From NCBI GenBank assembly GCA_963920765.1, contig OY987242.1:5544789-5608788 (forward strand): a DNA stretch of 64,000 nt. The letters are read 5' to 3'. This stretch comes from Ulota crispa. Lineage: Eukaryota; Streptophyta; Bryopsida; Orthotrichales; Orthotrichaceae. Shown piece by piece: positions 1 through 64,000 of the stretch (position 1 is its first letter; the number at the start of each line of letters is the position of its first letter). The notes beneath the pieces were generated by a model that saw nothing but the letters and a program-made list of their open reading frames with translations, ran no database searches and had not been told where the DNA came from. The position numbers and the translations under genes are program-made.

Positions 1-1139
1 ATTATAACGCGTGACCTTTGCCTCCAAACTCTTAAAACTCTGACTCAATCTCCCCGAAGTGCATGCAAAAGCTAGCGGGCAGGACCCTCGTGCTCAGCTT
101 CTAGTGTAGATCATATTCTCCAAAGCCAAGTGTGTCGTGTGACTGGTGCCGTAAACAGAAAATATGTAAAAGGTGCTTTCTAGTTTTAGTGAGAAATGGC
201 CATGCTACCGAGAACAGAGGATCCTAACTAAGAATAGCCACAGCTTTTAATGGAATAGAATGTTTCACTGCCAAAAGCGAACGATAAATGAAAGACTGCC
301 ACACCATTAATTGTATTCAGTGAAAGCATTGACTATGGGCGATGAAGGAACGTTATACTCCGCTGATTCCTATGTATGGCAGAGCAGTGATCCCAAGTTT
401 GATTTCAAAATTCGCTAAAAACACTTCTAAAAATGCAAAACATTCCAGTTTGACACTGGTATTCAAATATTTTGTGGCTAGAAAGAAATCACGGTACGAT
501 TATACTGCTAAATTTAGTCACAGTTATTGGCAGAGAAGTAACCCACCTTCAAACCCATTTCAGAGGTAAAAATGAGGGGTTTTAGGCATCGCCCCAATCA
601 CTTACTTTCCGCAGAAAGTGCTGATAGCGGTGTAGAAAATTAAAAAATAATGGCTAAATGGAGTCAAAAGTTAGTTTTAGGAATTTGCGAAAGAGTCCGG
701 TCAATAAAATTGAGTTAGTAAAAGTGCTATGTTCAGTAAAATCCACCTGCCCAAACAAGGCAGAGTCAACTTGATCTCAGATACTCCGCTAAAGATACCC
801 TGAAAAGCGGCGAATGAAATCCACTTAATGTCTACATGAAGAGCAATTAACCGCAATCTAGTCAGATGAGTTGGCGAAGGATTTCACATGCACAGCATCC
901 AACGTAAAATTACTTCCACAGTCCCCAAGACTCCAAGCAAATCTGGATAGGGATGCCATTCAAGACCGTATTACTGAAAATTGTTACTTCAACAGCAAGC
1001 AAGTCTAGCATTAATGAATGCCAAGGATCGATCTTCGAAGCTGTTAAATAGAAATGGCTACTCTCAGAGCTTTGCTCCGTACAAACCGACAAGTATTGAG
1101 AGTGAAGCATCCTGCATGAAGGTTAAAAGGTTTTGATAA
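1..1139. other. No recognisable gene; mixed-composition flank
   Basis: I see no convincing coding region here. Short open frames on both strands carry no recognisable motif. Base composition is more balanced than in the rest of the window, so this may be transcribed 3' sequence of the minus-strand SDHAF1 gene or part of a neighbouring gene that runs off the window. Confidence 0.4.
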
Positions 1140-1217
1140 ACCCTAAAAAAACGTTAAGCCCTAAAAAGCGTTAAACCCGAAAACAACGTTTAACCCTAAA
1201 AAACGTTAAACCCTAAA
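1140..1217. repeat. Degenerate telomere-like minisatellite (CGTTAAACCCTAAAAA type)
   Basis: About four degenerate units of roughly 17-19 bases contain CCCTAAA cores joined by AACGTT. The core matches the plant telomeric repeat and telo-box (AAACCCTAA), but units are interrupted, so this is an interstitial relic or a diverged minisatellite, not a telomere. It lies about 140 bases past the SDHAF1 stop codon. Confidence 0.7.
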
Positions 1218-1359
1218 GGAATTTCACAGCTAAAAAGAATTGTACTGCAAAGCAATCAGCTCGCATGGTGGAATTGATTGCAATGAGTTCCTAGAAAATG
1301 GCACTAACGTTGTACAAGCTTGCACGCATTTCAAAAAATTGGCAGGGGACTTGGTGGAT

Positions 1360-1611
1360 TTACTTGGGTGCCGTGAAGGTGAAGCCGCTGACACCAGGGT
1401 TCTTGAGCATTTCTAGCTGCTTGTGACCCCGCCTCATAAGAAACTCGACGCTCTGAAACTCTTTTCTGTCAATTTTGGAGTTCTTCCGGAACTCGGCGCC
1501 CACGAATAACTCGATGTCTCTCCGTGACTCGGCTGACTTGCTTCGTGCTACACGTAGGAACGATCGGTAGAGACTGAGCACCTGCTTCTGCATCCCTGAT
1601 AACCTTGCCAT
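1360..1611 (-). CDS. SDHAF1: Succinate dehydrogenase assembly factor 1 (LYR-motif protein)
   Basis: This single uninterrupted frame encodes 83 residues, the usual size of the family. Near the N-terminus is the LYR tripeptide (residues 14-16) in the context VLSLYRSFLR. A conserved acidic/basic helix follows, then the second family signature LMRRGHKQLEML (about 58-69). SDHAF1 is a small mitochondrial-matrix chaperone that binds the Fe-S subunit SDHB and helps load its clusters during complex II assembly; the LYR motif docks the Fe-S cluster machinery. Family identity rests on length and both motifs. The ATG at 1609-1611 is the first in frame and lies just downstream of two telo-boxes. There is no cleavable presequence, as usual for this family. 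No frameshift or stop is seen, so the gene looks functional. Confidence 0.9.
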   Translation of the reverse strand: MARLSGMQKQVLSLYRSFLRVARSKSAESRRDIELFVGAEFRKNSKIDRKEFQSVEFLMRRGHKQLEMLKNPGVSGFTFTAPK

Positions 1612-1780
1612 CTCCCCCCCTAAACCCTAAACCCCAATCTTCACAAAACCCACCACTCAAGCCTCAGTAATGCACAAATATCGACGGCAAACACAGCAAA
1701 CGAGTACAACTTACGAGGAATCTAGAGGAAAACAGAAAAACCCTAAAAAGCAAAAACCTCAATAAAACCCTAATTTCACA
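1612..1780 (-). promoter_or_regulatory. Telo-box-rich leader/promoter of SDHAF1
   Basis: Upstream of the minus-strand ATG, the plus strand reads CCTAAACCCTAAACCCC at about 1618-1635, with further AACCCTAA copies near 1740 and 1770. Plant telo-boxes (AAACCCTAA) are known in promoters and leaders of translation and mitochondrial housekeeping genes. Here they begin within about ten bases of the start codon, so at least the first pair is probably in the 5' UTR. Assignment of function is inference. Confidence 0.5.
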
Positions 1781-1811
1781 AAAAATGGAAATGCGGTAAA
1801 AATATGAGCAA

Positions 1812-2201
1812 ATGATAGATCGCAGAATGGTAGAGAGAGAAAGAGGGAGAGAGAAGATCCTCAGTGTAAGTAGAGCAATTAACTCACCGAGAGTTCGGTT
1901 GACTGCGGACCCGGTTTTCAACGAAGAAATTACAAGAATTTTAGAGATGAGAAACAAGATGGGTACCTCAAGAAAGGAGCCTTTTCGAGAGCTTGCTCGC
2001 AGAGAAGGAAGCTCAGAAGAATTGGAGAAGGAAATGCAGCAAATCTGCACTTCGTTTGAACAAAACGGTGCAAACGAAGATGTTTTCAAGGCAAATCGAG
2101 AGCAGAAAATGCGCGGAGTAGTTTTGACTGGCAATCATGGAGCTGCTTTTCATGCAGAATATTTTTTGTACTCCGGAAAAGGATTTTTGCTGAAAATTTA
2201 A
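1812..2201 (+). CDS. Possible hypothetical protein, divergent from SDHAF1
   Basis: A 129-residue open frame starts 200 bases from the SDHAF1 start and runs divergently. It is hydrophilic and charged (an Arg/Glu-rich N-terminus encoded by a GA-rich run at 1830-1858) and has no motif I recognise. A good splice donor (GTAAGT) at about 1868 suggests that a plus-strand transcript could be spliced instead of reading through. The overlapping minus-strand frame of similar length is also featureless. It may simply be noncoding sequence of a bidirectional promoter. Confidence 0.2.
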   Translation: MIDRRMVERERGREKILSVSRAINSPRVRLTADPVFNEEITRILEMRNKMGTSRKEPFRELARREGSSEELEKEMQQICTSFEQNGANEDVFKANREQKMRGVVLTGNHGAAFHAEYFLYSGKGFLLKI

Positions 2202-2384
2202 GGAAGATGATTCCACTTTGTCATCGCAGAAGGTATTTGGTTTCCGGAAAGGAATTGTGTAGAAACGAGGTTTGAGGGTGATTCATTAATGCTGACGTGG
2301 CGGGTTGAGCTAATGCCAACACGGTGCAATTTGTGTGACGTGGCTTTCTTTGTCGTTTCAGAGTTGGTTCATAGAAAATAACTA

Positions 2385-2598
2385 TAGTGCATGACACTTA
2401 TAACCAACAACGGCCAATTTAAGTGGTTAGCCTAAGGCTTTGTAAAAAAGAAAATTATTAAAAAATCGAGTCCACCAAGATGAAATTTAGGGTTTAAGTT
2501 TCATCTTGATGGACTCAAATTTTTAATCATTTTTTTTTGACAAAGCCTTATGCTAACCACCTAAATTGGCCATTGTTGATTATAAGTGTCATGCACCC
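2385..2598. mobile_element. Foldback MITE with GTGCATGACACTTATAA ends (TA target)
   Basis: Almost the whole 214 bases form an inverted repeat. The outer arms are GTGCATGACACTTATAA and its complement, and pairing continues through CCAATTTAAGTGGTTAG and a central pair ATGAAA...TTTCAT. TA dinucleotides flank both sides (2383-2384, 2599-2600), which suggests a Tc1/mariner-type insertion. No coding capacity. Confidence 0.7.
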
Positions 2599-2670
2599 TA
2601 CGACGGCTTTTGAAAATGCGCTGCAAATATTTTATGAAGGGGGTAAGAATTGGAATAGTTTAGAAAAACT

Positions 2671-2808
2671 AAGACTATGTTCACACTTCACATTTGATGT
2701 TAGGAGGGATATTAGCAATATGAATGCAATATCTTGGAAAGGTGTGTCCAAATGCATCTAATTTTCCTTAACTATAACCACTCTTAACACCTAGTGTGAA
2801 CACGCCTT
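2671..2808. mobile_element. Small MITE with TGTTCACAC inverted ends
   Basis: The imperfect terminal inverted repeats AAGACTATGTTCACACTT and AAGTGTGAACACGCCTT-type sequence enclose about 138 bases. I could not identify a target duplication. The ends resemble hAT-type MITEs, but this is weak. Confidence 0.45.
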
Positions 2809-3223
2809 GATTTTGGTATGCAATTTTGTAAGTATATGGTGTGTTATAGAATACATTGTATTTTAGAATAGGTGGAGTAGGAATCATGAGATTTATTTTC
2901 TTTTTTTGGTAGTGGTGGGTTGTTTTATTTAGAAAATGCTATGTTTCTTGTAATATTATATCCAATCACTTGAAGTTGTTGAATGAGTTTGATTTTATTG
3001 GGAAAATGAAATAACAAAGCAACAATGAGTATGTTTGCCACAAAATTAGAATTGTGAGATTAGTAATTTGGGTATATTTCTGGCCCAATTAAACATTTTA
3101 TTACATGGAAGAGAACACTAACAAAGCTTGGTAGGGTTAGTAAGCTTAGATTCAATACAAATATTGGATTGGACTCAAAAACAAAACTTCAACCTTACTT
3201 GGTAATAAATGCATAGTGTCATC

Positions 3224-3468
3224 CCCTTTACTAAAATTTTCTTATTTAAGTATAATTTGGAGAGGTCTCTTAGTGTTTTGGAAGTTAACTAACATATGAT
3301 GTGATGTATCTAAATCAGGCAATATCCAAACCAAAATTTTATTAACATTTTAGAATAAGAAATTTCATGCCCTTGGCAAATTGTTTAATTTTTATGTGAT
3401 GGTCTATCTATTATTAATAGATCAAGTCTGGTATACTAGGCCAGTTTGTGGGTGGATTGAGGATGACC
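3224..3468. mobile_element. Partial copy of the 31.95-kb Harbinger-like MITE
   Basis: The stretch from ACTAAAATTTTCTTATTTA through GGTCTATCTATTATTAATAG to GGTGGATTGAGGATG matches the right part of the element at 31,953-32,782 in the same order. The left end is not recognisable, so this copy is truncated or diverged. Confidence 0.5.
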
Positions 3469-3515
3469 TGAGCTCTTCAGCGCTCTGTTGACTGCCTGGT
3501 CAAATTGCCCTTGTA

Positions 3516-3750
3516 CAGTAGAACTCCTCTAAAACGATATTTTCTAAACTGATATCTGCTATAATCTAATATACAACACAAATCTCAATGTTAGATCATA
3601 CATTAGTCATAAACCAAAGCAATTAATTCAATAGTAGTAATATTCCTTAGTACTATCCAGGCACTAACCTTAAGGTAACTAACTAATAACTTACTTGAAC
3701 TAATTTAGTTCTTGGGGTCCCAACCATATCAGTTTAGAGGAGTTCTATTG
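3516..3750. mobile_element. Emigrant/pogo-like MITE, copy 1 (235 bp)
   Basis: The element begins CAGTAGAACTCCTCTAAAAC and ends GTTTAGAGGAGTTCTATTG, flanked on both sides by TA. It has the same length as, and clear identity to, the copy at 23,306-23,540. CAGTAAAACCTCTATAAATT-type ends with TA duplication are known from Arabidopsis Emigrant, a non-autonomous relative of the pogo-like Lemi1. The assignment is by similarity of ends. Confidence 0.75.
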
Positions 3751-3780
3751 TATCTAGCTTAATGATTTTCAGATCTTTCA

Positions 3781-4414
3781 GTAACCCTTAAAGGTCCAAG
3801 GTACGTTTGTTTTGGCAACAAAGCATTTTGGGCAGGCACTTGTGACTAGAGATTTCCATATTTTAGGTTGAAATTTTTAAAGAACTTTTATAGAAGGTGG
3901 GGACAAGGAATATCTTTCATATGTGTGCTAAGTTTCACAACATTTAGAAATATGGGTAAGAAGTTATGCTCTAATATACTACTTTTTCCTTGGGTGAGCA
4001 ATCCAAGCAGATTAGAAAAGAATCATTTTTCAGAAACAAAAATTCAAAATATCTTCAAGAGATTTTTGTATATTGGAAAGTTTTGAATCATTTATCCAAA
4101 TTGCCTTGAAGAATTAATCCAAAAAGTTACAACCATTTTGGAAAATAATTCATACATATGTGACCTTATGAAGTGTAGCTATCCTAGTTTTTGCAGGGAC
4201 AAAATATATCTATTTACCAAATCAAACTCAAATATCTTACAATCTACACGGTGAAAATTTCTGAAAAAATTTCACATCTTTTGAAACTACTCTAATACAA
4301 GATCTTACAACTACAAGTGTCCAAAAACTTTTTTTTCTAAAATTTGATATTTGCTAGAAATGGCAATCTTGGAGCGGTTTTGGTGAAAACTTAGCCCAGT
4401 TCTTTTGGGGTTAA
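3781..4414. mobile_element. TTAA-family element (634 bp, one border GTAA)
   Basis: The left end reads GTAACCCTTAAAGGTCC, and the right end reads GTTCTTTTGGGGTTAA. Both match the TTAA-bounded family found throughout the window, with one target base changed on the left. No coding capacity. Confidence 0.6.
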
Positions 4415-4920
4415 CAAATGGGACTACTAACTCTCCATTCCAACCCTTTCTTTCAACAACTAAGCTTATATTGCAATCATTTACCTTGGTAAATGGGTTT
4501 AACTTGTGATTTGTTGGATTTTTGGCTATCAGCTTGCTAAATGGGTTTTATTATATAATTTTTCATTTTATTGGAGAGGGAAAGGGAGAGAAAAAGGTAC
4601 CAAAACAGAGCGTGCAAAGACATTGAAACTTTGTTCTAAATACTCTTTTATAAGTTTAGAAGTCTTTGACATAGAGAATTGGGTGTCAAGCATTGGGTGG
4701 CAAGCACTGGATGGGCTATTAGTCATCCCAAATTTGAAATTCAAATAGGGAGAGGGACATAAGAAGGTAGGAAAAAGAGGTCAAAAAAAAGTCACAGACA
4801 CAATGCAAAGCATGTGCAAGGCATGTTTGTTTATTTATATAAGAATTTTGCAAGGTTCATAGTTAACACATTCCATGAAGCAAAGAAAATTCAAAGCGTA
4901 GTTTATATATGATCCATTGA
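4415..4920. other. Intergenic, nothing recognised
   Basis: AT-rich sequence with a short GA-rich patch near 4574-4595. I see no gene, RNA or bounded repeat. Confidence 0.4.
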
Positions 4921-4999
4921 TTAACCCTTGAGCGCCCATGGTTTCAAAATAACACAGAAATTAGGACCAGAATGGTCTGCTTGGGCGCTTAGGGGTTAA
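4921..4999. mobile_element. TTAA-family micro-element (79 bp)
   Basis: TTAA at both borders encloses 71 bases with ends CCCTTGAGCGCCCA and TGGGCGCTTAGGGG, a 14-base inverted repeat with two mismatches. Its right TTAA is also the left border of the next element, so the two insertions used the same four bases. Confidence 0.75.
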
Positions 5000-5229
5000 C
5001 CCTTAAACAACCATAGGGTATAGTATATACGTTGACATATAATTGTCATTTGCTACCAATAAGAAATTTTAATTTGGGATCTCAAGTAGCTCATTAGAAT
5101 GACATTGATCTATTTTTCAATTTCTTCGTTGATCTCAAATGTAGTAGAGGTGTGAATTCATTCCAAATACAAAAAAAATATCCCGTATTGTATTGATCAC
5201 AAAGGGCCTTTTAGTCGTTTAAGGATTAG
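4996..5229. mobile_element. TTAA-family element, 240-bp subfamily
   Basis: It begins TTAACCCTTAAACAACC and ends AGTCGTTTAAGGATTAG (the border has decayed to TTAG). The interior (AATTGTCATTTGCTACCAAT, then a GTTGATCTCAAATGTAGTA-type stretch) matches the copies at 17,975, 62,361 and 62,598. Confidence 0.75.
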
Positions 5230-7119
5230 AGAGATTCTTCAAGAAAGACCATATAATGATCATGCCCTAAATTCTTTTTTGGATGTCACTACATGACTAC
5301 ATCCAGAGACCTCCCACATAAACTCAAACATTCAAAGTCCATATTTACACGAATAGCCACTCTGAGTTGAATATGACATTATAATAATTGAAAATCATAT
5401 AGAAACTTTGGAAGTGGAAATCTATCATGTAATTATGAACTAAACTGAACTAACCAATCAAACATGAATGTATCATAATTATGTAAAGGTTGAGTAACAT
5501 CTAAAAAGAGAGTATTTTTGATGCACCCAACATATCCAACTAATTAGCAATTTGTTGTTTTGTTACTGAGATAAAAGTACAACGTGAAATTCATTTTAAG
5601 AAAGGGATTTAAAGGGGTAACAAACTAAATAAACCGGACTTATAAATATCCAAAATCGGGACTTTATTGATCAGGAATTTAGGACATACACCATTAATTG
5701 GTATCTGACTTCCAGATCAATCAGAGGGTTCCTGAGATGAACCCTAAAAATGGAAATTTAGCCAGTGCCACGTGTGAGGGTCTTTTCTTTGGTTTTGGAC
5801 CGCCATATGGTAAATTTTAATGGTGCCAATATGGCCCCACAAGATTTTTAGGCTACAAGTGTTTACACTTTGAGCTTGTTGATTATGATCAAATTTTCTT
5901 AAAATCAAAAACTTTTATTGTAAGAATGAAATTTATGAAAATGTGGATTACAAAACTTAAAAATTTATCACAAAAGAGGTATTATATCAAAATAATTTTA
6001 TTGTAGCTTGATTTTCAAAAAATATAGTTCCACATGGCATGAAGATCATGTTGTTTTCTACCTAAGTTTCTAACTTAGATAGTTGACTAGTTACAAACAA
6101 CAACATATTCATGTTTAAAATGTGTGGCAAGCATTTAGATTTGGAACATTGAGCAACATCTGACTCCATGAAGCTATTTTTTCTTCAATTTTTGTATATT
6201 AGGTTTGTAGCTTGATTTTTTTTATAGCTATCTTGCTTATAAAAGCTTAAAAAAAACCTTGGCACATACTACACAAATATACACAATCTCAAAAAAAGAA
6301 ATTGACCTAAAGAAAATTAAACTCTTAAACAATCTCCAAAGATTATACAACATAAATTGAAACATGAAATAACTTTCTATAGTAAGACAACCTAATTGTT
6401 GTGGCACCCTAATTGCATTATTTAGTGTACAACCCATGATCCGTCTAACACATAGAAAAGCGCATGAAGAAAAAATAATAATAATTGTGCATAACATCTT
6501 TGATCCGATTTTTAACCTCTGAAGGCTAAAGGGTGTTTTGGAAGAAAAAAATTCCAAAACTGTCACTTTTTGATGATTTGATCAAAATCCAAAATCGAAA
6601 CTTTTTTTGGATTTCAATTGATAAAGGTGTGTTGAACAAGGAAGACAATGTGTGGAAAAATGTACATCCCATTTGGCCACGTGGATTAAAAGATTATAGT
6701 ATTCATAGTTCCAAAACAAGTTTATCTTGGCCTTGTCTAAAAGGGAGAGTGGACTTTGAGCCTCCTTAGCTGACTTTTTTTGTTTTAAACAAACTCAAGG
6801 ATTTGAGGCATTCATAAGCATATGGAGTTAAGTCCAATCATGCAAAATTTTAGATGTAAGCAAGATGCCTAACTTACTCTAATTGAGCTTGCAATACAAG
6901 GGGGTCAAAGAAAATAACTATACACTAGCCAATCTTAAGAAATTTCTTGCTTAGTCAAAATTTATTTATTTACAAATCCAAGCAATGAACAATGAAACCC
7001 TGTATTTACTATGAGTAGCAATTTCTTCTAAAGAAAATCACCAAAGCTTGCAAAGTTATGCTAATTCTAGCTTGCCCCTATTCATAGTTTTCAAATCTTC
7101 TTCATGAATAAAGCAAGAA
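5230..7119. other. Intergenic, no gene; one trace of another repeat
   Basis: No coding region is supported. At about 6385-6412 the string GACAACCTAATTG followed by GGCACCC resembles the right end of the AGGTTGCC repeat at 30.5 and 45.5 kb, but without an inserted TTAA element. The remainder is AT-rich and unclassified. Confidence 0.4.
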
Positions 7120-7388
7120 ACGCCATATTCATTAAATTAGGAAATCAGATTCCCAAGTTGTACACCTTAAACCCAATGTTTTTCTTTCTGACGTTAAACA
7201 CTGGATTCAAGCGTATCAGATTTGGTCTCAGCCACTGAGATTTTGTCCCTTGCAAATTCCTCCTCTCAAGTGAAGGCAAGTGTACCAAAAAAATGCTACT
7301 TAAACCTAAAGCTCAATTTAAGGTGATCACCTTTATACTAAATTATTCCCAAATTTGGTGTTTCTTCCCAAATTAACAAATATGACAT
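7120..7388. mobile_element. CCATATTCATTAA-end MITE, copy 1
   Basis: The left end is GCCATATTCATTAAATTAGG and the right end TTCCCAAATTAACAAATATG. The interior phrases ACCTTAAACCCAATG, TTGGTCTCAGCCACT and CCTCCTCTCAAGTGA recur in copies at 9.5 and 12.7 kb. It ends about 280 bases upstream of the phytocyanin start codon. Confidence 0.65.
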
Positions 7389-7668
7389 TAAGATAGAAAC
7401 TTAGAAGATTGACTTCCTAAAATCCATTTTGTACAATAAAGAAAATACCTTGTCTTAATCCCATGCTTCAACAATAAACTATCGAACTTGTTTGATTTAA
7501 TGATCTAAACAAATTGATAGCTGCTTAAGGTTTTGTCACAAATGACTAAGATTGGCTTTCATAAAATGCTAAACACAATAACTAAAATTAAAAATACCAT
7601 TCTCACTTTCTTCACTTTGTACTGTCCGGAGCTAGCTAGCTAAGGTGCAGTGCAGTGCAGCAGTAAAC

Positions 7669-9074
7669 ATGAAGCATCATGTGTCCGCAGCATTGGCAGG
7701 AGTAGATTTGCTGGTGATGAGCTTGCTGGCGGTAGCGCCTGAGGCAGAATGTGCCCCGGGAATGTGCCAAGTTCAATTTTTGGGAGGGGACATTGGATGG
7801 ACCAACAAGGCCAACATCAATTACAACACCTGGCTGTCCGACTACAAAATCAAAGTCGGCGATTCACTCAGTAAGATCAAACCTCACTCACTCGATCACT
7901 CGGTATCTATCTATGACTGCATTTCAAATTCTCATGGTTGATTCATTGACATTGTAGGTGCACGTTGGTTAGAACACCGTATTCATTAAATTGGGAATTT
8001 TTGGACAATTTGGGACTTTTGAAGGTTTTAGTTGATTCCCTAAAATCGTGTTTGCAACATTTTTTTGGGTACACGTGCCCTCACTTGAGAGGAGAAAGGG
8101 AAAAAATCTTAGTGGGTCAAACCGCTTCTTATAGCTTCAAATTTGATTTAAGTTAACCTTTTGGGTTTAAGGTGAAGTTCAGTTTGGGAATCACAAATTC
8201 CCAATTTAATGAATATGGTGTTTTAGGCAACGTATGTATGTATGCAGCTAAATATAACACGCTTACATAAGCACTTACTATATATAATGGGATATTTGTT
8301 AAATTGGGACAAAATGGTCATTTTGGGACTTTTGAAGGTTTGGGGTGATCATCCCAAAGCAGGCTCACAACCAAGCTCCATTATTTTTTTGGTACACATG
8401 TCCTCACTTACGAGGAAAAATTTGTGAAAGAAAAAATCTTAGTGGCTTAGACTGAATTTGATATTTTTGAATTTAATTTAAGGTGACTATTTTGGATTGA
8501 GGTGGAGTACAAAACGGTACCTTTGTTTTTCCCAATTTAATGAATAACCCGTTATATGCCTTGTTGTCGCTGGCAGCATTTTCCAACTTCGACACGACTG
8601 ACCATAGCGTCGTCGCAGTGGACAAGCTTAGATATGACACTTGTGGTGCTAGCGGCGAGCAGCTCGACGCACCCTTCACCATTTCCCCGGATATCGCGTA
8701 TACGGTCAGATCTCCACCACCTGTACTGTACCTCAACATATAAGTTACAGAATGAATTGGGTGTCAATGTAAAGAACAGCTAGCTTTCTCTGACCAGAGA
8801 GTATTAATAGCGATTGTTGTATGTTCCATGCATACGAATTGATCACATGCATTTCTTTGGCTTTGTGCGCATGCAGCTGACGTTTCCTGAATCGATGCAA
8901 CTGTATTTCATCTGTGGAGTTCCCGGGCATTGCCTTCAGGGGAAGAAGGTCAGTGTGCCAATTTACAACGCCGACGGCACGATGAACCAGAGTAACGTTA
9001 ACAGCGGCACTACTCCGCCAGCCGGCCCAGCCAGCTCTGCTATAGTGGCCATGGCAGGATTAAGCTGGATCTGA
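7669..9074 (+). CDS. Phytocyanin (blue copper, plastocyanin-like domain), three exons
   Basis: Exons 7669-7870, 8577-8704 and 8877-9074 join in frame to 175 codons. Introns begin GTAAGA and GTCAGA and end GGCAG and ATGCAG. Residues 1-29 look like a signal peptide; about 33-140 form the cupredoxin domain (GGDIGW, KVGDSLTFSNF, FICGVPGHC). Copper ligands His77, Cys123 and His128 are present, as is the Cys90-Cys129 pair expected to form the disulfide. The axial-ligand position (usually Gln or Met, five residues after His128) is Lys133, so copper binding may be altered or absent. A Pro/Ser/Thr-rich tail follows, with one sequon (Asn147). Such proteins are secreted or held at the plasma membrane/cell wall. 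The first intron lies where phytocyanin genes normally have one; the second is less usual. The TGA comes just before a hydrophobic GPI-like tail. The ATG at 7669 is preferred because the frame upstream has only a GTG. Confidence 0.85.
7972..8224. mobile_element. CCATATTCATTAA-end MITE, copy 2, inside phytocyanin intron 1
   Basis: The ends are GAACACCGTATTCATTAAA and CCCAATTTAATGAATATGG. The interior is in the opposite orientation to copies 1, 4 and 6 (ACTTTTGAAGGTTTTAG first). A TA or TTA target is suggested by GGTTA before and TTTAGG after. Confidence 0.75.
8283..8556. mobile_element. CCATATTCATTAA-end MITE, copy 3, inside phytocyanin intron 1
   Basis: The ends are GGGATATTTGTTAAATTGGG and CCCAATTTAATGAATAACCC. 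The interior shares TTGGGACTTTTGAAGGTTT and CCTCACTTACGAGGA with copy 2. The right end stops 20 bases before the exon 2 acceptor, so the element supplies most of the sequence upstream of that splice site. Confidence 0.75.
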
Positions 9075-9131
9075 CAGCTCCTCCTGGTCGTCGTCGTTGC
9101 TGCAGTCTCCGTGGCCACCACGTTCGCTTAG
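9075..9131 (+). other. Orphaned C-terminal GPI-like tail after the phytocyanin stop
   Basis: Directly after the TGA at 9072-9074 the same frame stays open for 18 codons and reads QLLLVVVVAAVSVATTFA, then TAG at 9129-9131. A hydrophobic C-terminus of this kind following a Pro/Ser/Thr-rich linker is the GPI-attachment signal of many phytocyanins. This indicates that the TGA is a recent substitution, a sequencing error, or a real change to a secreted form. Confidence 0.7.
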
Positions 9132-9494
9132 TGACGGAACCCCACCGACCTGCATCGATTACAGATATACCAATAGATCTCTTCCTGATCTTCCTAATCC
9201 CGGACTAGGAGCTTTTGATGCCTGGTCGCTAGCGGAGAAGTGAGAATGCATGCAGAGTTCCAGTATCGAGTTACAGAATTCGAGAAGATCAGTAGTGTTG
9301 CTTGATGCTTTTGTTACGCTGATCTATTGACGTGGAACACTATGCTGGGAATGGCGGGATAGATTAGTAATTATCATAGTAGTCGAATCAATATTAGATT
9401 TTTAGCCAGTCAGAGCTCTCACTATTCTTTCGAAGCAACGTAATTACTAGCTTCGAGCCTTCGGCACATGGAAGCTTACAGTACTTATTGATCA
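9132..9494 (+). other. Probable 3' flank/UTR of the phytocyanin gene
   Basis: Nothing bounded is seen. No clean AATAAA signal is visible before the next MITE, so the polyadenylation site is not assigned. Confidence 0.3.
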
Positions 9495-9752
9495 GAACAC
9501 CATATTCGTTAATCTGGGAAAAACGGAGGTACCATTTTGTACTCCTCCTTAAACCCAAAAAGTTACCTTGAACCAAATTCCAAGGTATCAGATTCAAGGT
9601 GAACCACTAAGATTTGTTTCCTTGCAAATTCCTCCTCTCAGGTGAGGGCACGTGTACAAAAAAAATAAAATAATGAGTTGGTTTTAGGAGATCTCCTAAA
9701 ATTTTGAAAGTCCCAAAATATACCGTTTTTCCCAAACTAACAAATATGGTGT
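9495..9752. mobile_element. CCATATTCATTAA-end MITE, copy 4
   Basis: The ends are GAACACCATATTCGTTAATC and TTTCCCAAACTAACAAATATG. It shares the preceding flank AGTACTTATTGAT with copy 6 at 12.66 kb, so the mobile unit may extend a little further left or the two loci may be duplicates. Confidence 0.7.
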
Positions 9753-9854
9753 GAGAAGTTGAAAGTTGCTATTTTTCCTCAACTATTCTTTTTCATGTTT
9801 CTTTTGGCATACTATAATATTTGATGTCATGGTTATTACATTGGACAGCCAGTA

Positions 9855-9994
9855 ACGGGTTATTCATTAAATTGGGAAAAAGCGACACTTTGGGACTTTT
9901 GGATTTAATGTTTTTAACAAATACTCTTCAAAAAAATATAGAACTCAAAAATACCAAAATATCAAAATTTCCCAATTTAATGAATATCTTGTTT
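9855..9994. mobile_element. CCATATTCATTAA-end MITE, short copy 5
   Basis: CGGGTTATTCATTAAATTGG on the left and CCCAATTTAATGAATATC on the right enclose about 140 bases. It is an internally deleted derivative of the family. Confidence 0.65.
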
Positions 9995-10019
9995 TGTCTG
10001 TTTGCATGCTTGTAAGTCT

Positions 10020-11110
10020 AAATGCTCCTAAATCCTTGGGGCCTTTATTTTGTTGAAAGACACCTAAAACTGCCATCTTTATTGCAAAGTACAAAAACGT
10101 TTGAAAATTGGTCTTTTTGTATATCTAACCATAGGATCTTGTACTAGACTTGTATTAGAATGTGCACACAAAAATCTATAAACTTTGACCCACAGATTGC
10201 AAGATATTTGCAATTGAATTGTAAAAAACAACCTTTTTTGCACCTTACATGATTAGATTATTTGACTTTGAGCTTTTTTAACTTAAATTTTTTGCACTAC
10301 AAAGTTTTGAGGTTTACTTTTTTATGGTGGGAAATTGAGTTAAGAATCTTTTAAAAAAAAACAAAAACCAAAAGTACCTAATTTTCATTCTTAAAAAAAT
10401 CATTAGGTGGATGAAGGTATGAGATTGAACAAAAACTTAAATTGTTAATAACCCTGCAATGGAAGTGAAACGCAATAATCCCAACGGTGAGATTGTTCTA
10501 AAAAGTAAACTTCAGCCTCCTCAACAATTTTTTTTGAAAAAATGTCAAAATTGCATTTAGAAATGAAGTTTAATAGTTTTTTTTTCTAGGATGCTTGAAT
10601 TGCTCAAAAAACAAGATTGTCCATAACTTTCTCATATCTAGTCCAAATGGAATGAATCAAAGCTTCAAATGTAAACAAAACTATAACCTATGAGAAGAAA
10701 AAGAATTCAAAAAAATTCAAACTTTTGTAATTTTTTTTGCTGCCCAATCTCCATAAATTTTTGCTTATCTAGGCATAACTTTTGCTTTTGGGCATGGATA
10801 GGAATAAAAATTATATTCCCCAAAAGCTAATGTGTTTATAAAAAATGATAAAAAAACAAACTTACTTCATACATGTTAATGATAATTATTGTTGCCAAGT
10901 GCCAAGTGTCAACTGGAAGTCAACACATGGATTTAAAGCCATAAAATTTAATAAAAATGAATATAATTTGATTTTTCCTTTTTTAAACTCTATAAATGCA
11001 TTAAAAATTAAGAGCAAACAGACACATCCATCTATGTGCTATTTTGTTTGTGTGTCTGCATGTCAGCAACCAAAACTTGCCCAAAGCAACGATCTTGCTT
11101 GACTTCAAGA
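10020..11110. other. Probable degenerate TTAA-family copy; no gene
   Basis: CTCCTAAATCCTTGGGG near 10,024 resembles the CCCCTAAATGCCC left end. The following text (CTAACCATAGGATCTTGTACTAGAC) recurs inside the 0.9-kb subfamily. I cannot find a right end. The rest is AT-rich, without coding evidence. Confidence 0.35.
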
Positions 11111-11114
11111 GCAG

Positions 11115-12026
11115 TTAACCCTTTAAGGACCACGCGACCATATTTTGGTCGCTGGGAGTGGTTTTTGGCTTGTAGGTTAAAATCACTCAATAATTTGGAA
11201 TTTGGTCTTGAAGAACGCATGTGATCACAAGAATTTTCATCCCTCTAAAAAAATAACAATGCAATCGGGTATTTGAGTTGATAAATAAAGGTGTTTATAT
11301 GGCATGGCTTCAAAATACGAATCCATTTTTTGTCAAAGATGGATCAAAGCAACAATACAATACATCAAGTATGCAAGAAGAATGTCAAATTAATTGCATA
11401 ATTCTAAAAAATTTCAAATTGCTTAAGAAATGCGCTTGTATTGTTTTCCTATACGATAGTAGTATAGTTGTAGTATTTGAAGATCTACTAAAATGGTGTT
11501 GTCATTTTGGCTTTAAAATTTGTCATCTTACATTTAAGGCCTATTCTTGATTTTTTTCACCAATTGGATTTTCCAAAATATTTATCAAATTTCTTGTAGA
11601 ACCATTTTAGGGCAACAAAGAAAGTGGGGTTTTTTACCTTTTTTGTCCACTTAGCTACACCTTGTGATTGCTATTCTTGTTTATTTTGTGTGAAACCAGT
11701 CTTATTGTAAAGGTGGGAAACCTTGCTTTCTAGAAATGTAAAGCTCTTTTCAATCAAAGCTTGCATGAAGCGCTAACATTCAAAACCACACAAGCATGAA
11801 ACACTAGAGATTTTTTGCATATGGCTCACCTAATCATTATAATGTTTCACGTCCAATGATAGATCTAGCTGAAATTTTGGTGCTTTACAATAAACAAGGT
11901 GTACTTCCCATTTGTACGGTTGGATTACTAAAATTGGGTGCATATTTGAGTTGATTGCTCATCTAAACTTACAGCCCTTGTTTTTAGTAAATTTTGTGAA
12001 AATGGGTATGGTCCTTAAAAGGTTAA
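11115..12026. mobile_element. TTAA-family element (912 bp), intact TTAA borders
   Basis: It begins TTAACCCTTTAAGGACCACG and ends GGTCCTTAAAAGGTTAA, an inverted pair about 17 bases long with exact TTAA on both sides. The interior has no open frame worth calling. Confidence 0.75.
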
Positions 12027-12267
12027 TCCTTTGTTTACTATCAATGGTTTATAAATCACTACCTGGAGTGCATGTATGTAAAATTTGAAGCTTTTGAGAC
12101 AAAATAAATCATGACCTAAGATGATTCCAGATCTTCATTTTTGTTAGATTTTTTTTTTTCCTTCTTTCCACTTCATCTATTTCATACAGCCCCTATTGTA
12201 GGTGTTTGAAACCAGTCATGATTCATTGTCCACCCACTGACCACTAGCTCTCTAAGCTAACTAGCTA

Positions 12268-12580
12268 AGGTAGGAGCATCCATAAGCATCAGTGTCCTCA
12301 TAATCATCACCTCTAAAATCTTGGAAAATTTATGGAAGTGAATAGATGTAATGACAAGAACGTACAACATGTAAACATGAAATCTTAAAAGTGGTTATGG
12401 GTGCAATGGCAGTTTGCTCTTTAAAAATCCACAACTTATCCTTAGAGTATCCAAATAATACATTTGAAAGTGCAAACTCATTTTTTTCTATTCCTAAAAG
12501 GATCCTATAATTTGCTAGTTGTTTATTAATAATCATCATGTTCAAAACCCTTAGTTTGACATTTATGGATGCTCCTACCT
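12268..12580. mobile_element. AGGTAGGAGC-end MITE, copy 1 (313 bp, TA target)
   Basis: The ends are AGGTAGGAGCATCCATAA and TTATGGATGCTCCTACCT, flanked by TA on each side. The interior runs CATCACCTCTAAAATCTTGG ... CTCTTTAAAAATCCACAAC ... GATCCTATAATTTGC, the same order as copies at 23.9, 37.5 and 61.6 kb. This is the cleanest representative of the family. Confidence 0.8.
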
Positions 12581-12662
12581 TAAGGGGGTTACAAATTACA
12601 ATGGTTTATGCCTGGGTTTGTGTTCCTCACTTCATGCCTTCTCTTATAGTACTTATTGATTA

Positions 12663-12915
12663 GAACACCATATTCATTAATTTAGGAAAAACGGAGGTAC
12701 CATTTTGTACTCCACCTTAAATCCAAAAAATTATCTTAAACCAAATTCCAAGGTATCAAATTCAGTATGAACCACTATGATTTTTTCCCTTGCAAATTCC
12801 TCCTCTCAAATAAGGACATGTGTACAAAAAAACAATGAGTTCAATTTTAGGAGATCTCCTAAAACCTCAAAAGTCCCAAAATGTACCGTTTTTCCCAGAT
12901 TAACGAATATGGTAT
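12663..12915. mobile_element. CCATATTCATTAA-end MITE, copy 6
   Basis: GAACACCATATTCATTAAT and TTTCCCAGATTAACGAATATG bound 253 bases closely matching copy 4. Confidence 0.75.
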
Positions 12916-13275
12916 TTCAGTCAGTTTGCAGTATATAGAATGATCAGTTTACTTGGGTTAAAGCCATGTAGTTAGTAGTGACTCTACAACGAGTGCTCCT
13001 TTGACTTTTTATTCTTTCAGTACCGACACCGGTAAGAACTAAGAACATCAACTCTAAATTTTCCTAATGGTAAAGATTATAAGTTCACTTTGGTAATCAG
13101 GTATGAATGCTAGCATGAAATGAGAAATGGGAAATGGGAATTTTTATCCCGGACAGTCTTGATATGAAGGATCGATATTCATCTTGGTCATAACCAATAC
13201 ACCAGTGAGCACAATGCTGAGAGTTCCACTACAAACAGCCAAGCACCACTCTCAAGACAGAAAAGCAAAAGCTTG
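12916..13275. other. Intergenic, nothing recognised
   Basis: No gene or bounded repeat seen. Confidence 0.3.
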
Positions 13276-13521
13276 GAACACCATCTTCGTTAAATTGGGG
13301 AAAAAGACACATTTTGGGATCTCTGAATTTTTTATTTTTGAGAGTATTTTAATGATTTAAAGCAAATTTTATGATGATTTATTCAAAATTTTACATCAAT
13401 GCTGTAGTATCTTGAAGAAATTATCATAAAACTCATTTTAAATTGTCAAAATATTTTCATAAATGCAAAATTTGGAAGTCCCAAAATGAGTCTTCTTTTC
13501 CAATTTAACAAATATGGTGTT
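13276..13521. mobile_element. CCATATTCATTAA-end MITE, copy 7
   Basis: Ends GAACACCATCTTCGTTAAAT and CCAATTTAACAAATATGGTG; TG lies outside each end, consistent with a TA-like two-base target. The interior differs from copies 2-6, so only the ends are shared. Confidence 0.65.
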
Positions 13522-13770
13522 TTGAACAAATTATACACTACATAATTGTCACTATGGGTGAGATTTGGTCAACAAATAGAACAAGCGGATGAGCAATTTG
13601 GACAACACGGACAGATGTTTTAGGGTTTTTGACTTAAAGGAAGAATAAAATTACTATTTTTATCTTTACTATGTGATATGGCTTTAAATCTGCATTCTAA
13701 CTTCATGTTGGCAACAAGCCAACAATGTGTGTAACTAGCATGTACAAGGTAAGCTATTTTAATCAATTGC

Positions 13771-14127
13771 TTAACCCCTAAACGTTGGCACAGACGAAAA
13801 ACGTCCTTTGCCTCAAAAAAATGACTCGATATTCTAGAAAAAGACTGATTTTGATCTAATTTTTTTTCAAAAGTGATCATAAATGCGTAGTGCATCATGG
13901 AAGGCAAAAAATTACCTCTTGAGATACATTCATTTTGTTTTGTAACCCAAATTGTGATACATGGTGTTAGCTCCCGAGCTGCCCTTCTTGCAATTTTCAT
14001 GAGGACACCATGCACTGTTGACTTTTCCAACTTTTTGAAGCAATGCTACTGGTGCGCATGTGCAAAACACTGTAGAATGCTACAAGCAAGGCAAGCCACG
14101 GTGATCCATCCATCCTTTAAGGGTTTG
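13771..14127. mobile_element. TTAA-family element, 370-bp subfamily
   Basis: It starts TTAACCCCTAAACGTTGGC and ends ATCCTTTAAGGGTTTG (right border decayed). The interior (GAGGACACCATGCACTGTTG, TGCTACAAGCAAGGCAAGCC) matches the copy at 59,042 in inverted orientation. Open frames here come from the repeat. Confidence 0.7.
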
Positions 14128-17100
14128 AGTCAATTATGAGTGGAGTTCATTAGTTGGACAAGAGCTCAATTGGGCATTTTGGGAGGACGGGTATAGGTCC
14201 TATAGGACAGACAATTTTTGATGTGACAACAATGCAAAGCTACGATATCCTTGAAATCTTAAATGTCAAGCTTTGTGCAACATGGGCTTTTACAAGAGGG
14301 GTTGATATGCCACATCTATCTAGATATGGAGTTATGGACTGTCCAAAGACCATAGATAAAGACCAAAATTGTCTTTAGTTAGTTTGTAAAACTTTAGGAC
14401 TCACTTGCAAAACATCACAAAATACTTGCAAAATATCAAAGAGACATGTCCAAATTAGACGACATACAGAGGTTTGGAAAATACATAGGCAGAAAATACT
14501 GAAAAATCTTCAATGTTCAGGGACACGGAGAGTTCATAATAATATGAACCGACTGTAACTACTGTAAAATGTGTTATTTATTAAACTGCCTCAAAGCAAG
14601 TTTACTAATAAACCACAAATAGCTTTTGAAGGTTACTAACAATTCGTTTGCGCATGCTAGAATAGTAGACGTACCATTTAATGCACTGTCACTGTGTCAC
14701 ACCCGTATACCTATCTACCACCTCTATTTGGAAATTTTGAAACATGAAAATAAAATTCAAACATCTCTCATATTTGAGCTCGATTCCTTTTTGCTCAAGA
14801 AACCAGAGATTTTGATGCTAATCTTACATGCTGAAGGTGAACAATAGCTTCACGACATCAGAGAGAAAAATTTCTTCAGATATTGAGTTTACTGCTTTTG
14901 AATTTTCCCTAAAATCTTCGGTTTTCCTTTGTAAAGAAGCTTCTTTACTGAAAAGTAGTTTTCTGATTATTCATTTCATTACCTATTTTTTTTTAAGATA
15001 TTTAAAATTTGGCAAACCTGTTGTTTGTCTACAGTTTTTTTAGTCGACTTTGGGGTAGTGCTGCAGTGGTTCCAAATGTGGATTTCAAAATTAAGGCAAG
15101 TTTCTAAAAAAGATTGTTAAATGTTGTTAAAATTCAAATTCAACACTAGTATTCGTATTTTATGTCAGCGTAATCTATGAACTTTGGTGGAAGGTTTGTC
15201 AAATGTAACCACACTTATGGATGAATCATGGATTTCCACAACTAGATTTTGTGAGAAGCAGCGTTTGGGGCAACGTTTTAGAACGTGCAATGTCCTGCTA
15301 AGGTTTGAATGTTTAATTCATTTTTTAGAGAGAAAACTATGAAATAGTATAGAAGTCAAGAGTTTCAATAGTTTCACTAATACTCACGCTAGACTTATTG
15401 ACTTTGCCACCTTGTTTGTAGGGTCAATGTAAAAAGCTTTGCTATTTATGAGCAAGAGAAAAAGCAAGAAACTGCCTTTATTTTGGAGTTGGTCATTTTT
15501 ATTCTCATCCAGAGTTCCTGAACTAAACCAAGGTCTCAAAGTCCAAATGTGAACTCCCAAGTCCCAAATAAAAATCTCCTAATGATAAATTTCTAAACAC
15601 TTACATCTTCTAGCATGTGAAGAAACAAAACTTTTGCACCCTAGCCCCACAAGTAAGGTGTCAAAATTGTTGAGTCCATGGTGAGGTTTGGTGTTCTTTG
15701 ACAAGTTAGTACGTGTCAAACGTTGAAATTGAGATCTCTCTCAATATTGGAAACAACTTGCAAACAACTTTCAAAATTAAAAAATCATTGAGTCTCTACC
15801 TTTGAAATAAATCACCTCTTCTCCTCTTCTTGTCTTCTATTGACAATGTTTTTGGAGTTGCTAAAAGGGGTGAAACCTAGCCTAGTAGTGTTCACATAGG
15901 AATCTCGAACGTACTTGTGATGCTTTTTTATTTAAGCTCCTGGTGGGATAAAACTGTCTTATATATTTCTTGGGTGCAAGTCAGAAAATTCCTAAAGCAA
16001 TCTAAAGTCCATATTTTGGATGAACCAAGTGCACAAAAGCTTAATTTTGTTTTGTTCAAACAAATTGTTTGTTTGGGTTTTTGAAACCAACCCATTTGAT
16101 GAAATTGAGATAAATAACATGTTTGTACAATAAGGTATAAGCCAACACATGTCAAAATTCAAAAATGAATCCAAACATGAAAAAAGGATGAGTTTTAGGA
16201 CAAGTTGGAGTTTGTCGGCGACACAAAACATCTAGGAATTTTGTAGCAATTGTAGGGATATTTGTGAACACCTACAGTTTGTTGGAATGTGAACACTTCC
16301 ATTTCCATTTACGGGAGCTTTAAGAACTGTGGCAAAGTTTGAGCTTCTCTCTTGTATGAACTGGGCAAATCGTAAAAACCTGGCCTATTACTTTACATAC
16401 ATTTCTAGGGCAACTTATATCTGAAATCTCTCAAAATTTGTATCGGGCAAATATCTTATCATAATTAATTTTCTGAAGGGAAGAACAAAATCCACTTCTC
16501 ATGTGAGTCATGTCTCTATGCGGTATAACTGATAAGTAATCCCCATGTAGGTTCTTTTTGCCAAAAGGTCTTGCTCCCTTGCATGGTTGGGTTCCGCCCT
16601 TTGCACTCCATGCAATAGGCCCTTATGGCAAAAACCCCTTGTGAAGATTCCTTAGCCAATAGAGAAGATAACATTTTTCATAAGGAGCCTTGACAATATT
16701 ATTTCGTACTTCATAGCTCATTGCATGTGGTTTATTGTAGTAGTCTGTATCAAGTATCAACGTTCACAAACATTTAAACTTATGAACATTTCCACGAGAT
16801 CTTTTGTATTGCTAAAAAAAAAAAGTGTGTACCCAAGAGTCAAATTTGAAATTGTAGTACATTCAGAGTAACGTTTTTAGCAACTTTAGCTAATTATAAA
16901 GATCCCATTTTAAAGTATTAGTGCACACACACTAGGGGGTTGTAACATATGAACCGATGTTATGGTACATGCAACAAGAATATTGATTATGTAGAACCAG
17001 ACTTTGGTACAAACATAAGTGGCATTTATCTCACCTTTTATGAGCAAACAACACACTAACTTTCAGAAGTAGACTAGTCAATACATGTCAAACATTGAAA

Positions 17101-17298
17101 ATTGACAACACAAAAACCAATGAGTATCTAATTTTGAAATGAACTATTGATTTTATTAGCAAAGTTTTCCTGGTATTGCTGAAGGAGGGATGCAGTCTAG
17201 TACTGCACTACAAGCCGTGGTTCACCAAATGCAGAGCGTGATCTTCCACAACCACCAACTAAAGCAGCTATTGCAGCTCACAACTGTAGTAACTATAA
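14128..17298. other. Unclassified 3.2 kb; weak direct repeat pair
   Basis: No coding region is convincing. Two stretches about 1.35 kb apart, 15,705-15,890 and 17,065-17,215, share an ordered series of phrases (GTCAAACRTTGAAA, GAGTMTCTA, CTTTGAAAT..., TATTGCTGAAGG versus GTTGCTAAAAGG, GTCTAGTA...). They could be the arms of an old LTR element or two copies of an unknown repeat. Confidence 0.3.
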
Positions 17299-17603
17299 GG
17301 GAAATTTGATGGATACCCCTGAAGTTTGGGATATCTGTACATATACCTAGAAATTGCACAAATACCCTCGGACCATAATTTTTAGGCATTTTTTTTTGTT
17401 GTACACGCCACTTCCTTCTCCCTTTGTGTGCAAGCTGGTTCTTTCATGTATTGTGTGTGCACAAAGTGAAAAAGGAAGTGGTGTGCACAACAATAAAAAA
17501 ACCTAGAAATTACATTCTGAAGGTATTTGTGTAACTTCTGAAAAACTAGGAGCATTTGTACAAATATCGCGAATTTCAGGAGCACCCATCAAATTATTTC
17601 CCC
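17299..17603. mobile_element. hAT-like MITE with GGGAAATTTNATGGATACCC ends, copy 1
   Basis: The ends are GGGAAATTTGATGGATACCC and, on the right, GAGCACCCATCAAATTATTT. The 8-base flanks AACTATAA and AATTATAA differ at one position, matching a hAT-type 8-bp target duplication. The interior has a second inner inverted pair around CACTTCC...GGAAGTG. Confidence 0.75.
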
Positions 17604-17974
17604 AATTATAACACATCTCCTGATGAAGCAAAGGCCCCACGAGCAATCGTTCACATGTGCTGCAATTGGAGATCACAGGCGACATTGATCTTGAAGAATA
17701 CTTACAATTTTTTTTATAACTTTCCATAGCAAGAAGCGTAGGAGATATGGCAAGTTCTTGACATACCAATTAGCGGAGAACGTCCATAGCGCTTGGGTTG
17801 CCACACTACACAGAAGGATTGCAACATGGCAGACAATCCATGCATTTAGCAAAAAGCAGACTCTCTAGCAGCCGTAGAATCAACATTTCATGAGGAGTGG
17901 TCCCTTTTGTTTTGCATTACTAACAACAATCATTGGGGCTTTACCACACCCAAGTACTTCACATATTTTTGAAA
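17604..17974. other. Intergenic, nothing recognised
   Basis: No gene or bounded element seen. Confidence 0.3.
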
Positions 17975-18210
17975 TTAACCCTTAAACGTTTGAGTGTGTC
18001 TTTGCAGCCAATACAATACAAGGTGTTTTTTCTTGTATTTGGAATGGATCCACACCTTTACAACATTTGAGTTCAATAAAAAAGTTGAAATATAGATCAA
18101 ATGCGGTTCTAATGAACTATTTGAGATCCCAAACTAAAACTTCTTATTGGTAACAAATGCCAATTATACAGCAACGTGTCTGTCATCCCCATGAGACGTT
18201 TAAGGGTTGA
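17975..18210. mobile_element. TTAA-family element, 240-bp subfamily (inverted)
   Basis: TTAACCCTTAAACGTTTGAG on the left and GAGACGTTTAAGGGTTGA on the right (border decayed to TTGA). The interior is the reverse complement of the 4,996 copy. Confidence 0.75.
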
Positions 18211-18386
18211 ACAGCCCTCGGGTCATGTACACACGTAATCATGTATACCTTTTCAATGGAATCTGCTTGGCCGAGTGAGTACTAATGTACATGATTTTCA
18301 CATTATTTTTATTATGCTGCTAGTTTTTGGGTTTTTGGAAGGCCGGTTGATGGAGAAGAACGTGCACTAGGGCGGAAAGGGATGTA

Positions 18387-18688
18387 AGGTGGGGCGCTCT
18401 AAAAGCGACCTTTTCAGAGCTGATTGCATTTGAGGGGAAGCTAAACTCCTTGAATCAATTTTCAGTAAATTTTGGTAGGAAGAAAAATGGAATTGACATC
18501 TAACCCAAGTTGTTTCATGTTTTTTGAACCTTTGTGGAATGAGTTATGGATTTTTGAAGTTGAAACCCAATGGTCACTTAAAGCGACCCCTCCTAGAATG
18601 TACATTCTGGATACATTGGAAAAAGCAAAATATACCTCTAGTTTAGAGGTTGCTTTTAGAGCCGGGTCGCTTTTAGAGCGCCCTACCT
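18387..18688. mobile_element. AGGTRGG-end element, short subfamily (302 bp)
   Basis: Terminal repeats AGGTGGGGCGCTCTAAAAGC and GCTTTTAGAGCGCCCTACCT are flanked by TA. The interior phrase GAATTGACATCTAACCCAAG recurs in the copies at 62,037 and 63,478. The 98-101 codon open frames on both strands are read out of this element and are not genes. Confidence 0.75.
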
Positions 18689-21573
18689 TAGTATATGTGG
18701 AATATTGTAAATTCACTACAGTTCTCCCTCCACACCACAATACACTTGTTCGATACAACCAGGTAGAAAATCACTAACTCTAGTTTGTGGCATTGTAGTC
18801 AGACACACTTTGTATTATTTTGGTAAACTACTTGTTGTTTAGGCATGAGACAACAGTCACTAGCCCTTCAGTACACTTGCTCACCAGAAGAGAGCTAACT
18901 AGTGTACAACGCGCTGCTAAAAACTTGTGGAGAAGGCAAGCAAAATCCTTTATCATCATTTCTACATGAGCAAGCTAATTCAAACTCCAACAAGCGTTGG
19001 CATGCTCATGATTTGCAACAACCTCTGGATATATACAGTCATCCTTAGTCTGAGTGGACTTTTATTCATGGTCCATCCTAAAAAAATGAGGTAGCATAAG
19101 GATATAAAGAATTGGGGAAACAAGTTACAGAGCCATGCATGGAAGTGTGTCGAGAATCAATAGAATCAGAAATTGGGATTGGTGTTTCAACAAGAATCTC
19201 ACAAGAAGCACAGATATTTTGAGTTTTTGAGTTTTCCAAAAGTAAAGAAAAACGCACATCACTGTGACAGGTTCTAATGAAGCATGGAAGTTTACCCTTA
19301 GTGCAACTTCATTTGTGACAAGCTCTGGTTAAATTCTTTTAGAAAAACTTCCTTGTACTTACGAACTTGAATTTGGTGTCAATTGCTGCTTCGTGTGCAT
19401 CGTGCAATGACCATGTATGTACTGTACAGGGCTTTTGTGCAAACAAAATCTGTTGAGTTTGCTTGGAATCTGCAATGGAATCAAAGTTTAAGATTTTGTA
19501 TTTCATTCAGTTCTTTGATTGCTTGAACGCAGACATGGCTTCGGGCGTGTTTGTAAATGGGGAACCTGGAGGAGAAAACCTTCCTTTACTTACTATAATT
19601 ATAGGGATTTGTCTTCCAAGCCTGATCCTTTGAAGACCTCGCAGATGAAGACCCCTGTTTTAGAAGACGTTTTTTCTAAATTACTTAAAAATTACAAGTC
19701 CTTCTGAGCTGGCAGACCGTCGAGGTTTTTCACAAGGCCAGTTTCATAGAATTGTGTTGATTTGGGTAGAATTAAGAATGAGGCCCTGAAGGCTTGATCT
19801 CATCAATCTTTGGTTTATTAAGTGTACCTGGATTCCCAATACTTAGATAAGACTTCGTTTATTAGACTTGGATTCCTTAGACTATATCATCTAGAACGTC
19901 AGGCCTGCACGGTGGGTCCTCCAGATACTCCTGTTCCCAGGTTCTTCTCGCCCAAAGAGCTTGCTAGCAACACAATATTAACCTCAATATACCTCAACAA
20001 TTCTGGCAATTATGCACATCTACACAACTGAGCGGCACAATTTCCCTATTTCTATGCCCTTTTCTGGAACCTTCTAAAAGTTCTTTTGGGGTATTGCAAC
20101 TTTTGGGGTATATTGCAATAGCAATGCGCGTGCCCTTGTACTAGTGTATTAAACCAAAAAAAAGGGAGCAAGTTGGAGTTTGATGAGGGTCAAGACAAAA
20201 GGAGGCGTAGACATGGAAGACAAATCGTTTCACAATGAAACTGATATAATTCTTGTTGTTAATGCTAGGAACAGGAGACTCTCCTCAATTCTTTCATTTT
20301 TTTTCAAAGCTGTTGCATGAATTGCACTATGACTAGTCCTGGAAAGGTCTGTAATCTGAGCATCATCAGTGCAACCCTTTGATCCTGAAAGTGAATGAAT
20401 GGTGAAGAATCTTGACAACAAATTGTGCACAAAATGTCCAATACTGACTTGTTATCAGAGCAGGTATTAATACAAGATTGCATTGAGGATGCTCTAAGTT
20501 TGCCAACTTTTCCTCATAAGTATCAACAAAACGGTGTCATATTTGTAATGAAAAAACCTCAAAATTTCCTTCAAAGTGAACTGCTTTGAAAGGTGCTCTG
20601 GCGAGATTCTACTACAGTCCCTTGATGAATATATTACTAACATCTTGCAAAATGTATTTTGAATATTTAGCTTCTCCTCCTTCAGAGCTTGATGTGGATC
20701 CATTTTCTTGACGTTCCATGCAAGTACGAAAGGAGAAAGTAGCAAAACAAGAGAGCAAAACCAGTGCAAAGCTTGAAGGGAGTTGCCGAAACAAGGAGGC
20801 ACTTCCCAGATGTGTATCTCAGTTCTATATTGAGTATTTTTCAGTGATTCCGGATGAAACTTGTTTAATAATTAAGAGATTAGTTAGCTGTTGAATACAT
20901 ATACCTACTAGTATTCTTAGGTGAGTATTAGATGGTCAATTTTAATTGGCACTTCTACTTAAATTAGTAATTAAGAACCGAACTTAGTTGGCAGGGTTGG
21001 TGGTAGTAGATAGCATTGGTTTTAGTATGTAGAAATTGTAATAGATTATGATCACATAAATATTGCTAAAAATCTTGAAGTCCAAAATCGAGAAAAACAA
21101 AGATTTGATAGTATTAACCATGACATTATGTAAAGTTGGTGAGGATGGTGGATTAACTAATGCTATTGCTAGTGGCTTAGCTCTGTTAGTAGTGTGAATA
21201 ACAAATACCAAAAGTACTATTGATTCTTGCTAAACAGAACTAACAACCATACAAGTTGTAAATACCCTGTGTGCACCTACTTTGTTGTCCTTAACAAAAA
21301 TCATAACTTTTTATTTCAAGAAAGTGGAAACAAGCTTTTACTTTCTTAGATGTTAAGTTATGGGTCAAGTTTGTTATGGGTCAAGCTTATTATGGAGCAT
21401 AATTGCTTCCGGCAACTTAGGTCAAGACCATTTAACCTCGGATACCTACAACTAATTCAAAAAGTCAATGGACAAGAAGGTTACGACCAACGTTTGGGGA
21501 GAAATTTTGACTACACCGGCTAAAATCTGGCATCTCTTATTTTCAACCTGTTTTTCTCTAGACTGTATTGAGT
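18689..21573. other. Unclassified 2.9 kb, no supported gene
   Basis: The stretch 19,534-19,705 has a less AT-biased composition and starts ATGGCTTCGGGCG, and 20,494-20,802 (minus) starts with a hydrophobic leader-like segment. Neither shows a domain, conserved motif or matching splice-joined extension. They may be relics of genes or of captured sequence. Confidence 0.3.
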
Positions 21574-21582
21574 ATATTCTAT

Positions 21583-21999
21583 GGGAATTGATATGTGTAC
21601 CACACCCTTTCAATTATTGTACTGTACCACACCCCAGAGTAAATTTTAGCTTTCTACCATCAAAAAGTTGAATTTGAGAATTTGGAGTTCAAATTTGGAC
21701 TTAGAGATCATGATTTAGTCTAGAGCCATAAAAAAAAGTTGCAATTCAACAACACCCAATGAGAAAGTTTAGTTAGGGAGAAAAGTGTTACTTTTACTTT
21801 TGTTTGTAAAAAAAGACAAATTTTTTCATTGGATGTTGTTTAATTGCAACTTTTTTGTGATTCTAGACTAAATCATGGTCTCTAAATCCAAATCTGAATT
21901 CCAAATTTTCAAATTCAACATTTTGATAGTAAGAATCTAAAATTTACTTTGAGGGTGTGGTATAGTAATTGAAAAGGTGTGGTACACAAATCAACTCCC
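21583..21999. mobile_element. Foldback MITE with GGGAATTGATATGTG ends, copy 1 (417 bp)
   Basis: The outer ends GGGAATTGATATGTGTACC and GGTACACAAATCAACTCCC pair, as do inner blocks (TTGAATTTGAGAATTTGGAG against CTGAATTCCAAATTTTC...). The 9-base flanks ATATTCTAT and ATTTTCTAT differ at one base, which suits a Mutator-type 9-bp duplication. A related copy lies at 28,339. Confidence 0.7.
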
Positions 22000-22008
22000 A
22001 TTTTCTAT

Positions 22009-22485
22009 GTGTCTAGTGTAATACACTATACTTCAAAATGGAAATTTGATTAAGTTTTAATCGAGTCAAATTCAACCAACTTTTTTGCATTTTGAACCGC
22101 CGCCTGACAATACACTACATGCCGCTCTCCCTGGACATAGGTTATGACAATCTATCATCATCCCTCTTTTTCACTTGTTGTGTGCCATGTGACAATGAAA
22201 ATGACTAGAGAAGGTTATGGTGTTAGGTAACATGATACTAGGAAACATGGTGTTGTGAGGCGTCTTGAAAACTCCATTCCAAAAACAACAGTTCATAGCA
22301 TCACCTAATTAAAACTTATGGAAAACTTGACTATTTGATTGTGAATGTGCACTTTTTTGCTTGTGGTGGATGGAGAAAGCTAAGCTGACAATTAACGTGA
22401 AGATGAAAAGAATACTGGTGGGGAATGACTTCATGTAAAAGGTAAAGAGTCTTGCCTACAATTTTAATATCTCAGTTAGCGCGTA
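22009..22485. other. Intergenic, nothing recognised
   Basis: No gene or bounded element seen. Confidence 0.3.
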
Positions 22486-22493
22486 TAATTTTA

Positions 22494-22818
22494 CGGGAAA
22501 TTTTCATGGATACCCCTGAAGTTTGCAATATTTACATAGATATCCCCGTCTTTTCAGAAACCACACAAATACCCTTGGACCAAAGTTTTCAGGCATTTGT
22601 TTTGTTGTGCATGTCACTTCTTTTTTCCTTTGTGCAAATGTTGTTTTGTTTTTTGTTTCATAACATTCCCTTCTTCAACATTGGTCATGAAGGAAGAGTA
22701 CAAGCACAATAAATAAATGCCTAGAAATCATGGTCCAAGGGTATTTGTGTAATTTCTAAAAATACATGGGTATCTAAGTAGACATTGCAAACTTCAGGGG
22801 TATCCATGAAATTTTCCC
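22494..22818. mobile_element. hAT-like MITE with GGGAAATTTTCATGG ends, copy 2
   Basis: The ends GGGAAATTTTCATGGATACC and GGTATCCATGAAATTTTCCC form an almost perfect inverted pair. The 8-base flanks TAATTTTA are identical on both sides (22,486-22,493 and 22,819-22,826), a clean hAT-type target duplication. Confidence 0.85.
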
Positions 22819-22826
22819 TAATTTTA

Positions 22827-23305
22827 ATGGGTTGAAGATGTTTGTTGTTTTTAACCTAAATGGACTTTATTTGTCTAGAAGGTTGTTATGACCTTTCTTC
22901 TCTAAACATACCGCAATAAGGTAGAAGCATCCATACCCAATAACATAAGCAATTTCACAACAAGCTACAAAGAGTTTGAGGCAAAAAATAATTTTTCCAT
23001 GTAGAAAGATAATAAATATTTGGATTGCACAAATTTCATAATTTTATTTGCAAAGTTGTAATTACTATGAATTTTGGGAGTCAAATGTACTTTTAACCCA
23101 TTGCCAATCTCTAAACTCATGCAATTCTGATAATAGCCTAACTACTTTCCGCTTATTACATCCTAGTTTATTTTGAGACATGTGACATGACTTAAGTGGT
23201 CCTAATCTTAAGAAGGAGAAAAGAATGCATTCCAAAGTACTTATCCGTGCTAATGTTGGAAATGGCCCAACAAAGTGATTTCAGAACTCAAGGGGTTGTT
23301 AGCTA
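22827..23305. other. Intergenic, nothing recognised
   Basis: No gene or bounded element seen. Confidence 0.3.
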
Positions 23306-23540
23306 CAGTAGAACTCTTGTAAGCTAATATCTTGTAAGCTAATATGCTTTGTAAACTAATGTATAACACAAATCTTAATGTCAAACCATACGTCAATCAT
23401 AAACCAAAGCAATTAATTCAATAGTAGTAATATTCCTTGGTGGTATCCCAACACTAACCTCCAGGTAATTAACTAATAACTTACTTAAACTAATCTAGTT
23501 CTTGGGGTCCCAACCATATCAATTTAGAGGAGTTCTATTG
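23306..23540. mobile_element. Emigrant/pogo-like MITE, copy 2 (235 bp)
   Basis: It starts CAGTAGAACTCTTGTAAGC, ends GGAGTTCTATTG and is flanked by TA. Central phrase GCAATTAATTCAATAGTAGT is identical to copy 1, and the length is identical. Confidence 0.8.
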
Positions 23541-23854
23541 TATGCATACTTCCACCCAGGGTCTAATTTCTTGGTAGAATTTCAACTAAATCTTACCCCA
23601 AAAACCAACTGGCAACCTTTACACTGAAAAATCCATGTGAAAATATGGATGAAATCGCCAAATCCTTCCTGGACAAAATCCCAATTTGCCAAAATTTGAA
23701 TGAAAGTAGCTTATAGTAGCATGATTTTGGAAGAACTTTCATATAACATTCATTTGTACCAATTTTAGACAAATTTTCCTTACCTACATGCATTTTGGGT
23801 GCGGGTTGCGCTACCCTGACAAAAACAAAAATTAAACCCTGCTTCCACCTCATA

Positions 23855-25520
23855 AGGTAGGAGCACCCATAAGCGTCAGTGTCCCCATAACCATCACTTC
23901 TGAAATCTTGGAAAATTTGTGAGAATGAATAGATGTAATGACAAGAATGTACTGCATGTGAACATGAATTCTTAAAAGTGGTTATGGGTACAATGGAAGT
24001 TTACTCTTTAAAAATTCATAACTTTGTAATTCATACAAAATCTCTCAAGTAAAATAACCCAAGAAATTTCTCTAAGCGGGGGTTCTTTTGGGGAAGGTCA
24101 AAGTCATCTAACTAAGGTCACTTGTGAGGGATTGTTTTGGTAATATTAGGAACTAGAGATTAAGAAACTCATAAATACCCAAGTCAATTAGACATGTAGA
24201 TTCTTATACTTTAAACACTCTCACTAAATAGGTTAATTGGACTAAACTTCAAATCTAAGTTATAATAAATTACAAAAGTAACAAGAGTAGCACTTATCAA
24301 ATGCAATACTCCCGACAATCTTGTCCTCTTTCCTTTCTACTTCAATCTTAGTCCTTTGTCACTTGTTTTATGTTTCCTTTATTATAATCATCACACACAT
24401 TAGTACAATCTACAATGACTATAAATCTCATAGAACATAGAAAGACTTACATTTAATTATACTTAGAAGTAGTTTGATTCTAAGGGTGATCAATCTTATA
24501 AAATAATTTTCATACTTCTTTTCTAACTAAGGAATTTCTTTGTCTATACTTCTAGGTCAATCTAGACCTTAACTTTCAGTTATCCAAACTCAATAATGGA
24601 TAGCACTAAATTAATCTTCATAGTCTAGTTGACTATGTTTACCTTCAATAACATTCGACTCTCTTAATTTGTTTTTACAAATTACAAACTTATACTACAA
24701 TCATCATTCAACCACTAGTCTACATTCTTTTTATTTAATTTTATCATGTTCATATTTTCATATCTTTACTACAGATGTCTTATCAATTAGACTTTAACGC
24801 AGTTCTTTCTTATTTATGTCTATAGTCAATTTGACAATGCTTCTTTTTCCTTTATTCTTGGATTGATTTAAAGAATTACCAACATCATCAAAATCCAATT
24901 TTTAGTTTCAATCATGTTTATTATAATCTATTTCATTTTATTATGCTTCTAAAAAGATTTATATTCTTGTGTTATTACTTATTTGTTTTATCAAATAGAC
25001 ATTTCAGAAAGTTGAATTCAATACATAAACAATCAGTTCAATACTTCAATTCATACATACAAAGAACAACCAAATTAATGTCTTTCATTTTCATTCAAAG
25101 TTTGCAATTTACTAGACAAGGTTTGAGAATTTCTAACTATGACATACACTCCTAATAGTGTAGTCCATTTGACATTGTTCCTTCCTTATTTATATCTCTT
25201 ATCTCTTCTTCTAAAGGCACAACTTTTTATATCTAAGTCAATTAAACCATTTTAAATCTAATCTAAGTTATGGTGATCTTCTTCATGTCTTTTCAATTTT
25301 CATTAGCAAAACAAAATGCATTCATACTAGGAAAAGTTTTTAAAATGAAAAACTGTTTTTTTCACACTACAAACTTATTCTCACAATATCCAAATAATAC
25401 ATTTGAAGGTGCAAACTCATTTTTTTTCTGTTCCTAATAGGATCCTATAATTTGCTAATTGTTTATAAATAGTCATCATGTTCAAAACCCTTAGTTTGAC
25501 GTTTATGGGCGCTCCTACCT
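23855..25520. mobile_element. AGGTAGGAGC-end MITE, copy 2, split by a solo LTR
   Basis: AGGTAGGAGCACCCATAAGC and GGGCGCTCCTACCT bound the locus, with TA outside both ends. The left third and right quarter match the 313-bp copy at 12,268. The 1.35 kb between them is a separate insertion (24,025-25,371). Confidence 0.8.
24025..25371. mobile_element. Solo LTR (1,347 bp) nested in the AGGTAGGAGC element
   Basis: Comparison with the intact MITE at 12,268 defines the insertion. It begins TGTAATTCAT and ends TTCACACTACA (TG...CA), and AACTT is present on both sides (24,020-24,024 and 25,372-25,376). Terminal TG/CA and a 5-bp duplication are the hallmarks of an LTR. No primer-binding site, polypurine tract or coding sequence is visible inside, so this is a solo LTR left by recombination. 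Superfamily unknown. Confidence 0.75.
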
Positions 25521-26411
25521 TAGCATTTACAACAAACCAAGCAAGAAATTGACTGAGTACTCAACAAGCATGGATCAGTGTCAGTGACAAATACAAAAAA
25601 AAAAGGGGCGTACATAAACTCCCACAAATAAGAAAGATCTCCACCAAATTCAAACTCGAAAAAGTATAAATTAGAGCCACCCTTTTATACTGGAAAAATG
25701 TTTTTATAGTCATCCACTTGGCGTGTGCCCAATTCAAGATTTTTATTCAGTTGTGTAAAATGTTCATTCGTGACTAGAATATTTGCTGCTGTCCGTCAAC
25801 AGGAGTATTTCTTGTAGTAAGAATTCATAGAGAAACAAAATAAAGAATTTACTGACCAGAGTTCCTCTGCTACGAATGCAATTGAATTGGGTCGGTCTCT
25901 CATATTATTTAATTTGTATAAGTTAGTCTATCTACCGTTTTGAACACCGTACACCATGTGAGTTGTAGTGTTTTTTTCCTATTCCCCAATATTTAAAGGG
26001 CCTTGTAAAAAGTCTAAACATCAGCAAAATACCGACTTTGGTTTAGTTTGTTGAGTGTTTTGAATGAAGAGAATTTATTGCGAAAAGGAGGCAAGAAACC
26101 CCTTTCCAGGGACACCCAGCTGTTTTTCCTTTGTCTTTACTCCACCTCCCTTCCACGTTTCTTTGCAGTTTGAACTGTATTCTTCAAGGCACACAAACAA
26201 TCCAAATATTTTTGTGACATTTGTTGTTTGTGGAAGTTGAATTGCTGATGTGGGTTGACACTTTCAAGGGAAAACCGAATTGAAAACTGCTGATGGCGGT
26301 ACAAACCGTTTTGGAACTACTTCAAGCAAACGATGAAGAGAATACCATGCTATCCATTGAACGCTTTATGAGCAAGAAGAAGATTATATGACTATATGCT
26401 TGCTTCATTGG
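25521..26411. other. Intergenic, nothing recognised
   Basis: No gene or bounded element seen. Confidence 0.3.
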
Positions 26412-27330
26412 TTAACCCCTAAAGGACCGTTCTCCCTTCAGGGGACAACTTTGGTTTTGGGCATGTACCTATGGAAAAACTACTTTGCGTGTTTTTTTGA
26501 AATTTTTATTGAAGGTGGGGAATTCCAAAAACAAAGTGGGTATTTAATTTTTTCTTCATTCTAACATTTGACAGAGAAGTTATCAAGATTTTTCTGCAAC
26601 TTGGGGGAGGGAGGGCAATGTGGACATCCCAAAAACTTCTTTAAAAATTAAAAAAAATAAAAATAAAATCTGAAATTGGTTCTTTAGATTTTTTTTATGT
26701 GTGGAAAGCTTTGAATCATTCAATTTCAATCAATGAGATGAAAGTTATGAGATGCTTTAGTTTATGGGCAATTACAGATCCTCTACTCTAAAATAAACTT
26801 TGAAGTCATTTGTTTTCCATAATTTTCAGTATTTTGGAGAAAAAACTAAACCATGGGAAGTAGATTTTTATTACAACCTATAACCGTTGGGATTTGCATT
26901 TTTAATTTCAAAAATTAAATTCTTAACAATTTAATGATTTGACTCATTCTCTACTTTTTTTCACTTATTATTTTTTCTCATGTGTTGTATAGTTCCAATT
27001 GATTTGAAAATTCTCCCTCACATACCTAACTTGGTCTTCTACATAAAAATAAATAAACCTCAACTTTGTGTAGAGCAATTTTTTTCATGTAAGAGTGGTC
27101 AAAGGCTTTTGAAATTTTTGGGCAGCAAGGAAAAAAAACCTTTTTATTCACTTCAGATGTAGATATCTCCCTCCTCTCCATATAGAATGACATGATTTTT
27201 CTCCCACAAGTACCTCTTCTAATCTACAACAAGATCCTATGGTTGGATTTTCAAAAAAATATGAAAAATATCTGCCTTTTTACTCATCCCCTAAAAGTAG
27301 CAGTTTTATGTGTTTTTGGCAGAAAAAATA
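26412..27330. mobile_element. TTAA-family element, 0.9-kb subfamily, right end missing
   Basis: It begins TTAACCCCTAAAGGACCG and stays collinear with the intact copy at 36,412 as far as CCCTAAAAGTAGCAGTTTTA near 27,310. The terminal GGTCCTTTAGGGGTTAA is then absent, so the copy is truncated. Confidence 0.65.
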
Positions 27331-27716
27331 ATAAACTGTGTTGACATGATTTAAAGAACTTGTGTTGACTGATAGCCTGGTCAACTACTATGACAGAATT
27401 TGACAAGCACGAAAATGTCACCATTATTTTGTAACCTATTATAATTGGTAATAAAAAACAAGAGTATGGTCCCATATGGCATGTATAGGGTACAATTTAT
27501 TACACATCCCACTTGGAGCCAAACCTATACATTCATGTATATTTTGGATAGAGAATATTAGCTCGTCTATATACTACCTGGTAGTTTCATCCAGTGTTTT
27601 GTTTATAGGAGTACATTTGACAACACAATTCTAAGATTTTGGACAAAAATGGTTTTGGAACAAACATGGAATTAAATTGCACTAGCTAAAAATGTAGTAT
27701 GACTATACGGAACTAA

Positions 27717-27747
<31 letters not shown>

Positions 27748-28059
27748 GAATGTTGCGTACAATGCAAGTGGGGTGTGACAAGTAGTGGAATTTGGGGAAC
27801 ACAAAGGCAGGATTCGTGGGCAGGTAACCAAAGTTTTAAAACCATGTTCCCCAAATTCCTCTGGTTAAAATCGGTGCAAATATGCCATCTCCAGGAACCC
27901 AGGATTTCAGACACAAGACGCAAAACTGTACCGACCCTTAAGTTTAACCCTTTAAAAAAATAAAAATAAAACATTACGAAAGCATAGTCCACACTCTACA
28001 GATTTAATGAAAAATAAACTACCACGGCCTCCCTGCACACGTCACCAGTCCACACTGAA
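27331..28059. other. Intergenic, with a homopolymer
   Basis: No gene. A palindromic phrase TTGGGGAACA / TGTTCCCCAAATTCC occurs at about 27,791-27,857. A long C run is listed separately. Confidence 0.35.
27717..27741. repeat. Poly(C) tract, 25 bases
   Basis: An uninterrupted run of 25 C. It generates glycine-rich open frames on the minus strand that are not genes. The length is likely to be unreliable in the assembly. Confidence 0.9.
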
Positions 28060-28338
28060 GGGGCGTTTACACTAGAGTGTGCGGAAGCGTATGCAGAAGC
28101 AGCCTTCCTTGGGCTGCACACACATATGCACACCCATGTATACTCATTTTTGTTTCTATTTATTGCACACACATGGGTAAGTAGAAAAGTAATTCTTTTT
28201 TGTTAATTCATTAGATGCATGTCAAGAGTTACTTTCACTTTCAATGACTATAATTTCTGAAAATAAAAACTCTTAATTCACAATGGGTTCCAACTAACTT
28301 TAAGTGCATTAAATGAAATTTCAACTATGATTGTTTTT

Positions 28339-28761
28339 GGGAATTTATATGTGCACACCCAAGGTTTGATATATGCACACCAAGAGAGGGGTAAATCTTA
28401 GATATTTATCATCAACAAGCTAAATTTGGAAAATTTGAATTGTGATTTGGATTTAGAGACCTTGGTTTAGTTTAGAATCACAAAAAATGATACAATTGAA
28501 CAACATCCATTGGAAAAACTTAGCTAGGGGCCAAATTAGTACTTTTATCCTTATTTGTAAAAAAACTAAGCTTTTCCAAAGGGTGTTGTTCAATTATATC
28601 TTTCTTTGTGGTTCTAGACTAATTCAAGGTCTCTAGATCCAAATTTGAATTCAAATATTCCAAATTTAGCTTGTTGATGGTGAATGTATCTAAGATTTAC
28701 CACCTCCTCCATTGTGCGTATATCAAACCCCGGGTCACCGGGTGTGCACATATCAATTCCC
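28339..28761. mobile_element. Foldback MITE with GGGAATTKATATGTG ends, copy 2
   Basis: The ends GGGAATTTATATGTGCACAC and GTGTGCACATATCAATTCCC pair. Inner blocks around AAATCTTAGATATT and AATGTATCTAAGATTTACC also pair. The flanks ATTGTTTTT and TTTGTTTTT match in eight of nine bases, like copy 1. It is nested in the GGGGCGTTTACAC element. Confidence 0.7.
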
Positions 28762-29812
28762 TTTGTTTTTTTGTGCAATTCATATTGGATGTTATGTATA
28801 TGGTATGCATTGTAATATATAGTATACTATAATTTGACTAACAAAAAAAATACAATTTTAAAGATCCCTTTTAGTGGAATTTTGTATTGTTTTTTTGCAA
28901 ACTTGTGTAGCTTACACAAGGGTTAGGACTTAAAGATTTAATACATATAATGACATGAATATATATAAACAAATAAATATACATGTGAATAAAAATATCA
29001 ATAAAAAAATGAACATAAACATAAATGCAATGATATGTATAAAGATAAAATTAAAGATAATCATAAATATAACATATTTGTGTTTTTGTTTTTGTTAAAT
29101 GGTAAATTAACTAAAGTAACAAAATAAGCATTCAATGTCAATTGTGGTTATCAATACTTTTTGCCAAAAATAACACAACCCATACTTCTCTACCTTGTAT
29201 TTTTGTTTTTCAATTTATTAAAAAAAACCCCACATTGTCAAGATCACAAGTCACTGTAATTAAATTACCCTCTAAATGTGCAAGGCTTTTTTGAGCTTCT
29301 TGAAATCCCATGAAAATGAACACTCAACCAACATTTTCATAAATTTCATCAAGCTTTTGTTAATTGGAACCGTACACATATTAGCAATTGCATAAAAAAG
29401 TAAAACAAAACATTATCACTTATAGTTTAAAAATTTATAATGGTTAAATAAGAGGGTGTTCAAATTGCAAAAGTGACTATAAGCCTTCCAATCCTCATTT
29501 CACATGTCAAATCTAAAAAATTGGTCACCAAAAATGTATGGGGTTTAAACCTTTAAGGTCATTACATATCTAACTTTAATCAATATACGGCTCTCAAAAT
29601 CTACTTGTACTTTTTTAGATGAATTTCTACTATAGAGCTTGTCTCCAAGCTTTATTGTATTTGAGGCTCATTTTGAAGATATTCCAACACTAAAAACTCC
29701 AAGATTGTATTGCTCAGTGCACACCCTTGTACAAAAAACTGAGTATAAAAATTATCCACATTCATTTTCAAAATCAGATTTTTAGTGTTGAAAATAGACT
29801 TCAAAACAAACT

Positions 29813-29820
<8 letters not shown>

Positions 29821-29867
<47 letters not shown>
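29821..29867. repeat. Poly(A) tract, 47 bases
   Basis: A pure run of 47 A inside the 2.1-kb element. No retroposed sequence is recognisable just upstream, so it is a simple-sequence expansion or an unrecognised retroposon tail. Confidence 0.9.
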
Positions 29868-29869
<2 letters not shown>

Positions 29870-30203
29870 ACTAAAAATTAATGATTTGATAAGGTTTTAT
29901 TCAATTTCAAAGTTTTGTAAATACCCAAATTGGGGGCCTTGGGCATTAGGGGCTAAGTAGAAACATGTAAGGGTGAATTGGGTGGTGGAGCCGCTTCAAA
30001 AAGTTACCCAAAAACATGTGACACTTCAAGATCCTCCCCTAAAATTGTGCTACACACCCTTCTTGCTTCCGCACACACATAAAAGTGGTAGCAAGGCCGC
30101 ACACCCATAATTCACTCCTACTCTTACTCCAAAGTTATAGGATACCTTATATAATATTGTTTTTCTTTGCATACGCTTCTGCACACTCTCGTGTAAACGC
30201 CCC

Positions 30204-30492
30204 ATGAGGGGGCCTGATTCCATGCAGTCCAAGTGGGGGTAACCTAGTAAACCACGGATTCATCAAAAAGACACTTTGACATAACATTCTCCAATAGCCA
30301 CCTCCACACTCTTGGTAATAGGACCCAGATTGTTTGGTTCATGGCGAATGGGAGATGCCAAAGGTTACAATGCATTTCCTTCATATAGAATGTTTAAATT
30401 TTTAGTTTTTTTTTTTGAGTTGTCATTGGGTACTGGAGTAGGGTAGGTTACTCACAATTGCTAAACCAAATATTCTCCACCAAATAGTGCAT
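30204..30492. other. Short intergenic gap
   Basis: No gene or bounded element seen. Confidence 0.3.
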
Positions 30493-31508
30493 TTAGGTTG
30501 CCCCATACTAATTTTTTGATATTTTACACTATTTAGATATTTACCAAGATTATAGTAACTTTTGTTAATAATTATTGTAATAAAGAATGGAGGAAGCAAG
30601 CAAAAGTTTGAACACAACAACAAACGTCAAAGTCAGGGAGCAAGGAAGTTGGAACTCTACACATAATGAGGAATAAGTGTAGCATAAGAGAGTTGCATGC
30701 CCCTCCATGTGACCAAAGCCCAAAGGCGAGTCATGAGGTAATTTTGTCAAGGTAAGGCAACCTAATTGTTAACCCCTAAAGGCCCAAGTGGCCCCTTTGG
30801 GGCCAAGTGGGATTTTGGGCATGTGCTTACAGCTAAACTACTTTGTGTAATTTTTTGAAACTTTTATAGAATATGGGGAATTCAAAGATCAACGCAGGTA
30901 TCTAATTTTTTATTTTTTTCTTCATTCCAACATTTATCGAAGAAGTTAAAAATGAATTTTTGAAAAACAAAGGAGGGTGGGCAGCCCAAAAGCTTCTTTA
31001 AATTTTTTATTTTTTCAAAATAAAAATTTGAGGTTGGTTCTTTAGACTTACATATATGTGAGAAGCTTTGAATCATCCAATTTTGATTGATGAGATGAAA
31101 GTTATGAGAAGTTTTAGTTTGCGGGTAGGTGTGGAAATTCTCAAAACCATGCCTACCCGCAAACTAATACTTCCTATAACTTTCATCTCATCAATCAAAT
31201 CTAGATGATTCAAAGGTTCCCACATATATGTAAGTCTAAAGAACCAACCTCAAATTTTTATTTAAAAAAATACAATTTTTAAAGAAGTTTTTGGGCTGCT
31301 CGCCCTCCCTATTTTTCTAGAAATTCATTTTTAACTTCTTCAATAAATGTAGGAATGAAGAAAAAATTTAATGCCCACACAAATCTTTGAATTCCCTATC
31401 TTCCATAAAAATTCAAAAAATCACGCAAACTAGTTTATGCATAGGTACATGCCCAAAATCCATTTGTCCCCAAGGGAATACTTGGGCCTTCAGTGGTTAA
31501 GGCAACCT
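30493..31508. mobile_element. TTTAGGTTGCC-end repeat, copy 1, split by a TTAA-family element
   Basis: The left end is TTAGGTTGCCCCATACTA. The right end is AAGGCAACCTAATTG followed, after the nested element, by TTAAGGCAACCT. A second copy with the same ends and interior phrases (AGTTGCATRC, AAGTGATGAGTCATGAG-type) is at 45,478. The target duplication is unclear. Confidence 0.6.
30769..31500. mobile_element. TTAA-family foldback (732 bp)
   Basis: TTAACCCCTAAAGGCCCAAG and CTTGGGCCTTCAGTGGTTAA sit at the ends with exact TTAA. The element is one long inverted repeat: GTTTGCGGGTAGGTGTGG and CATGCCTACCCGCAAAC meet at the centre (about 31,135), and the arms pair outward for roughly 350 bases (ATGAGATGAAAGTTATG with its complement, and so on). 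A transcript would fold into a long hairpin. Confidence 0.8.
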
Positions 31509-31949
31509 GTAGTTAATGTTGCATAGTCTTGGGAATATTTGTGACATAACACTATACATGAGAATTGTCATTTGTCATTTGAGCTTTGCAAGGTTGTAAG
31601 TGCATCTTTACTTCTTGCCATATTTGCATGCAGTAATTTTGGACTATAGAGGCAAATATAGAGTGTACATGGCCATGGTGATGAAGAGACAATTTGACGT
31701 CATGCACATTTATCAGAACAAAACTACTCGAGTCTCGATTGGTTCTCCTGTTGAGGGACTTTTCAATGCAATATTACATAGTGGTTAAAGATAAAAAAGA
31801 AACTTTCAATTTCTTTGAGCCATAGTAGTCTTTCCTTGAAGCCTTGCTCCAGCAGTGTTATGTTTTGGTGAGATGCATACATTCTCCACAAATCGAACAG
31901 GTTTTTTATGGTACTTCTGGTACAGTATATGGCACTGCGTTGCTGCATC
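31509..31949. other. Intergenic, nothing recognised
   Basis: No gene or bounded element seen. Confidence 0.3.
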
Positions 31950-31952
31950 TTA

Positions 31953-32782
31953 GGGCATCCTCAATCCACCGCAGCATAAAGGCCGGTATATCAGATCTAG
32001 CAGGTAGTTAATCACACAAAAATTATACGGTTTGAAAAGCATGAAAATTTCCATTCCAAAAATGCAATAAAATTTTGGTTTGGACATTGCATGCTTTGAA
32101 TATCACATTAAATGTTAACTAACTTCCAAAAAAATTATAGGCTTCTTCAAATCAAGATTAAATAAGGAAATTTTAGTAAAGTGGACAGCAAATGTACCAA
32201 CCCTTTATTAAAATTTTCTTATTTAGGCTTGACTTGGAGAGGCCTCTAATTTTGGAAGTTAGCTAACATTTGATGTGATATATCCAAATCATGCAATGTT
32301 CAAACCAAAATTTTATTGCACTTTTTAGAATGGAAATTTTCATGCTCTTCAAATCATGTAATTTTTGTGTGATGTGCTATTAATAGATCAGTATTGATAT
32401 ACCGGCCTTTATGCCAGGGTGGACTAAGAGCATCTCTTGCAGCACGTTAAAATAGCCCTTCACATTCAACCCGTAACTGCTTCTCCAATTCAAGTCTCCA
32501 ACAACACTATACTTGTTGATGTGTAGGAGCGGGGCCTTTTAGTCTTGGCCACTTTCACATCAAATTCAAGCTTTCTTTAGGCCCCCTTCCAATTCCACTA
32601 TACACGCTGCAATGCTAGACGTACCTTTGCAATTTTTTTTAGCAAAAGTGCAGGTCCTCAAATCTTCTGGACTGCTGGGGAACTTCACGCCATGTTGCAC
32701 TACTTGCTGCTCCCATCCCCTCCAAACCTAGTTTCCAGGCGCTCCTTTAAATGTGCTTGCAGGAGATGCTCTAAGGATGCTC
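31953..32782. mobile_element. Harbinger-like MITE with GGGCATCC ends (TTA target), split
   Basis: The left end GGGCATCCTCAATCCACC pairs with GGGTGGACT...GGATGCTC on the right once the nested element at 32,428 is removed. TTA flanks both sides (31,950-31,952; 32,783-32,785). The interior has a strong inner pair TAAAGGCCGGTATATCA / TGATATACCGGCCTTTA. A three-base TWA duplication is typical of PIF/Harbinger Tourist-type elements. Confidence 0.7.
32428..32771. mobile_element. Tourist-like MITE with GAGCATCTC ends (TAA target), nested
   Basis: The ends GAGCATCTCTTGCAGCAC and GTGCTTGCAGGAGATGCTC form the inverted pair, flanked by TAA on both sides (32,425-32,427; 32,772-32,774). GAGCATCTC ends are common among plant MITEs. 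Composition is richer in GC than its surroundings, so it may be a recent arrival. Confidence 0.75.
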
Positions 32783-33506
32783 TTAACTCCTAAAGGACCA
32801 AACCCTCTTTTTTGGAAACAAATGGGATTTGGGCATGTACCTATGGCTAAACTACTTTGCATGATTTTTTGAAACTTTTATCGAAGGTGGGGAATTCAAA
32901 GATCTATGTGGGCATCTAATTTTCTCTTCATTTTGACATTTATTGAAGAAGTTAAAAATGAATTTTTGGAAAAGGGGCAAGATTGGGCAGCCTTAAAACT
33001 TCTTTAAAAAATTTATTTAAAAAAAATAAAAATATGAAATAGGTTTGTTAGACTTACATAGAAGTGAGGAGCTTTGATTCATTCAATTTTGATTGATGAG
33101 ATGAAAGTTATGAGAAATTTTTGTTTGCGGGTAGGTGTGGTTTTGAGAGAAAACTTACCTATCCGCAAACAAAAACTTCTCCTAACTTTCATCTCATCTA
33201 TCAAAATTGAATGATTCAAAGCTTCCCATGTCTATATAAGTCTAAAGAATCTATTCAGATTTTTATTTTCTTAAATTCAAACTTTAAAGATGATTTTGGG
33301 CTGCCCAATCTTGCCCGTTTTTTGAAATTCATTTTTGGCTTCTTCAATAAATGTTAGAATGAAGAGAAAATTAGATGCCCATGTAAATCTTTGAATTCCC
33401 CACCTTTGATAAAAGTTTCAAAAAATCACAAAATGTAGATTAACCGTAGGTACATGCCCGAAATTCATTTGTCCCCCGAGGGGATAGTTAGTTCTTTAGG
33501 GGTTAA
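32783..33506. mobile_element. TTAA-family foldback (724 bp)
   Basis: TTAACTCCTAAAGGACCAAA and GTTCTTTAGGGGTTAA with exact TTAA. As in the 30,769 copy, two arms of about 350 bases meet at GGGTAGGTGTGG...CCTATCCGCAAAC near 33,140. The left TTAA overlaps the TTA border of the preceding Harbinger-like element. Confidence 0.8.
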
Positions 33507-33825
33507 GCAAGGAAACCAATTAAAACTTTAAATTTTGCGGCGGTTCATGTCATATTTTTTTTTCTAATAATTAATACTAATCATATTCTTTGATTCATAT
33601 ATTAACCCTTAAAGGACCAAGCCCTTTTTTTCTTTGAAAATTACTGAAAATTGCCACTTTTGGAAGAATGAGTAAAAATGTAGGAAAAAAAGTATTTTTG
33701 GAAATTTCAACCATAAGGTCTTGCCCTAGACTTTGAGAGGTAATTGTGGAAAAAAAATTCAGCTCATTGTGGATGTAGATGAATGAGATATTGAAATTTG
33801 AATTAAAACAAGAAAAAAAAATTGT

Positions 33826-35775
33826 TGTCCTGATGGAGATCCCTCCATCATGTAGATACTTGTTATTTCTTTATATTTGTGTTGATTTCAATAAATCAAC
33901 AGTCGATGCATAAGGGATAGTCGTGGTGATAACCACAGTTTGGTGATAGCGCAGCAGCCATAGATTCCAATGCGCTGCGCCGTCTTGTCACATGCACAGT
34001 TCAAAGGAATAAGTAGTGGGTTGGCTAGGCCAATTTTCTGCCTCACTAGCTGCCAAACCGTAGGCTTCCATCACCGCTCGATGAATCCGATGGGGTTTGA
34101 ACTTAGACTGGCAATCGGCCAGAGACGACCAATTCTCTAGCCAACCAAGTCTACAAGTTGGCGATTGAAGACAAGCATTTGACATTGTTAAATGCTCGCA
34201 AGAACACGTAACCACTTTACGGTGGTGTTTATCTTGTAATTTTTTAATATGTTTATCTAGATGTTTTGAAAGGTTCATATATTTTGCTTTTATTTGAATG
34301 AAAATACTAAAGATTTAGAAGTGAATGGAAAAAATGTGAAAAGAAAAGGGATTTGGCATCTATAGTGGGACTAGGATGGAGATGGATATGGACTGATGTG
34401 CCCCACCCCGTATTTTAGATAATGTTAAAATTAATGAGAAGAGGTTCCTTAGTATGTTGGAAGTTGATGTATGAATGTTGATTGGAAGAGAGAAGAAACC
34501 TCAAAACTTTAAGAGATGAGAACTTTTAGTGTATATATAATTTTGAATTGAAATTTGAAAAAATTGTTTTTTGTGTGATTACTTTTCCGAAATGAGTTTG
34601 CAAATTTGATTTGGAATTGTGATGTAAAAGTTAAGAATGTTTGAATCCTGGAGTTAAAAAATCAAACTATGAAGAAAGGCTAAAATTTTGATAAGCCATA
34701 GCTTATGATTTGTATATCATTTAGCAAAAATATTTTAAGGGAGTGTTCATTTTAATCTTAGCTTTTTAGAAAGTCTTTAAATTTGAGATTTGGAATTTAG
34801 AAGAGAAAATTATGAAAGTATGAGGAATTAAAGGTGGCTGCCATTTTGTTGGGAGAAGGTCAAAATTTTGATTGACTAGAACTTTTGGACAGAGTTTTAT
34901 TTTGAAATTAAAATTTTATGAGTTGTAGCCAGTGGTAGCATCTTTTTAAATTAATATTATGTTTCTGTAGGTAATGTATAAAACAAAAGTTATAAAAGTT
35001 TATAAATATAATGTTTAGTTTGCAAGGATGAAGAAGAACCTCTACTTTGAACCTGCATAATTATTGGACAATAGTTTAGATTCAGTTGAAATCCAAAAAA
35101 ATGTAAGAAAATTAGAAGAGCTTTTCAAAATGCTATTACACTTAGCATTTGGATCTTTGAACCATCTATAGCATTAGATAGAAGGTTGTAGCTTTTCTAG
35201 AATTTATTAGTTGTGATTTTCTCTATTGTTTTTATTAAAACATGAAGACTTGAAGATTTGAAGATATGAAGACTTCAAGAGGAATGTTTTGGGTTTATTT
35301 TTTATGTTTATGTGAGATGTGGCTTTATTATTCCTAGTCGATTTTGGAGGCTCGTTTGTCAAATCATTTCCATTATATTATGTAAACTTTGTTGCGGGCA
35401 ATTTGGGTTAAATCAAATTTAATTCTATTTATTATCATAGTGACAAAGTGAAATTGATCATCCACATAGTCAAGACTTGCTCTGTTCTCGCAATCTAAAG
35501 TTTTGGCTAGCAGATCATGAATTTGATTTTAGGATCTCGTCATACGGACGGTAGCTTGTGTTTGTTGTTCCGATCTATTCGTTTTATATCCAGTGGACTT
35601 ATTCCTGCCTTGACCCTTATACCCATAAAGTCAGCCACATAATATGCCAATAGAAGACTAAAGACTAAAGATTTGAAGAGTGAAGATCAAGCCCAACAAC
35701 GATTTTTAATCAGCAACGCACAATTGTAGCAAGACACCTTGCGTGTTCCCAAGGCGCACTCCTCTCAACCTGACA
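33826..35775. mobile_element. Candidate solo LTR or short LTR element (1.95 kb)
   Basis: The interruption of the TTAA element begins TGTCCTGATGGAG and ends CTCAACCTGACA, giving TGTC...GACA termini. A polyadenylation-like TCAATAAATCAAC occurs near 33,888. The target duplication is not clean (TTGT / CTGT). No gag, protease, RT or integrase motif was found; the 96-codon minus-strand frame at 33,988-34,278 is unrecognised. It may be a solo LTR, a TRIM, or another element. Confidence 0.4.
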
Positions 35776-36411
35776 CTGTGCTGCCCAAAAATTTCAAAAG
35801 CCTTTGACCACTCCTATATAAAAAAGATTGCTCTATGCAAAGTTGAGGTTTATTTTTTCCATGTAGAAGACCAAGTTAGGTAAGTATAGGAGAATTTTCA
35901 AATGAATTGGAAGTGTGGATTATACTTTGTAAAATCCTGCAATGCCGTAAGGCAATGAAATTTGCATATATACTAGGCACGATTAGAGGATTTATGTAAA
36001 ATTGAGAAACTTGAATTACTTTGATCCAAATGGTGAAAACCAAGGAATCTTGGTCTACTACAACTTGCGAAAAAAAAAGTAAAAAAAAAACACAAAGAGC
36101 TCAAAAAAGGAAAGCAACAATTTTTACAAAAGGCAAAAAAAAATGGAGGTTTGGAAGTCTCTATCCGCAAACTAAAACTTCTCATGACTTTCATCTCATC
36201 TATTGGAATTGAATGATTCAAAGCTTCCCACATATATAAAAAATCTAAAGAACCAATTCAGATTTTTATTTTAAAAATTTTGAATTTTGAATTTTTTTTG
36301 AGCTGTCCTCCTTCTTTTTTTTTTAGAAATTCATGCATAACTTCTTCAATAAATGTCAAAATGAAAAAAAAGTTAGATGCCCATATAGATTTTTGAATTC
36401 ATTACCTTCAA

Positions 36412-37349
36412 TTAACCCCTAAAGGACTATTGTCCCTTCAAGGGACAGGTGGGAGTTCAGGCATGTACCTTTAGATAAGCTATTTTGTGTGATTTTCTAA
36501 AATTTTTATTGAAGAGGGGAATTCAAAGATCCACGTAGGCATCTAATTTTTTCTTCATTCCGACAAGTATTGGAGAAGTTATGCATGAAAATCTGAAAAG
36601 CAAGGGAAGACTATCTGCCCAGGTAGCCCAAAAACTTCTTTAAAATTTAATTTTCTTAAAATTAAATTATGAAATTGGTTCTTTAGATTTTTTTTATAGG
36701 TGAAAAGCTTTGAATCATTCAATTTCAATCAATGACATGAAAGTTATGAGGAGATTTTGTTTGCGGGCAGTTTTGGAATCTCTACTCTAAAATAAACTTT
36801 GAAGTCCTTTATTTTACTCAATTTTCTTTATTTTGGAAAAAAATCAAAGCCAAAGGATGTAGATTGTTTATCACAACATTAAGACCATTGGGATTTTCAT
36901 TTTTCATTTTCATAATTAAATTCTTAACAAATTAGTGATTTGACTCATTTTCTACTTCCTTTTACTTACTAATTTTTCCTATGTGTTGTGTAGTTCCAAT
37001 TGATTTGAAAATTCTCCCACACATACCTAATTTGATCTCCTACATGGGAAAATTAAAGCGCAAAGTTGCATAGAGCAATTAATTTCATGTAAAAATGGTC
37101 AAAGGCTTTTGAAATTTTGCGGCAGCATGAAAAAAAACTTTTTTTTTCACTTTAGATGTAAATATCTCACTCACGTCCATCTGGAATGACCTGATTTTTT
37201 TTTCACAAGTACCTAATCTAGTCTAGGGCAAGATCCTATGGTTGGATTTCCCAAATTTTCAAAAAAGGATACCTTCTTACTAACTCCCCCAAAAGTGGCA
37301 GTTTTGAGTGATTTTCATTGAAAAAATGGCTCAATCCTTTAGGGGTTAA
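36412..37349. mobile_element. TTAA-family element (938 bp) nested in a sister copy
   Basis: TTAACCCCTAAAGGACTATT and AATCCTTTAGGGGTTAA with exact TTAA borders. The host sequence across the gap, CCTTCAA|TTAA|AGTTTCAAA, corresponds to CCTTTGATAAAAGTTTCAA in the paralogue at 33,403, so the empty site is visible and the four-base TTAA is the duplicated target. Confidence 0.85.
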
Positions 37350-37633
37350 AGTTTCAAAAAATTACAAAAAATAAATTAGCTATAGGTACATGCCCAAAAT
37401 CCATTTGTCTCTTGAGGAGACAATTGGTCCTTTAGGGATTAAACCTCAATGGAGCCCATTTCTGTAGTTGTCTGAGATGGTTGAGCAAACATTGCTAAAA
37501 AATCCAACTATTGAAGTTAAGGTGGCAACACCCATAACCATCACCTCTAAAATTTTGGAAAATTTGTGGAAGTGGATAGATGTAATTACAAGGATGTACG
37601 ACATATGAACATGAAACCTTGGTGTTGGTATTA

Positions 37634-38051
37634 AGGTAGCAACACCCATTAGCGTGACTATCTCCATGGGCGTCACTAGCAATGTCACTGAGTGATAAAT
37701 AGAAAAGCAAATGGTTATGGGTGACCAAGTGGTGGTTGTGGGTGACAAAGTGATGGTTATGGGTAACAAAGTGGTGGTTTTGAGTGACTAACGTGATAAT
37801 TTTGAGTATTCCATCTCACTATTTAAGAAGCAATAAGTATTTTTTTAGCATCTCTTACACACAATTACACAATGTTGATGATTTTGGACTTTGAAAAATC
37901 TTTGTGAACAAAGGCTTGCAATTGGAACTTTGAAATTGATGCCAATATTTTTGGTTTCCTCTTCTTGACTTGACAATATTTTTTTCAAAGTTCATCAATT
38001 GATTTTCCTACTCCAAAATCCTTAGTTTGATGCTTATGGGAGCTGCTACCT
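37634..38051. mobile_element. AGGTAGG-family element, copy 4 (418 bp), nested
   Basis: AGGTAGCAACACCCATTAGC and GCTTATGGGAGCTGCTACCT with TA on both sides. It belongs to the subfamily of the 48,908 copy, sharing GATGATTTTGGACTTTGAAA and an internal 21-bp minisatellite. Confidence 0.75.
37709..37795. repeat. 21-bp minisatellite inside the nested AGGTAGG element
   Basis: Four units of the type GGTTATGGGTGACAAAGTGGT. The same unit, inverted, is tandemly repeated in the sister element at 49,190-49,277, so it is part of that subfamily. Confidence 0.8.
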
Positions 38052-38237
38052 TAGGTGTAATTGCAATCGGCTCTTTAAAAATTCACAACTTATTCTCAAA
38101 ATATCCAAATAATGCATTCAAATGTGCAAAATCATCATTTTTCTCTTGCTAATAGGATTCTATAATTTGATAGATGTTTATTAATAATCATCATGTTCAA
38201 AACCCTTAATTTGACAGTTATGGGTGCTGCTACCTTG

Positions 38238-38510
38238 CATCCAGTGATGTGAAACCACCAAGTCACAAGAATAGTGAGTAGATTATGGGACAAAACACAA
38301 CTCATTTTTGCGTTGGTATGCATTATATATATTTTATTTACACTAGTCTTCGCAACAAGAAAAAAATTGTTTGTTCTAACTCTCTTATGCCTACCTAATG
38401 AGAGTAGCACATTTGACTTTGAACCTAAACCTGACCTTATGAGAATTTGAACTCTCATCACCAGAGGTCTCAAATAAGAATTCCACAATCAACTCAAGCT
38501 TCTAGAAACG
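38238..38510 (-). mobile_element. Possible tRNA-derived SINE
   Basis: On the minus strand, CTTGAGTTGATTGTGG (box A-like) is followed about 28 bases later by GAGAGTTCAAATTCTC (box B-like), the spacing of an internal RNA polymerase III promoter. Roughly 200 bases of unrelated body follow. No tail or target duplication could be set, so the assignment is tentative. Confidence 0.35.
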
Positions 38511-38712
38511 TTGATGAAATGTGCTGAAAAACTTCAAGTTGTGCACTCTGCATTTGTTCCTCACATAGATTTTAGCAACCAAAATATATTTCATCAAATT
38601 TTGGTAGATTTGGTCACATTTTTTGACACTGCTCACCACTCTTGTGGCTTCTGCATGTTATCTTCATAACAAAGCTCTACTTTTAAACTAAACGATAACG
38701 TCCATAAAACTA

Positions 38713-39065
38713 GGGAATGACTAGGTGGACACCCCCCAATTGCTACATGGACATCTCCATAGTCAAATCTATTAAACTTGAAATTATTATTACGCTAAAA
38801 TATGAAATAAATCAAAACAATACTTTAACGTACATTTGTATCTACAAGCGTTGCAAACACACAACAAATTTGCCTCATTTGTGACACAATTAGGAGTTAA
38901 ACCAGTTGCTCCTTTCATTTATTGGTTTGACTCTTGACCGTATCACAAATGAGGCAAATTTGTTGTGTATTTGGAACACTTGTAGACAAAAATATATGTT
39001 AAAATATTGCTTTGATTAAATTTCATATTTCAGGGCTGTCCGCATAGCAATTGGGGGTCGGTCCC
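38713..39065. mobile_element. hAT-like MITE with GGGAATGACTAGG ends (353 bp)
   Basis: The ends GGGAATGACTAGGTGGACAC and, on the right, GCAATTGGGGGTCGGTCCC pair, and an inner block CAAATTTGCCTCATTTGTGA pairs with TCACAAATGAGGCAAATTTG. The 8-base flanks TAAAACTA are identical (38,705-38,712; 39,066-39,073), a perfect hAT-type duplication. Confidence 0.85.
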
Positions 39066-39073
39066 TAAAACTA

Positions 39074-40039
39074 TCAATTATACTAGTTGGAACCCTCTCT
39101 TGTCACTTGCATTGCCACATGGCACGAGGCAAGTGAAAAGACGGATAGAGAGTCATAACCCCCTCTTCCATTCATTATTTGTGAGTGTTGCAAATCTCGA
39201 TTAGATGGTCTTGATCTAGTCTGCTAGAGAGAGTACGCATCTTATTTCCATTTCTGTATTGCAAGGGGTCAAAATTTCTATCCAAGAAATTGGTCTCTCG
39301 GTATCTATAAATCTATCAATAAAGCATATAGAGCTTATGAACAAGCACCCTCACAAGTGGAGGAACTCCCGAGTAGAAAATACTTAAAAGGCTTGAATCC
39401 CAAGATGCTCTTACAAAAACTTCCTTGCAAAACTAGTTTTTGGAGGCTGAATGTGTTACAAAGATTGCAACAGAACTGTGTTCGAACCCAAATGTTCAAC
39501 CACCTTCTACATGCGACAGATTTGCCGACTCCCCTGTGCCTAAAGTACATGTTTTTTAAGGCTTTTGTAATGAATTTCTCCATGGCAAAGATGTAGCTCA
39601 AACATCTACCTACACAAGTGCTCATGAACTCCAGTTTCAAAAGCTGAAGATTCCATGTGCGCAGTTTTGCAACAAATGAACATTCCACTGAAGATGTGAC
39701 AAAATTGCAGTGTGTTTTGATGGCCTTGACTCTCCTAAATGAGCACAATCTGCAGCTCAGAGTTGACAAACAGACATCCAAACTGCGTATTATCATTGCC
39801 CTGTTCACCAGTTCCTCAGTGTTTGTCAGCCATGAATAAACCGTCCATAAAGCAGAAATTTTTCTTGTTTGTAAGGTATTTTACTGTTGACATCAGTACA
39901 GAACACTTTTAGTCATAATAAGGAAGTATGAAACTGCATGTTGCAGGTCATAGCCAGCATAGAAGAGACAATCAAGCTCACGAGCATGCAAGACAAAGTA
40001 TGAAAAACATGATAATGTCATGCATGTTTGTTTTTTTAA
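39074..40039. other. Unclassified, possible old captured or LTR sequence
   Basis: Less AT-rich than its surroundings, with overlapping open frames on both strands at 39,335-39,839 (157 codons minus, 79 and 60 codons plus). None has a recognisable domain. The mix of frames on both strands argues against a single gene. Confidence 0.3.
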
Positions 40040-40359
40040 GGAAAATTTTATGGACACACCTAAAGTTTGCCATATTTGTATAGATACCCTTGGTTTTTCA
40101 GAAATTGCGCAAATATCCTCGGTCCATAATTTTGAAGCGTTTGATTTGTTATGCACGCTACTTCCTTCATGACCAATGTTAAAGCTAGGAGTGTAATAGA
40201 ATAGAAAAGAAGCAGCGTGTGCACAAGGGAAAAAGAAGTGGCATGTACAATAGAACAAATGCTTGAAAATTATGGTCCAAGAGTATTTGTGCAATTTCTG
40301 AAAAGCCAAGGATATCTACACAATTATGACAAAGTTCAAGGGTGTCCATGAAGTTTTCC
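40040..40359. mobile_element. hAT-like MITE with GGAAAATTTTATGGACAC ends, copy 3
   Basis: The ends GGAAAATTTTATGGACACAC and GGGTGTCCATGAAGTTTTCC pair, and the interior (TGAAAAGCCAAGG, CCTTCATGACCAATG) follows the 22,494 copy. Flanks are T-rich (TTTGTTTTTTTAA on both sides, with an eight-base offset on the right), so the exact duplication is ambiguous. Confidence 0.75.
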
Positions 40360-40533
40360 TTCTTTGTTTTTTTAAACGACCATGTTGTATCTTATTAGTT
40401 AGACAAAAGAGGATTGCAACCGAAAATTTGCCCGGACCTTCTTGCCAAATCAGACACAAAAGCTTGAGGTATATACACCGTAGCCCAGTAGGATTGCATA
40501 AACTCATGCATATCCACAATCAAGAGTTAACGC

Positions 40534-40612
40534 TTTACCCTTAAATGCCCAAGTCATAAAATTTTGACGTAAAAACCACCAAAACTTGGTACCTTGGGAA
40601 TTGAAGGGTTAA
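40534..40612. mobile_element. TTAA-family micro-element (79 bp)
   Basis: TTTACCCTTAAATGCCCAAG and CTTGGGAATTGAAGGGTTAA. It has the same total length as the micro-element at 4,921, with the left border decayed to TTTA. Confidence 0.65.
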
Positions 40613-40979
40613 AAGACATGCCCAGCCCTGAGGTGCTTGGTGTTCAAAGAACCTTTCTTTGTGTAAGAGTATCATTTAATTGTGGTAACATAGACAAGGG
40701 ATCTTCGATTCAACTCAACGCAGGTTGTCCATTGTACTTATTTGCAGCATTAAATGTTTTCATGTTTAAATGCCATGTGCACATAAGAGGTTTTGAAGTA
40801 CCATTATATACTTGCTCATGTCTCCAATTGGTACCTCATGTGGTTGTTTCTTTTGTGTAATTGGCTTGACATCTATATATGCTTTTCATTCTTTCTATGA
40901 TTCTATAGAATGCCCCACCAAGACATAACATGATGTTCAAGGGTTAAGTTGGATGCAACCAGTTATTTTTTATAACCGA
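40613..40979. other. Intergenic, with a lone TTAA-family-like right end
   Basis: GTTCAAGGGTTAA at 40,935-40,947 resembles a family right end, but no matching left end was found. No gene. Confidence 0.3.
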
Positions 40980-41398
40980 CTAGTATACTACCCGTCGTAT
41001 TGACGGGAGTATGCCCCCCATTCCTTATCCCTGTGTCCCCTATCCCCGTGTCCCCTATCCATGTGTCCCCTATCCCCGTGCTCCCCAATCACGTGTCCCT
41101 ATCACCGTGCCTCCTATCCTCGTGCCCTCTTTTGGCCGAGAGAAAATTGTGGTGCAACTGCCAATGACATGTTGTTAATGTTTAGTGAAGCCAAAGGTGA
41201 TTTTCCAATGACGGTGCAACTGCCAGTGACTTGTTGTTAACGTCTAGTGAAGCTATAGGTGGTTTTATTTTATTCCATTTATAACTTTTTGATCATAGTC
41301 ATGCTAGACCCTCTCCTAGTCATACCCAACGCTATCCTAGTCATGCTCGACCCTAACTGACTGAACGATATTCTTTTATTAATATAGACTAGTATACT
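40980..41398 (-). mobile_element. Short Helitron 1 (419 bp)
   Basis: On the minus strand the element starts TCTATATTAATAAAAGAA (41,398) and ends with a CCCGTCAATACGACGGG hairpin, then TAGTATACTAG (40,980) before a T. TC at the 5' end, a GC-rich hairpin about ten bases from a CTAG 3' end, and a following T are Helitron features. The interior holds CCCCGTGTCCCCTAT-type minisatellite. Non-autonomous. Confidence 0.8.
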
Positions 41399-41575
41399 AC
41401 CCGTCGTACCGACGGGTTTATGCCCCCCACCCCCTATCCCCATGCTTCCCAATCCTTGTGCCCTTTTATCCCCATGTTCTTTACCTCCGTGTCCCCATAT
41501 CCTTGTGCCCCTTTATCCCCGTGTCCTCCTAGCCCCGTGCTCCCATATCCCCGTGTCCCCTTATCACAGGTAAAA

Positions 41576-41716
41576 AACGGGTCTACAATGACTAAGTGAC
41601 AATGACTGCAATGACTGCAATGACTAAACAATGACTACAAAATGACTGTAAAATGATTGTACAGTCATGGTTTAGTCATTGTCACTTAGTCATTGTGGAC
41701 CTGTTTTTTTACCTGT
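41576..41716. mobile_element. Palindromic MITE in Helitron 2 (141 bp)
   Basis: ACAGGTAAAAAACGGGTC...ATGACTAAGTGACAATGACT pairs with AGTCATTGTCACTTAGTCAT...GGACCTGTTTTTTTACCTGT. It interrupts the CCCCTTATC minisatellite on both sides, so it is a later insertion. Confidence 0.75.
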
Positions 41717-41992
41717 ATATCATTGTGCCCTCTTATTCTTGTGCCCCTTCATTCTCGTGCCCCCCTATCCCCGTGCTCCCTTAATCTCGTGCCCTCTTTT
41801 GGCCGAGAGAAAGTTGTGGTACAACTGCCAGTGACTTGTTAACGTTTAGTGAAGCAAATAAAAGAGAGTCATAGGTGATTTTACTTTACCCATCTATACC
41901 TTTTTGATCCTAGTCATATCCAAACCTAACTTATGCCCAACCCTAACTAATTGAATGTTATTATACGATAGGCCCTAACTGACTGATAACTA

Positions 41993-42588
41993 TCTATATT
42001 AATAAAAGAATAGCCGTCAGTTAGTTAGGGCCTACCATGTAATAGCGTTCAATTAGTTAGGGTTTGGCATAAGTTAGGTTTGGACATGACTAGGATCGAA
42101 AAGGTATAAATGGGTAAAGTAAAATCACCTATGACTCTCATTTATCTGCTTCACTAGACGTTAACAACAAGTCACTGGCAATTGCACCACAACTTTCTCT
42201 TGGCTGAAAGAGGGCACGAGAATAAGGGGGCACAGGAATAAAGGGGCACGGGGATAGGAGGACACAGGGATAAAGGGACACAAGGATAAGGGGGCACGGA
42301 GATAAGGGAACATGGGGATAAAGGGACACGAGGAGAAGGGGACACGGATATAAAGGGGCACAAGGATTGGGGAGCACATGGATAGGAGGTGGAGGGCATA
42401 AACCTGTCGGTACGACGGGCAAGGGCACGGGGATAAGGGGGCACGGGGATAAGGAGACACGGGGATAAAGGGGCATGGGGTTAGAACACGAGGATAAAGG
42501 GGCACAAGGACATGGAGGCACAGGGATAGAGGCACGGGGATAGGGGGGTGGGGGCATAAACCCATCAGTACAATGGGTAGTATACTAG
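41993..42588 (+). mobile_element. Helitron 3 (596 bp), nested in Helitron 2
   Basis: It starts TCTATATTAATAAAAGAA after an A and ends with hairpin CCCATCAGTACAATGGG then TAGTATACTAG before a T: an exact A^T Helitron insertion. A second, internal copy of the 3' hairpin region (ACCTGTCGGTACGACGGG, about 42,402) lacks CTAG. GGGGCACGGGGATAA-type minisatellite fills 42,200-42,545, and its proline-rich frames on the other strand are not genes. Confidence 0.85.
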
Positions 42589-43200
42589 TTCTTTTATTAA
42601 TACATATTCATTAGTAAACGACTTAAGAGGATCAAAATGTTGTGTAAAAGATAACATGTTGACCCTTGAGAATAATCTAGTCCATCAAACACTTTAGAAT
42701 CAGTGGTAGCACAATAATGTTGGGGGGTGCAATGTGGAAACAATCTAGAAATATTCTTCTCATACCATTCCAAAACTCTCATACAATGTTCACAAATGGG
42801 GCTAAGTTTAAAGGACCAAGTAGTGTTTTCACCAAAAACTCTCCAAAACTGCCATTTTTAGAGCTTCAACCAAATTTGAAAAAAAAAACATTTTTATGCA
42901 TATGAGACTCTAGTCTCTTGTATTAGGATGGTTTCCAAATAAGTGGAAAAAATTCCAGAATTTCCACTATGTGGGTTGGAAGATAGATTGGCTTGAATAT
43001 TCAAAAACATCCAGGTGAAAATTAGGCAGCTACCCTTTAGAAGGTGAAATTCTTAAGGACAAAATGCCATGTGGGTGATGCTTCTCTAGATTCCTAATTC
43101 CACCTAAGCAAGATACACACTTGAAAACTTTCAAATCAATTGGAATTATACAACATATGGGGAAAAAATAGTAAGTGAAAAGTAGAGAATGATCCAAAGG

Positions 43201-43928
43201 GTAGTTGCAAGAAACACCTGTCCTGCTTTCTGTCCCCTTGCTGCACGGCGTGTGGTTTTAGGGGTGTATCTTTTGATTACTAACTTCTCTTCACGTGAAA
43301 ATTTAGAGGAAGGTTACATTGAAGTTATTGACCTATTGTGTTCTTTTGGGTTTTTTTAAAAATCATTCACTAATTTTAAATGGATTCCAATAATATGTCT
43401 ACCTTGGCTGTTTCGTGGGTTTTCAGTACTGCATTGAGGCAAAAAAAAGGAATTTGATGCCACAAATTTGGAGAGTTGTTCATCATTGAACATTACATGG
43501 ACTTGCCGAAGGGTTTTAGAAAAATGTAAATTATATGCCCTCCACTTTCCCTCAAAGTGGGCATCCATTGGACAGGCATTAGGGTTTGGAAACAAGCATT
43601 CTTGAAAAATTATTTGCATCAATTAATGCTCCTCATAGTGGACCAAATCAAAATTGCTATTTTTTTTAATTTTTTGAATTACTTTACTATTTTCTAAATA
43701 ACAAGAAAGAAATTGGCTTTTTGTTGGTGATTTTGTTTTGTGCATAACTTTTAGAATAACAAATTTCTAGGTCTGAATTTTCACAAGTATGCTATTTTAA
43801 GTGCTTTACAAATTTTCCATATTTTATTTTATTTTAAAAATATATATTCCAAAAGCTCAGAGGTACTACATAGTACTACTAGTTTGAAGGGTTTTGACAC
43901 AAAACTGTGAAGTGTTTCTTGCAACTAC
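43201..43928. mobile_element. hAT-like element with GTAGTTGCAAGAAACAC ends (728 bp), nested
   Basis: GTAGTTGCAAGAAACACCTG and AGTGTTTCTTGCAACTAC form the ends. The 8-base flanks TCCAAAGG (43,193-43,200) and TCCAAAAG (43,929-43,936) differ at one position, matching a hAT-type duplication. No transposase remnant is visible. Confidence 0.75.
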
Positions 43929-44120
43929 TCCAAAAGACTAAATTGTTTAGGTCTTAATTATGGAAATAAAAATTGCCAATCCCAACGGTTGTGATGCGTG
44001 TTGTGATGTTGTAATAAATAGTTTACATCCTTTGGTTTTCTTTTTTTTCCAAAATATTAAAAATTGAGTAAAATAGAGGACTTCAAAGTTAATTTTAGAG
44101 TAGAGAATCTAGAATTACTA

Positions 44121-44243
44121 GTAGAAAATTGTGTTGAAGTCAACATAAACTACATGCTTTTTTTATGCTTCTAAAGCAAAATTTCCGCATTAGAAGCATG
44201 AAAACATCATGTAGTTTATGTTGACTTCAGCACAGTTTTCTAC
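44121..44243. repeat. Nested 123-bp palindrome
   Basis: GTAGAAAATTGTGTTGAAGTC...CATAAACTACATG pairs with CATGTAGTTTATG...GACTTCAGCACAGTTTTCTAC. Probably a small MITE; the target duplication is not clear. Confidence 0.6.
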
Positions 44244-44683
44244 CAGTTGGACATCATGCAAACAAATAAATTTCATAACTTTCATCTCATTGATCAAAAC
44301 GGAATAATTCAAGCTTCCCATGTATATATTAATCTAAAGAACCAATTTCAAATTTTTGTGTCTGAAAAAAGTGATTTTTAAAAATCTATCGAGATTACCT
44401 GCTAAGTGAAAAAACACAACACATTAGGCCATATCTTCTTATTTGTACTTCCAAATGCCATGAAATTTAGTGCATATGAAAGATAAACCTTGTCCCCACA
44501 TTTGGTTAAAATTTCACCCTAAAATATAAAAATCTCCAATCACAAGTACTTGCCCAAAATTGCTATGTTGCTAAAAAAAGGGGGCTTGGTCCTTTAAGGG
44601 TTAACAAATCTTATAGTAAATTCTATTTAGAGCTACAAAAAAATGTGAACACGAGACTGTTAACTTTGAATCCATTTACACGT

Positions 44684-45053
44684 TTAACCCACAAACGTCA
44701 AGTTGGTCTTGTCTCTATGGTTGCCCTCTGCAGTAGCACTACATTGGTGTGAAAGTGGTGTGGTAAGTGCCTAGATATTATAAAATTGTTTCCAAAACAT
44801 GCATGTTGTCCTAGTGAAAATTGTAAGAGGGGCAGCAAGGGACCTAACATTGTGTCTGTGAATCTTCTCACAATTTGAGTTACCTTAAATACGATTGTAT
44901 TTAGTGAGATTGTTTTTTGTTTACCATGATGAATTATGTCTTCATGATCATTTCTAGAGAAATTCAAATGAAAAAAGACTTTTTTCCATCCTGCAAAGTA
45001 GTTTTTTGCAATTCAACACACAAAATGTGTTTGCCTTGGCGTTTAAGGGTTAA
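44684..45053. mobile_element. TTAA-family element, 370-bp subfamily
   Basis: TTAACCCACAAACGTCAAG and CCTTGGCGTTTAAGGGTTAA with exact TTAA. The interior (CACTACATTGGTGTGAAAG, ACCATGATGAATTATGTC) follows the 59,042 copy. Confidence 0.75.
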
Positions 45054-45477
45054 TTGTTCTTGTAGCTACTTGAGCTAATTATGAAAATCACATTTTGCAA
45101 TCATTTCCTCTCATGAAAACTAAAACAAAGCTACATTCACATCTACCTATACATTGCTGTACCTTCTCAGACTGAACTAAATTGGGAAGAGCATGAGTTT
45201 GCTACACTAAATAGTAATACCCTATATGTAAATTGGGAAAAACAAAGGTACCATTTGTACTCCACCTTAATCCTACATTAGTAAATGTAACTATAGCTAT
45301 TGCTCAAAAATTGTAATTATCAATGTTCTTGGAGGTAAACAATGATACTTCATTATTGTATAGTACAAGAAAATGCACACTTGTTTTTTGTGATACGCTA
45401 ATATATACATAATGGTAGAAATAGTGAAAGTCCTAGAATGTATTATTTTTCTCCATTTTCCTAATATGGTACTACAT

Positions 45478-46602
45478 TTAGGTTGCACAAAATTAATTTC
45501 TTAACATTTTACATTAATTATATGAGTACTAATTGTTACAACACTAATTTTCATCAATATTTACTCCCCTAAACTAATTTTGAAGGGCCTAATAACAACA
45601 CCCAAGTTGTAGAATAACAAACATTGTCCAAGTCATAAACCATGTGAATTCCTAGTATTTAGGTAGTTGCATACGTCTCCAAGTGGCCAAGTGATGAGTC
45701 ATGAGTTAACTTTTTAAGGTAAAGCAACCTAATTGTTAACCCCTAAATGCCCAAGGGTGTTTTTCTTGTTTTTGGAAGGTAGTTTTGAAGTTTTTGAATT
45801 GTCCTTATATGAACATTAGTAAACATCAAAACAAAATTGTAACCTTATGATCTTGAACTTCAAGGCTTTTAGATGGTGCTACCAAAAAAAAGTCTCCAGA
45901 AAGGCCATGCGGGTTTCAAGATATTTGTGATTGAATGTAAATTGAGTACAAATTTTGTTGGTTTCTTTTTTATTGCCCAAAACTTCTAATGCAAAAAGGC
46001 AACTTAATGACCCCCCTTCCAAATTCACAGTCACAATTTCATGAGCAAGCTTGCAATACAATAGTCAAAGAACTACCACCAAATACAAAGATTGTTTTTA
46101 ACTCCATTTAATAACCAAAAATCATTATGAATGAAAGAAAATTCAACAATGAATGAATCCTTTTTTGTATAACAAAAACACCCCAAGTGAAATTAGTGCA
46201 AAAACACATGTAGATAATGTTAGATGGCAAAATTTAGTACAAGGGCCCTCACTACCCAGGGAGTGCCCAAGGGAAAGCTTAACTTTATTCTCAACTTGAT
46301 GCATGTCTTTTCAATGTGGCAACTTGTCATAGGTTTTGTGACACTGTTCATGCTATTATTCATGACACTATTTGGCGCGCAAGAGGTATGTTTGAAGTTT
46401 GGCTTCCACCAAAAAATTGGACTAAAATTTGGAGGACATTAATATTGAACATTAAAGCTAACTTTAATCCACAACTTCTTTGAAATCAAAATCCCTTAAA
46501 AAAGTCAAATTTGTGCCTTCCACATAGTTTCAAAGGGCTTAAAACTTCCTAAACACCAAAATTTGGTGTTGCGAGCATTTACAGTAGGGGTTAAGACAGC
46601 CT
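45478..46602. mobile_element. TTTAGGTTGCC-end repeat, copy 2, split by a TTAA-family element
   Basis: TTAGGTTGCACAAAATTAAT on the left and AAAGCAACCTAATTG + TTAAGACAGCCTAAA on the right, with the nested element between. It is collinear with the 30,493 copy up to exactly the same insertion point. Confidence 0.6.
45736..46594. mobile_element. TTAA-family element (859 bp), AAATGCCC subfamily
   Basis: TTAACCCCTAAATGCCCAAG and GCGAGCATTTACAGTAGGGGTTAA with exact TTAA. The interior phrase GTTTTTCTTGTTTTTGGAAG and the right-half phrases CTTTTCAATGTGGCAACTTG and CATGACACTATT match the 60,669 copy. Confidence 0.75.
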
Positions 46603-46646
46603 AAATGTACTATTTAACGTAGTTTTCTTTTCCCTTTTCCCTTTCT

Positions 46647-47568
46647 TTAACCCCTAAAGGCCCAAGGAACCCAATTTGGGCTTTATGAGAACTTGGGCAG
46701 GCTCTATTGGTTTCATAATTTGGAATTTTTTTCATGAAACTTTTAGGATGGATGCTACTCATCATAATCTATATGTGAAGCTTTATTTCATGTCATTTGG
46801 ATAAGTATTGCAAAAGTTAGAAGGTTTTTTCAATTTCAATGTCAAACCAGGCAGCAAAAATTATACTCTAAATTTCTTTAATTTTTTTTTATAGAATTGT
46901 ACATTGATACCTACTCAAAAAAAATTGAATCACTCAATTCCAAATAATGAGGTAAGAGTTACGGGGAGTTTTCTTTTTGCGGGCAATGAAGGTAGGAAGA
47001 GGGTAGAAAAAACATATAAAGTTATCTTTTACTCTCAATTTTGAAAAATTACAAATGAAAATGAAAAATAAAGTTACTAAATGTTTGTTAGAGCATTCTC
47101 ACCATTGGGATTTACAATTTTCAAATTCTTCCAAAACTTATTAGCATATTAGTTATATCTTTCATTCATCAATACCTTTCACTTTACAATTTTTGTAAAA
47201 ATGAATCCAAAATTTTTTTTGGTTCTATTTTTTTACATATGTTTTCAACCCATTTTCAGACATATTGCAAAAATTGCACAAGAATTACAACATATGTGTT
47301 TTTTTTCTAAAAAGTTTGAAAATCAAAATTTCACCTTTTGGAAGGATTACAAAAGCCTAAATTTTGAAATTTAGGCACATTGATCTTGCAATTGGTGGGG
47401 ATATTCATTCTAAAATTTTGGGACAATGTACTTGTGCAAGCCAACCAAAGGATCCTATGGTTGAATTTGTTAAAATATAAGTTTCAATGAAAATTTTGAC
47501 CCTAATTTGGGGACTAGTATTTTGAAGCAATTTTGGGCCTCTAAACACAAAAGAATTTTAGGGGTTAA
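46647..47568. mobile_element. TTAA-family element (922 bp)
   Basis: TTAACCCCTAAAGGCCCAAG and AATTTTAGGGGTTAA with exact TTAA. A small insertion (CTAAACACAAAAG) interrupts the right inverted repeat. The interior is related to the AAAGGCCC subfamily (TTGCGGGCAATGAAGG, GATCCTATGGTTGAATTTG). Confidence 0.7.
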
Positions 47569-48905
47569 ACATTTCCCCAAGATGCTCACAAATGAAAAGG
47601 TTACAGTGCATAACGTAGTAAGTTACTGAGATTTAAAAAAACAGCTGCCCTGCCGGTGGTGCTAAAATGCCCAATGAAGGAGTGAGCTGGTCAGCAGCCG
47701 CCTTTGTTGCCAGAGCAGGTGGGGTGGTGACACATGGTGATGAAGTCGTCCGGACTTGGCAACTTACAACTTGTTAAAAGTCTTGCAAAAAGCCATATCA
47801 GTGTTTTTGTTTGAGGTGAAACATAGCCAGAAAGCGAAACTTTTTTTAAGCTGCCTCAACCCACGTATTCATGGAGATTGATACGCCATAAATTCAATTT
47901 AAATAGTATTTTAGGAATTCCTTTTGTCTCCTTTTCCGACTTTTGGTGGCCATAATCACTTACTCTCAAAGTCCTTTTGTCAAATGTAGAGTTTCAAAAA
48001 CCCGGATATGTCACCAAGAATCGCCATCACCATCGTTCACTTCTCCAAATGTAGTCATCTCCTTCCAATGTTTTTGTTTGGGGCTACAAATTGCCAAAAA
48101 GCTACAAAAAATTTGAGGAGCCTGAATTAGCACCAAAGCTAGCAAAAACATTGAGTGTGATTTGTTAGAATTTGCTAAAATTCACCAATGCAAGAATTGC
48201 TTTTGCCACCTTTTCTCACATGTCACGCCACAATCATTTGCTTAGGATGCCCTTTGCACTAAAAACTTGAGGATTGCATGTGGACTTCACCAAAAAAATA
48301 AATGAAAGAAGCCAGATTTGCACTCAAAAAAGAAAAGGCAATCGCCAGATTGGCACCAAACAAAAAACTCCAATTTAAACACTGAGCCATATGGTCTAAT
48401 TCAATACCATCATGCCTGCCACCACCCCTGGCTACAGCCACCGGCTGCTACCCCTACAGCTACCCTGACGTCTGGTCAGCTCTGGGAAATCTGGGCCCAT
48501 TTATATTACAGCAATTCACCGAATACGCTCATAAGGGGCTTCAAACATAAAATCTGGTCTACGAGTTTCTTATTTCACGAGGTCCCTGGTCCCTGCTCAC
48601 CAGTGAATTATTTTTGTTCACCTCATGCCCAAAGTCTGACATACCCGTGAGTTTGTGATTAGGGTTTTGTGCACAAGTCGTGGGTTTAAGTGTCTGAGAC
48701 ACCCGTGAGGATGAGCGGCACTAAAGTGAGTTTCTGAAGTTCACTCTTGACGTGAATAAGGTTAGGAGTGAATTCCAGAGGCGAGTCACCTTGTTGTTCA
48801 CTAGTGAACTCACCAAGGTGTATGGTGACGTGAGTCACTTGAAAAACTTCATGTTTGAAGCCCTCTATTAGGTTGCTCCACATGATTTGGTCGACAACAA
48901 CACTA
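47569..48905. other. Unclassified 1.3 kb, no supported gene
   Basis: GC-richer patches at 47,640-47,760 and 48,400-48,850 have no recognisable coding content. GGGGCTTCAAACATAAAAT (48,536) and TTCATGTTTGAAGCCCTC (48,848) are inverted and may bound a further MITE of about 330 bases. Confidence 0.3.
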
Positions 48906-48907
48906 TA

Positions 48908-49370
48908 AGGTAGGAACACCCACAAAACCAAGGATTTTGGAGTAGGAAAACCAGTTGATGAACTTTGAAAAAAATAGTGCTAAGTAAGGAAGAAGAAATC
49001 AAAAATATTGGAATCAATTTGAAAATTCTAGTTGCAAGCATTTGTTCACAAAGAATTTTCAAGTCCAAAATCATTGGAAACATATAATTGTGTGTAGGAG
49101 ATGCTAAAAAAGACAGCTTATTGAAGTTTGCACTATGCTCATATGCTCATAATACTAACTTGAATACTTAAATAGTTAAATGGGACACTCAAAATTATCA
49201 TGCCAGTCACCCAAAACCATCACTATATCACCCAAAACCATCACTATATCACCCAAAACCATCACTTTGTCACCCATATCCAATTTTTTTTAAAAATTTT
49301 AGTCGCTGACATCACTGCCAAAAATAGGTATCTAGGATGAAGACACTCGCATAGAGGGGTGTTCCTACCT
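48908..49370. mobile_element. AGGTAGG-family element, copy 5 (463 bp)
   Basis: AGGTAGGAACACCCACAAAA and GAGGGGTGTTCCTACCT flanked by TA. It is in the opposite orientation to the copy at 37,634 and shares its minisatellite and the TTTCAAGTCCAAAATCATTG-type stretch. Confidence 0.75.
49190..49277. repeat. 21-bp minisatellite (CACCCAAAACCATCACTATAT)n
   Basis: About four units with few differences. The period and unit match the inverted minisatellite at 37,709-37,795. Confidence 0.85.
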
Positions 49371-49372
49371 TA

Positions 49373-50428
49373 CTGAATATTTATTTTTATTACTGCAAGG
49401 TTGGCAACTTTTTCATTACGAAAGCGGCAAAAATAAAAATACGGCAGATAAGGAAATTATACCTTTATAATGTCAATTACAATAAAACCTAATTTGCAGA
49501 CTTTAGTTTCATACCCTCATAAAGCAAACTTTCAAGCATCATCCATAATGAGAAGGTGGTTTGTTTTACACTTAGGTAACTTTGGTGGACATAAGGAAAC
49601 CTAAATTGAAAAACAACCTAACGAATTTTTTTGGTATAAGAGTCCTAGTCCAAGGCCCACATAAAACCAAAGTCTCTGTCTATAGGGTTTCATGTAAGGA
49701 ATATGAAATTGACCAAAAATGGACCATTCTATGGAACAATTTTTTTCAGAAACGTGGAGCCTCTTTATTACAAGGTTTTCATTTTTTCCTTTCTTTCAAT
49801 TATTATCAGTATAATGTGATGTTTCCAAAACACTGACTCCATTTTCCTCAAAAATGGATTTTAAAGCTTCGTCTTTCTTGGAATAGTGTGTGTTTTGCAG
49901 CTTTCGTGTTATGGTCCCTACACCCTAGCACTTGTTATATTAAGAGTAAATTGGGCAATTTTTTTAAAAGCCTTGGAGCTAAAAGGTTGAAACATTCATT
50001 ATAAGCCTATAAGTTTCAAGAATAGAAGGAACAAAGAAGGAGACCTGGGGTAGTTGTTGAGATGTCATTCTTCAAGAATGTCGATCATCCAAAAATAATA
50101 ACAAACATCAAAATACACATCTATTTTAAACGAAACCCAACAATAGTTCCAAGGCAACAAATTGGCCTTCACCATATTTCATGATCCAGCTCTTGGGGTT
50201 TAGCAAGTGGCCAATCTAGTCTTTTGTTTAAAAATTTGACATTGACTTCAAGTGACAAGCAAGCAAAAAGAAAAAAGAAAAGCAAAAATATTGCAATTTT
50301 ATGGGCATTATTGCCTTAGTAATTAAGGTAAGAGTACATGTTTGGAACATTGACCCAATCACAACACAAAATACACTAACATGAAGATCTTAGAGTCAAA
50401 TGCACGTACTCTTAGATGTGTTGTAATA
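49373..50428. other. Intergenic, nothing recognised
   Basis: No supported gene; AT-rich sequence between the AGGTAGG element and the LINE. Confidence 0.3.
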
Positions 50429-50449
50429 AAGTTAACTTTGTCTTTTTTG

Positions 50450-50553
50450 AAAAAACCCCTTACGGGGAAAAACCAAGATCAACACAAGATTGCGGTTGTT
50501 GCATTAATTGAGGTGGTTACAAATTGAAGAAAAAACCCCTATAGGGAATTTTG
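50450..50553 (-). other. Duplicated 3'-UTR hairpins of the LINE
   Basis: On the plus strand AAAACCCCTTACGGGGAAAAA (about 50,452) and AAAAACCCCTATAGGGAATTT (about 50,532) are two related short stem-loops about 80 bases apart just before the LINE 3' end. Some LINE reverse transcriptases recognise a 3' stem-loop. The role here is inference. Confidence 0.55.
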
Positions 50554-50580
50554 GTATCCTTCCAAGAATCATCTAGATGG

Positions 50581-53500
50581 TCATGGGACTAGAAAATGAT
50601 GTGGTACATAGTTCCAAAGAATGCCATACCTATCTGATCTACAAAAGACTGGTTGTTGAGTTATCCATTGCACTTTAAAGGCCCCTTCCAACTGCAGTTG
50701 TGTTTCTTTATCTCTGGCATGCTGGTGTAGTGCTTGCCAACTGGCCAAACCTGTGTGCACCATTGCTATGTAGGCTTGGGTAAGCACTTTGTCCATGAAT
50801 GGTTCTTCTCTAGCAAATCGTCGACAACACCTTGCCGTCCAGATGTGCCAGATCAGGAATCCTCGCATGATGTCCCACGGATGATTTTCAAATGCGTATT
50901 TGAGTGCCATTGTACCTGAAACTAGCACTCAAAATTCACCAAGGAGTGCCTGCTCCCATGTGTTGAATGTTGGGCCTCCGTAATTCCTTGCCAGCTTGTT
51001 GTATCTGGACTAGGCCTCCACAGCAAACGAGCAAGTCCAAATGAGATGGACGTTAGTTTCTTCTTCTCTGTTCCTGCACATTTCACAACTAGGTGCATCT
51101 TGCATACCAATTTTTGTTAGCCACGCTCTTGTAGGTATTCTTTTGTTTGTGAGTGACCACAAGAAAGTTGCGATCTTTTGTGGTCTCGTTTTGTGCCATA
51201 GGAATTTATAGTACTTCATTTGATTTGCTCTACTATATCCCCAAGCTATGAGGATTTGAGACGCTAGAGGTGTGTCATACAATTGTGAGAGACTTGTTTT
51301 GTATCTTCGCCTGGCTGTGTACGCAAAGAAGGGAGCTTGATCTAGACGACCCATCTTCCTCCATACCTAGTCTCTGGATCCCAAGGTAGGTCTTGGGCAT
51401 AACACCCTCCCATGAGATGTATTCTGTCTTGTTGCAATGGTAGTGTTTTAGGATTGAAAGCTGTATAGCATCACTTTTCTTGTGACCACACTACTACACA
51501 TACCTCATGGTGTGTCTAGTCTTGGAGTTGGTAGTTGGTATGGATTCCAGTGAGCAGCCTCAATTCTTCTTGTATTTCAAATTTCACAACCTACATCTCT
51601 TGTGACTCTATGTCTGTATGCTTGACAAAGTAAACTGAGTTTAGTTCTAGGCCTGCTCCCACCCAATCTCCTACCTAAAGTGCTGTTCTGCTGCATAGCT
51701 CCCACAGAATCTTAGATAAGATGGCTATCATGTTGTCTCGGCATCTGAGCTTGTCTTTGCGGAGTGGGAGATGCTCCTGTAACTAGGCTGTGGTGTACCA
51801 GTCGTTTGTGTTGTGATTCCAGAGGTCTTTTACTCTGGTCAGGCCTGCCTTTGCCCATTGGTGATAGTCGTTGTGTGCTCCTAGGCCTAGAGGCACTCTT
51901 GATGAATCTTGGATGCTTGGATTGCCAAAAATTGGTTGACGTTGAATTCTGGCTATGGAGCCTGGTTCTTGAAATAGCAGGTTGTGTCTGACCAAGAGGA
52001 ATGCCGCAAACGCGGCATTCATTAGTTTTGAGTTTTGCCTGGTTGTAACCTTGTTACTGACAAAGAGCCAATTTTCGGATTGTGGCCATTGGGTTCTTCC
52101 CGTTAGCTTGAGTTGGTTGGTATGGTAGCGCACCATGTCTTTGCAAGGTTCATAACCAAGGCTTAACCCTCTGACGACCAATTTGACAAGCAGTGCTTTA
52201 ATTTGGAGGAGAGGGTCCAGCAGCTTTATTCCACCTGCCGGTTGGAGAAGTATGCAAGTTGTCCACCTGATTTTGGCTCTGCAATTGCTTGTTGCCTTTC
52301 TTGACCATATGAAGTTTTTTATCAAGGCTCTTATCATAATGCATTTGCTTTTGTCTAAGCCACAAGTAGAGGCTGTATACCAGCAAGTTGCCAAAAGTAC
52401 TTGATTGTTGACAAGTATCTTTCCTGCCAGCGATAGATGCTGCGTTGCCCATTTGTTCAGCTTGTTTTCTAAGGAGTAAATCAATGGGAGACCATTGGCA
52501 TGAGGAGTGAAATGAGCTGCAACCTTTAGTCCCAAGTACATGGCAGCTTCTCCTTGTGCCAACCAATTAAGTCCAAACGTGTCACCCCAAGTTAAATCTC
52601 TCAATTTTCTGGAGGCCCATATGGTATAGGGTTTTCTCCAATTTATATTTGAGCTGATGCGTTACAGTATACTTGAAGTACATGCTCCATTTGCCTTAAA
52701 TTTTTCTCTGAGCCTTCCAAGTATAGGGCCGTGTCATCAGCAAAAGAGGCATCTGTAAGTGTTTGTTCACCTGGTAGTGTAAATGCTTTGATGTTGTATA
52801 TGAAATCCTATAACATGTGGCCAAGGGAATCAAGAACAAGGATGAAGAGAAATGGTGCTGTTGGGCATCCTTGGCGCACTAAGCAAGTGAGGAAAAAGTC
52901 AGGTCCTATTTCTCCCTTGGTCAAGGTGGCTGTTGTTGCATTGGTGTAGAGCATCATGACATGCCTTAGGAATTTGTTGCAAAACCCTAGTCTTGCCAGA
53001 ACTTCTTACATGAATCCCCAACTTATTTGGTCAAATGCTTTTTCAAAGTCCAGTAGTAAGAGAACGAGGTCCTATTCACTTTCTTCTGCATAATCAATTG
53101 TCTCTTGTGCCAATATAATATTATCTATTATATTGCAACCTTAGACATATCCAGTCTGATTTGGACGTACTAGTATTGATAAAAGGGGCTCTAGTCTTCT
53201 AGCGATGATTTTTGCAAGAATCTTGTAAAATGTGCCCAATAAAGTTATTGGTTGGTAGTTTGCCAACTGGGTTAGGTCCCTTGCTTTGGAGATCAATGCT
53301 ATTAATCCTCTATTGAGTTCCGGTGGGATCTCTTTTGAACTCATGGTTGCTCTGACCGCTAGCAACAGGTGGTCTTGAATGTCATCAAGACATGATTGAA
53401 AGAATTCTATTGGAATCCCATCTAGGCCGGGAGCTTTGCCTTTGGCTAAACTTCGTATGGTTTCTCTTAGCTCCAGGATGTCCACCTCTTGCGAGAGCTC

Positions 53501-54914
53501 CGTGTTCATGGTGTGCGTGACTTTGTTGGGAATTCTTGAGTAGACCTCTTGTCTCGCCGCCATGACCTCTGGAGTCTCAACCTTTTGTCTATAAAGGTTG
53601 GAGAAGCAGTCTGTTGCAGCTGCCACCTTTGCAGATTGAGATGTTAAAATAGAGTCTCTAACTTCTAGTATAGATATGTAGGTTCTCTTTTTTAGTGGTG
53701 TGTGGTACTTGAAGAACTTCTTGTTGCACCTGTCTCCTTGTTGCATCCAGAATGCTGAGACCTCTTGATGGCGCTTCTCCAGGTCTATCATGGTGTATAT
53801 GTTGAGTTTTGTTCTACACCTTGAGATCTCTTCTATGACCACTTCATCTGCTGGGTGTCTGGCTAGATAAAATTCCAATTTTTGTATCTTTTGGAGGAGG
53901 TCTCATTCTCATTGGAACTTCTTGCGCCGTATCTGCTTGTTGATGACTGTGGCCGTTGCTTGAACTCGTTGGAGCGCATTATGTGTCCAAGTCAGCCTGG
54001 ATTCTCCTTGTACTGGTTCTGCAGCGTTCTTCTATGCTGTGATCAAGGCTGATTTATGATCAACGTTTTTAAGCAGAGTAGGATTCAGCCTCGGTTGGCC
54101 TTTTGATGTTTCCTTAGCGGAGAAGGCAAAGCAAAACTTGGGCAGTGGTCACTCCATTTCTTGAGATGTGGCCCTATATCGTAGAAGCCTCCATGTTCTT
54201 CCAACTCTACGCTTATGTAGATTCTGTCAAGTCGTGATTTCCGATTCTTTGCTCCTGCTTGGTTGTTGTTCCAAGTGTAGCGTTTTTCACTTGTATTTTT
54301 GATTTTGTTGCAGTGGAATGCATCACGGAGACCATATGAGTTTAAGAGCTGGAACCACATTGCCCATTCCCTGCGATTCATCCTTGGTCGAATTATCTGT
54401 CCTCCTTGTTGGTCTGCTATGTCTTCATCCATATCGAAGTCACTACCAAGTATGTAGGTGTCTGCATTTATTTCTGCTTACAATATGTTCTTCCATAATT
54501 TGTATCTTTCAGTGTTTTCGACGCAAGCGTAGACATTTATGATTGCTATTGATGTACTCTCATCTTTTTGTATGATGACATATTGTGCTCAACCTGCTAG
54601 AATGATACCACTTGAGAGAATCTTGGGGGTAAGGTCAAGTGCAAGTAAGATTGCTATTCCTTCCCTACAGTGGGATCCTCCTGGTGCTATAATACCGGAG
54701 TTCCAAAGTTTTGTGCCTCCTAGGAAGGGTAGGCTCTTTGTATGATGTTTGCAGTTGTCTCTCGTAAGTCAGTGTTCTTGTAATAGAACAACTTGCGATG
54801 GGTAGTCTGCTCTTTCAAAATTCTTTGAAAGTGTGTTTGGCGTCATGCACCATTGGCACTCGTTCCAATCCCTCGTACATTGAGGGATACAATCCTGAGG
54901 GGAGCTAGCATCAT
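50581..54914 (-). pseudogene. LINE ORF2: endonuclease / reverse transcriptase / zf-RVT, inactivated
   Basis: ORF2 spans about 1,440 codons in several broken frames. The N-terminal endonuclease begins RIVSLNVRGIGTSANGA and continues VVLLQEH, GGSHCREGIAILL, then GSDFDMDED and SRLDRIYIS...SDHCP (54,085-54,432). The RT domain contains GKAPGLDGIPIEFF, LISKARD and NYQPITLLGTFYKILAK (53,141-53,878), and after a stop FADDTALYLE (about 52,715-52,745). The thumb/connection follows at 51,783-52,604, then zf-RVT with FLWSLTNKRIPTRAWL and CEMCRNREEETNVHLIWTC (51,010-51,354), and a C-terminal piece ending at 50,581. These enzymes nick target DNA and copy the element RNA there. Stops and shifts occur in the endonuclease, between RT motifs and in the linker regions, so the protein is not made intact. 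Confidence 0.85.
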
Positions 54915-55840
54915 GGATGCAAGTCTTGCAAATTGATGGTATCCCAACTGCAATTGGCACTCTCGGTAAGTTGTTGTTTTTCGGCTAGCTGCATTGGTGA
55001 TGCTTGCCTGCGTGGCCGTTTGGTTGAGGCTTTGTGCTTGTCTGATGAGTCTAGCCAGTGTGTAAGCAGTTGATTTGCAGTAGCACATCCATTTGCTAGA
55101 GATAGACTGCTAATTTTTGTCTGTGCTATCCATTTGTATGTGTGAGGGCAATACTTAGTTCCTCTTGACTTTGGCAGCACTCTAATGGCTGCCATTGCAC
55201 TAAATTCGTACTTATCCATTTTGCCTTTCCATCTGCTAGACCAAAATATGTTGTTCCAAGTCAATATTTTATATGGCTTGGGAGTGATGATGTCAATAAT
55301 GCAGCTTTGAAGCTGCCGAAGTATCTCCAATTGCAATCTTGTTACTGTATTTTTTCCTTCTAGCATGGTGACTAGAATAGCTGCAGTGAGTTCTTGCGAT
55401 ATACTCATAGATTTGAGCAGTATATAGATCTCACCACCAAACTTCTTGTATATCACTGGCCAGATGGTGATGTTCCGGGTTTTGGATTGTGGTATTTCCT
55501 TGCCATGTTGGTGGAAGATTGCGCACACTTTTGACATGTTAAAGATGTTCCACAAGGAGTCTAGAAAATCAGCTATCTTCCTTTGGTTTTCTTCTTCTGT
55601 TGTGTGCCTTGGTTTGTCATTGAGGTAAGGCATCGACCTTGCCCTGGTCTCTTAGGTAACCAGTATTGTCAGTGTTGGTGTTTCTGGTTGTGTGACTGAT
55701 TCTAGTGAAGATGTTGCTAGTTGATCAGTTTCTTGAATTTCCTTGATAATCTGCATTCCTTCAAGGTACGACTCCTTGCCTTTCTGTGTTGTGGGGCTTG
55801 ATGCTGTGTCTTGACTTCTTTTTGCTTGAGGTTGAATGTG
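54911..55840 (-). pseudogene. LINE ORF1, C-terminal part
   Basis: Open segments at 55,652-55,843 and 54,911-55,633 encode a hydrophilic region followed by a mixed region (PYKILTWNNIFWSSRWKGK) I do not recognise. By position it is the C-terminal half of ORF1. Its stop TGA overlaps the ORF2 start, as ATGATG. A single stop separates the two segments. Confidence 0.6.
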
Positions 55841-56379
55841 CATTGTTGGTGGCTTTGGAGCGTCTGCCTATAAGCAAGCTTGTATGGTTGTTGGAATAAT
55901 TCATATGTTTGACAAAATTTCTATTTCTTGCATATTGATATCCTCATTTGTGGCACTGGCTATCTGGACAAGTGCAGCTATATCTTTGTTTTGGCTTGAG
56001 ATCTTTAGTGTGGACACTACGCACCCCTTGCTTTGCTTTGCCTTAGTCTTGCTTGTCTTTTGACTACTTGTTATTCAGCTCATGTGCTGTCAGATTGTGT
56101 GAGCTTCTCGGTGAGCTTACAAATTTCACTATTTGCCACTTGTATTTGCCGTGAATCTTGAGGTTTGGTCTTTTCATTAGGAGCTACCTGTGGGCTTTGT
56201 GAGGTTTGCTTGCCGTCTCGAGGCTAGGTGTCTCCGTGTGTGAGGCCGGCTATGTCCTTTGCCCTGTTGTCTCCATCTCCCATTGCTAAGAAGGTATATG
56301 CATTTGTAAGTGGTATCGGGTCATTTTGTTTTGTAACTTCATCTTTCTTCTTCTCTTGGTATATCACCTTCCCCTTGGA

Positions 56380-57189
56380 CTAGGGCCAAGCTACTGCATT
56401 TGTCTTTGGGGTCTTTGTCTTCTTTCTCTGCCTTTGTTTGCTTTTGACCGGTGTAAATTCTCTTGCACTACGGGCTTTCTGGGCCTCAGGACTTGTATCC
56501 ACTGCTGCTTTGGAAGTGTCTTTGTACCTTTGAAGACCGCAATCTCTGCTTTCATGGCCGAATTTACGGCAGTGGTTACATTGGCCTGGTAGGCCTGAGA
56601 AGTATACACGTTGCTTGATACATTCTTCACATGCTACTCCGCATTTTGGAGCTGGTAAGGTTATAGTTTCTGGTAAATTGTCAGTTTTTTCCATTATCAC
56701 GTTCTCAATTGGCCCTACTAGCCTTTTGACTGCTGAATGTTTACCTTCCACCGTTATAACCTCACCAAATTTGGCTCCTAGTTTCCTCAACCATTTCTCT
56801 CCTCTCCATGCTGGATCTAGAGCTAGGAATTGCACTCTCATTGGATACCTTGCGTTGAGTGTTGCCGAGGGATTTTCTTGTGAGAAACCACTATGCCAGC
56901 TTTGGAAGCAAATTGCTCTGCCTCCCCATGCAAGGTTCCTTTTTTGAATGCATCGTAGTGCTCCTTTTGCGTCTGGAAATTCCAGACAAAAGAAACTCCT
57001 TGGGAGGGTTTGGAGTGTTGTGAACTTATCTTGCAAATGGGTTTGCAGGAATTCGACTAGGTCTATGTAACCTGGAGATGCCCCAGGAATGCGCCCTAAC
57101 ACCATCTTTTTTATGCAATCTTTGTGATTGGCTTTCAATTCTTCCAGCTTGTTATCTGACAAGTCTAATGTGATTACTACTTCCTCCAT
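56380..57189 (-). pseudogene. LINE ORF1, N-terminal part (DUF4283-like plus zinc knuckle)
   Basis: A 269-residue frame. Residues about 35-180 resemble the plant LINE DUF4283 region (FFCLEFPDAKGALRC, PMRVQFLALDPAW, LGAKFGEVITVE). A CCHC zinc knuckle CNHCRKFGHESRDC follows at about 203-216, and then a basic Lys/Arg-rich tail. In plant L1 elements this protein coats the RNA. After the stop at 56,380 the same frame continues with hydrophilic sequence (VIYQEKKKDEVTKQNDP) interrupted by further stops, so the ancestral ORF1 was longer. Confidence 0.8.
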
Positions 57190-58035
57190 AGGCTGGTCTT
57201 CCGATTGCTATGTTGCTTGTTTGCCTGGGAGTTGTGGAATGTGTTCTTGTGACTACTGGTTGTTTGGTGGTGTTACCTCTGCTGCTACTGGGTTGGGTGC
57301 TAGTTCCGTTGCCTTCTCTGCTGGTGCTTGTGTATCCATTGGCTAATGTGTGCATGGCTTGTTCGCCTCGCCTTTTTCCCCTATCTCCTTACTCCAGCAT
57401 AGGCTACATAATTTTGGAAGTTTGTTTCTGTCGCTGATGAATTCCCCTATTCAAGGTGGGGTAGGTTGTCCTCTACCTACTTGCCCCAATGTAATTTGGT
57501 CTCCTTCTATGGTTGCTATGACGTTTGCCGTGAGTTGCTCGCCTGTTGATAGAGTTGCAGTTTGTGCTCTGTCACCTGCTGCCATTGCGGAGTTGTTGTG
57601 TTTGTGATCTGGTTATGGTGAGTGTTCACCTAATGCAAGTGCTCTGTTGTGCCCCTAATGGTATTTGCTTCCAATACTACTTTAGAACCCAATTGTTTGT
57701 CTGCGTCTATCCTTGCTAGGGACAGGGATCTCTCCAAAGTTGAACCTAGTGCCGAGGAGAAGGAAGATTTTTCCTAACTCCAAACTCTTGACTTCTATCA
57801 CGGATTGTCTCAGTGACAGTGGTAACCTTAACCCTAGTCAGCGTCTCAACCTTCTCAATGTTTACAAATTGTGTTTCAATTTGTGTGATTAGTAGCTCGT
57901 TGCCACCATGCTGGCACAAGCAAATCAAAAATCGATGATGCTTAGTTAAGGTGTATAATGCGACGAGAAAAAGCGGATCTTTGGGAACATTGGAGCAACG
58001 GCGGCCCAAAGTTGTGACTCAAAATGTAACCAATT
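57190..58035 (-). other. LINE 5' UTR / promoter region
   Basis: The sequence between the element 5' border and the ORF1 start has no coding content and a composition close to that of the LINE. It should hold an internal promoter, but no specific element can be named. Confidence 0.5.
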
Positions 58036-58046
58036 AAGTTAACTTT

Positions 58047-59041
58047 AATGTACAGTTTTTTTCCTTGTGAAGGCAAATATAGAGCTTATTGCAAAGTGCA
58101 ATCTCTTAACATTCAAAATACCTTAACTAGAAAAGTAATAACCACAAACAGTTGTCTCTAAAGGACATAAGATAATACTAAAACCTAGTTTACAATATGA
58201 GCACAAATCTTTGTTTATACTATGGGGAAAACAAAATTTAGGAGAATGGTTTATGTATGGTTGGCTCTAACAACATATTTCTATACATTTAGAGTGAATT
58301 TTCTTGTATTTTACAAAATTGTATGTGTAACATTGAGTTTGTTATGCATTTTGAACCAGTATTGCAATGCAATGAAGAAAATTGGAGAAGATTATAGATA
58401 GAAGTTAAAAGCACACCAATGAGTAACATTCTAAAATTTCATCCACATTTAACATCAATTTCAATTTATATTGCAAATAAACCACAATGGCCTACTTACT
58501 AACTTTGGAAAGAGACTTGAATGTATATTTAAATTACTATTTTTATTGATTACAAAAATATATTGCTTTAAAACTAAAACCAAAAGGTTTGGGCACAGGC
58601 TCCTTCATTAAGGGTAAAAACAAATGTCACCCAACAATACATTTTTGTTCACATTATTGATAGAGCCTATCTTATGCTTATTTTGCTTGTTATTTTTTTT
58701 ATTGTTTTAACCCCTGAGCGCCCAGTCCATATTCATCAAAATCTAGACCCACTCACACTCAATCCAACCAAGTTGTCATCACAAACAAGATTCACAAAAT
58801 CCAACTGTATTGAATGGTAGGTGAGACAAGCTCCAAAGTATAGGGAAAAGGACAAATGGTTTGACCGTACCAATAGAAAGATTATAACAAGTCAAACAAG
58901 AACTTTTTCATTTCTGAGAGCCCATATTTGGGGTGCTGGGGCACTTAGCGACACATTGAAGGCCTCTAGATGCCAAATCAATGATAATACGGCCCATAAT
59001 TTCTTTGTACCTGCTATTGTGCTATTGGTCTAAGGGAGTGG
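58047..59041. other. Intergenic, with an orphan TTAA-family left end
   Basis: TTAACCCCTGAGCGCCCAG at 58,707-58,725 matches the left end of the 4,921 micro-element, but no right end is found before the next element. No gene. Confidence 0.35.
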
Positions 59042-59406
59042 TTAACCCTTAAAGGACGGATGGATCACTGTGGCTTGCCTTGCCTGTAGTAGTCTATAGT
59101 GTTTTGCACATGGACACTAGTAGTATTGCTTCAAAAAGTTGGAAAAATCAACAATGCATGGTGCCCTCATGAAAATTGCAAGAAGAGCAGCTTGAGAACT
59201 AACACCATGTTTTTAAATCTTATCACAATTTAGGTTACAAAAAAAATGAATGCATCTCAAGAGATAATTTTTTGTCTTCCATAATGGATCATGTGTTTAT
59301 GGTCACTTCTGGAAAAAAATCAAATGAAAAACAACTTTTTTCTGAATCACGGAATCTTTTTTCAAAGCAGGACAATGTTTTGTCCTCCTCAACGTTTAGG
59401 GGTTAA
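59042..59406. mobile_element. TTAA-family element, 370-bp subfamily, intact borders
   Basis: TTAACCCTTAAAGGACGGAT and CTCCTCAACGTTTAGGGGTTAA with exact TTAA; the best-preserved member of this size class. Copies at 13,771 and 44,684 are related. Confidence 0.8.
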
Positions 59407-60668
59407 TAATGTTTTCCAAAGCTCAAAGTCCCATTGATTTCTCAAAATGTGCTTGACTGCTTGGATGAGAGGTGGAAATTGGGACTTAGACCTTCACGTT
59501 AGGAATTTCGAAGGTAATAAAATTTTGAATTTTCTTTGTTCATTTTTGCTTGCAAAATTGGCAACAGGAAACCAACTTTTCTCATGTAAATATACGATTT
59601 AACAAATTAATTAATAAAATTGCACACAAAGAGGTGCAAAAAAAGTAAGAATTACATCTCCAAGCTTCCTTGAATGAGAAATCAATAAAAACAACAAGCC
59701 ACCAACTTTGATACCATTGTGAGAAAGAGCAATCTTCTACTGCAACAAAAGGGTGGGAAAATTTGGGTTTAGCTAATGAGATTTTATACGGAAAATAATA
59801 TAGGATTGAAATACTTCGGGCTTGTTTCTATGTGGGGCACATTTTGGTAAACTGCACTAAACACAAATAGTGGATGGATGCCAACGCATGGAGTGTCACT
59901 TATTGGTAAAAATGAATTATGACTAACACAATTGAAGGAAGAAGCATTACTTTTAGGAGTTTTGGTTGACTATGAATTTGGACAAATCATGTACTTGAAT
60001 ATGACATGACTTAGAAGGTCCCCTCTATTTTATAACATATTATAGTAGGTGCAATCTTGTTCCAAATGAAGCATGTAATACACCATTGGAAAGATGTTGT
60101 CAAAAACTTTCTAACTATGTATTATGATATTCAATTCAAAAAACAAAAACAAAAGAAACAAAACAAAAAACACTTCGTAAATGGGATCATGTTAAAAGTT
60201 TTGATAGCAACAATTTGTGAATTTTAACACATTTCAGATTTCCTTGACAATAAGACCAATAAGACCAATTTATTCCTTCACTTATTTTCTCTTTACTCAC
60301 AAAAATAATTGTTTGATAGCTTTTTGTTTGGCAACACTATAATGGCCTAACAATTTCTCCAATTTTGCAAGCACATAGGAATTTACCTTTTTTGCAACCA
60401 ACGTCAAAGTTTCAAGCCCCGACTTGCTAAAAACTACATTGTTAACCTACTAGTGTTCAAGTAGTTTAGTTTAACAATTACCAAGATATCTAAATCCATG
60501 GTAGTTTTGTAAACACAGCAAATGTGGATTAGGTCTTCAACCATACAAATAATCCAAATTATAGTCTTCAACTACAAAAGAAGCCAGTGACCACTGACCG
60601 GCTTTCTCTTTGTTTTTTTGGCTAAATGGTGTCTCTCATCATGCATTATTGTTGATAATGTCTTGGCT
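59407..60668. other. Intergenic, nothing recognised
   Basis: No gene or bounded element seen; AT-rich. Confidence 0.3.
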
Positions 60669-61597
60669 TTGACCCCTAAATGCCCAAGGGTGTTTTTCTC
60701 GTTTTTGGAAGGTAGTTTTGAAGTTTTTGAATTGTCTTTGGAAGATTATTATTAAACATCAAAACAAAATTGTAACCGTTGAATATTGAACTTCAAGGTT
60801 TCTAGATGGCACTATTCAAAAAGAGTTCAAAATGGCTACGCAGATTTTAAGATATTTGTGATTGAATGATGATGAGTATGGAATTTTTTGCTTTTTTTTA
60901 GCTGCCCAAAACTTCTAATGCAAATTGGCAACTTTTTAATACAAACTTGGGAGACAACCACTTAGGATGCTTTAATATTTATTGTTGTTACTTCAAAACC
61001 AATGACCCCTCTTCCAAATCCACGACCACACTTTCACAAATGAGCCTGCAACGCAACTATCAAAACGCAACCGTCTAATACAAAGAAATTTTCAATTGCA
61101 ATTATTGACCAAAAATCATTTTGAATGAAAGAAAATTCATCGGTGAAAGGATCCCAATTTCTATAACAAAGACATTCCAAGTGAAATTAGTCCAAAAGCT
61201 CTTTTAGATTTTGTTAGATGTTCAAATTTCAGTAAAAATGCCCTTACTGCCCAAAGGAGTTCCCAAGGGAAATCTTCACCTTTTGCTCAACTTGATGCCC
61301 ATTTTTTCAATGTGGCAACTTCTCATAGGCTCTATGACACTATTCACAACACTATTCATGATACTATTCATGACACTATTCACAATAGAAAATGTATGCT
61401 TGTAGTCAACCTTCCACCAAAAATAAATGGAATAAGATATGGAGGAAGCTGAATTTGAACGGCAAAGCTAACTTCAACCTACAATTTTTCCACAAAAAAA
61501 TTTCAAAATAATAGAATTTGTAACTTCAACAAGGTTTCAAAGTTTTCTAAAAAATTTTGGACACCAGAATCTGGTGCCTTGGGCATTTAGGGGTTAA
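60669..61597. mobile_element. TTAA-family element (929 bp), AAATGCCC subfamily
   Basis: TTGACCCCTAAATGCCCAAG (border decayed) and GGGCATTTAGGGGTTAA. Collinear with the 45,736 copy. A short ACTATTCATGA repeat lies near 61,340-61,385. Confidence 0.8.
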
Positions 61598-61646
61598 ATT
61601 GTGAGGCAACTAGACCAAAGGGCTCTATTGTATTACACTTTACTTA

Positions 61647-61953
61647 AGGTAGGAACACCCATAAGCGTTAGTGTCCCCATAACCATCACCTCTGAAATCT
61701 TGGAAAATCTGTGGAAATGAATAGATGTAATTACAAGGATGTACAACATGTGAACATGAAACCTTAGTGTTGGTTATGGATGCAATGGCAGTTTGCTCTT
61801 TAAAATTCACAACTTATTCTCATAGTATCTAAATAATACATTCAAAAGTGCAAACTAAATATTTTTCTGTTCCTAACAAGATCCTATAATTTGCTAGTTG
61901 TTAATTAATACTTGTCATGTTCAAAACTCTTAAGCTTATAGGTGTTCCTACCT
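61647..61953. mobile_element. AGGTAGG-family MITE, copy 6 (307 bp)
   Basis: AGGTAGGAACACCCATAAGC and TTATAGGTGTTCCTACCT, flanked by TA, collinear with copy 1 at 12,268. Confidence 0.8.
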
Positions 61954-62036
61954 TACTTATCAGTTTCTTATTGATAAAGTTACAAATGTTGTTTGGTCCC
62001 TCTACCAAACCCCAATCTTGAGAGATAGAGGGATTA

Positions 62037-62361
62037 AGGTAGGAGGCTCATAAACCGACCATCTAAGGGCTGAAATTGAATTTTGGGAGGTGAAACTTCT
62101 TGGACTGTTTTTCAGTAAATTTTCCTTGAAAGACAAGAAGAATTGACATCTAATCCAAGTTGTTTCATATTTTTTGGAGTTTTGTGGAATTAGTAATAAA
62201 ATTTTGAAGTGAAAAGGCCATATGTCTCTAAAACCATTCACCTCCTCAATTGCACTTTGCTTGTACATTTTTGAAACCTATGAAAATCAACATGTACACA
62301 TGAAAAACATTTGAGAAGGTGGACAGTTTTAGAGCTTGAGCGGAATATGAGCCTCCTAGCT
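62037..62361. mobile_element. AGGTAGG-family element, GGCTCATAAACC subfamily (325 bp), copy 7
   Basis: AGGTAGGAGGCTCATAAACC and GAATATGAGCCTCCTAGCT flanked by TA. Its right TA sits within the TTAA of the next element. The interior phrase GAATTGACATCTAATCCAAG is shared with 18,387 and 63,478. Confidence 0.75.
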
Positions 62362-62601
62362 TAACCCTTAAACAATTGAGCTACTATAATACATACTATG
62401 TACGCTGTTGTATAATTGGCATTTGCTACAAACAAAAAGTTTTAATTTGGAATCTTGACTACCTCACTAGAACAACATTGATCTATATTCTAACTCCTTT
62501 GTTGATCTCAAATGTAACAAAGATGTGGATGCACTCCAAATACCAAAAAATACTCCTTATTGTACAAGTTGCAAAGGGCTGCTCAGTTGTTCAAGGGTTA
62601 A
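62361..62601. mobile_element. TTAA-family element, 240-bp subfamily, tandem copy 1
   Basis: TTAACCCTTAAACAATTGAG and CAGTTGTTCAAGGGTTAA. Its right TTAA (62,598-62,601) is also the left border of the next copy. Confidence 0.85.
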
Positions 62602-62838
62602 CCCTTAAAGAACCACTCTATGTATTGCATAGTAAATACATTGCTTGTATAATTGGCATTTGCTACCAATAAAAAGTTTTGATTTGAGATCTTGACTAGC
62701 TCACTAGAACCGCATTGATCTATATTCTAACTTCTTTGTTGATCTCAAATGTAGTAAAGGTGTGGATGCATTCCAAATACAAGAAAATACGAAATACTGT
62801 ATTGGCAGCAAAGGGCTCCTCGGTCGTTTAAGGGTTAA
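62598..62838. mobile_element. TTAA-family element, 240-bp subfamily, tandem copy 2
   Basis: TTAACCCTTAAAGAACCACT and CTCGGTCGTTTAAGGGTTAA. Same orientation as copy 1 and highly similar to it, which suggests repeated use of one TTAA or a tandem duplication. Confidence 0.85.
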
Positions 62839-63477
62839 CCGTGAGAAACCAACATTCAATTTTGTTATCATGTGGTGGTAAAATGATTTAAACTCTAGAG
62901 TTGACTCGATTATTCCTGGTGGATCAAATGACTGATTAACATGCCTTTTCCTAGGCATTTTTCTCCAGAAAATTTGACACCAAGTATGTGAGATTTGCTC
63001 CAAGAATTGAGTCCAGCATCAACAAATTCCCAACTTGAGAGCTAGGCCTCAAAAAAATATCACAAAGTATCGAGACATTTTTTACACTTCTTTGTGCCCT
63101 TTATAACCCATCAGTTCACAATTTGGAACATGTGGATTGCTAAATGGTGTGATTTTTCGATAGGATCAAGCCCAAAGCAAAAAAAAGACCAAAAATGCAA
63201 CTGGGAGTGCTACCATTCAAGTTGGTATGGCTATCCTGCGTACCATATAACATAATTCTAATGAATACTAAAATACTTCCATTTGTGCCAAATCAAAACA
63301 CTATACAAGACCAATAGTAAGGAACCCAGCCTACAATACAAACTCAAATCCTGGGTGACCACCATCCAACAAGGCAAACCAGACCTCAATCAATTCAAAA
63401 GGAAGGTTGGAAAAAACTAAAAATAAAAATAAAAAGGAAGAGGGGGTCAATGTTATTGAGGGTTGCAAGCGGGTTTA
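62839..63477. other. Intergenic, nothing recognised
   Basis: No gene or bounded element seen. Confidence 0.3.
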
Positions 63478-63802
63478 AGGTAGAAGGCTCGTATTCTGCT
63501 CAGGTTCAAAATCAGTTCATCTTCTCAAATGTATCTCATGTGTACATGTTGATTTTCATAGGTTTCAAAAATGTACAAGCAGTGTACATTTGACAAGGTG
63601 AACCGTTATAGAGCCCTATGGCCTTTTCACTTCAAAATTTTATAACAATTCCACAAAGCTCCAAAAATTATGAAACAACTTGGATTAGATGTCAATTCTT
63701 CTTGTCTTTCAAGGAAAATTTACTGAAAAATAGTTCAAGAAGTTTCACCTCCCCAAAATTCAGTTTCAGCCCTTAGATGGTCCATTCATGAGCCTCCTAC
63801 CT
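63478..63802. mobile_element. AGGTAGG-family element, GGCTCATAAACC subfamily, inverted copy 8
   Basis: AGGTAGAAGGCTCGTATTCT and CATTCATGAGCCTCCTACCT flanked by TA. It is the inverted counterpart of 62,037-62,361 and has exactly the same length (325 bp). Confidence 0.8.
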
Positions 63803-63929
63803 TACAATGAGTTTGAGACAGCCCAGAGGCCCTGCTGCGCTATGCTTTGTTGTTGAGTGATGGATGAATGAGCTTGGATGTGAAGAAGAGTGGGTTGCAA
63901 GCCATTGACCAGGTTCCATCCACGCCATC

Positions 63930-64000
63930 CATCCCTGCCATCTATGCCATGCACATGCTGACTATGTCATGCATGTCCATGCCGACTATGTCATGCATGT
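63930..64000. repeat. CATGC-rich tandem repeat at the window edge
   Basis: A 24-base unit of the type GACTATGTCATGCATGTCC + ATGCC begins its second copy as the window ends. Shorter CCATCCATCC/CATGCCAT units precede it. The array probably continues beyond the window. Confidence 0.7.

Follow-up and report, generated by a model that had tools for sequence, protein, structure and literature searches.

The TTAA-bounded repeats in the window

The 64-kb window, that is, the whole stretch of DNA analysed, contains repeats with inverted ends that are bounded by TTAA, which raises the question of the superfamily they belong to and of the enzyme that moved them. The repeats are almost certainly non-autonomous piggyBac-superfamily elements (MITEs and internally deleted copies), carried in the nuclear genome of a moss. 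Plastid psaB places the host among the mosses. The supporting sequence features are a duplicated 4-bp TTAA target, CCCYT...ARGGG ends and larger elements that encode DDE_Tnp_1_7 and have the same kind of ends; the TTAA-flanked copies and the DDE_Tnp_1_7 of the full-length partners support the original prediction on this point. Members of the piggyBac superfamily are marked by a duplicated TTAA target, CCY / RGG ends, a DDE_Tnp_1_7 domain, a catalytic DDD, a C-terminal cysteine-rich domain and seamless excision that restores TTAA.

The exact motif TTAACCCYTAAA occurs 20 times in the window. Exact CCCYTAAANGNCC occurs 11 times, eight on the plus strand and three on the minus strand, compared to an expectation of 0.0; eight of these 11 are directly preceded by TTAA, and the other three (GTAA, TTTA and TTGA) are one base off. 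When two mismatches were allowed, TTAA-flanked ends numbered 15 (plus) and 13 (minus), compared to a per-strand mean of 0.2 over 20 dinucleotide-model shuffles. Of the 27 exact ends in the local set, 25 have T at position -4; position -5 is mixed.

Elements were delimited from the end list, the candidate-pair list, inter-copy homology and one nested case. As listed in Table 1, 14 elements were obtained, with sizes of 71 bp (two), 226-233 bp (three), 349-362 bp (three), 716-724 bp (two) and 904-930 bp (four). Both borders are exact TTAA in nine of them; four others (5000-5225, 17979-18206, 40538-40608 and 60673-61593) deviate by one base at a single border. Element 13775-14123, whose right border is off by two bases, was retained for its end-to-end alignment with 59046-59402. 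No partner was found for seven more ends (3785, 26416, 33606, 37438, 44600, 45740 and 58711). The predicted pattern is real, but taken as numbers of pairs the predicted figures, some 20 elements of which about a dozen have two exact TTAA borders, are somewhat high.

Table 1. Delimited elements of the window and one end fragment
Feature	Position	Strand	Borders and evidence
71-bp element	4925..4995	.	TTAA both sides; hairpin z -4.26; right TTAA (4996-4999) common to adjoining element 5000..5225
226-bp family element	5000..5225	+	TTAA left, TTAG right; 77% end-to-end to 62602-62834
904-bp element	11119..12022	.	TTAA both sides; end pairing
349-bp family element	13775..14123	-	TTAA left, right border two bases off; 80.7% to 59046-59402 over 362 columns
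228-bp family element	17979..18206	-	TTAA / TTGA; bases 1-199 to 62602-62834 (81.5%), bases 31-228 to 5000-5225 (80.9%)
724-bp foldback element	30773..31496	.	TTAA both sides; long inverted arms; 79% to 32787-33502, both orientations
716-bp foldback element	32787..33502	.	TTAA both sides; homology to 30773-31496
930-bp insertion	36416..37345	.	TTAA both sides; nested inside foldback-family copy that ends on the right at 37438
71-bp element	40538..40608	.	TTTA / TTAA; hairpin z -2.53
362-bp element	44688..45049	+	TTAA both sides; middle 188 bp 75% to 59046-59402
914-bp element	46651..47564	.	TTAA both sides; end pairing
357-bp family element	59046..59402	+	TTAA both sides; pairing and homology
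921-bp internally deleted copy of 5.4-5.7 kb piggyBac-like element	60673..61593	-	TTGA / TTAA
233-bp family element	62602..62834	+	TTAA both sides; left TTAA common to another element end
L032-type element end fragment	45740..46226	.	TTAA at left border; bases 1-266 80% and 266-487 76% to L032 end

Larger elements encode a piggyBac-type transposase

The genome contains 120 matches to DDE_Tnp_1_7 (PF13843, piggyBac transposase), the best with an E-value of 1.3e-73, and they are present on every contig C1 to C11; none was found in 14 control genomes. Among the best 20 transposase loci, both ends were delimited in six (L029, L032, L038, L042, L043 and L044). These six elements are 5.0-6.7 kb in size, with TTAA at 10 of the 12 borders; in each the PF13843 match sits between the delimited ends. 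CCCY is present at 11 of the 12 ends, the twelfth (L044 left) being GCTT. L032 (5,738 bp; PF13843 E 2.6e-59 for its frame) and L042 (5,448 bp) have CCCCTAAATGCCY ends, at which their mutual homology starts and stops; the homology between L029 and L038 likewise ends at TTAA borders. In 20 transposase loci taken with 1.5-kb flanks (L009-L028) no ends were seen, and wider flanks were needed. The longer elements that the original prediction had suggested looking for were thus found, and they encode DDE_Tnp_1_7; neither of the two outcomes that it had named as counting against it was seen.

The four aspartate columns hold D in 18, 13, 18 and 16 of 20 loci, and seven of the 20 no longer have the second catalytic aspartate. 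At least one internal stop is present in 110 of the 120 PF13843 match rows. Two loci have open frames, one of 563 aa at C1:1180709-1181995 and one of 472 aa at C8:19570986-19572215. The aspartate motifs recur in alignments to solved chains; the catalytic DDD of Trichoplusia ni piggyBac lies at 268, 346 and 447. A Cys/His-rich tail could be recognized by eye in several loci, where the alignment to solved structures is not significant. The best solved relative is piggyBat (9c0f, E 1.7e-16), whose host is a bat and not a moss; piggyBat also has a TTAA target, and its ends differ from those of the moss elements. A second relative, 6x67 ('Transposase', matched by one piece of L032 across 185 residues with E 3e-13), is presumably the piggyBac of T. 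ni. Like the moss elements, it has a DDE_Tnp_1_7-type core, aspartate motifs, a TTAA target and CCC...GGG ends; different from it, the host here is a moss and the ends are CCCYTAAANGNCC.

Links between the short and the transposase-bearing elements

The larger elements that encode the enzyme are most likely the movers of the gene-less copies. As in known piggyBac, the transposase would bind the element ends, excise the element and insert it at TTAA. In 60673-61593, bases 1-558 are 84% to one L032 end and bases 793-921 are 73% to the other; judging from these alignments, it descends from an L032/L042-type element by internal deletion. The right end of 36416-37345 is 77% over 351 bp to the end of L045. 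The six delimited elements showed no subterminal homology to the elements of 226-233, 349-362, 71 and 904-914 bp, so we infer the partner of these classes from the shared ends and TTAA only. Being short, high in copy number and provided with inverted ends shared with a putative autonomous element, the elements qualify, as far as sequence goes, as MITEs. The prediction that one transposase had mobilised unrelated interiors is not supported: the delimited elements include three transposase types that differ in their end variants, and 60673-61593 is an ordinary internal deletion.

Kolobok and Sola3 are other superfamilies with a TTAA target, and either might have moved some of the size classes, given that the 226-233 and 349-362 bp elements share just short ends with the six delimited transposase elements. 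However, these ends and the target are of the same kind as in the elements encoding the piggyBac-type transposase, and we regard such a mixed origin as very unlikely.

The TTAA target and its duplication

Genome-wide (274.8 Mb), TTAACCCYTAAA ends number 39,919, compared to 792 for the reversed control. TTAA precedes 2,118 of 2,520 (84%) exact CCCCTAAATGCCCAAGG ends, which are of one end type, and the TTAA preference predicted from the window holds for copies of this type across the genome. At these ends the outer T is kept in 2,118 of 2,215 (95.6%) and the inner A in 2,118 of 2,201 (96.2%).

These values bear on a rival origin of the MITEs, from a TA-inserting superfamily (Tc1/mariner, Stowaway-like) or a TWA-inserting one (PIF/Harbinger, Tourist-like) with a mere preference for TTAA. 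TA, TTA and TAA are all contained in TTAA, and one review places both Tc1/mariner and PIF/Harbinger among the angiosperm MITE superfamilies (PMC10004981). However, all four flanking bases are conserved, the outermost T as much as the innermost A, which differs both from a 2-bp TA and from a 3-bp TWA duplication. At the nested site, the joined flanks of 36416-37345 align with 12 relatives that lack the interruption, and the TTAA columns are free of gaps; read from this related empty site, the insertion duplicated one TTAA exactly. The pairing of 36416 with 37438, the first guess, was dropped after this alignment. A TA or TWA target was rejected on the four conserved bases and the duplicated TTAA. 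The full-length partners also encode DDE_Tnp_1_7, and a TA- or TWA-inserting origin is still less probable than one from Kolobok or Sola3.

Least credible of all, and practically negligible, is the idea that MITE ends lie by chance beside transposase loci which are themselves stranded or domesticated genes: ends as dense as those of TTAACCCYTAAA in the window do give chance neighbours, but the L032/L042 and L029/L038 homologies stop at TTAA borders, 60673-61593 can be aligned with the L032 element at each of its two ends, and PF13843 matches lie on every contig C1 to C11.

A genome-wide search with joined flanks from 10 of the 14 elements in the window found no empty site elsewhere, 40 of 2,788 candidates having been scored. 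A small number of repeat matches extend 8-29 bases beyond the join, and none spans both flanks elsewhere; the sole both-flank match, window 62761-62914, reflects two stacked related elements.

Relation to reported elements

To our knowledge, nearly all study and engineering of piggyBac has been based on elements from animals. The original prediction held that the superfamily is seldom reported in land plants; this needs correction, as the available portions of three texts mention it in plants: a 2021 paper has piggyBac-like elements known from plants (PMC8086355), a review has PiggyBac among the angiosperm MITE superfamilies (PMC10004981), and the table of a fern assembly has 1,230 PiggyBac repeats (PMC6890710). 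The angiosperm MITEs resemble ours in being plant MITEs placed under PiggyBac; the excerpt gives them one sentence, without a transposase there. A paper on coral MITEs uses the terms piggyBac, TTAA and MITE many times (PMC2872659), its host being an animal and ours a moss. Among the matches listed, none describes piggyBac elements of a moss; the excerpt of one moss paper has 'piggybacking' only (PMC10619864). Plant piggyBac members, in the portions of the literature at hand, are brief mentions.

With piggyBac-like elements in plants already in print, what is noteworthy here is the scale, estimated at about 20,000 copies in the genome, and the moss host. Its full-length transposase elements, several end variants and large numbers of TTAA-bounded derivatives make this moss genome a plant system for comparing the history of the superfamily, the recognition of ends and silencing with those of animal piggyBac.

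Stacking and decay of the copies

Pairs of elements stacked end to end with one common TTAA were found at 573 sites, compared to 0 in the control. Each copy would bring two TTAA targets, so that later insertions would sometimes stack end to end with one TTAA in common. It is possible, and we put it forward tentatively, that a moss lineage has here seen a piggyBac expansion that ranks among the largest known from any land plant, comprising three or more transposase-bearing lineages and the mostly non-autonomous copies estimated above; some of the new copies may have landed in the TTAA borders of older ones, two to three times as often as at random, giving chains that might move as composites. 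The copies have since decayed, and part of this decay consists of C-to-T changes at CG and CHG sites, a pattern that points to methylation and silencing of the copies.

Elements and their borders in the window

The end motif CCCYTAAANGNCC occurs exactly 11 times in the 64-kb window; TTAA directly precedes eight of these ends, and the four bases before the remaining three differ from it by one base. When two mismatches are tolerated, 15 TTAA-flanked ends are seen on the + strand and 13 on the − strand, compared to an average of 0.2 for each strand across 20 shuffles under a dinucleotide model. Based on the ends, a list of candidate pairs, homology between copies and one nested site, 14 elements were delimited; TTAA is exact at both borders of nine, and in the other five a single border deviates from it, by one base in four and by two bases in one. 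Seven further ends were left without a partner. CCCTAAA, the plant telomere repeat unit, is present inside element ends (e.g. at 26416, 30773 and 45740), probably by chance.

The elements fall into size families. Elements 5000–5225 and 62602–62834 share 77% identity; the 228-bp element 17979–18206 matches both at 81%, in stretches of 198–199 bp that begin at its opposite ends. Elements 13775–14123 and 59046–59402 align end to end (81%); the alignment of 44688–45049 to 59046–59402 is limited to the middle 188 bp of the former. Being foldbacks, 30773–31496 and 32787–33502 align in both orientations (79%). Within a size class, alignments between copies reach both ends or almost do so, and the borders are therefore fixed independently of the motif. 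As single strands, both 71-bp elements fold better than shuffles (see the table).

Coordinates of the 71-bp window elements and of the delimited transposase elements (locus stretches are numbered internally)
Feature	Stretch	Position	Hairpin z	Shuffles folding as well
71-bp element	window	4925–4995	−4.26	0/200
71-bp element	window	40538–40608	−2.53	4/200
Transposase element	L029	1567–6585		
Transposase element	L038	1601–6618		
Transposase element	L032	1671–7408		
Transposase element	L042	2175–7622		
Transposase element	L043	427–7105		
Transposase element	L044	2311–8764		

Copy number and target across the genome

In the 157 contigs of the assembly (274.8 Mb), TTAACCCYTAAANGNCC occurs 9,725 + 9,740 times, and its reversed control 0 + 1 times. 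The shorter TTAACCCYTAAA occurs 39,919 times, versus 792 for its control, which suggests about 20,000 elements if most bear two such ends. TTAA precedes 2,118 of the 2,520 genome-wide ends of type CCCCTAAATGCCCAAGG (controls, 0). With TAA held fixed, the outer T is retained in 2,118/2,215 of these ends; with TTA held fixed, the inner A is retained in 2,118/2,201. Under a TA or TWA target the outer base should vary more; such a target was rejected, as the outer T is kept like the inner A. Among 27 local exact ends, the fourth base outward is T in 25 and the fifth is mixed. At the 100 places listed, 17 facing end pairs less than 1 kb apart were tallied by hand; including both TTAA, 13 measure 637–664 bp and four 898–938 bp.

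Some elements are stacked. TTTARGGGTTAACCCYTAAA, in which two ends have one TTAA in common, is found at 573 sites genome-wide (control, 0); the window has two looser cases, at 4993 and 62595. The genome holds 1.3–1.9 million TTAA sites, as scaled from 1,169 per 254,020 bases and from the window's own 452; by our own estimate, random insertion of ~19,600 elements at TTAA would give ~200–300 stacked pairs. The observed number is thus a two- to threefold excess, which uneven insertion density could explain.

Transposase-bearing elements

The DDE_Tnp_1_7 (piggyBac) transposase domain PF13843 gave 120 genome matches at E ≤0.001 (528 candidates, 116 scored; best 1.3e-73), and none in 14 control genomes. 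The best 20 of the 120 loci were examined with ~4 kb on each side. Both ends were delimited in six, giving elements of 5.0–6.7 kb; the other 14 were not delimited. Ten of the 12 borders are TTAA, the remaining two TTCA or TCAA, and three types of end occur: CCCCTAAATGCC; CCCCTCATYGCC / CCCTTCATTGCC; and CCCCTAAGYGC / CCCTTTAGTGTCC. Taken together, the TTAA-flanked ends across the genome and the DDE_Tnp_1_7 elements with such ends bear out the original prediction that the window's MITEs belong to the piggyBac superfamily.

The frame of the L032 element matches PF13843 at 2.6e-59 and, among solved chains, piggyBat (1.7e-16) and 6x67 (3e-13); the alignment of its downstream piece covers the GVD..DQ motif. 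With L032 as reference, the aspartate of the four columns is kept in 18, 13, 18 and 16 of the 20 loci, and D to N accounts for 12 of the 15 losses. A 430-residue glutamine/glutamate-rich open frame lies upstream of the L032 transposase (5699–6991, − strand), and among the rest of the 20 loci L042 alone has a counterpart (27% over 150 residues); the frame may represent an N-terminal portion or be unrelated.

By our own count, 110 of the 120 match rows contain an internal stop, and the ten stop-free rows are mostly partial matches. Two loci lie in stop-free open frames, C1:1180709-1181995 (563 residues) and C8:19570986-19572215 (472 residues); both are candidates for intact or domesticated transposases.

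Window element 60673–61593 aligns with both ends of the L032 element, at 84% over 560 bp with one and at 73% over 130 bp with the other, and is therefore an internal deletion of an L032-type element. The end adjoining the L045 transposase locus, which is delimited on one side only, is matched by the right end of 36416–37345 (77% over 351 bp) and by window end 33606 (72% over ~200 bp). For the elements of 226–233, 349–362, 71 and 904–914 bp, comparison with the six delimited transposase elements gave no match of this kind; the two groups have only short ends and TTAA in common.

A known kind of element occurs here in many copies, in a host about which little has been described, and transposase-bearing relatives are present in the same genome. 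Statements in a 2021 paper place piggyBac-like elements in plants (PMC8086355), a passage of a review names PiggyBac among angiosperm MITE superfamilies (PMC10004981), and a table of a fern assembly gives 1,230 PiggyBac repeats (PMC6890710). Among the matches listed from the open-licence literature, none has moss piggyBac elements as its subject, which does not imply absence.

Related empty site and sequence decay

The 930-bp insertion 36416–37345 splits a copy of the foldback family whose end is at 37438. Once one TTAA is taken out, the sequences flanking the insertion align with 12 uninterrupted family stretches, some being paired arms of a single foldback element. The TTAA columns are free of gaps; one-base gaps occur in two of the 12 rows, within ten bases of these columns. 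At the TTAA position, 11 relatives read TAAA and one CAAA, so the target seems to have been created by substitution ahead of the insertion.

The L029 and L038 elements are 90.5% identical over 5,017 aligned bases, with 417 transitions and 59 transversions; C/T differences between them occur at a rate of 0.20 in CG and CHG contexts, as against 0.06 in CHH. Four other copy pairs were compared: CG exceeds CHH in all four and CHG exceeds CHH in three, the exception being 30773 versus 32787. In-frame stops in the 20 best PF13843 matches, tallied by hand, are 38 TAG, 25 TGA and 11 TAA. The C/T bias and the stop spectrum would fit deamination of methylated cytosines.

Other observations

By eye, open frames at window 51783–57189 resemble a decayed LINE; 53141–53878 carries a reverse-transcriptase-like motif (no Pfam match at 0.001), and 56380–57189 a DUF4283-like frame just under its cut-off.

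The plastid contig C157 (112.5 kb) contains two full-length, stop-free PsaA/PsaB matches. The best scores of its psaB, 1681 bits, are to 7ksq, 6l35 and 8htu from the moss Physcomitrium patens, followed by 1643 against 9lut and at most 1603 among the other chains listed; eight differences from 7ksq in 720 residues were counted by eye. The host is accordingly taken to be a moss. Of 48 PsaA/PsaB matches, 46 lie off this contig, on nuclear contigs C1–C10, and are mostly short; the nuclear chromosomes hold many plastid-DNA insertions.
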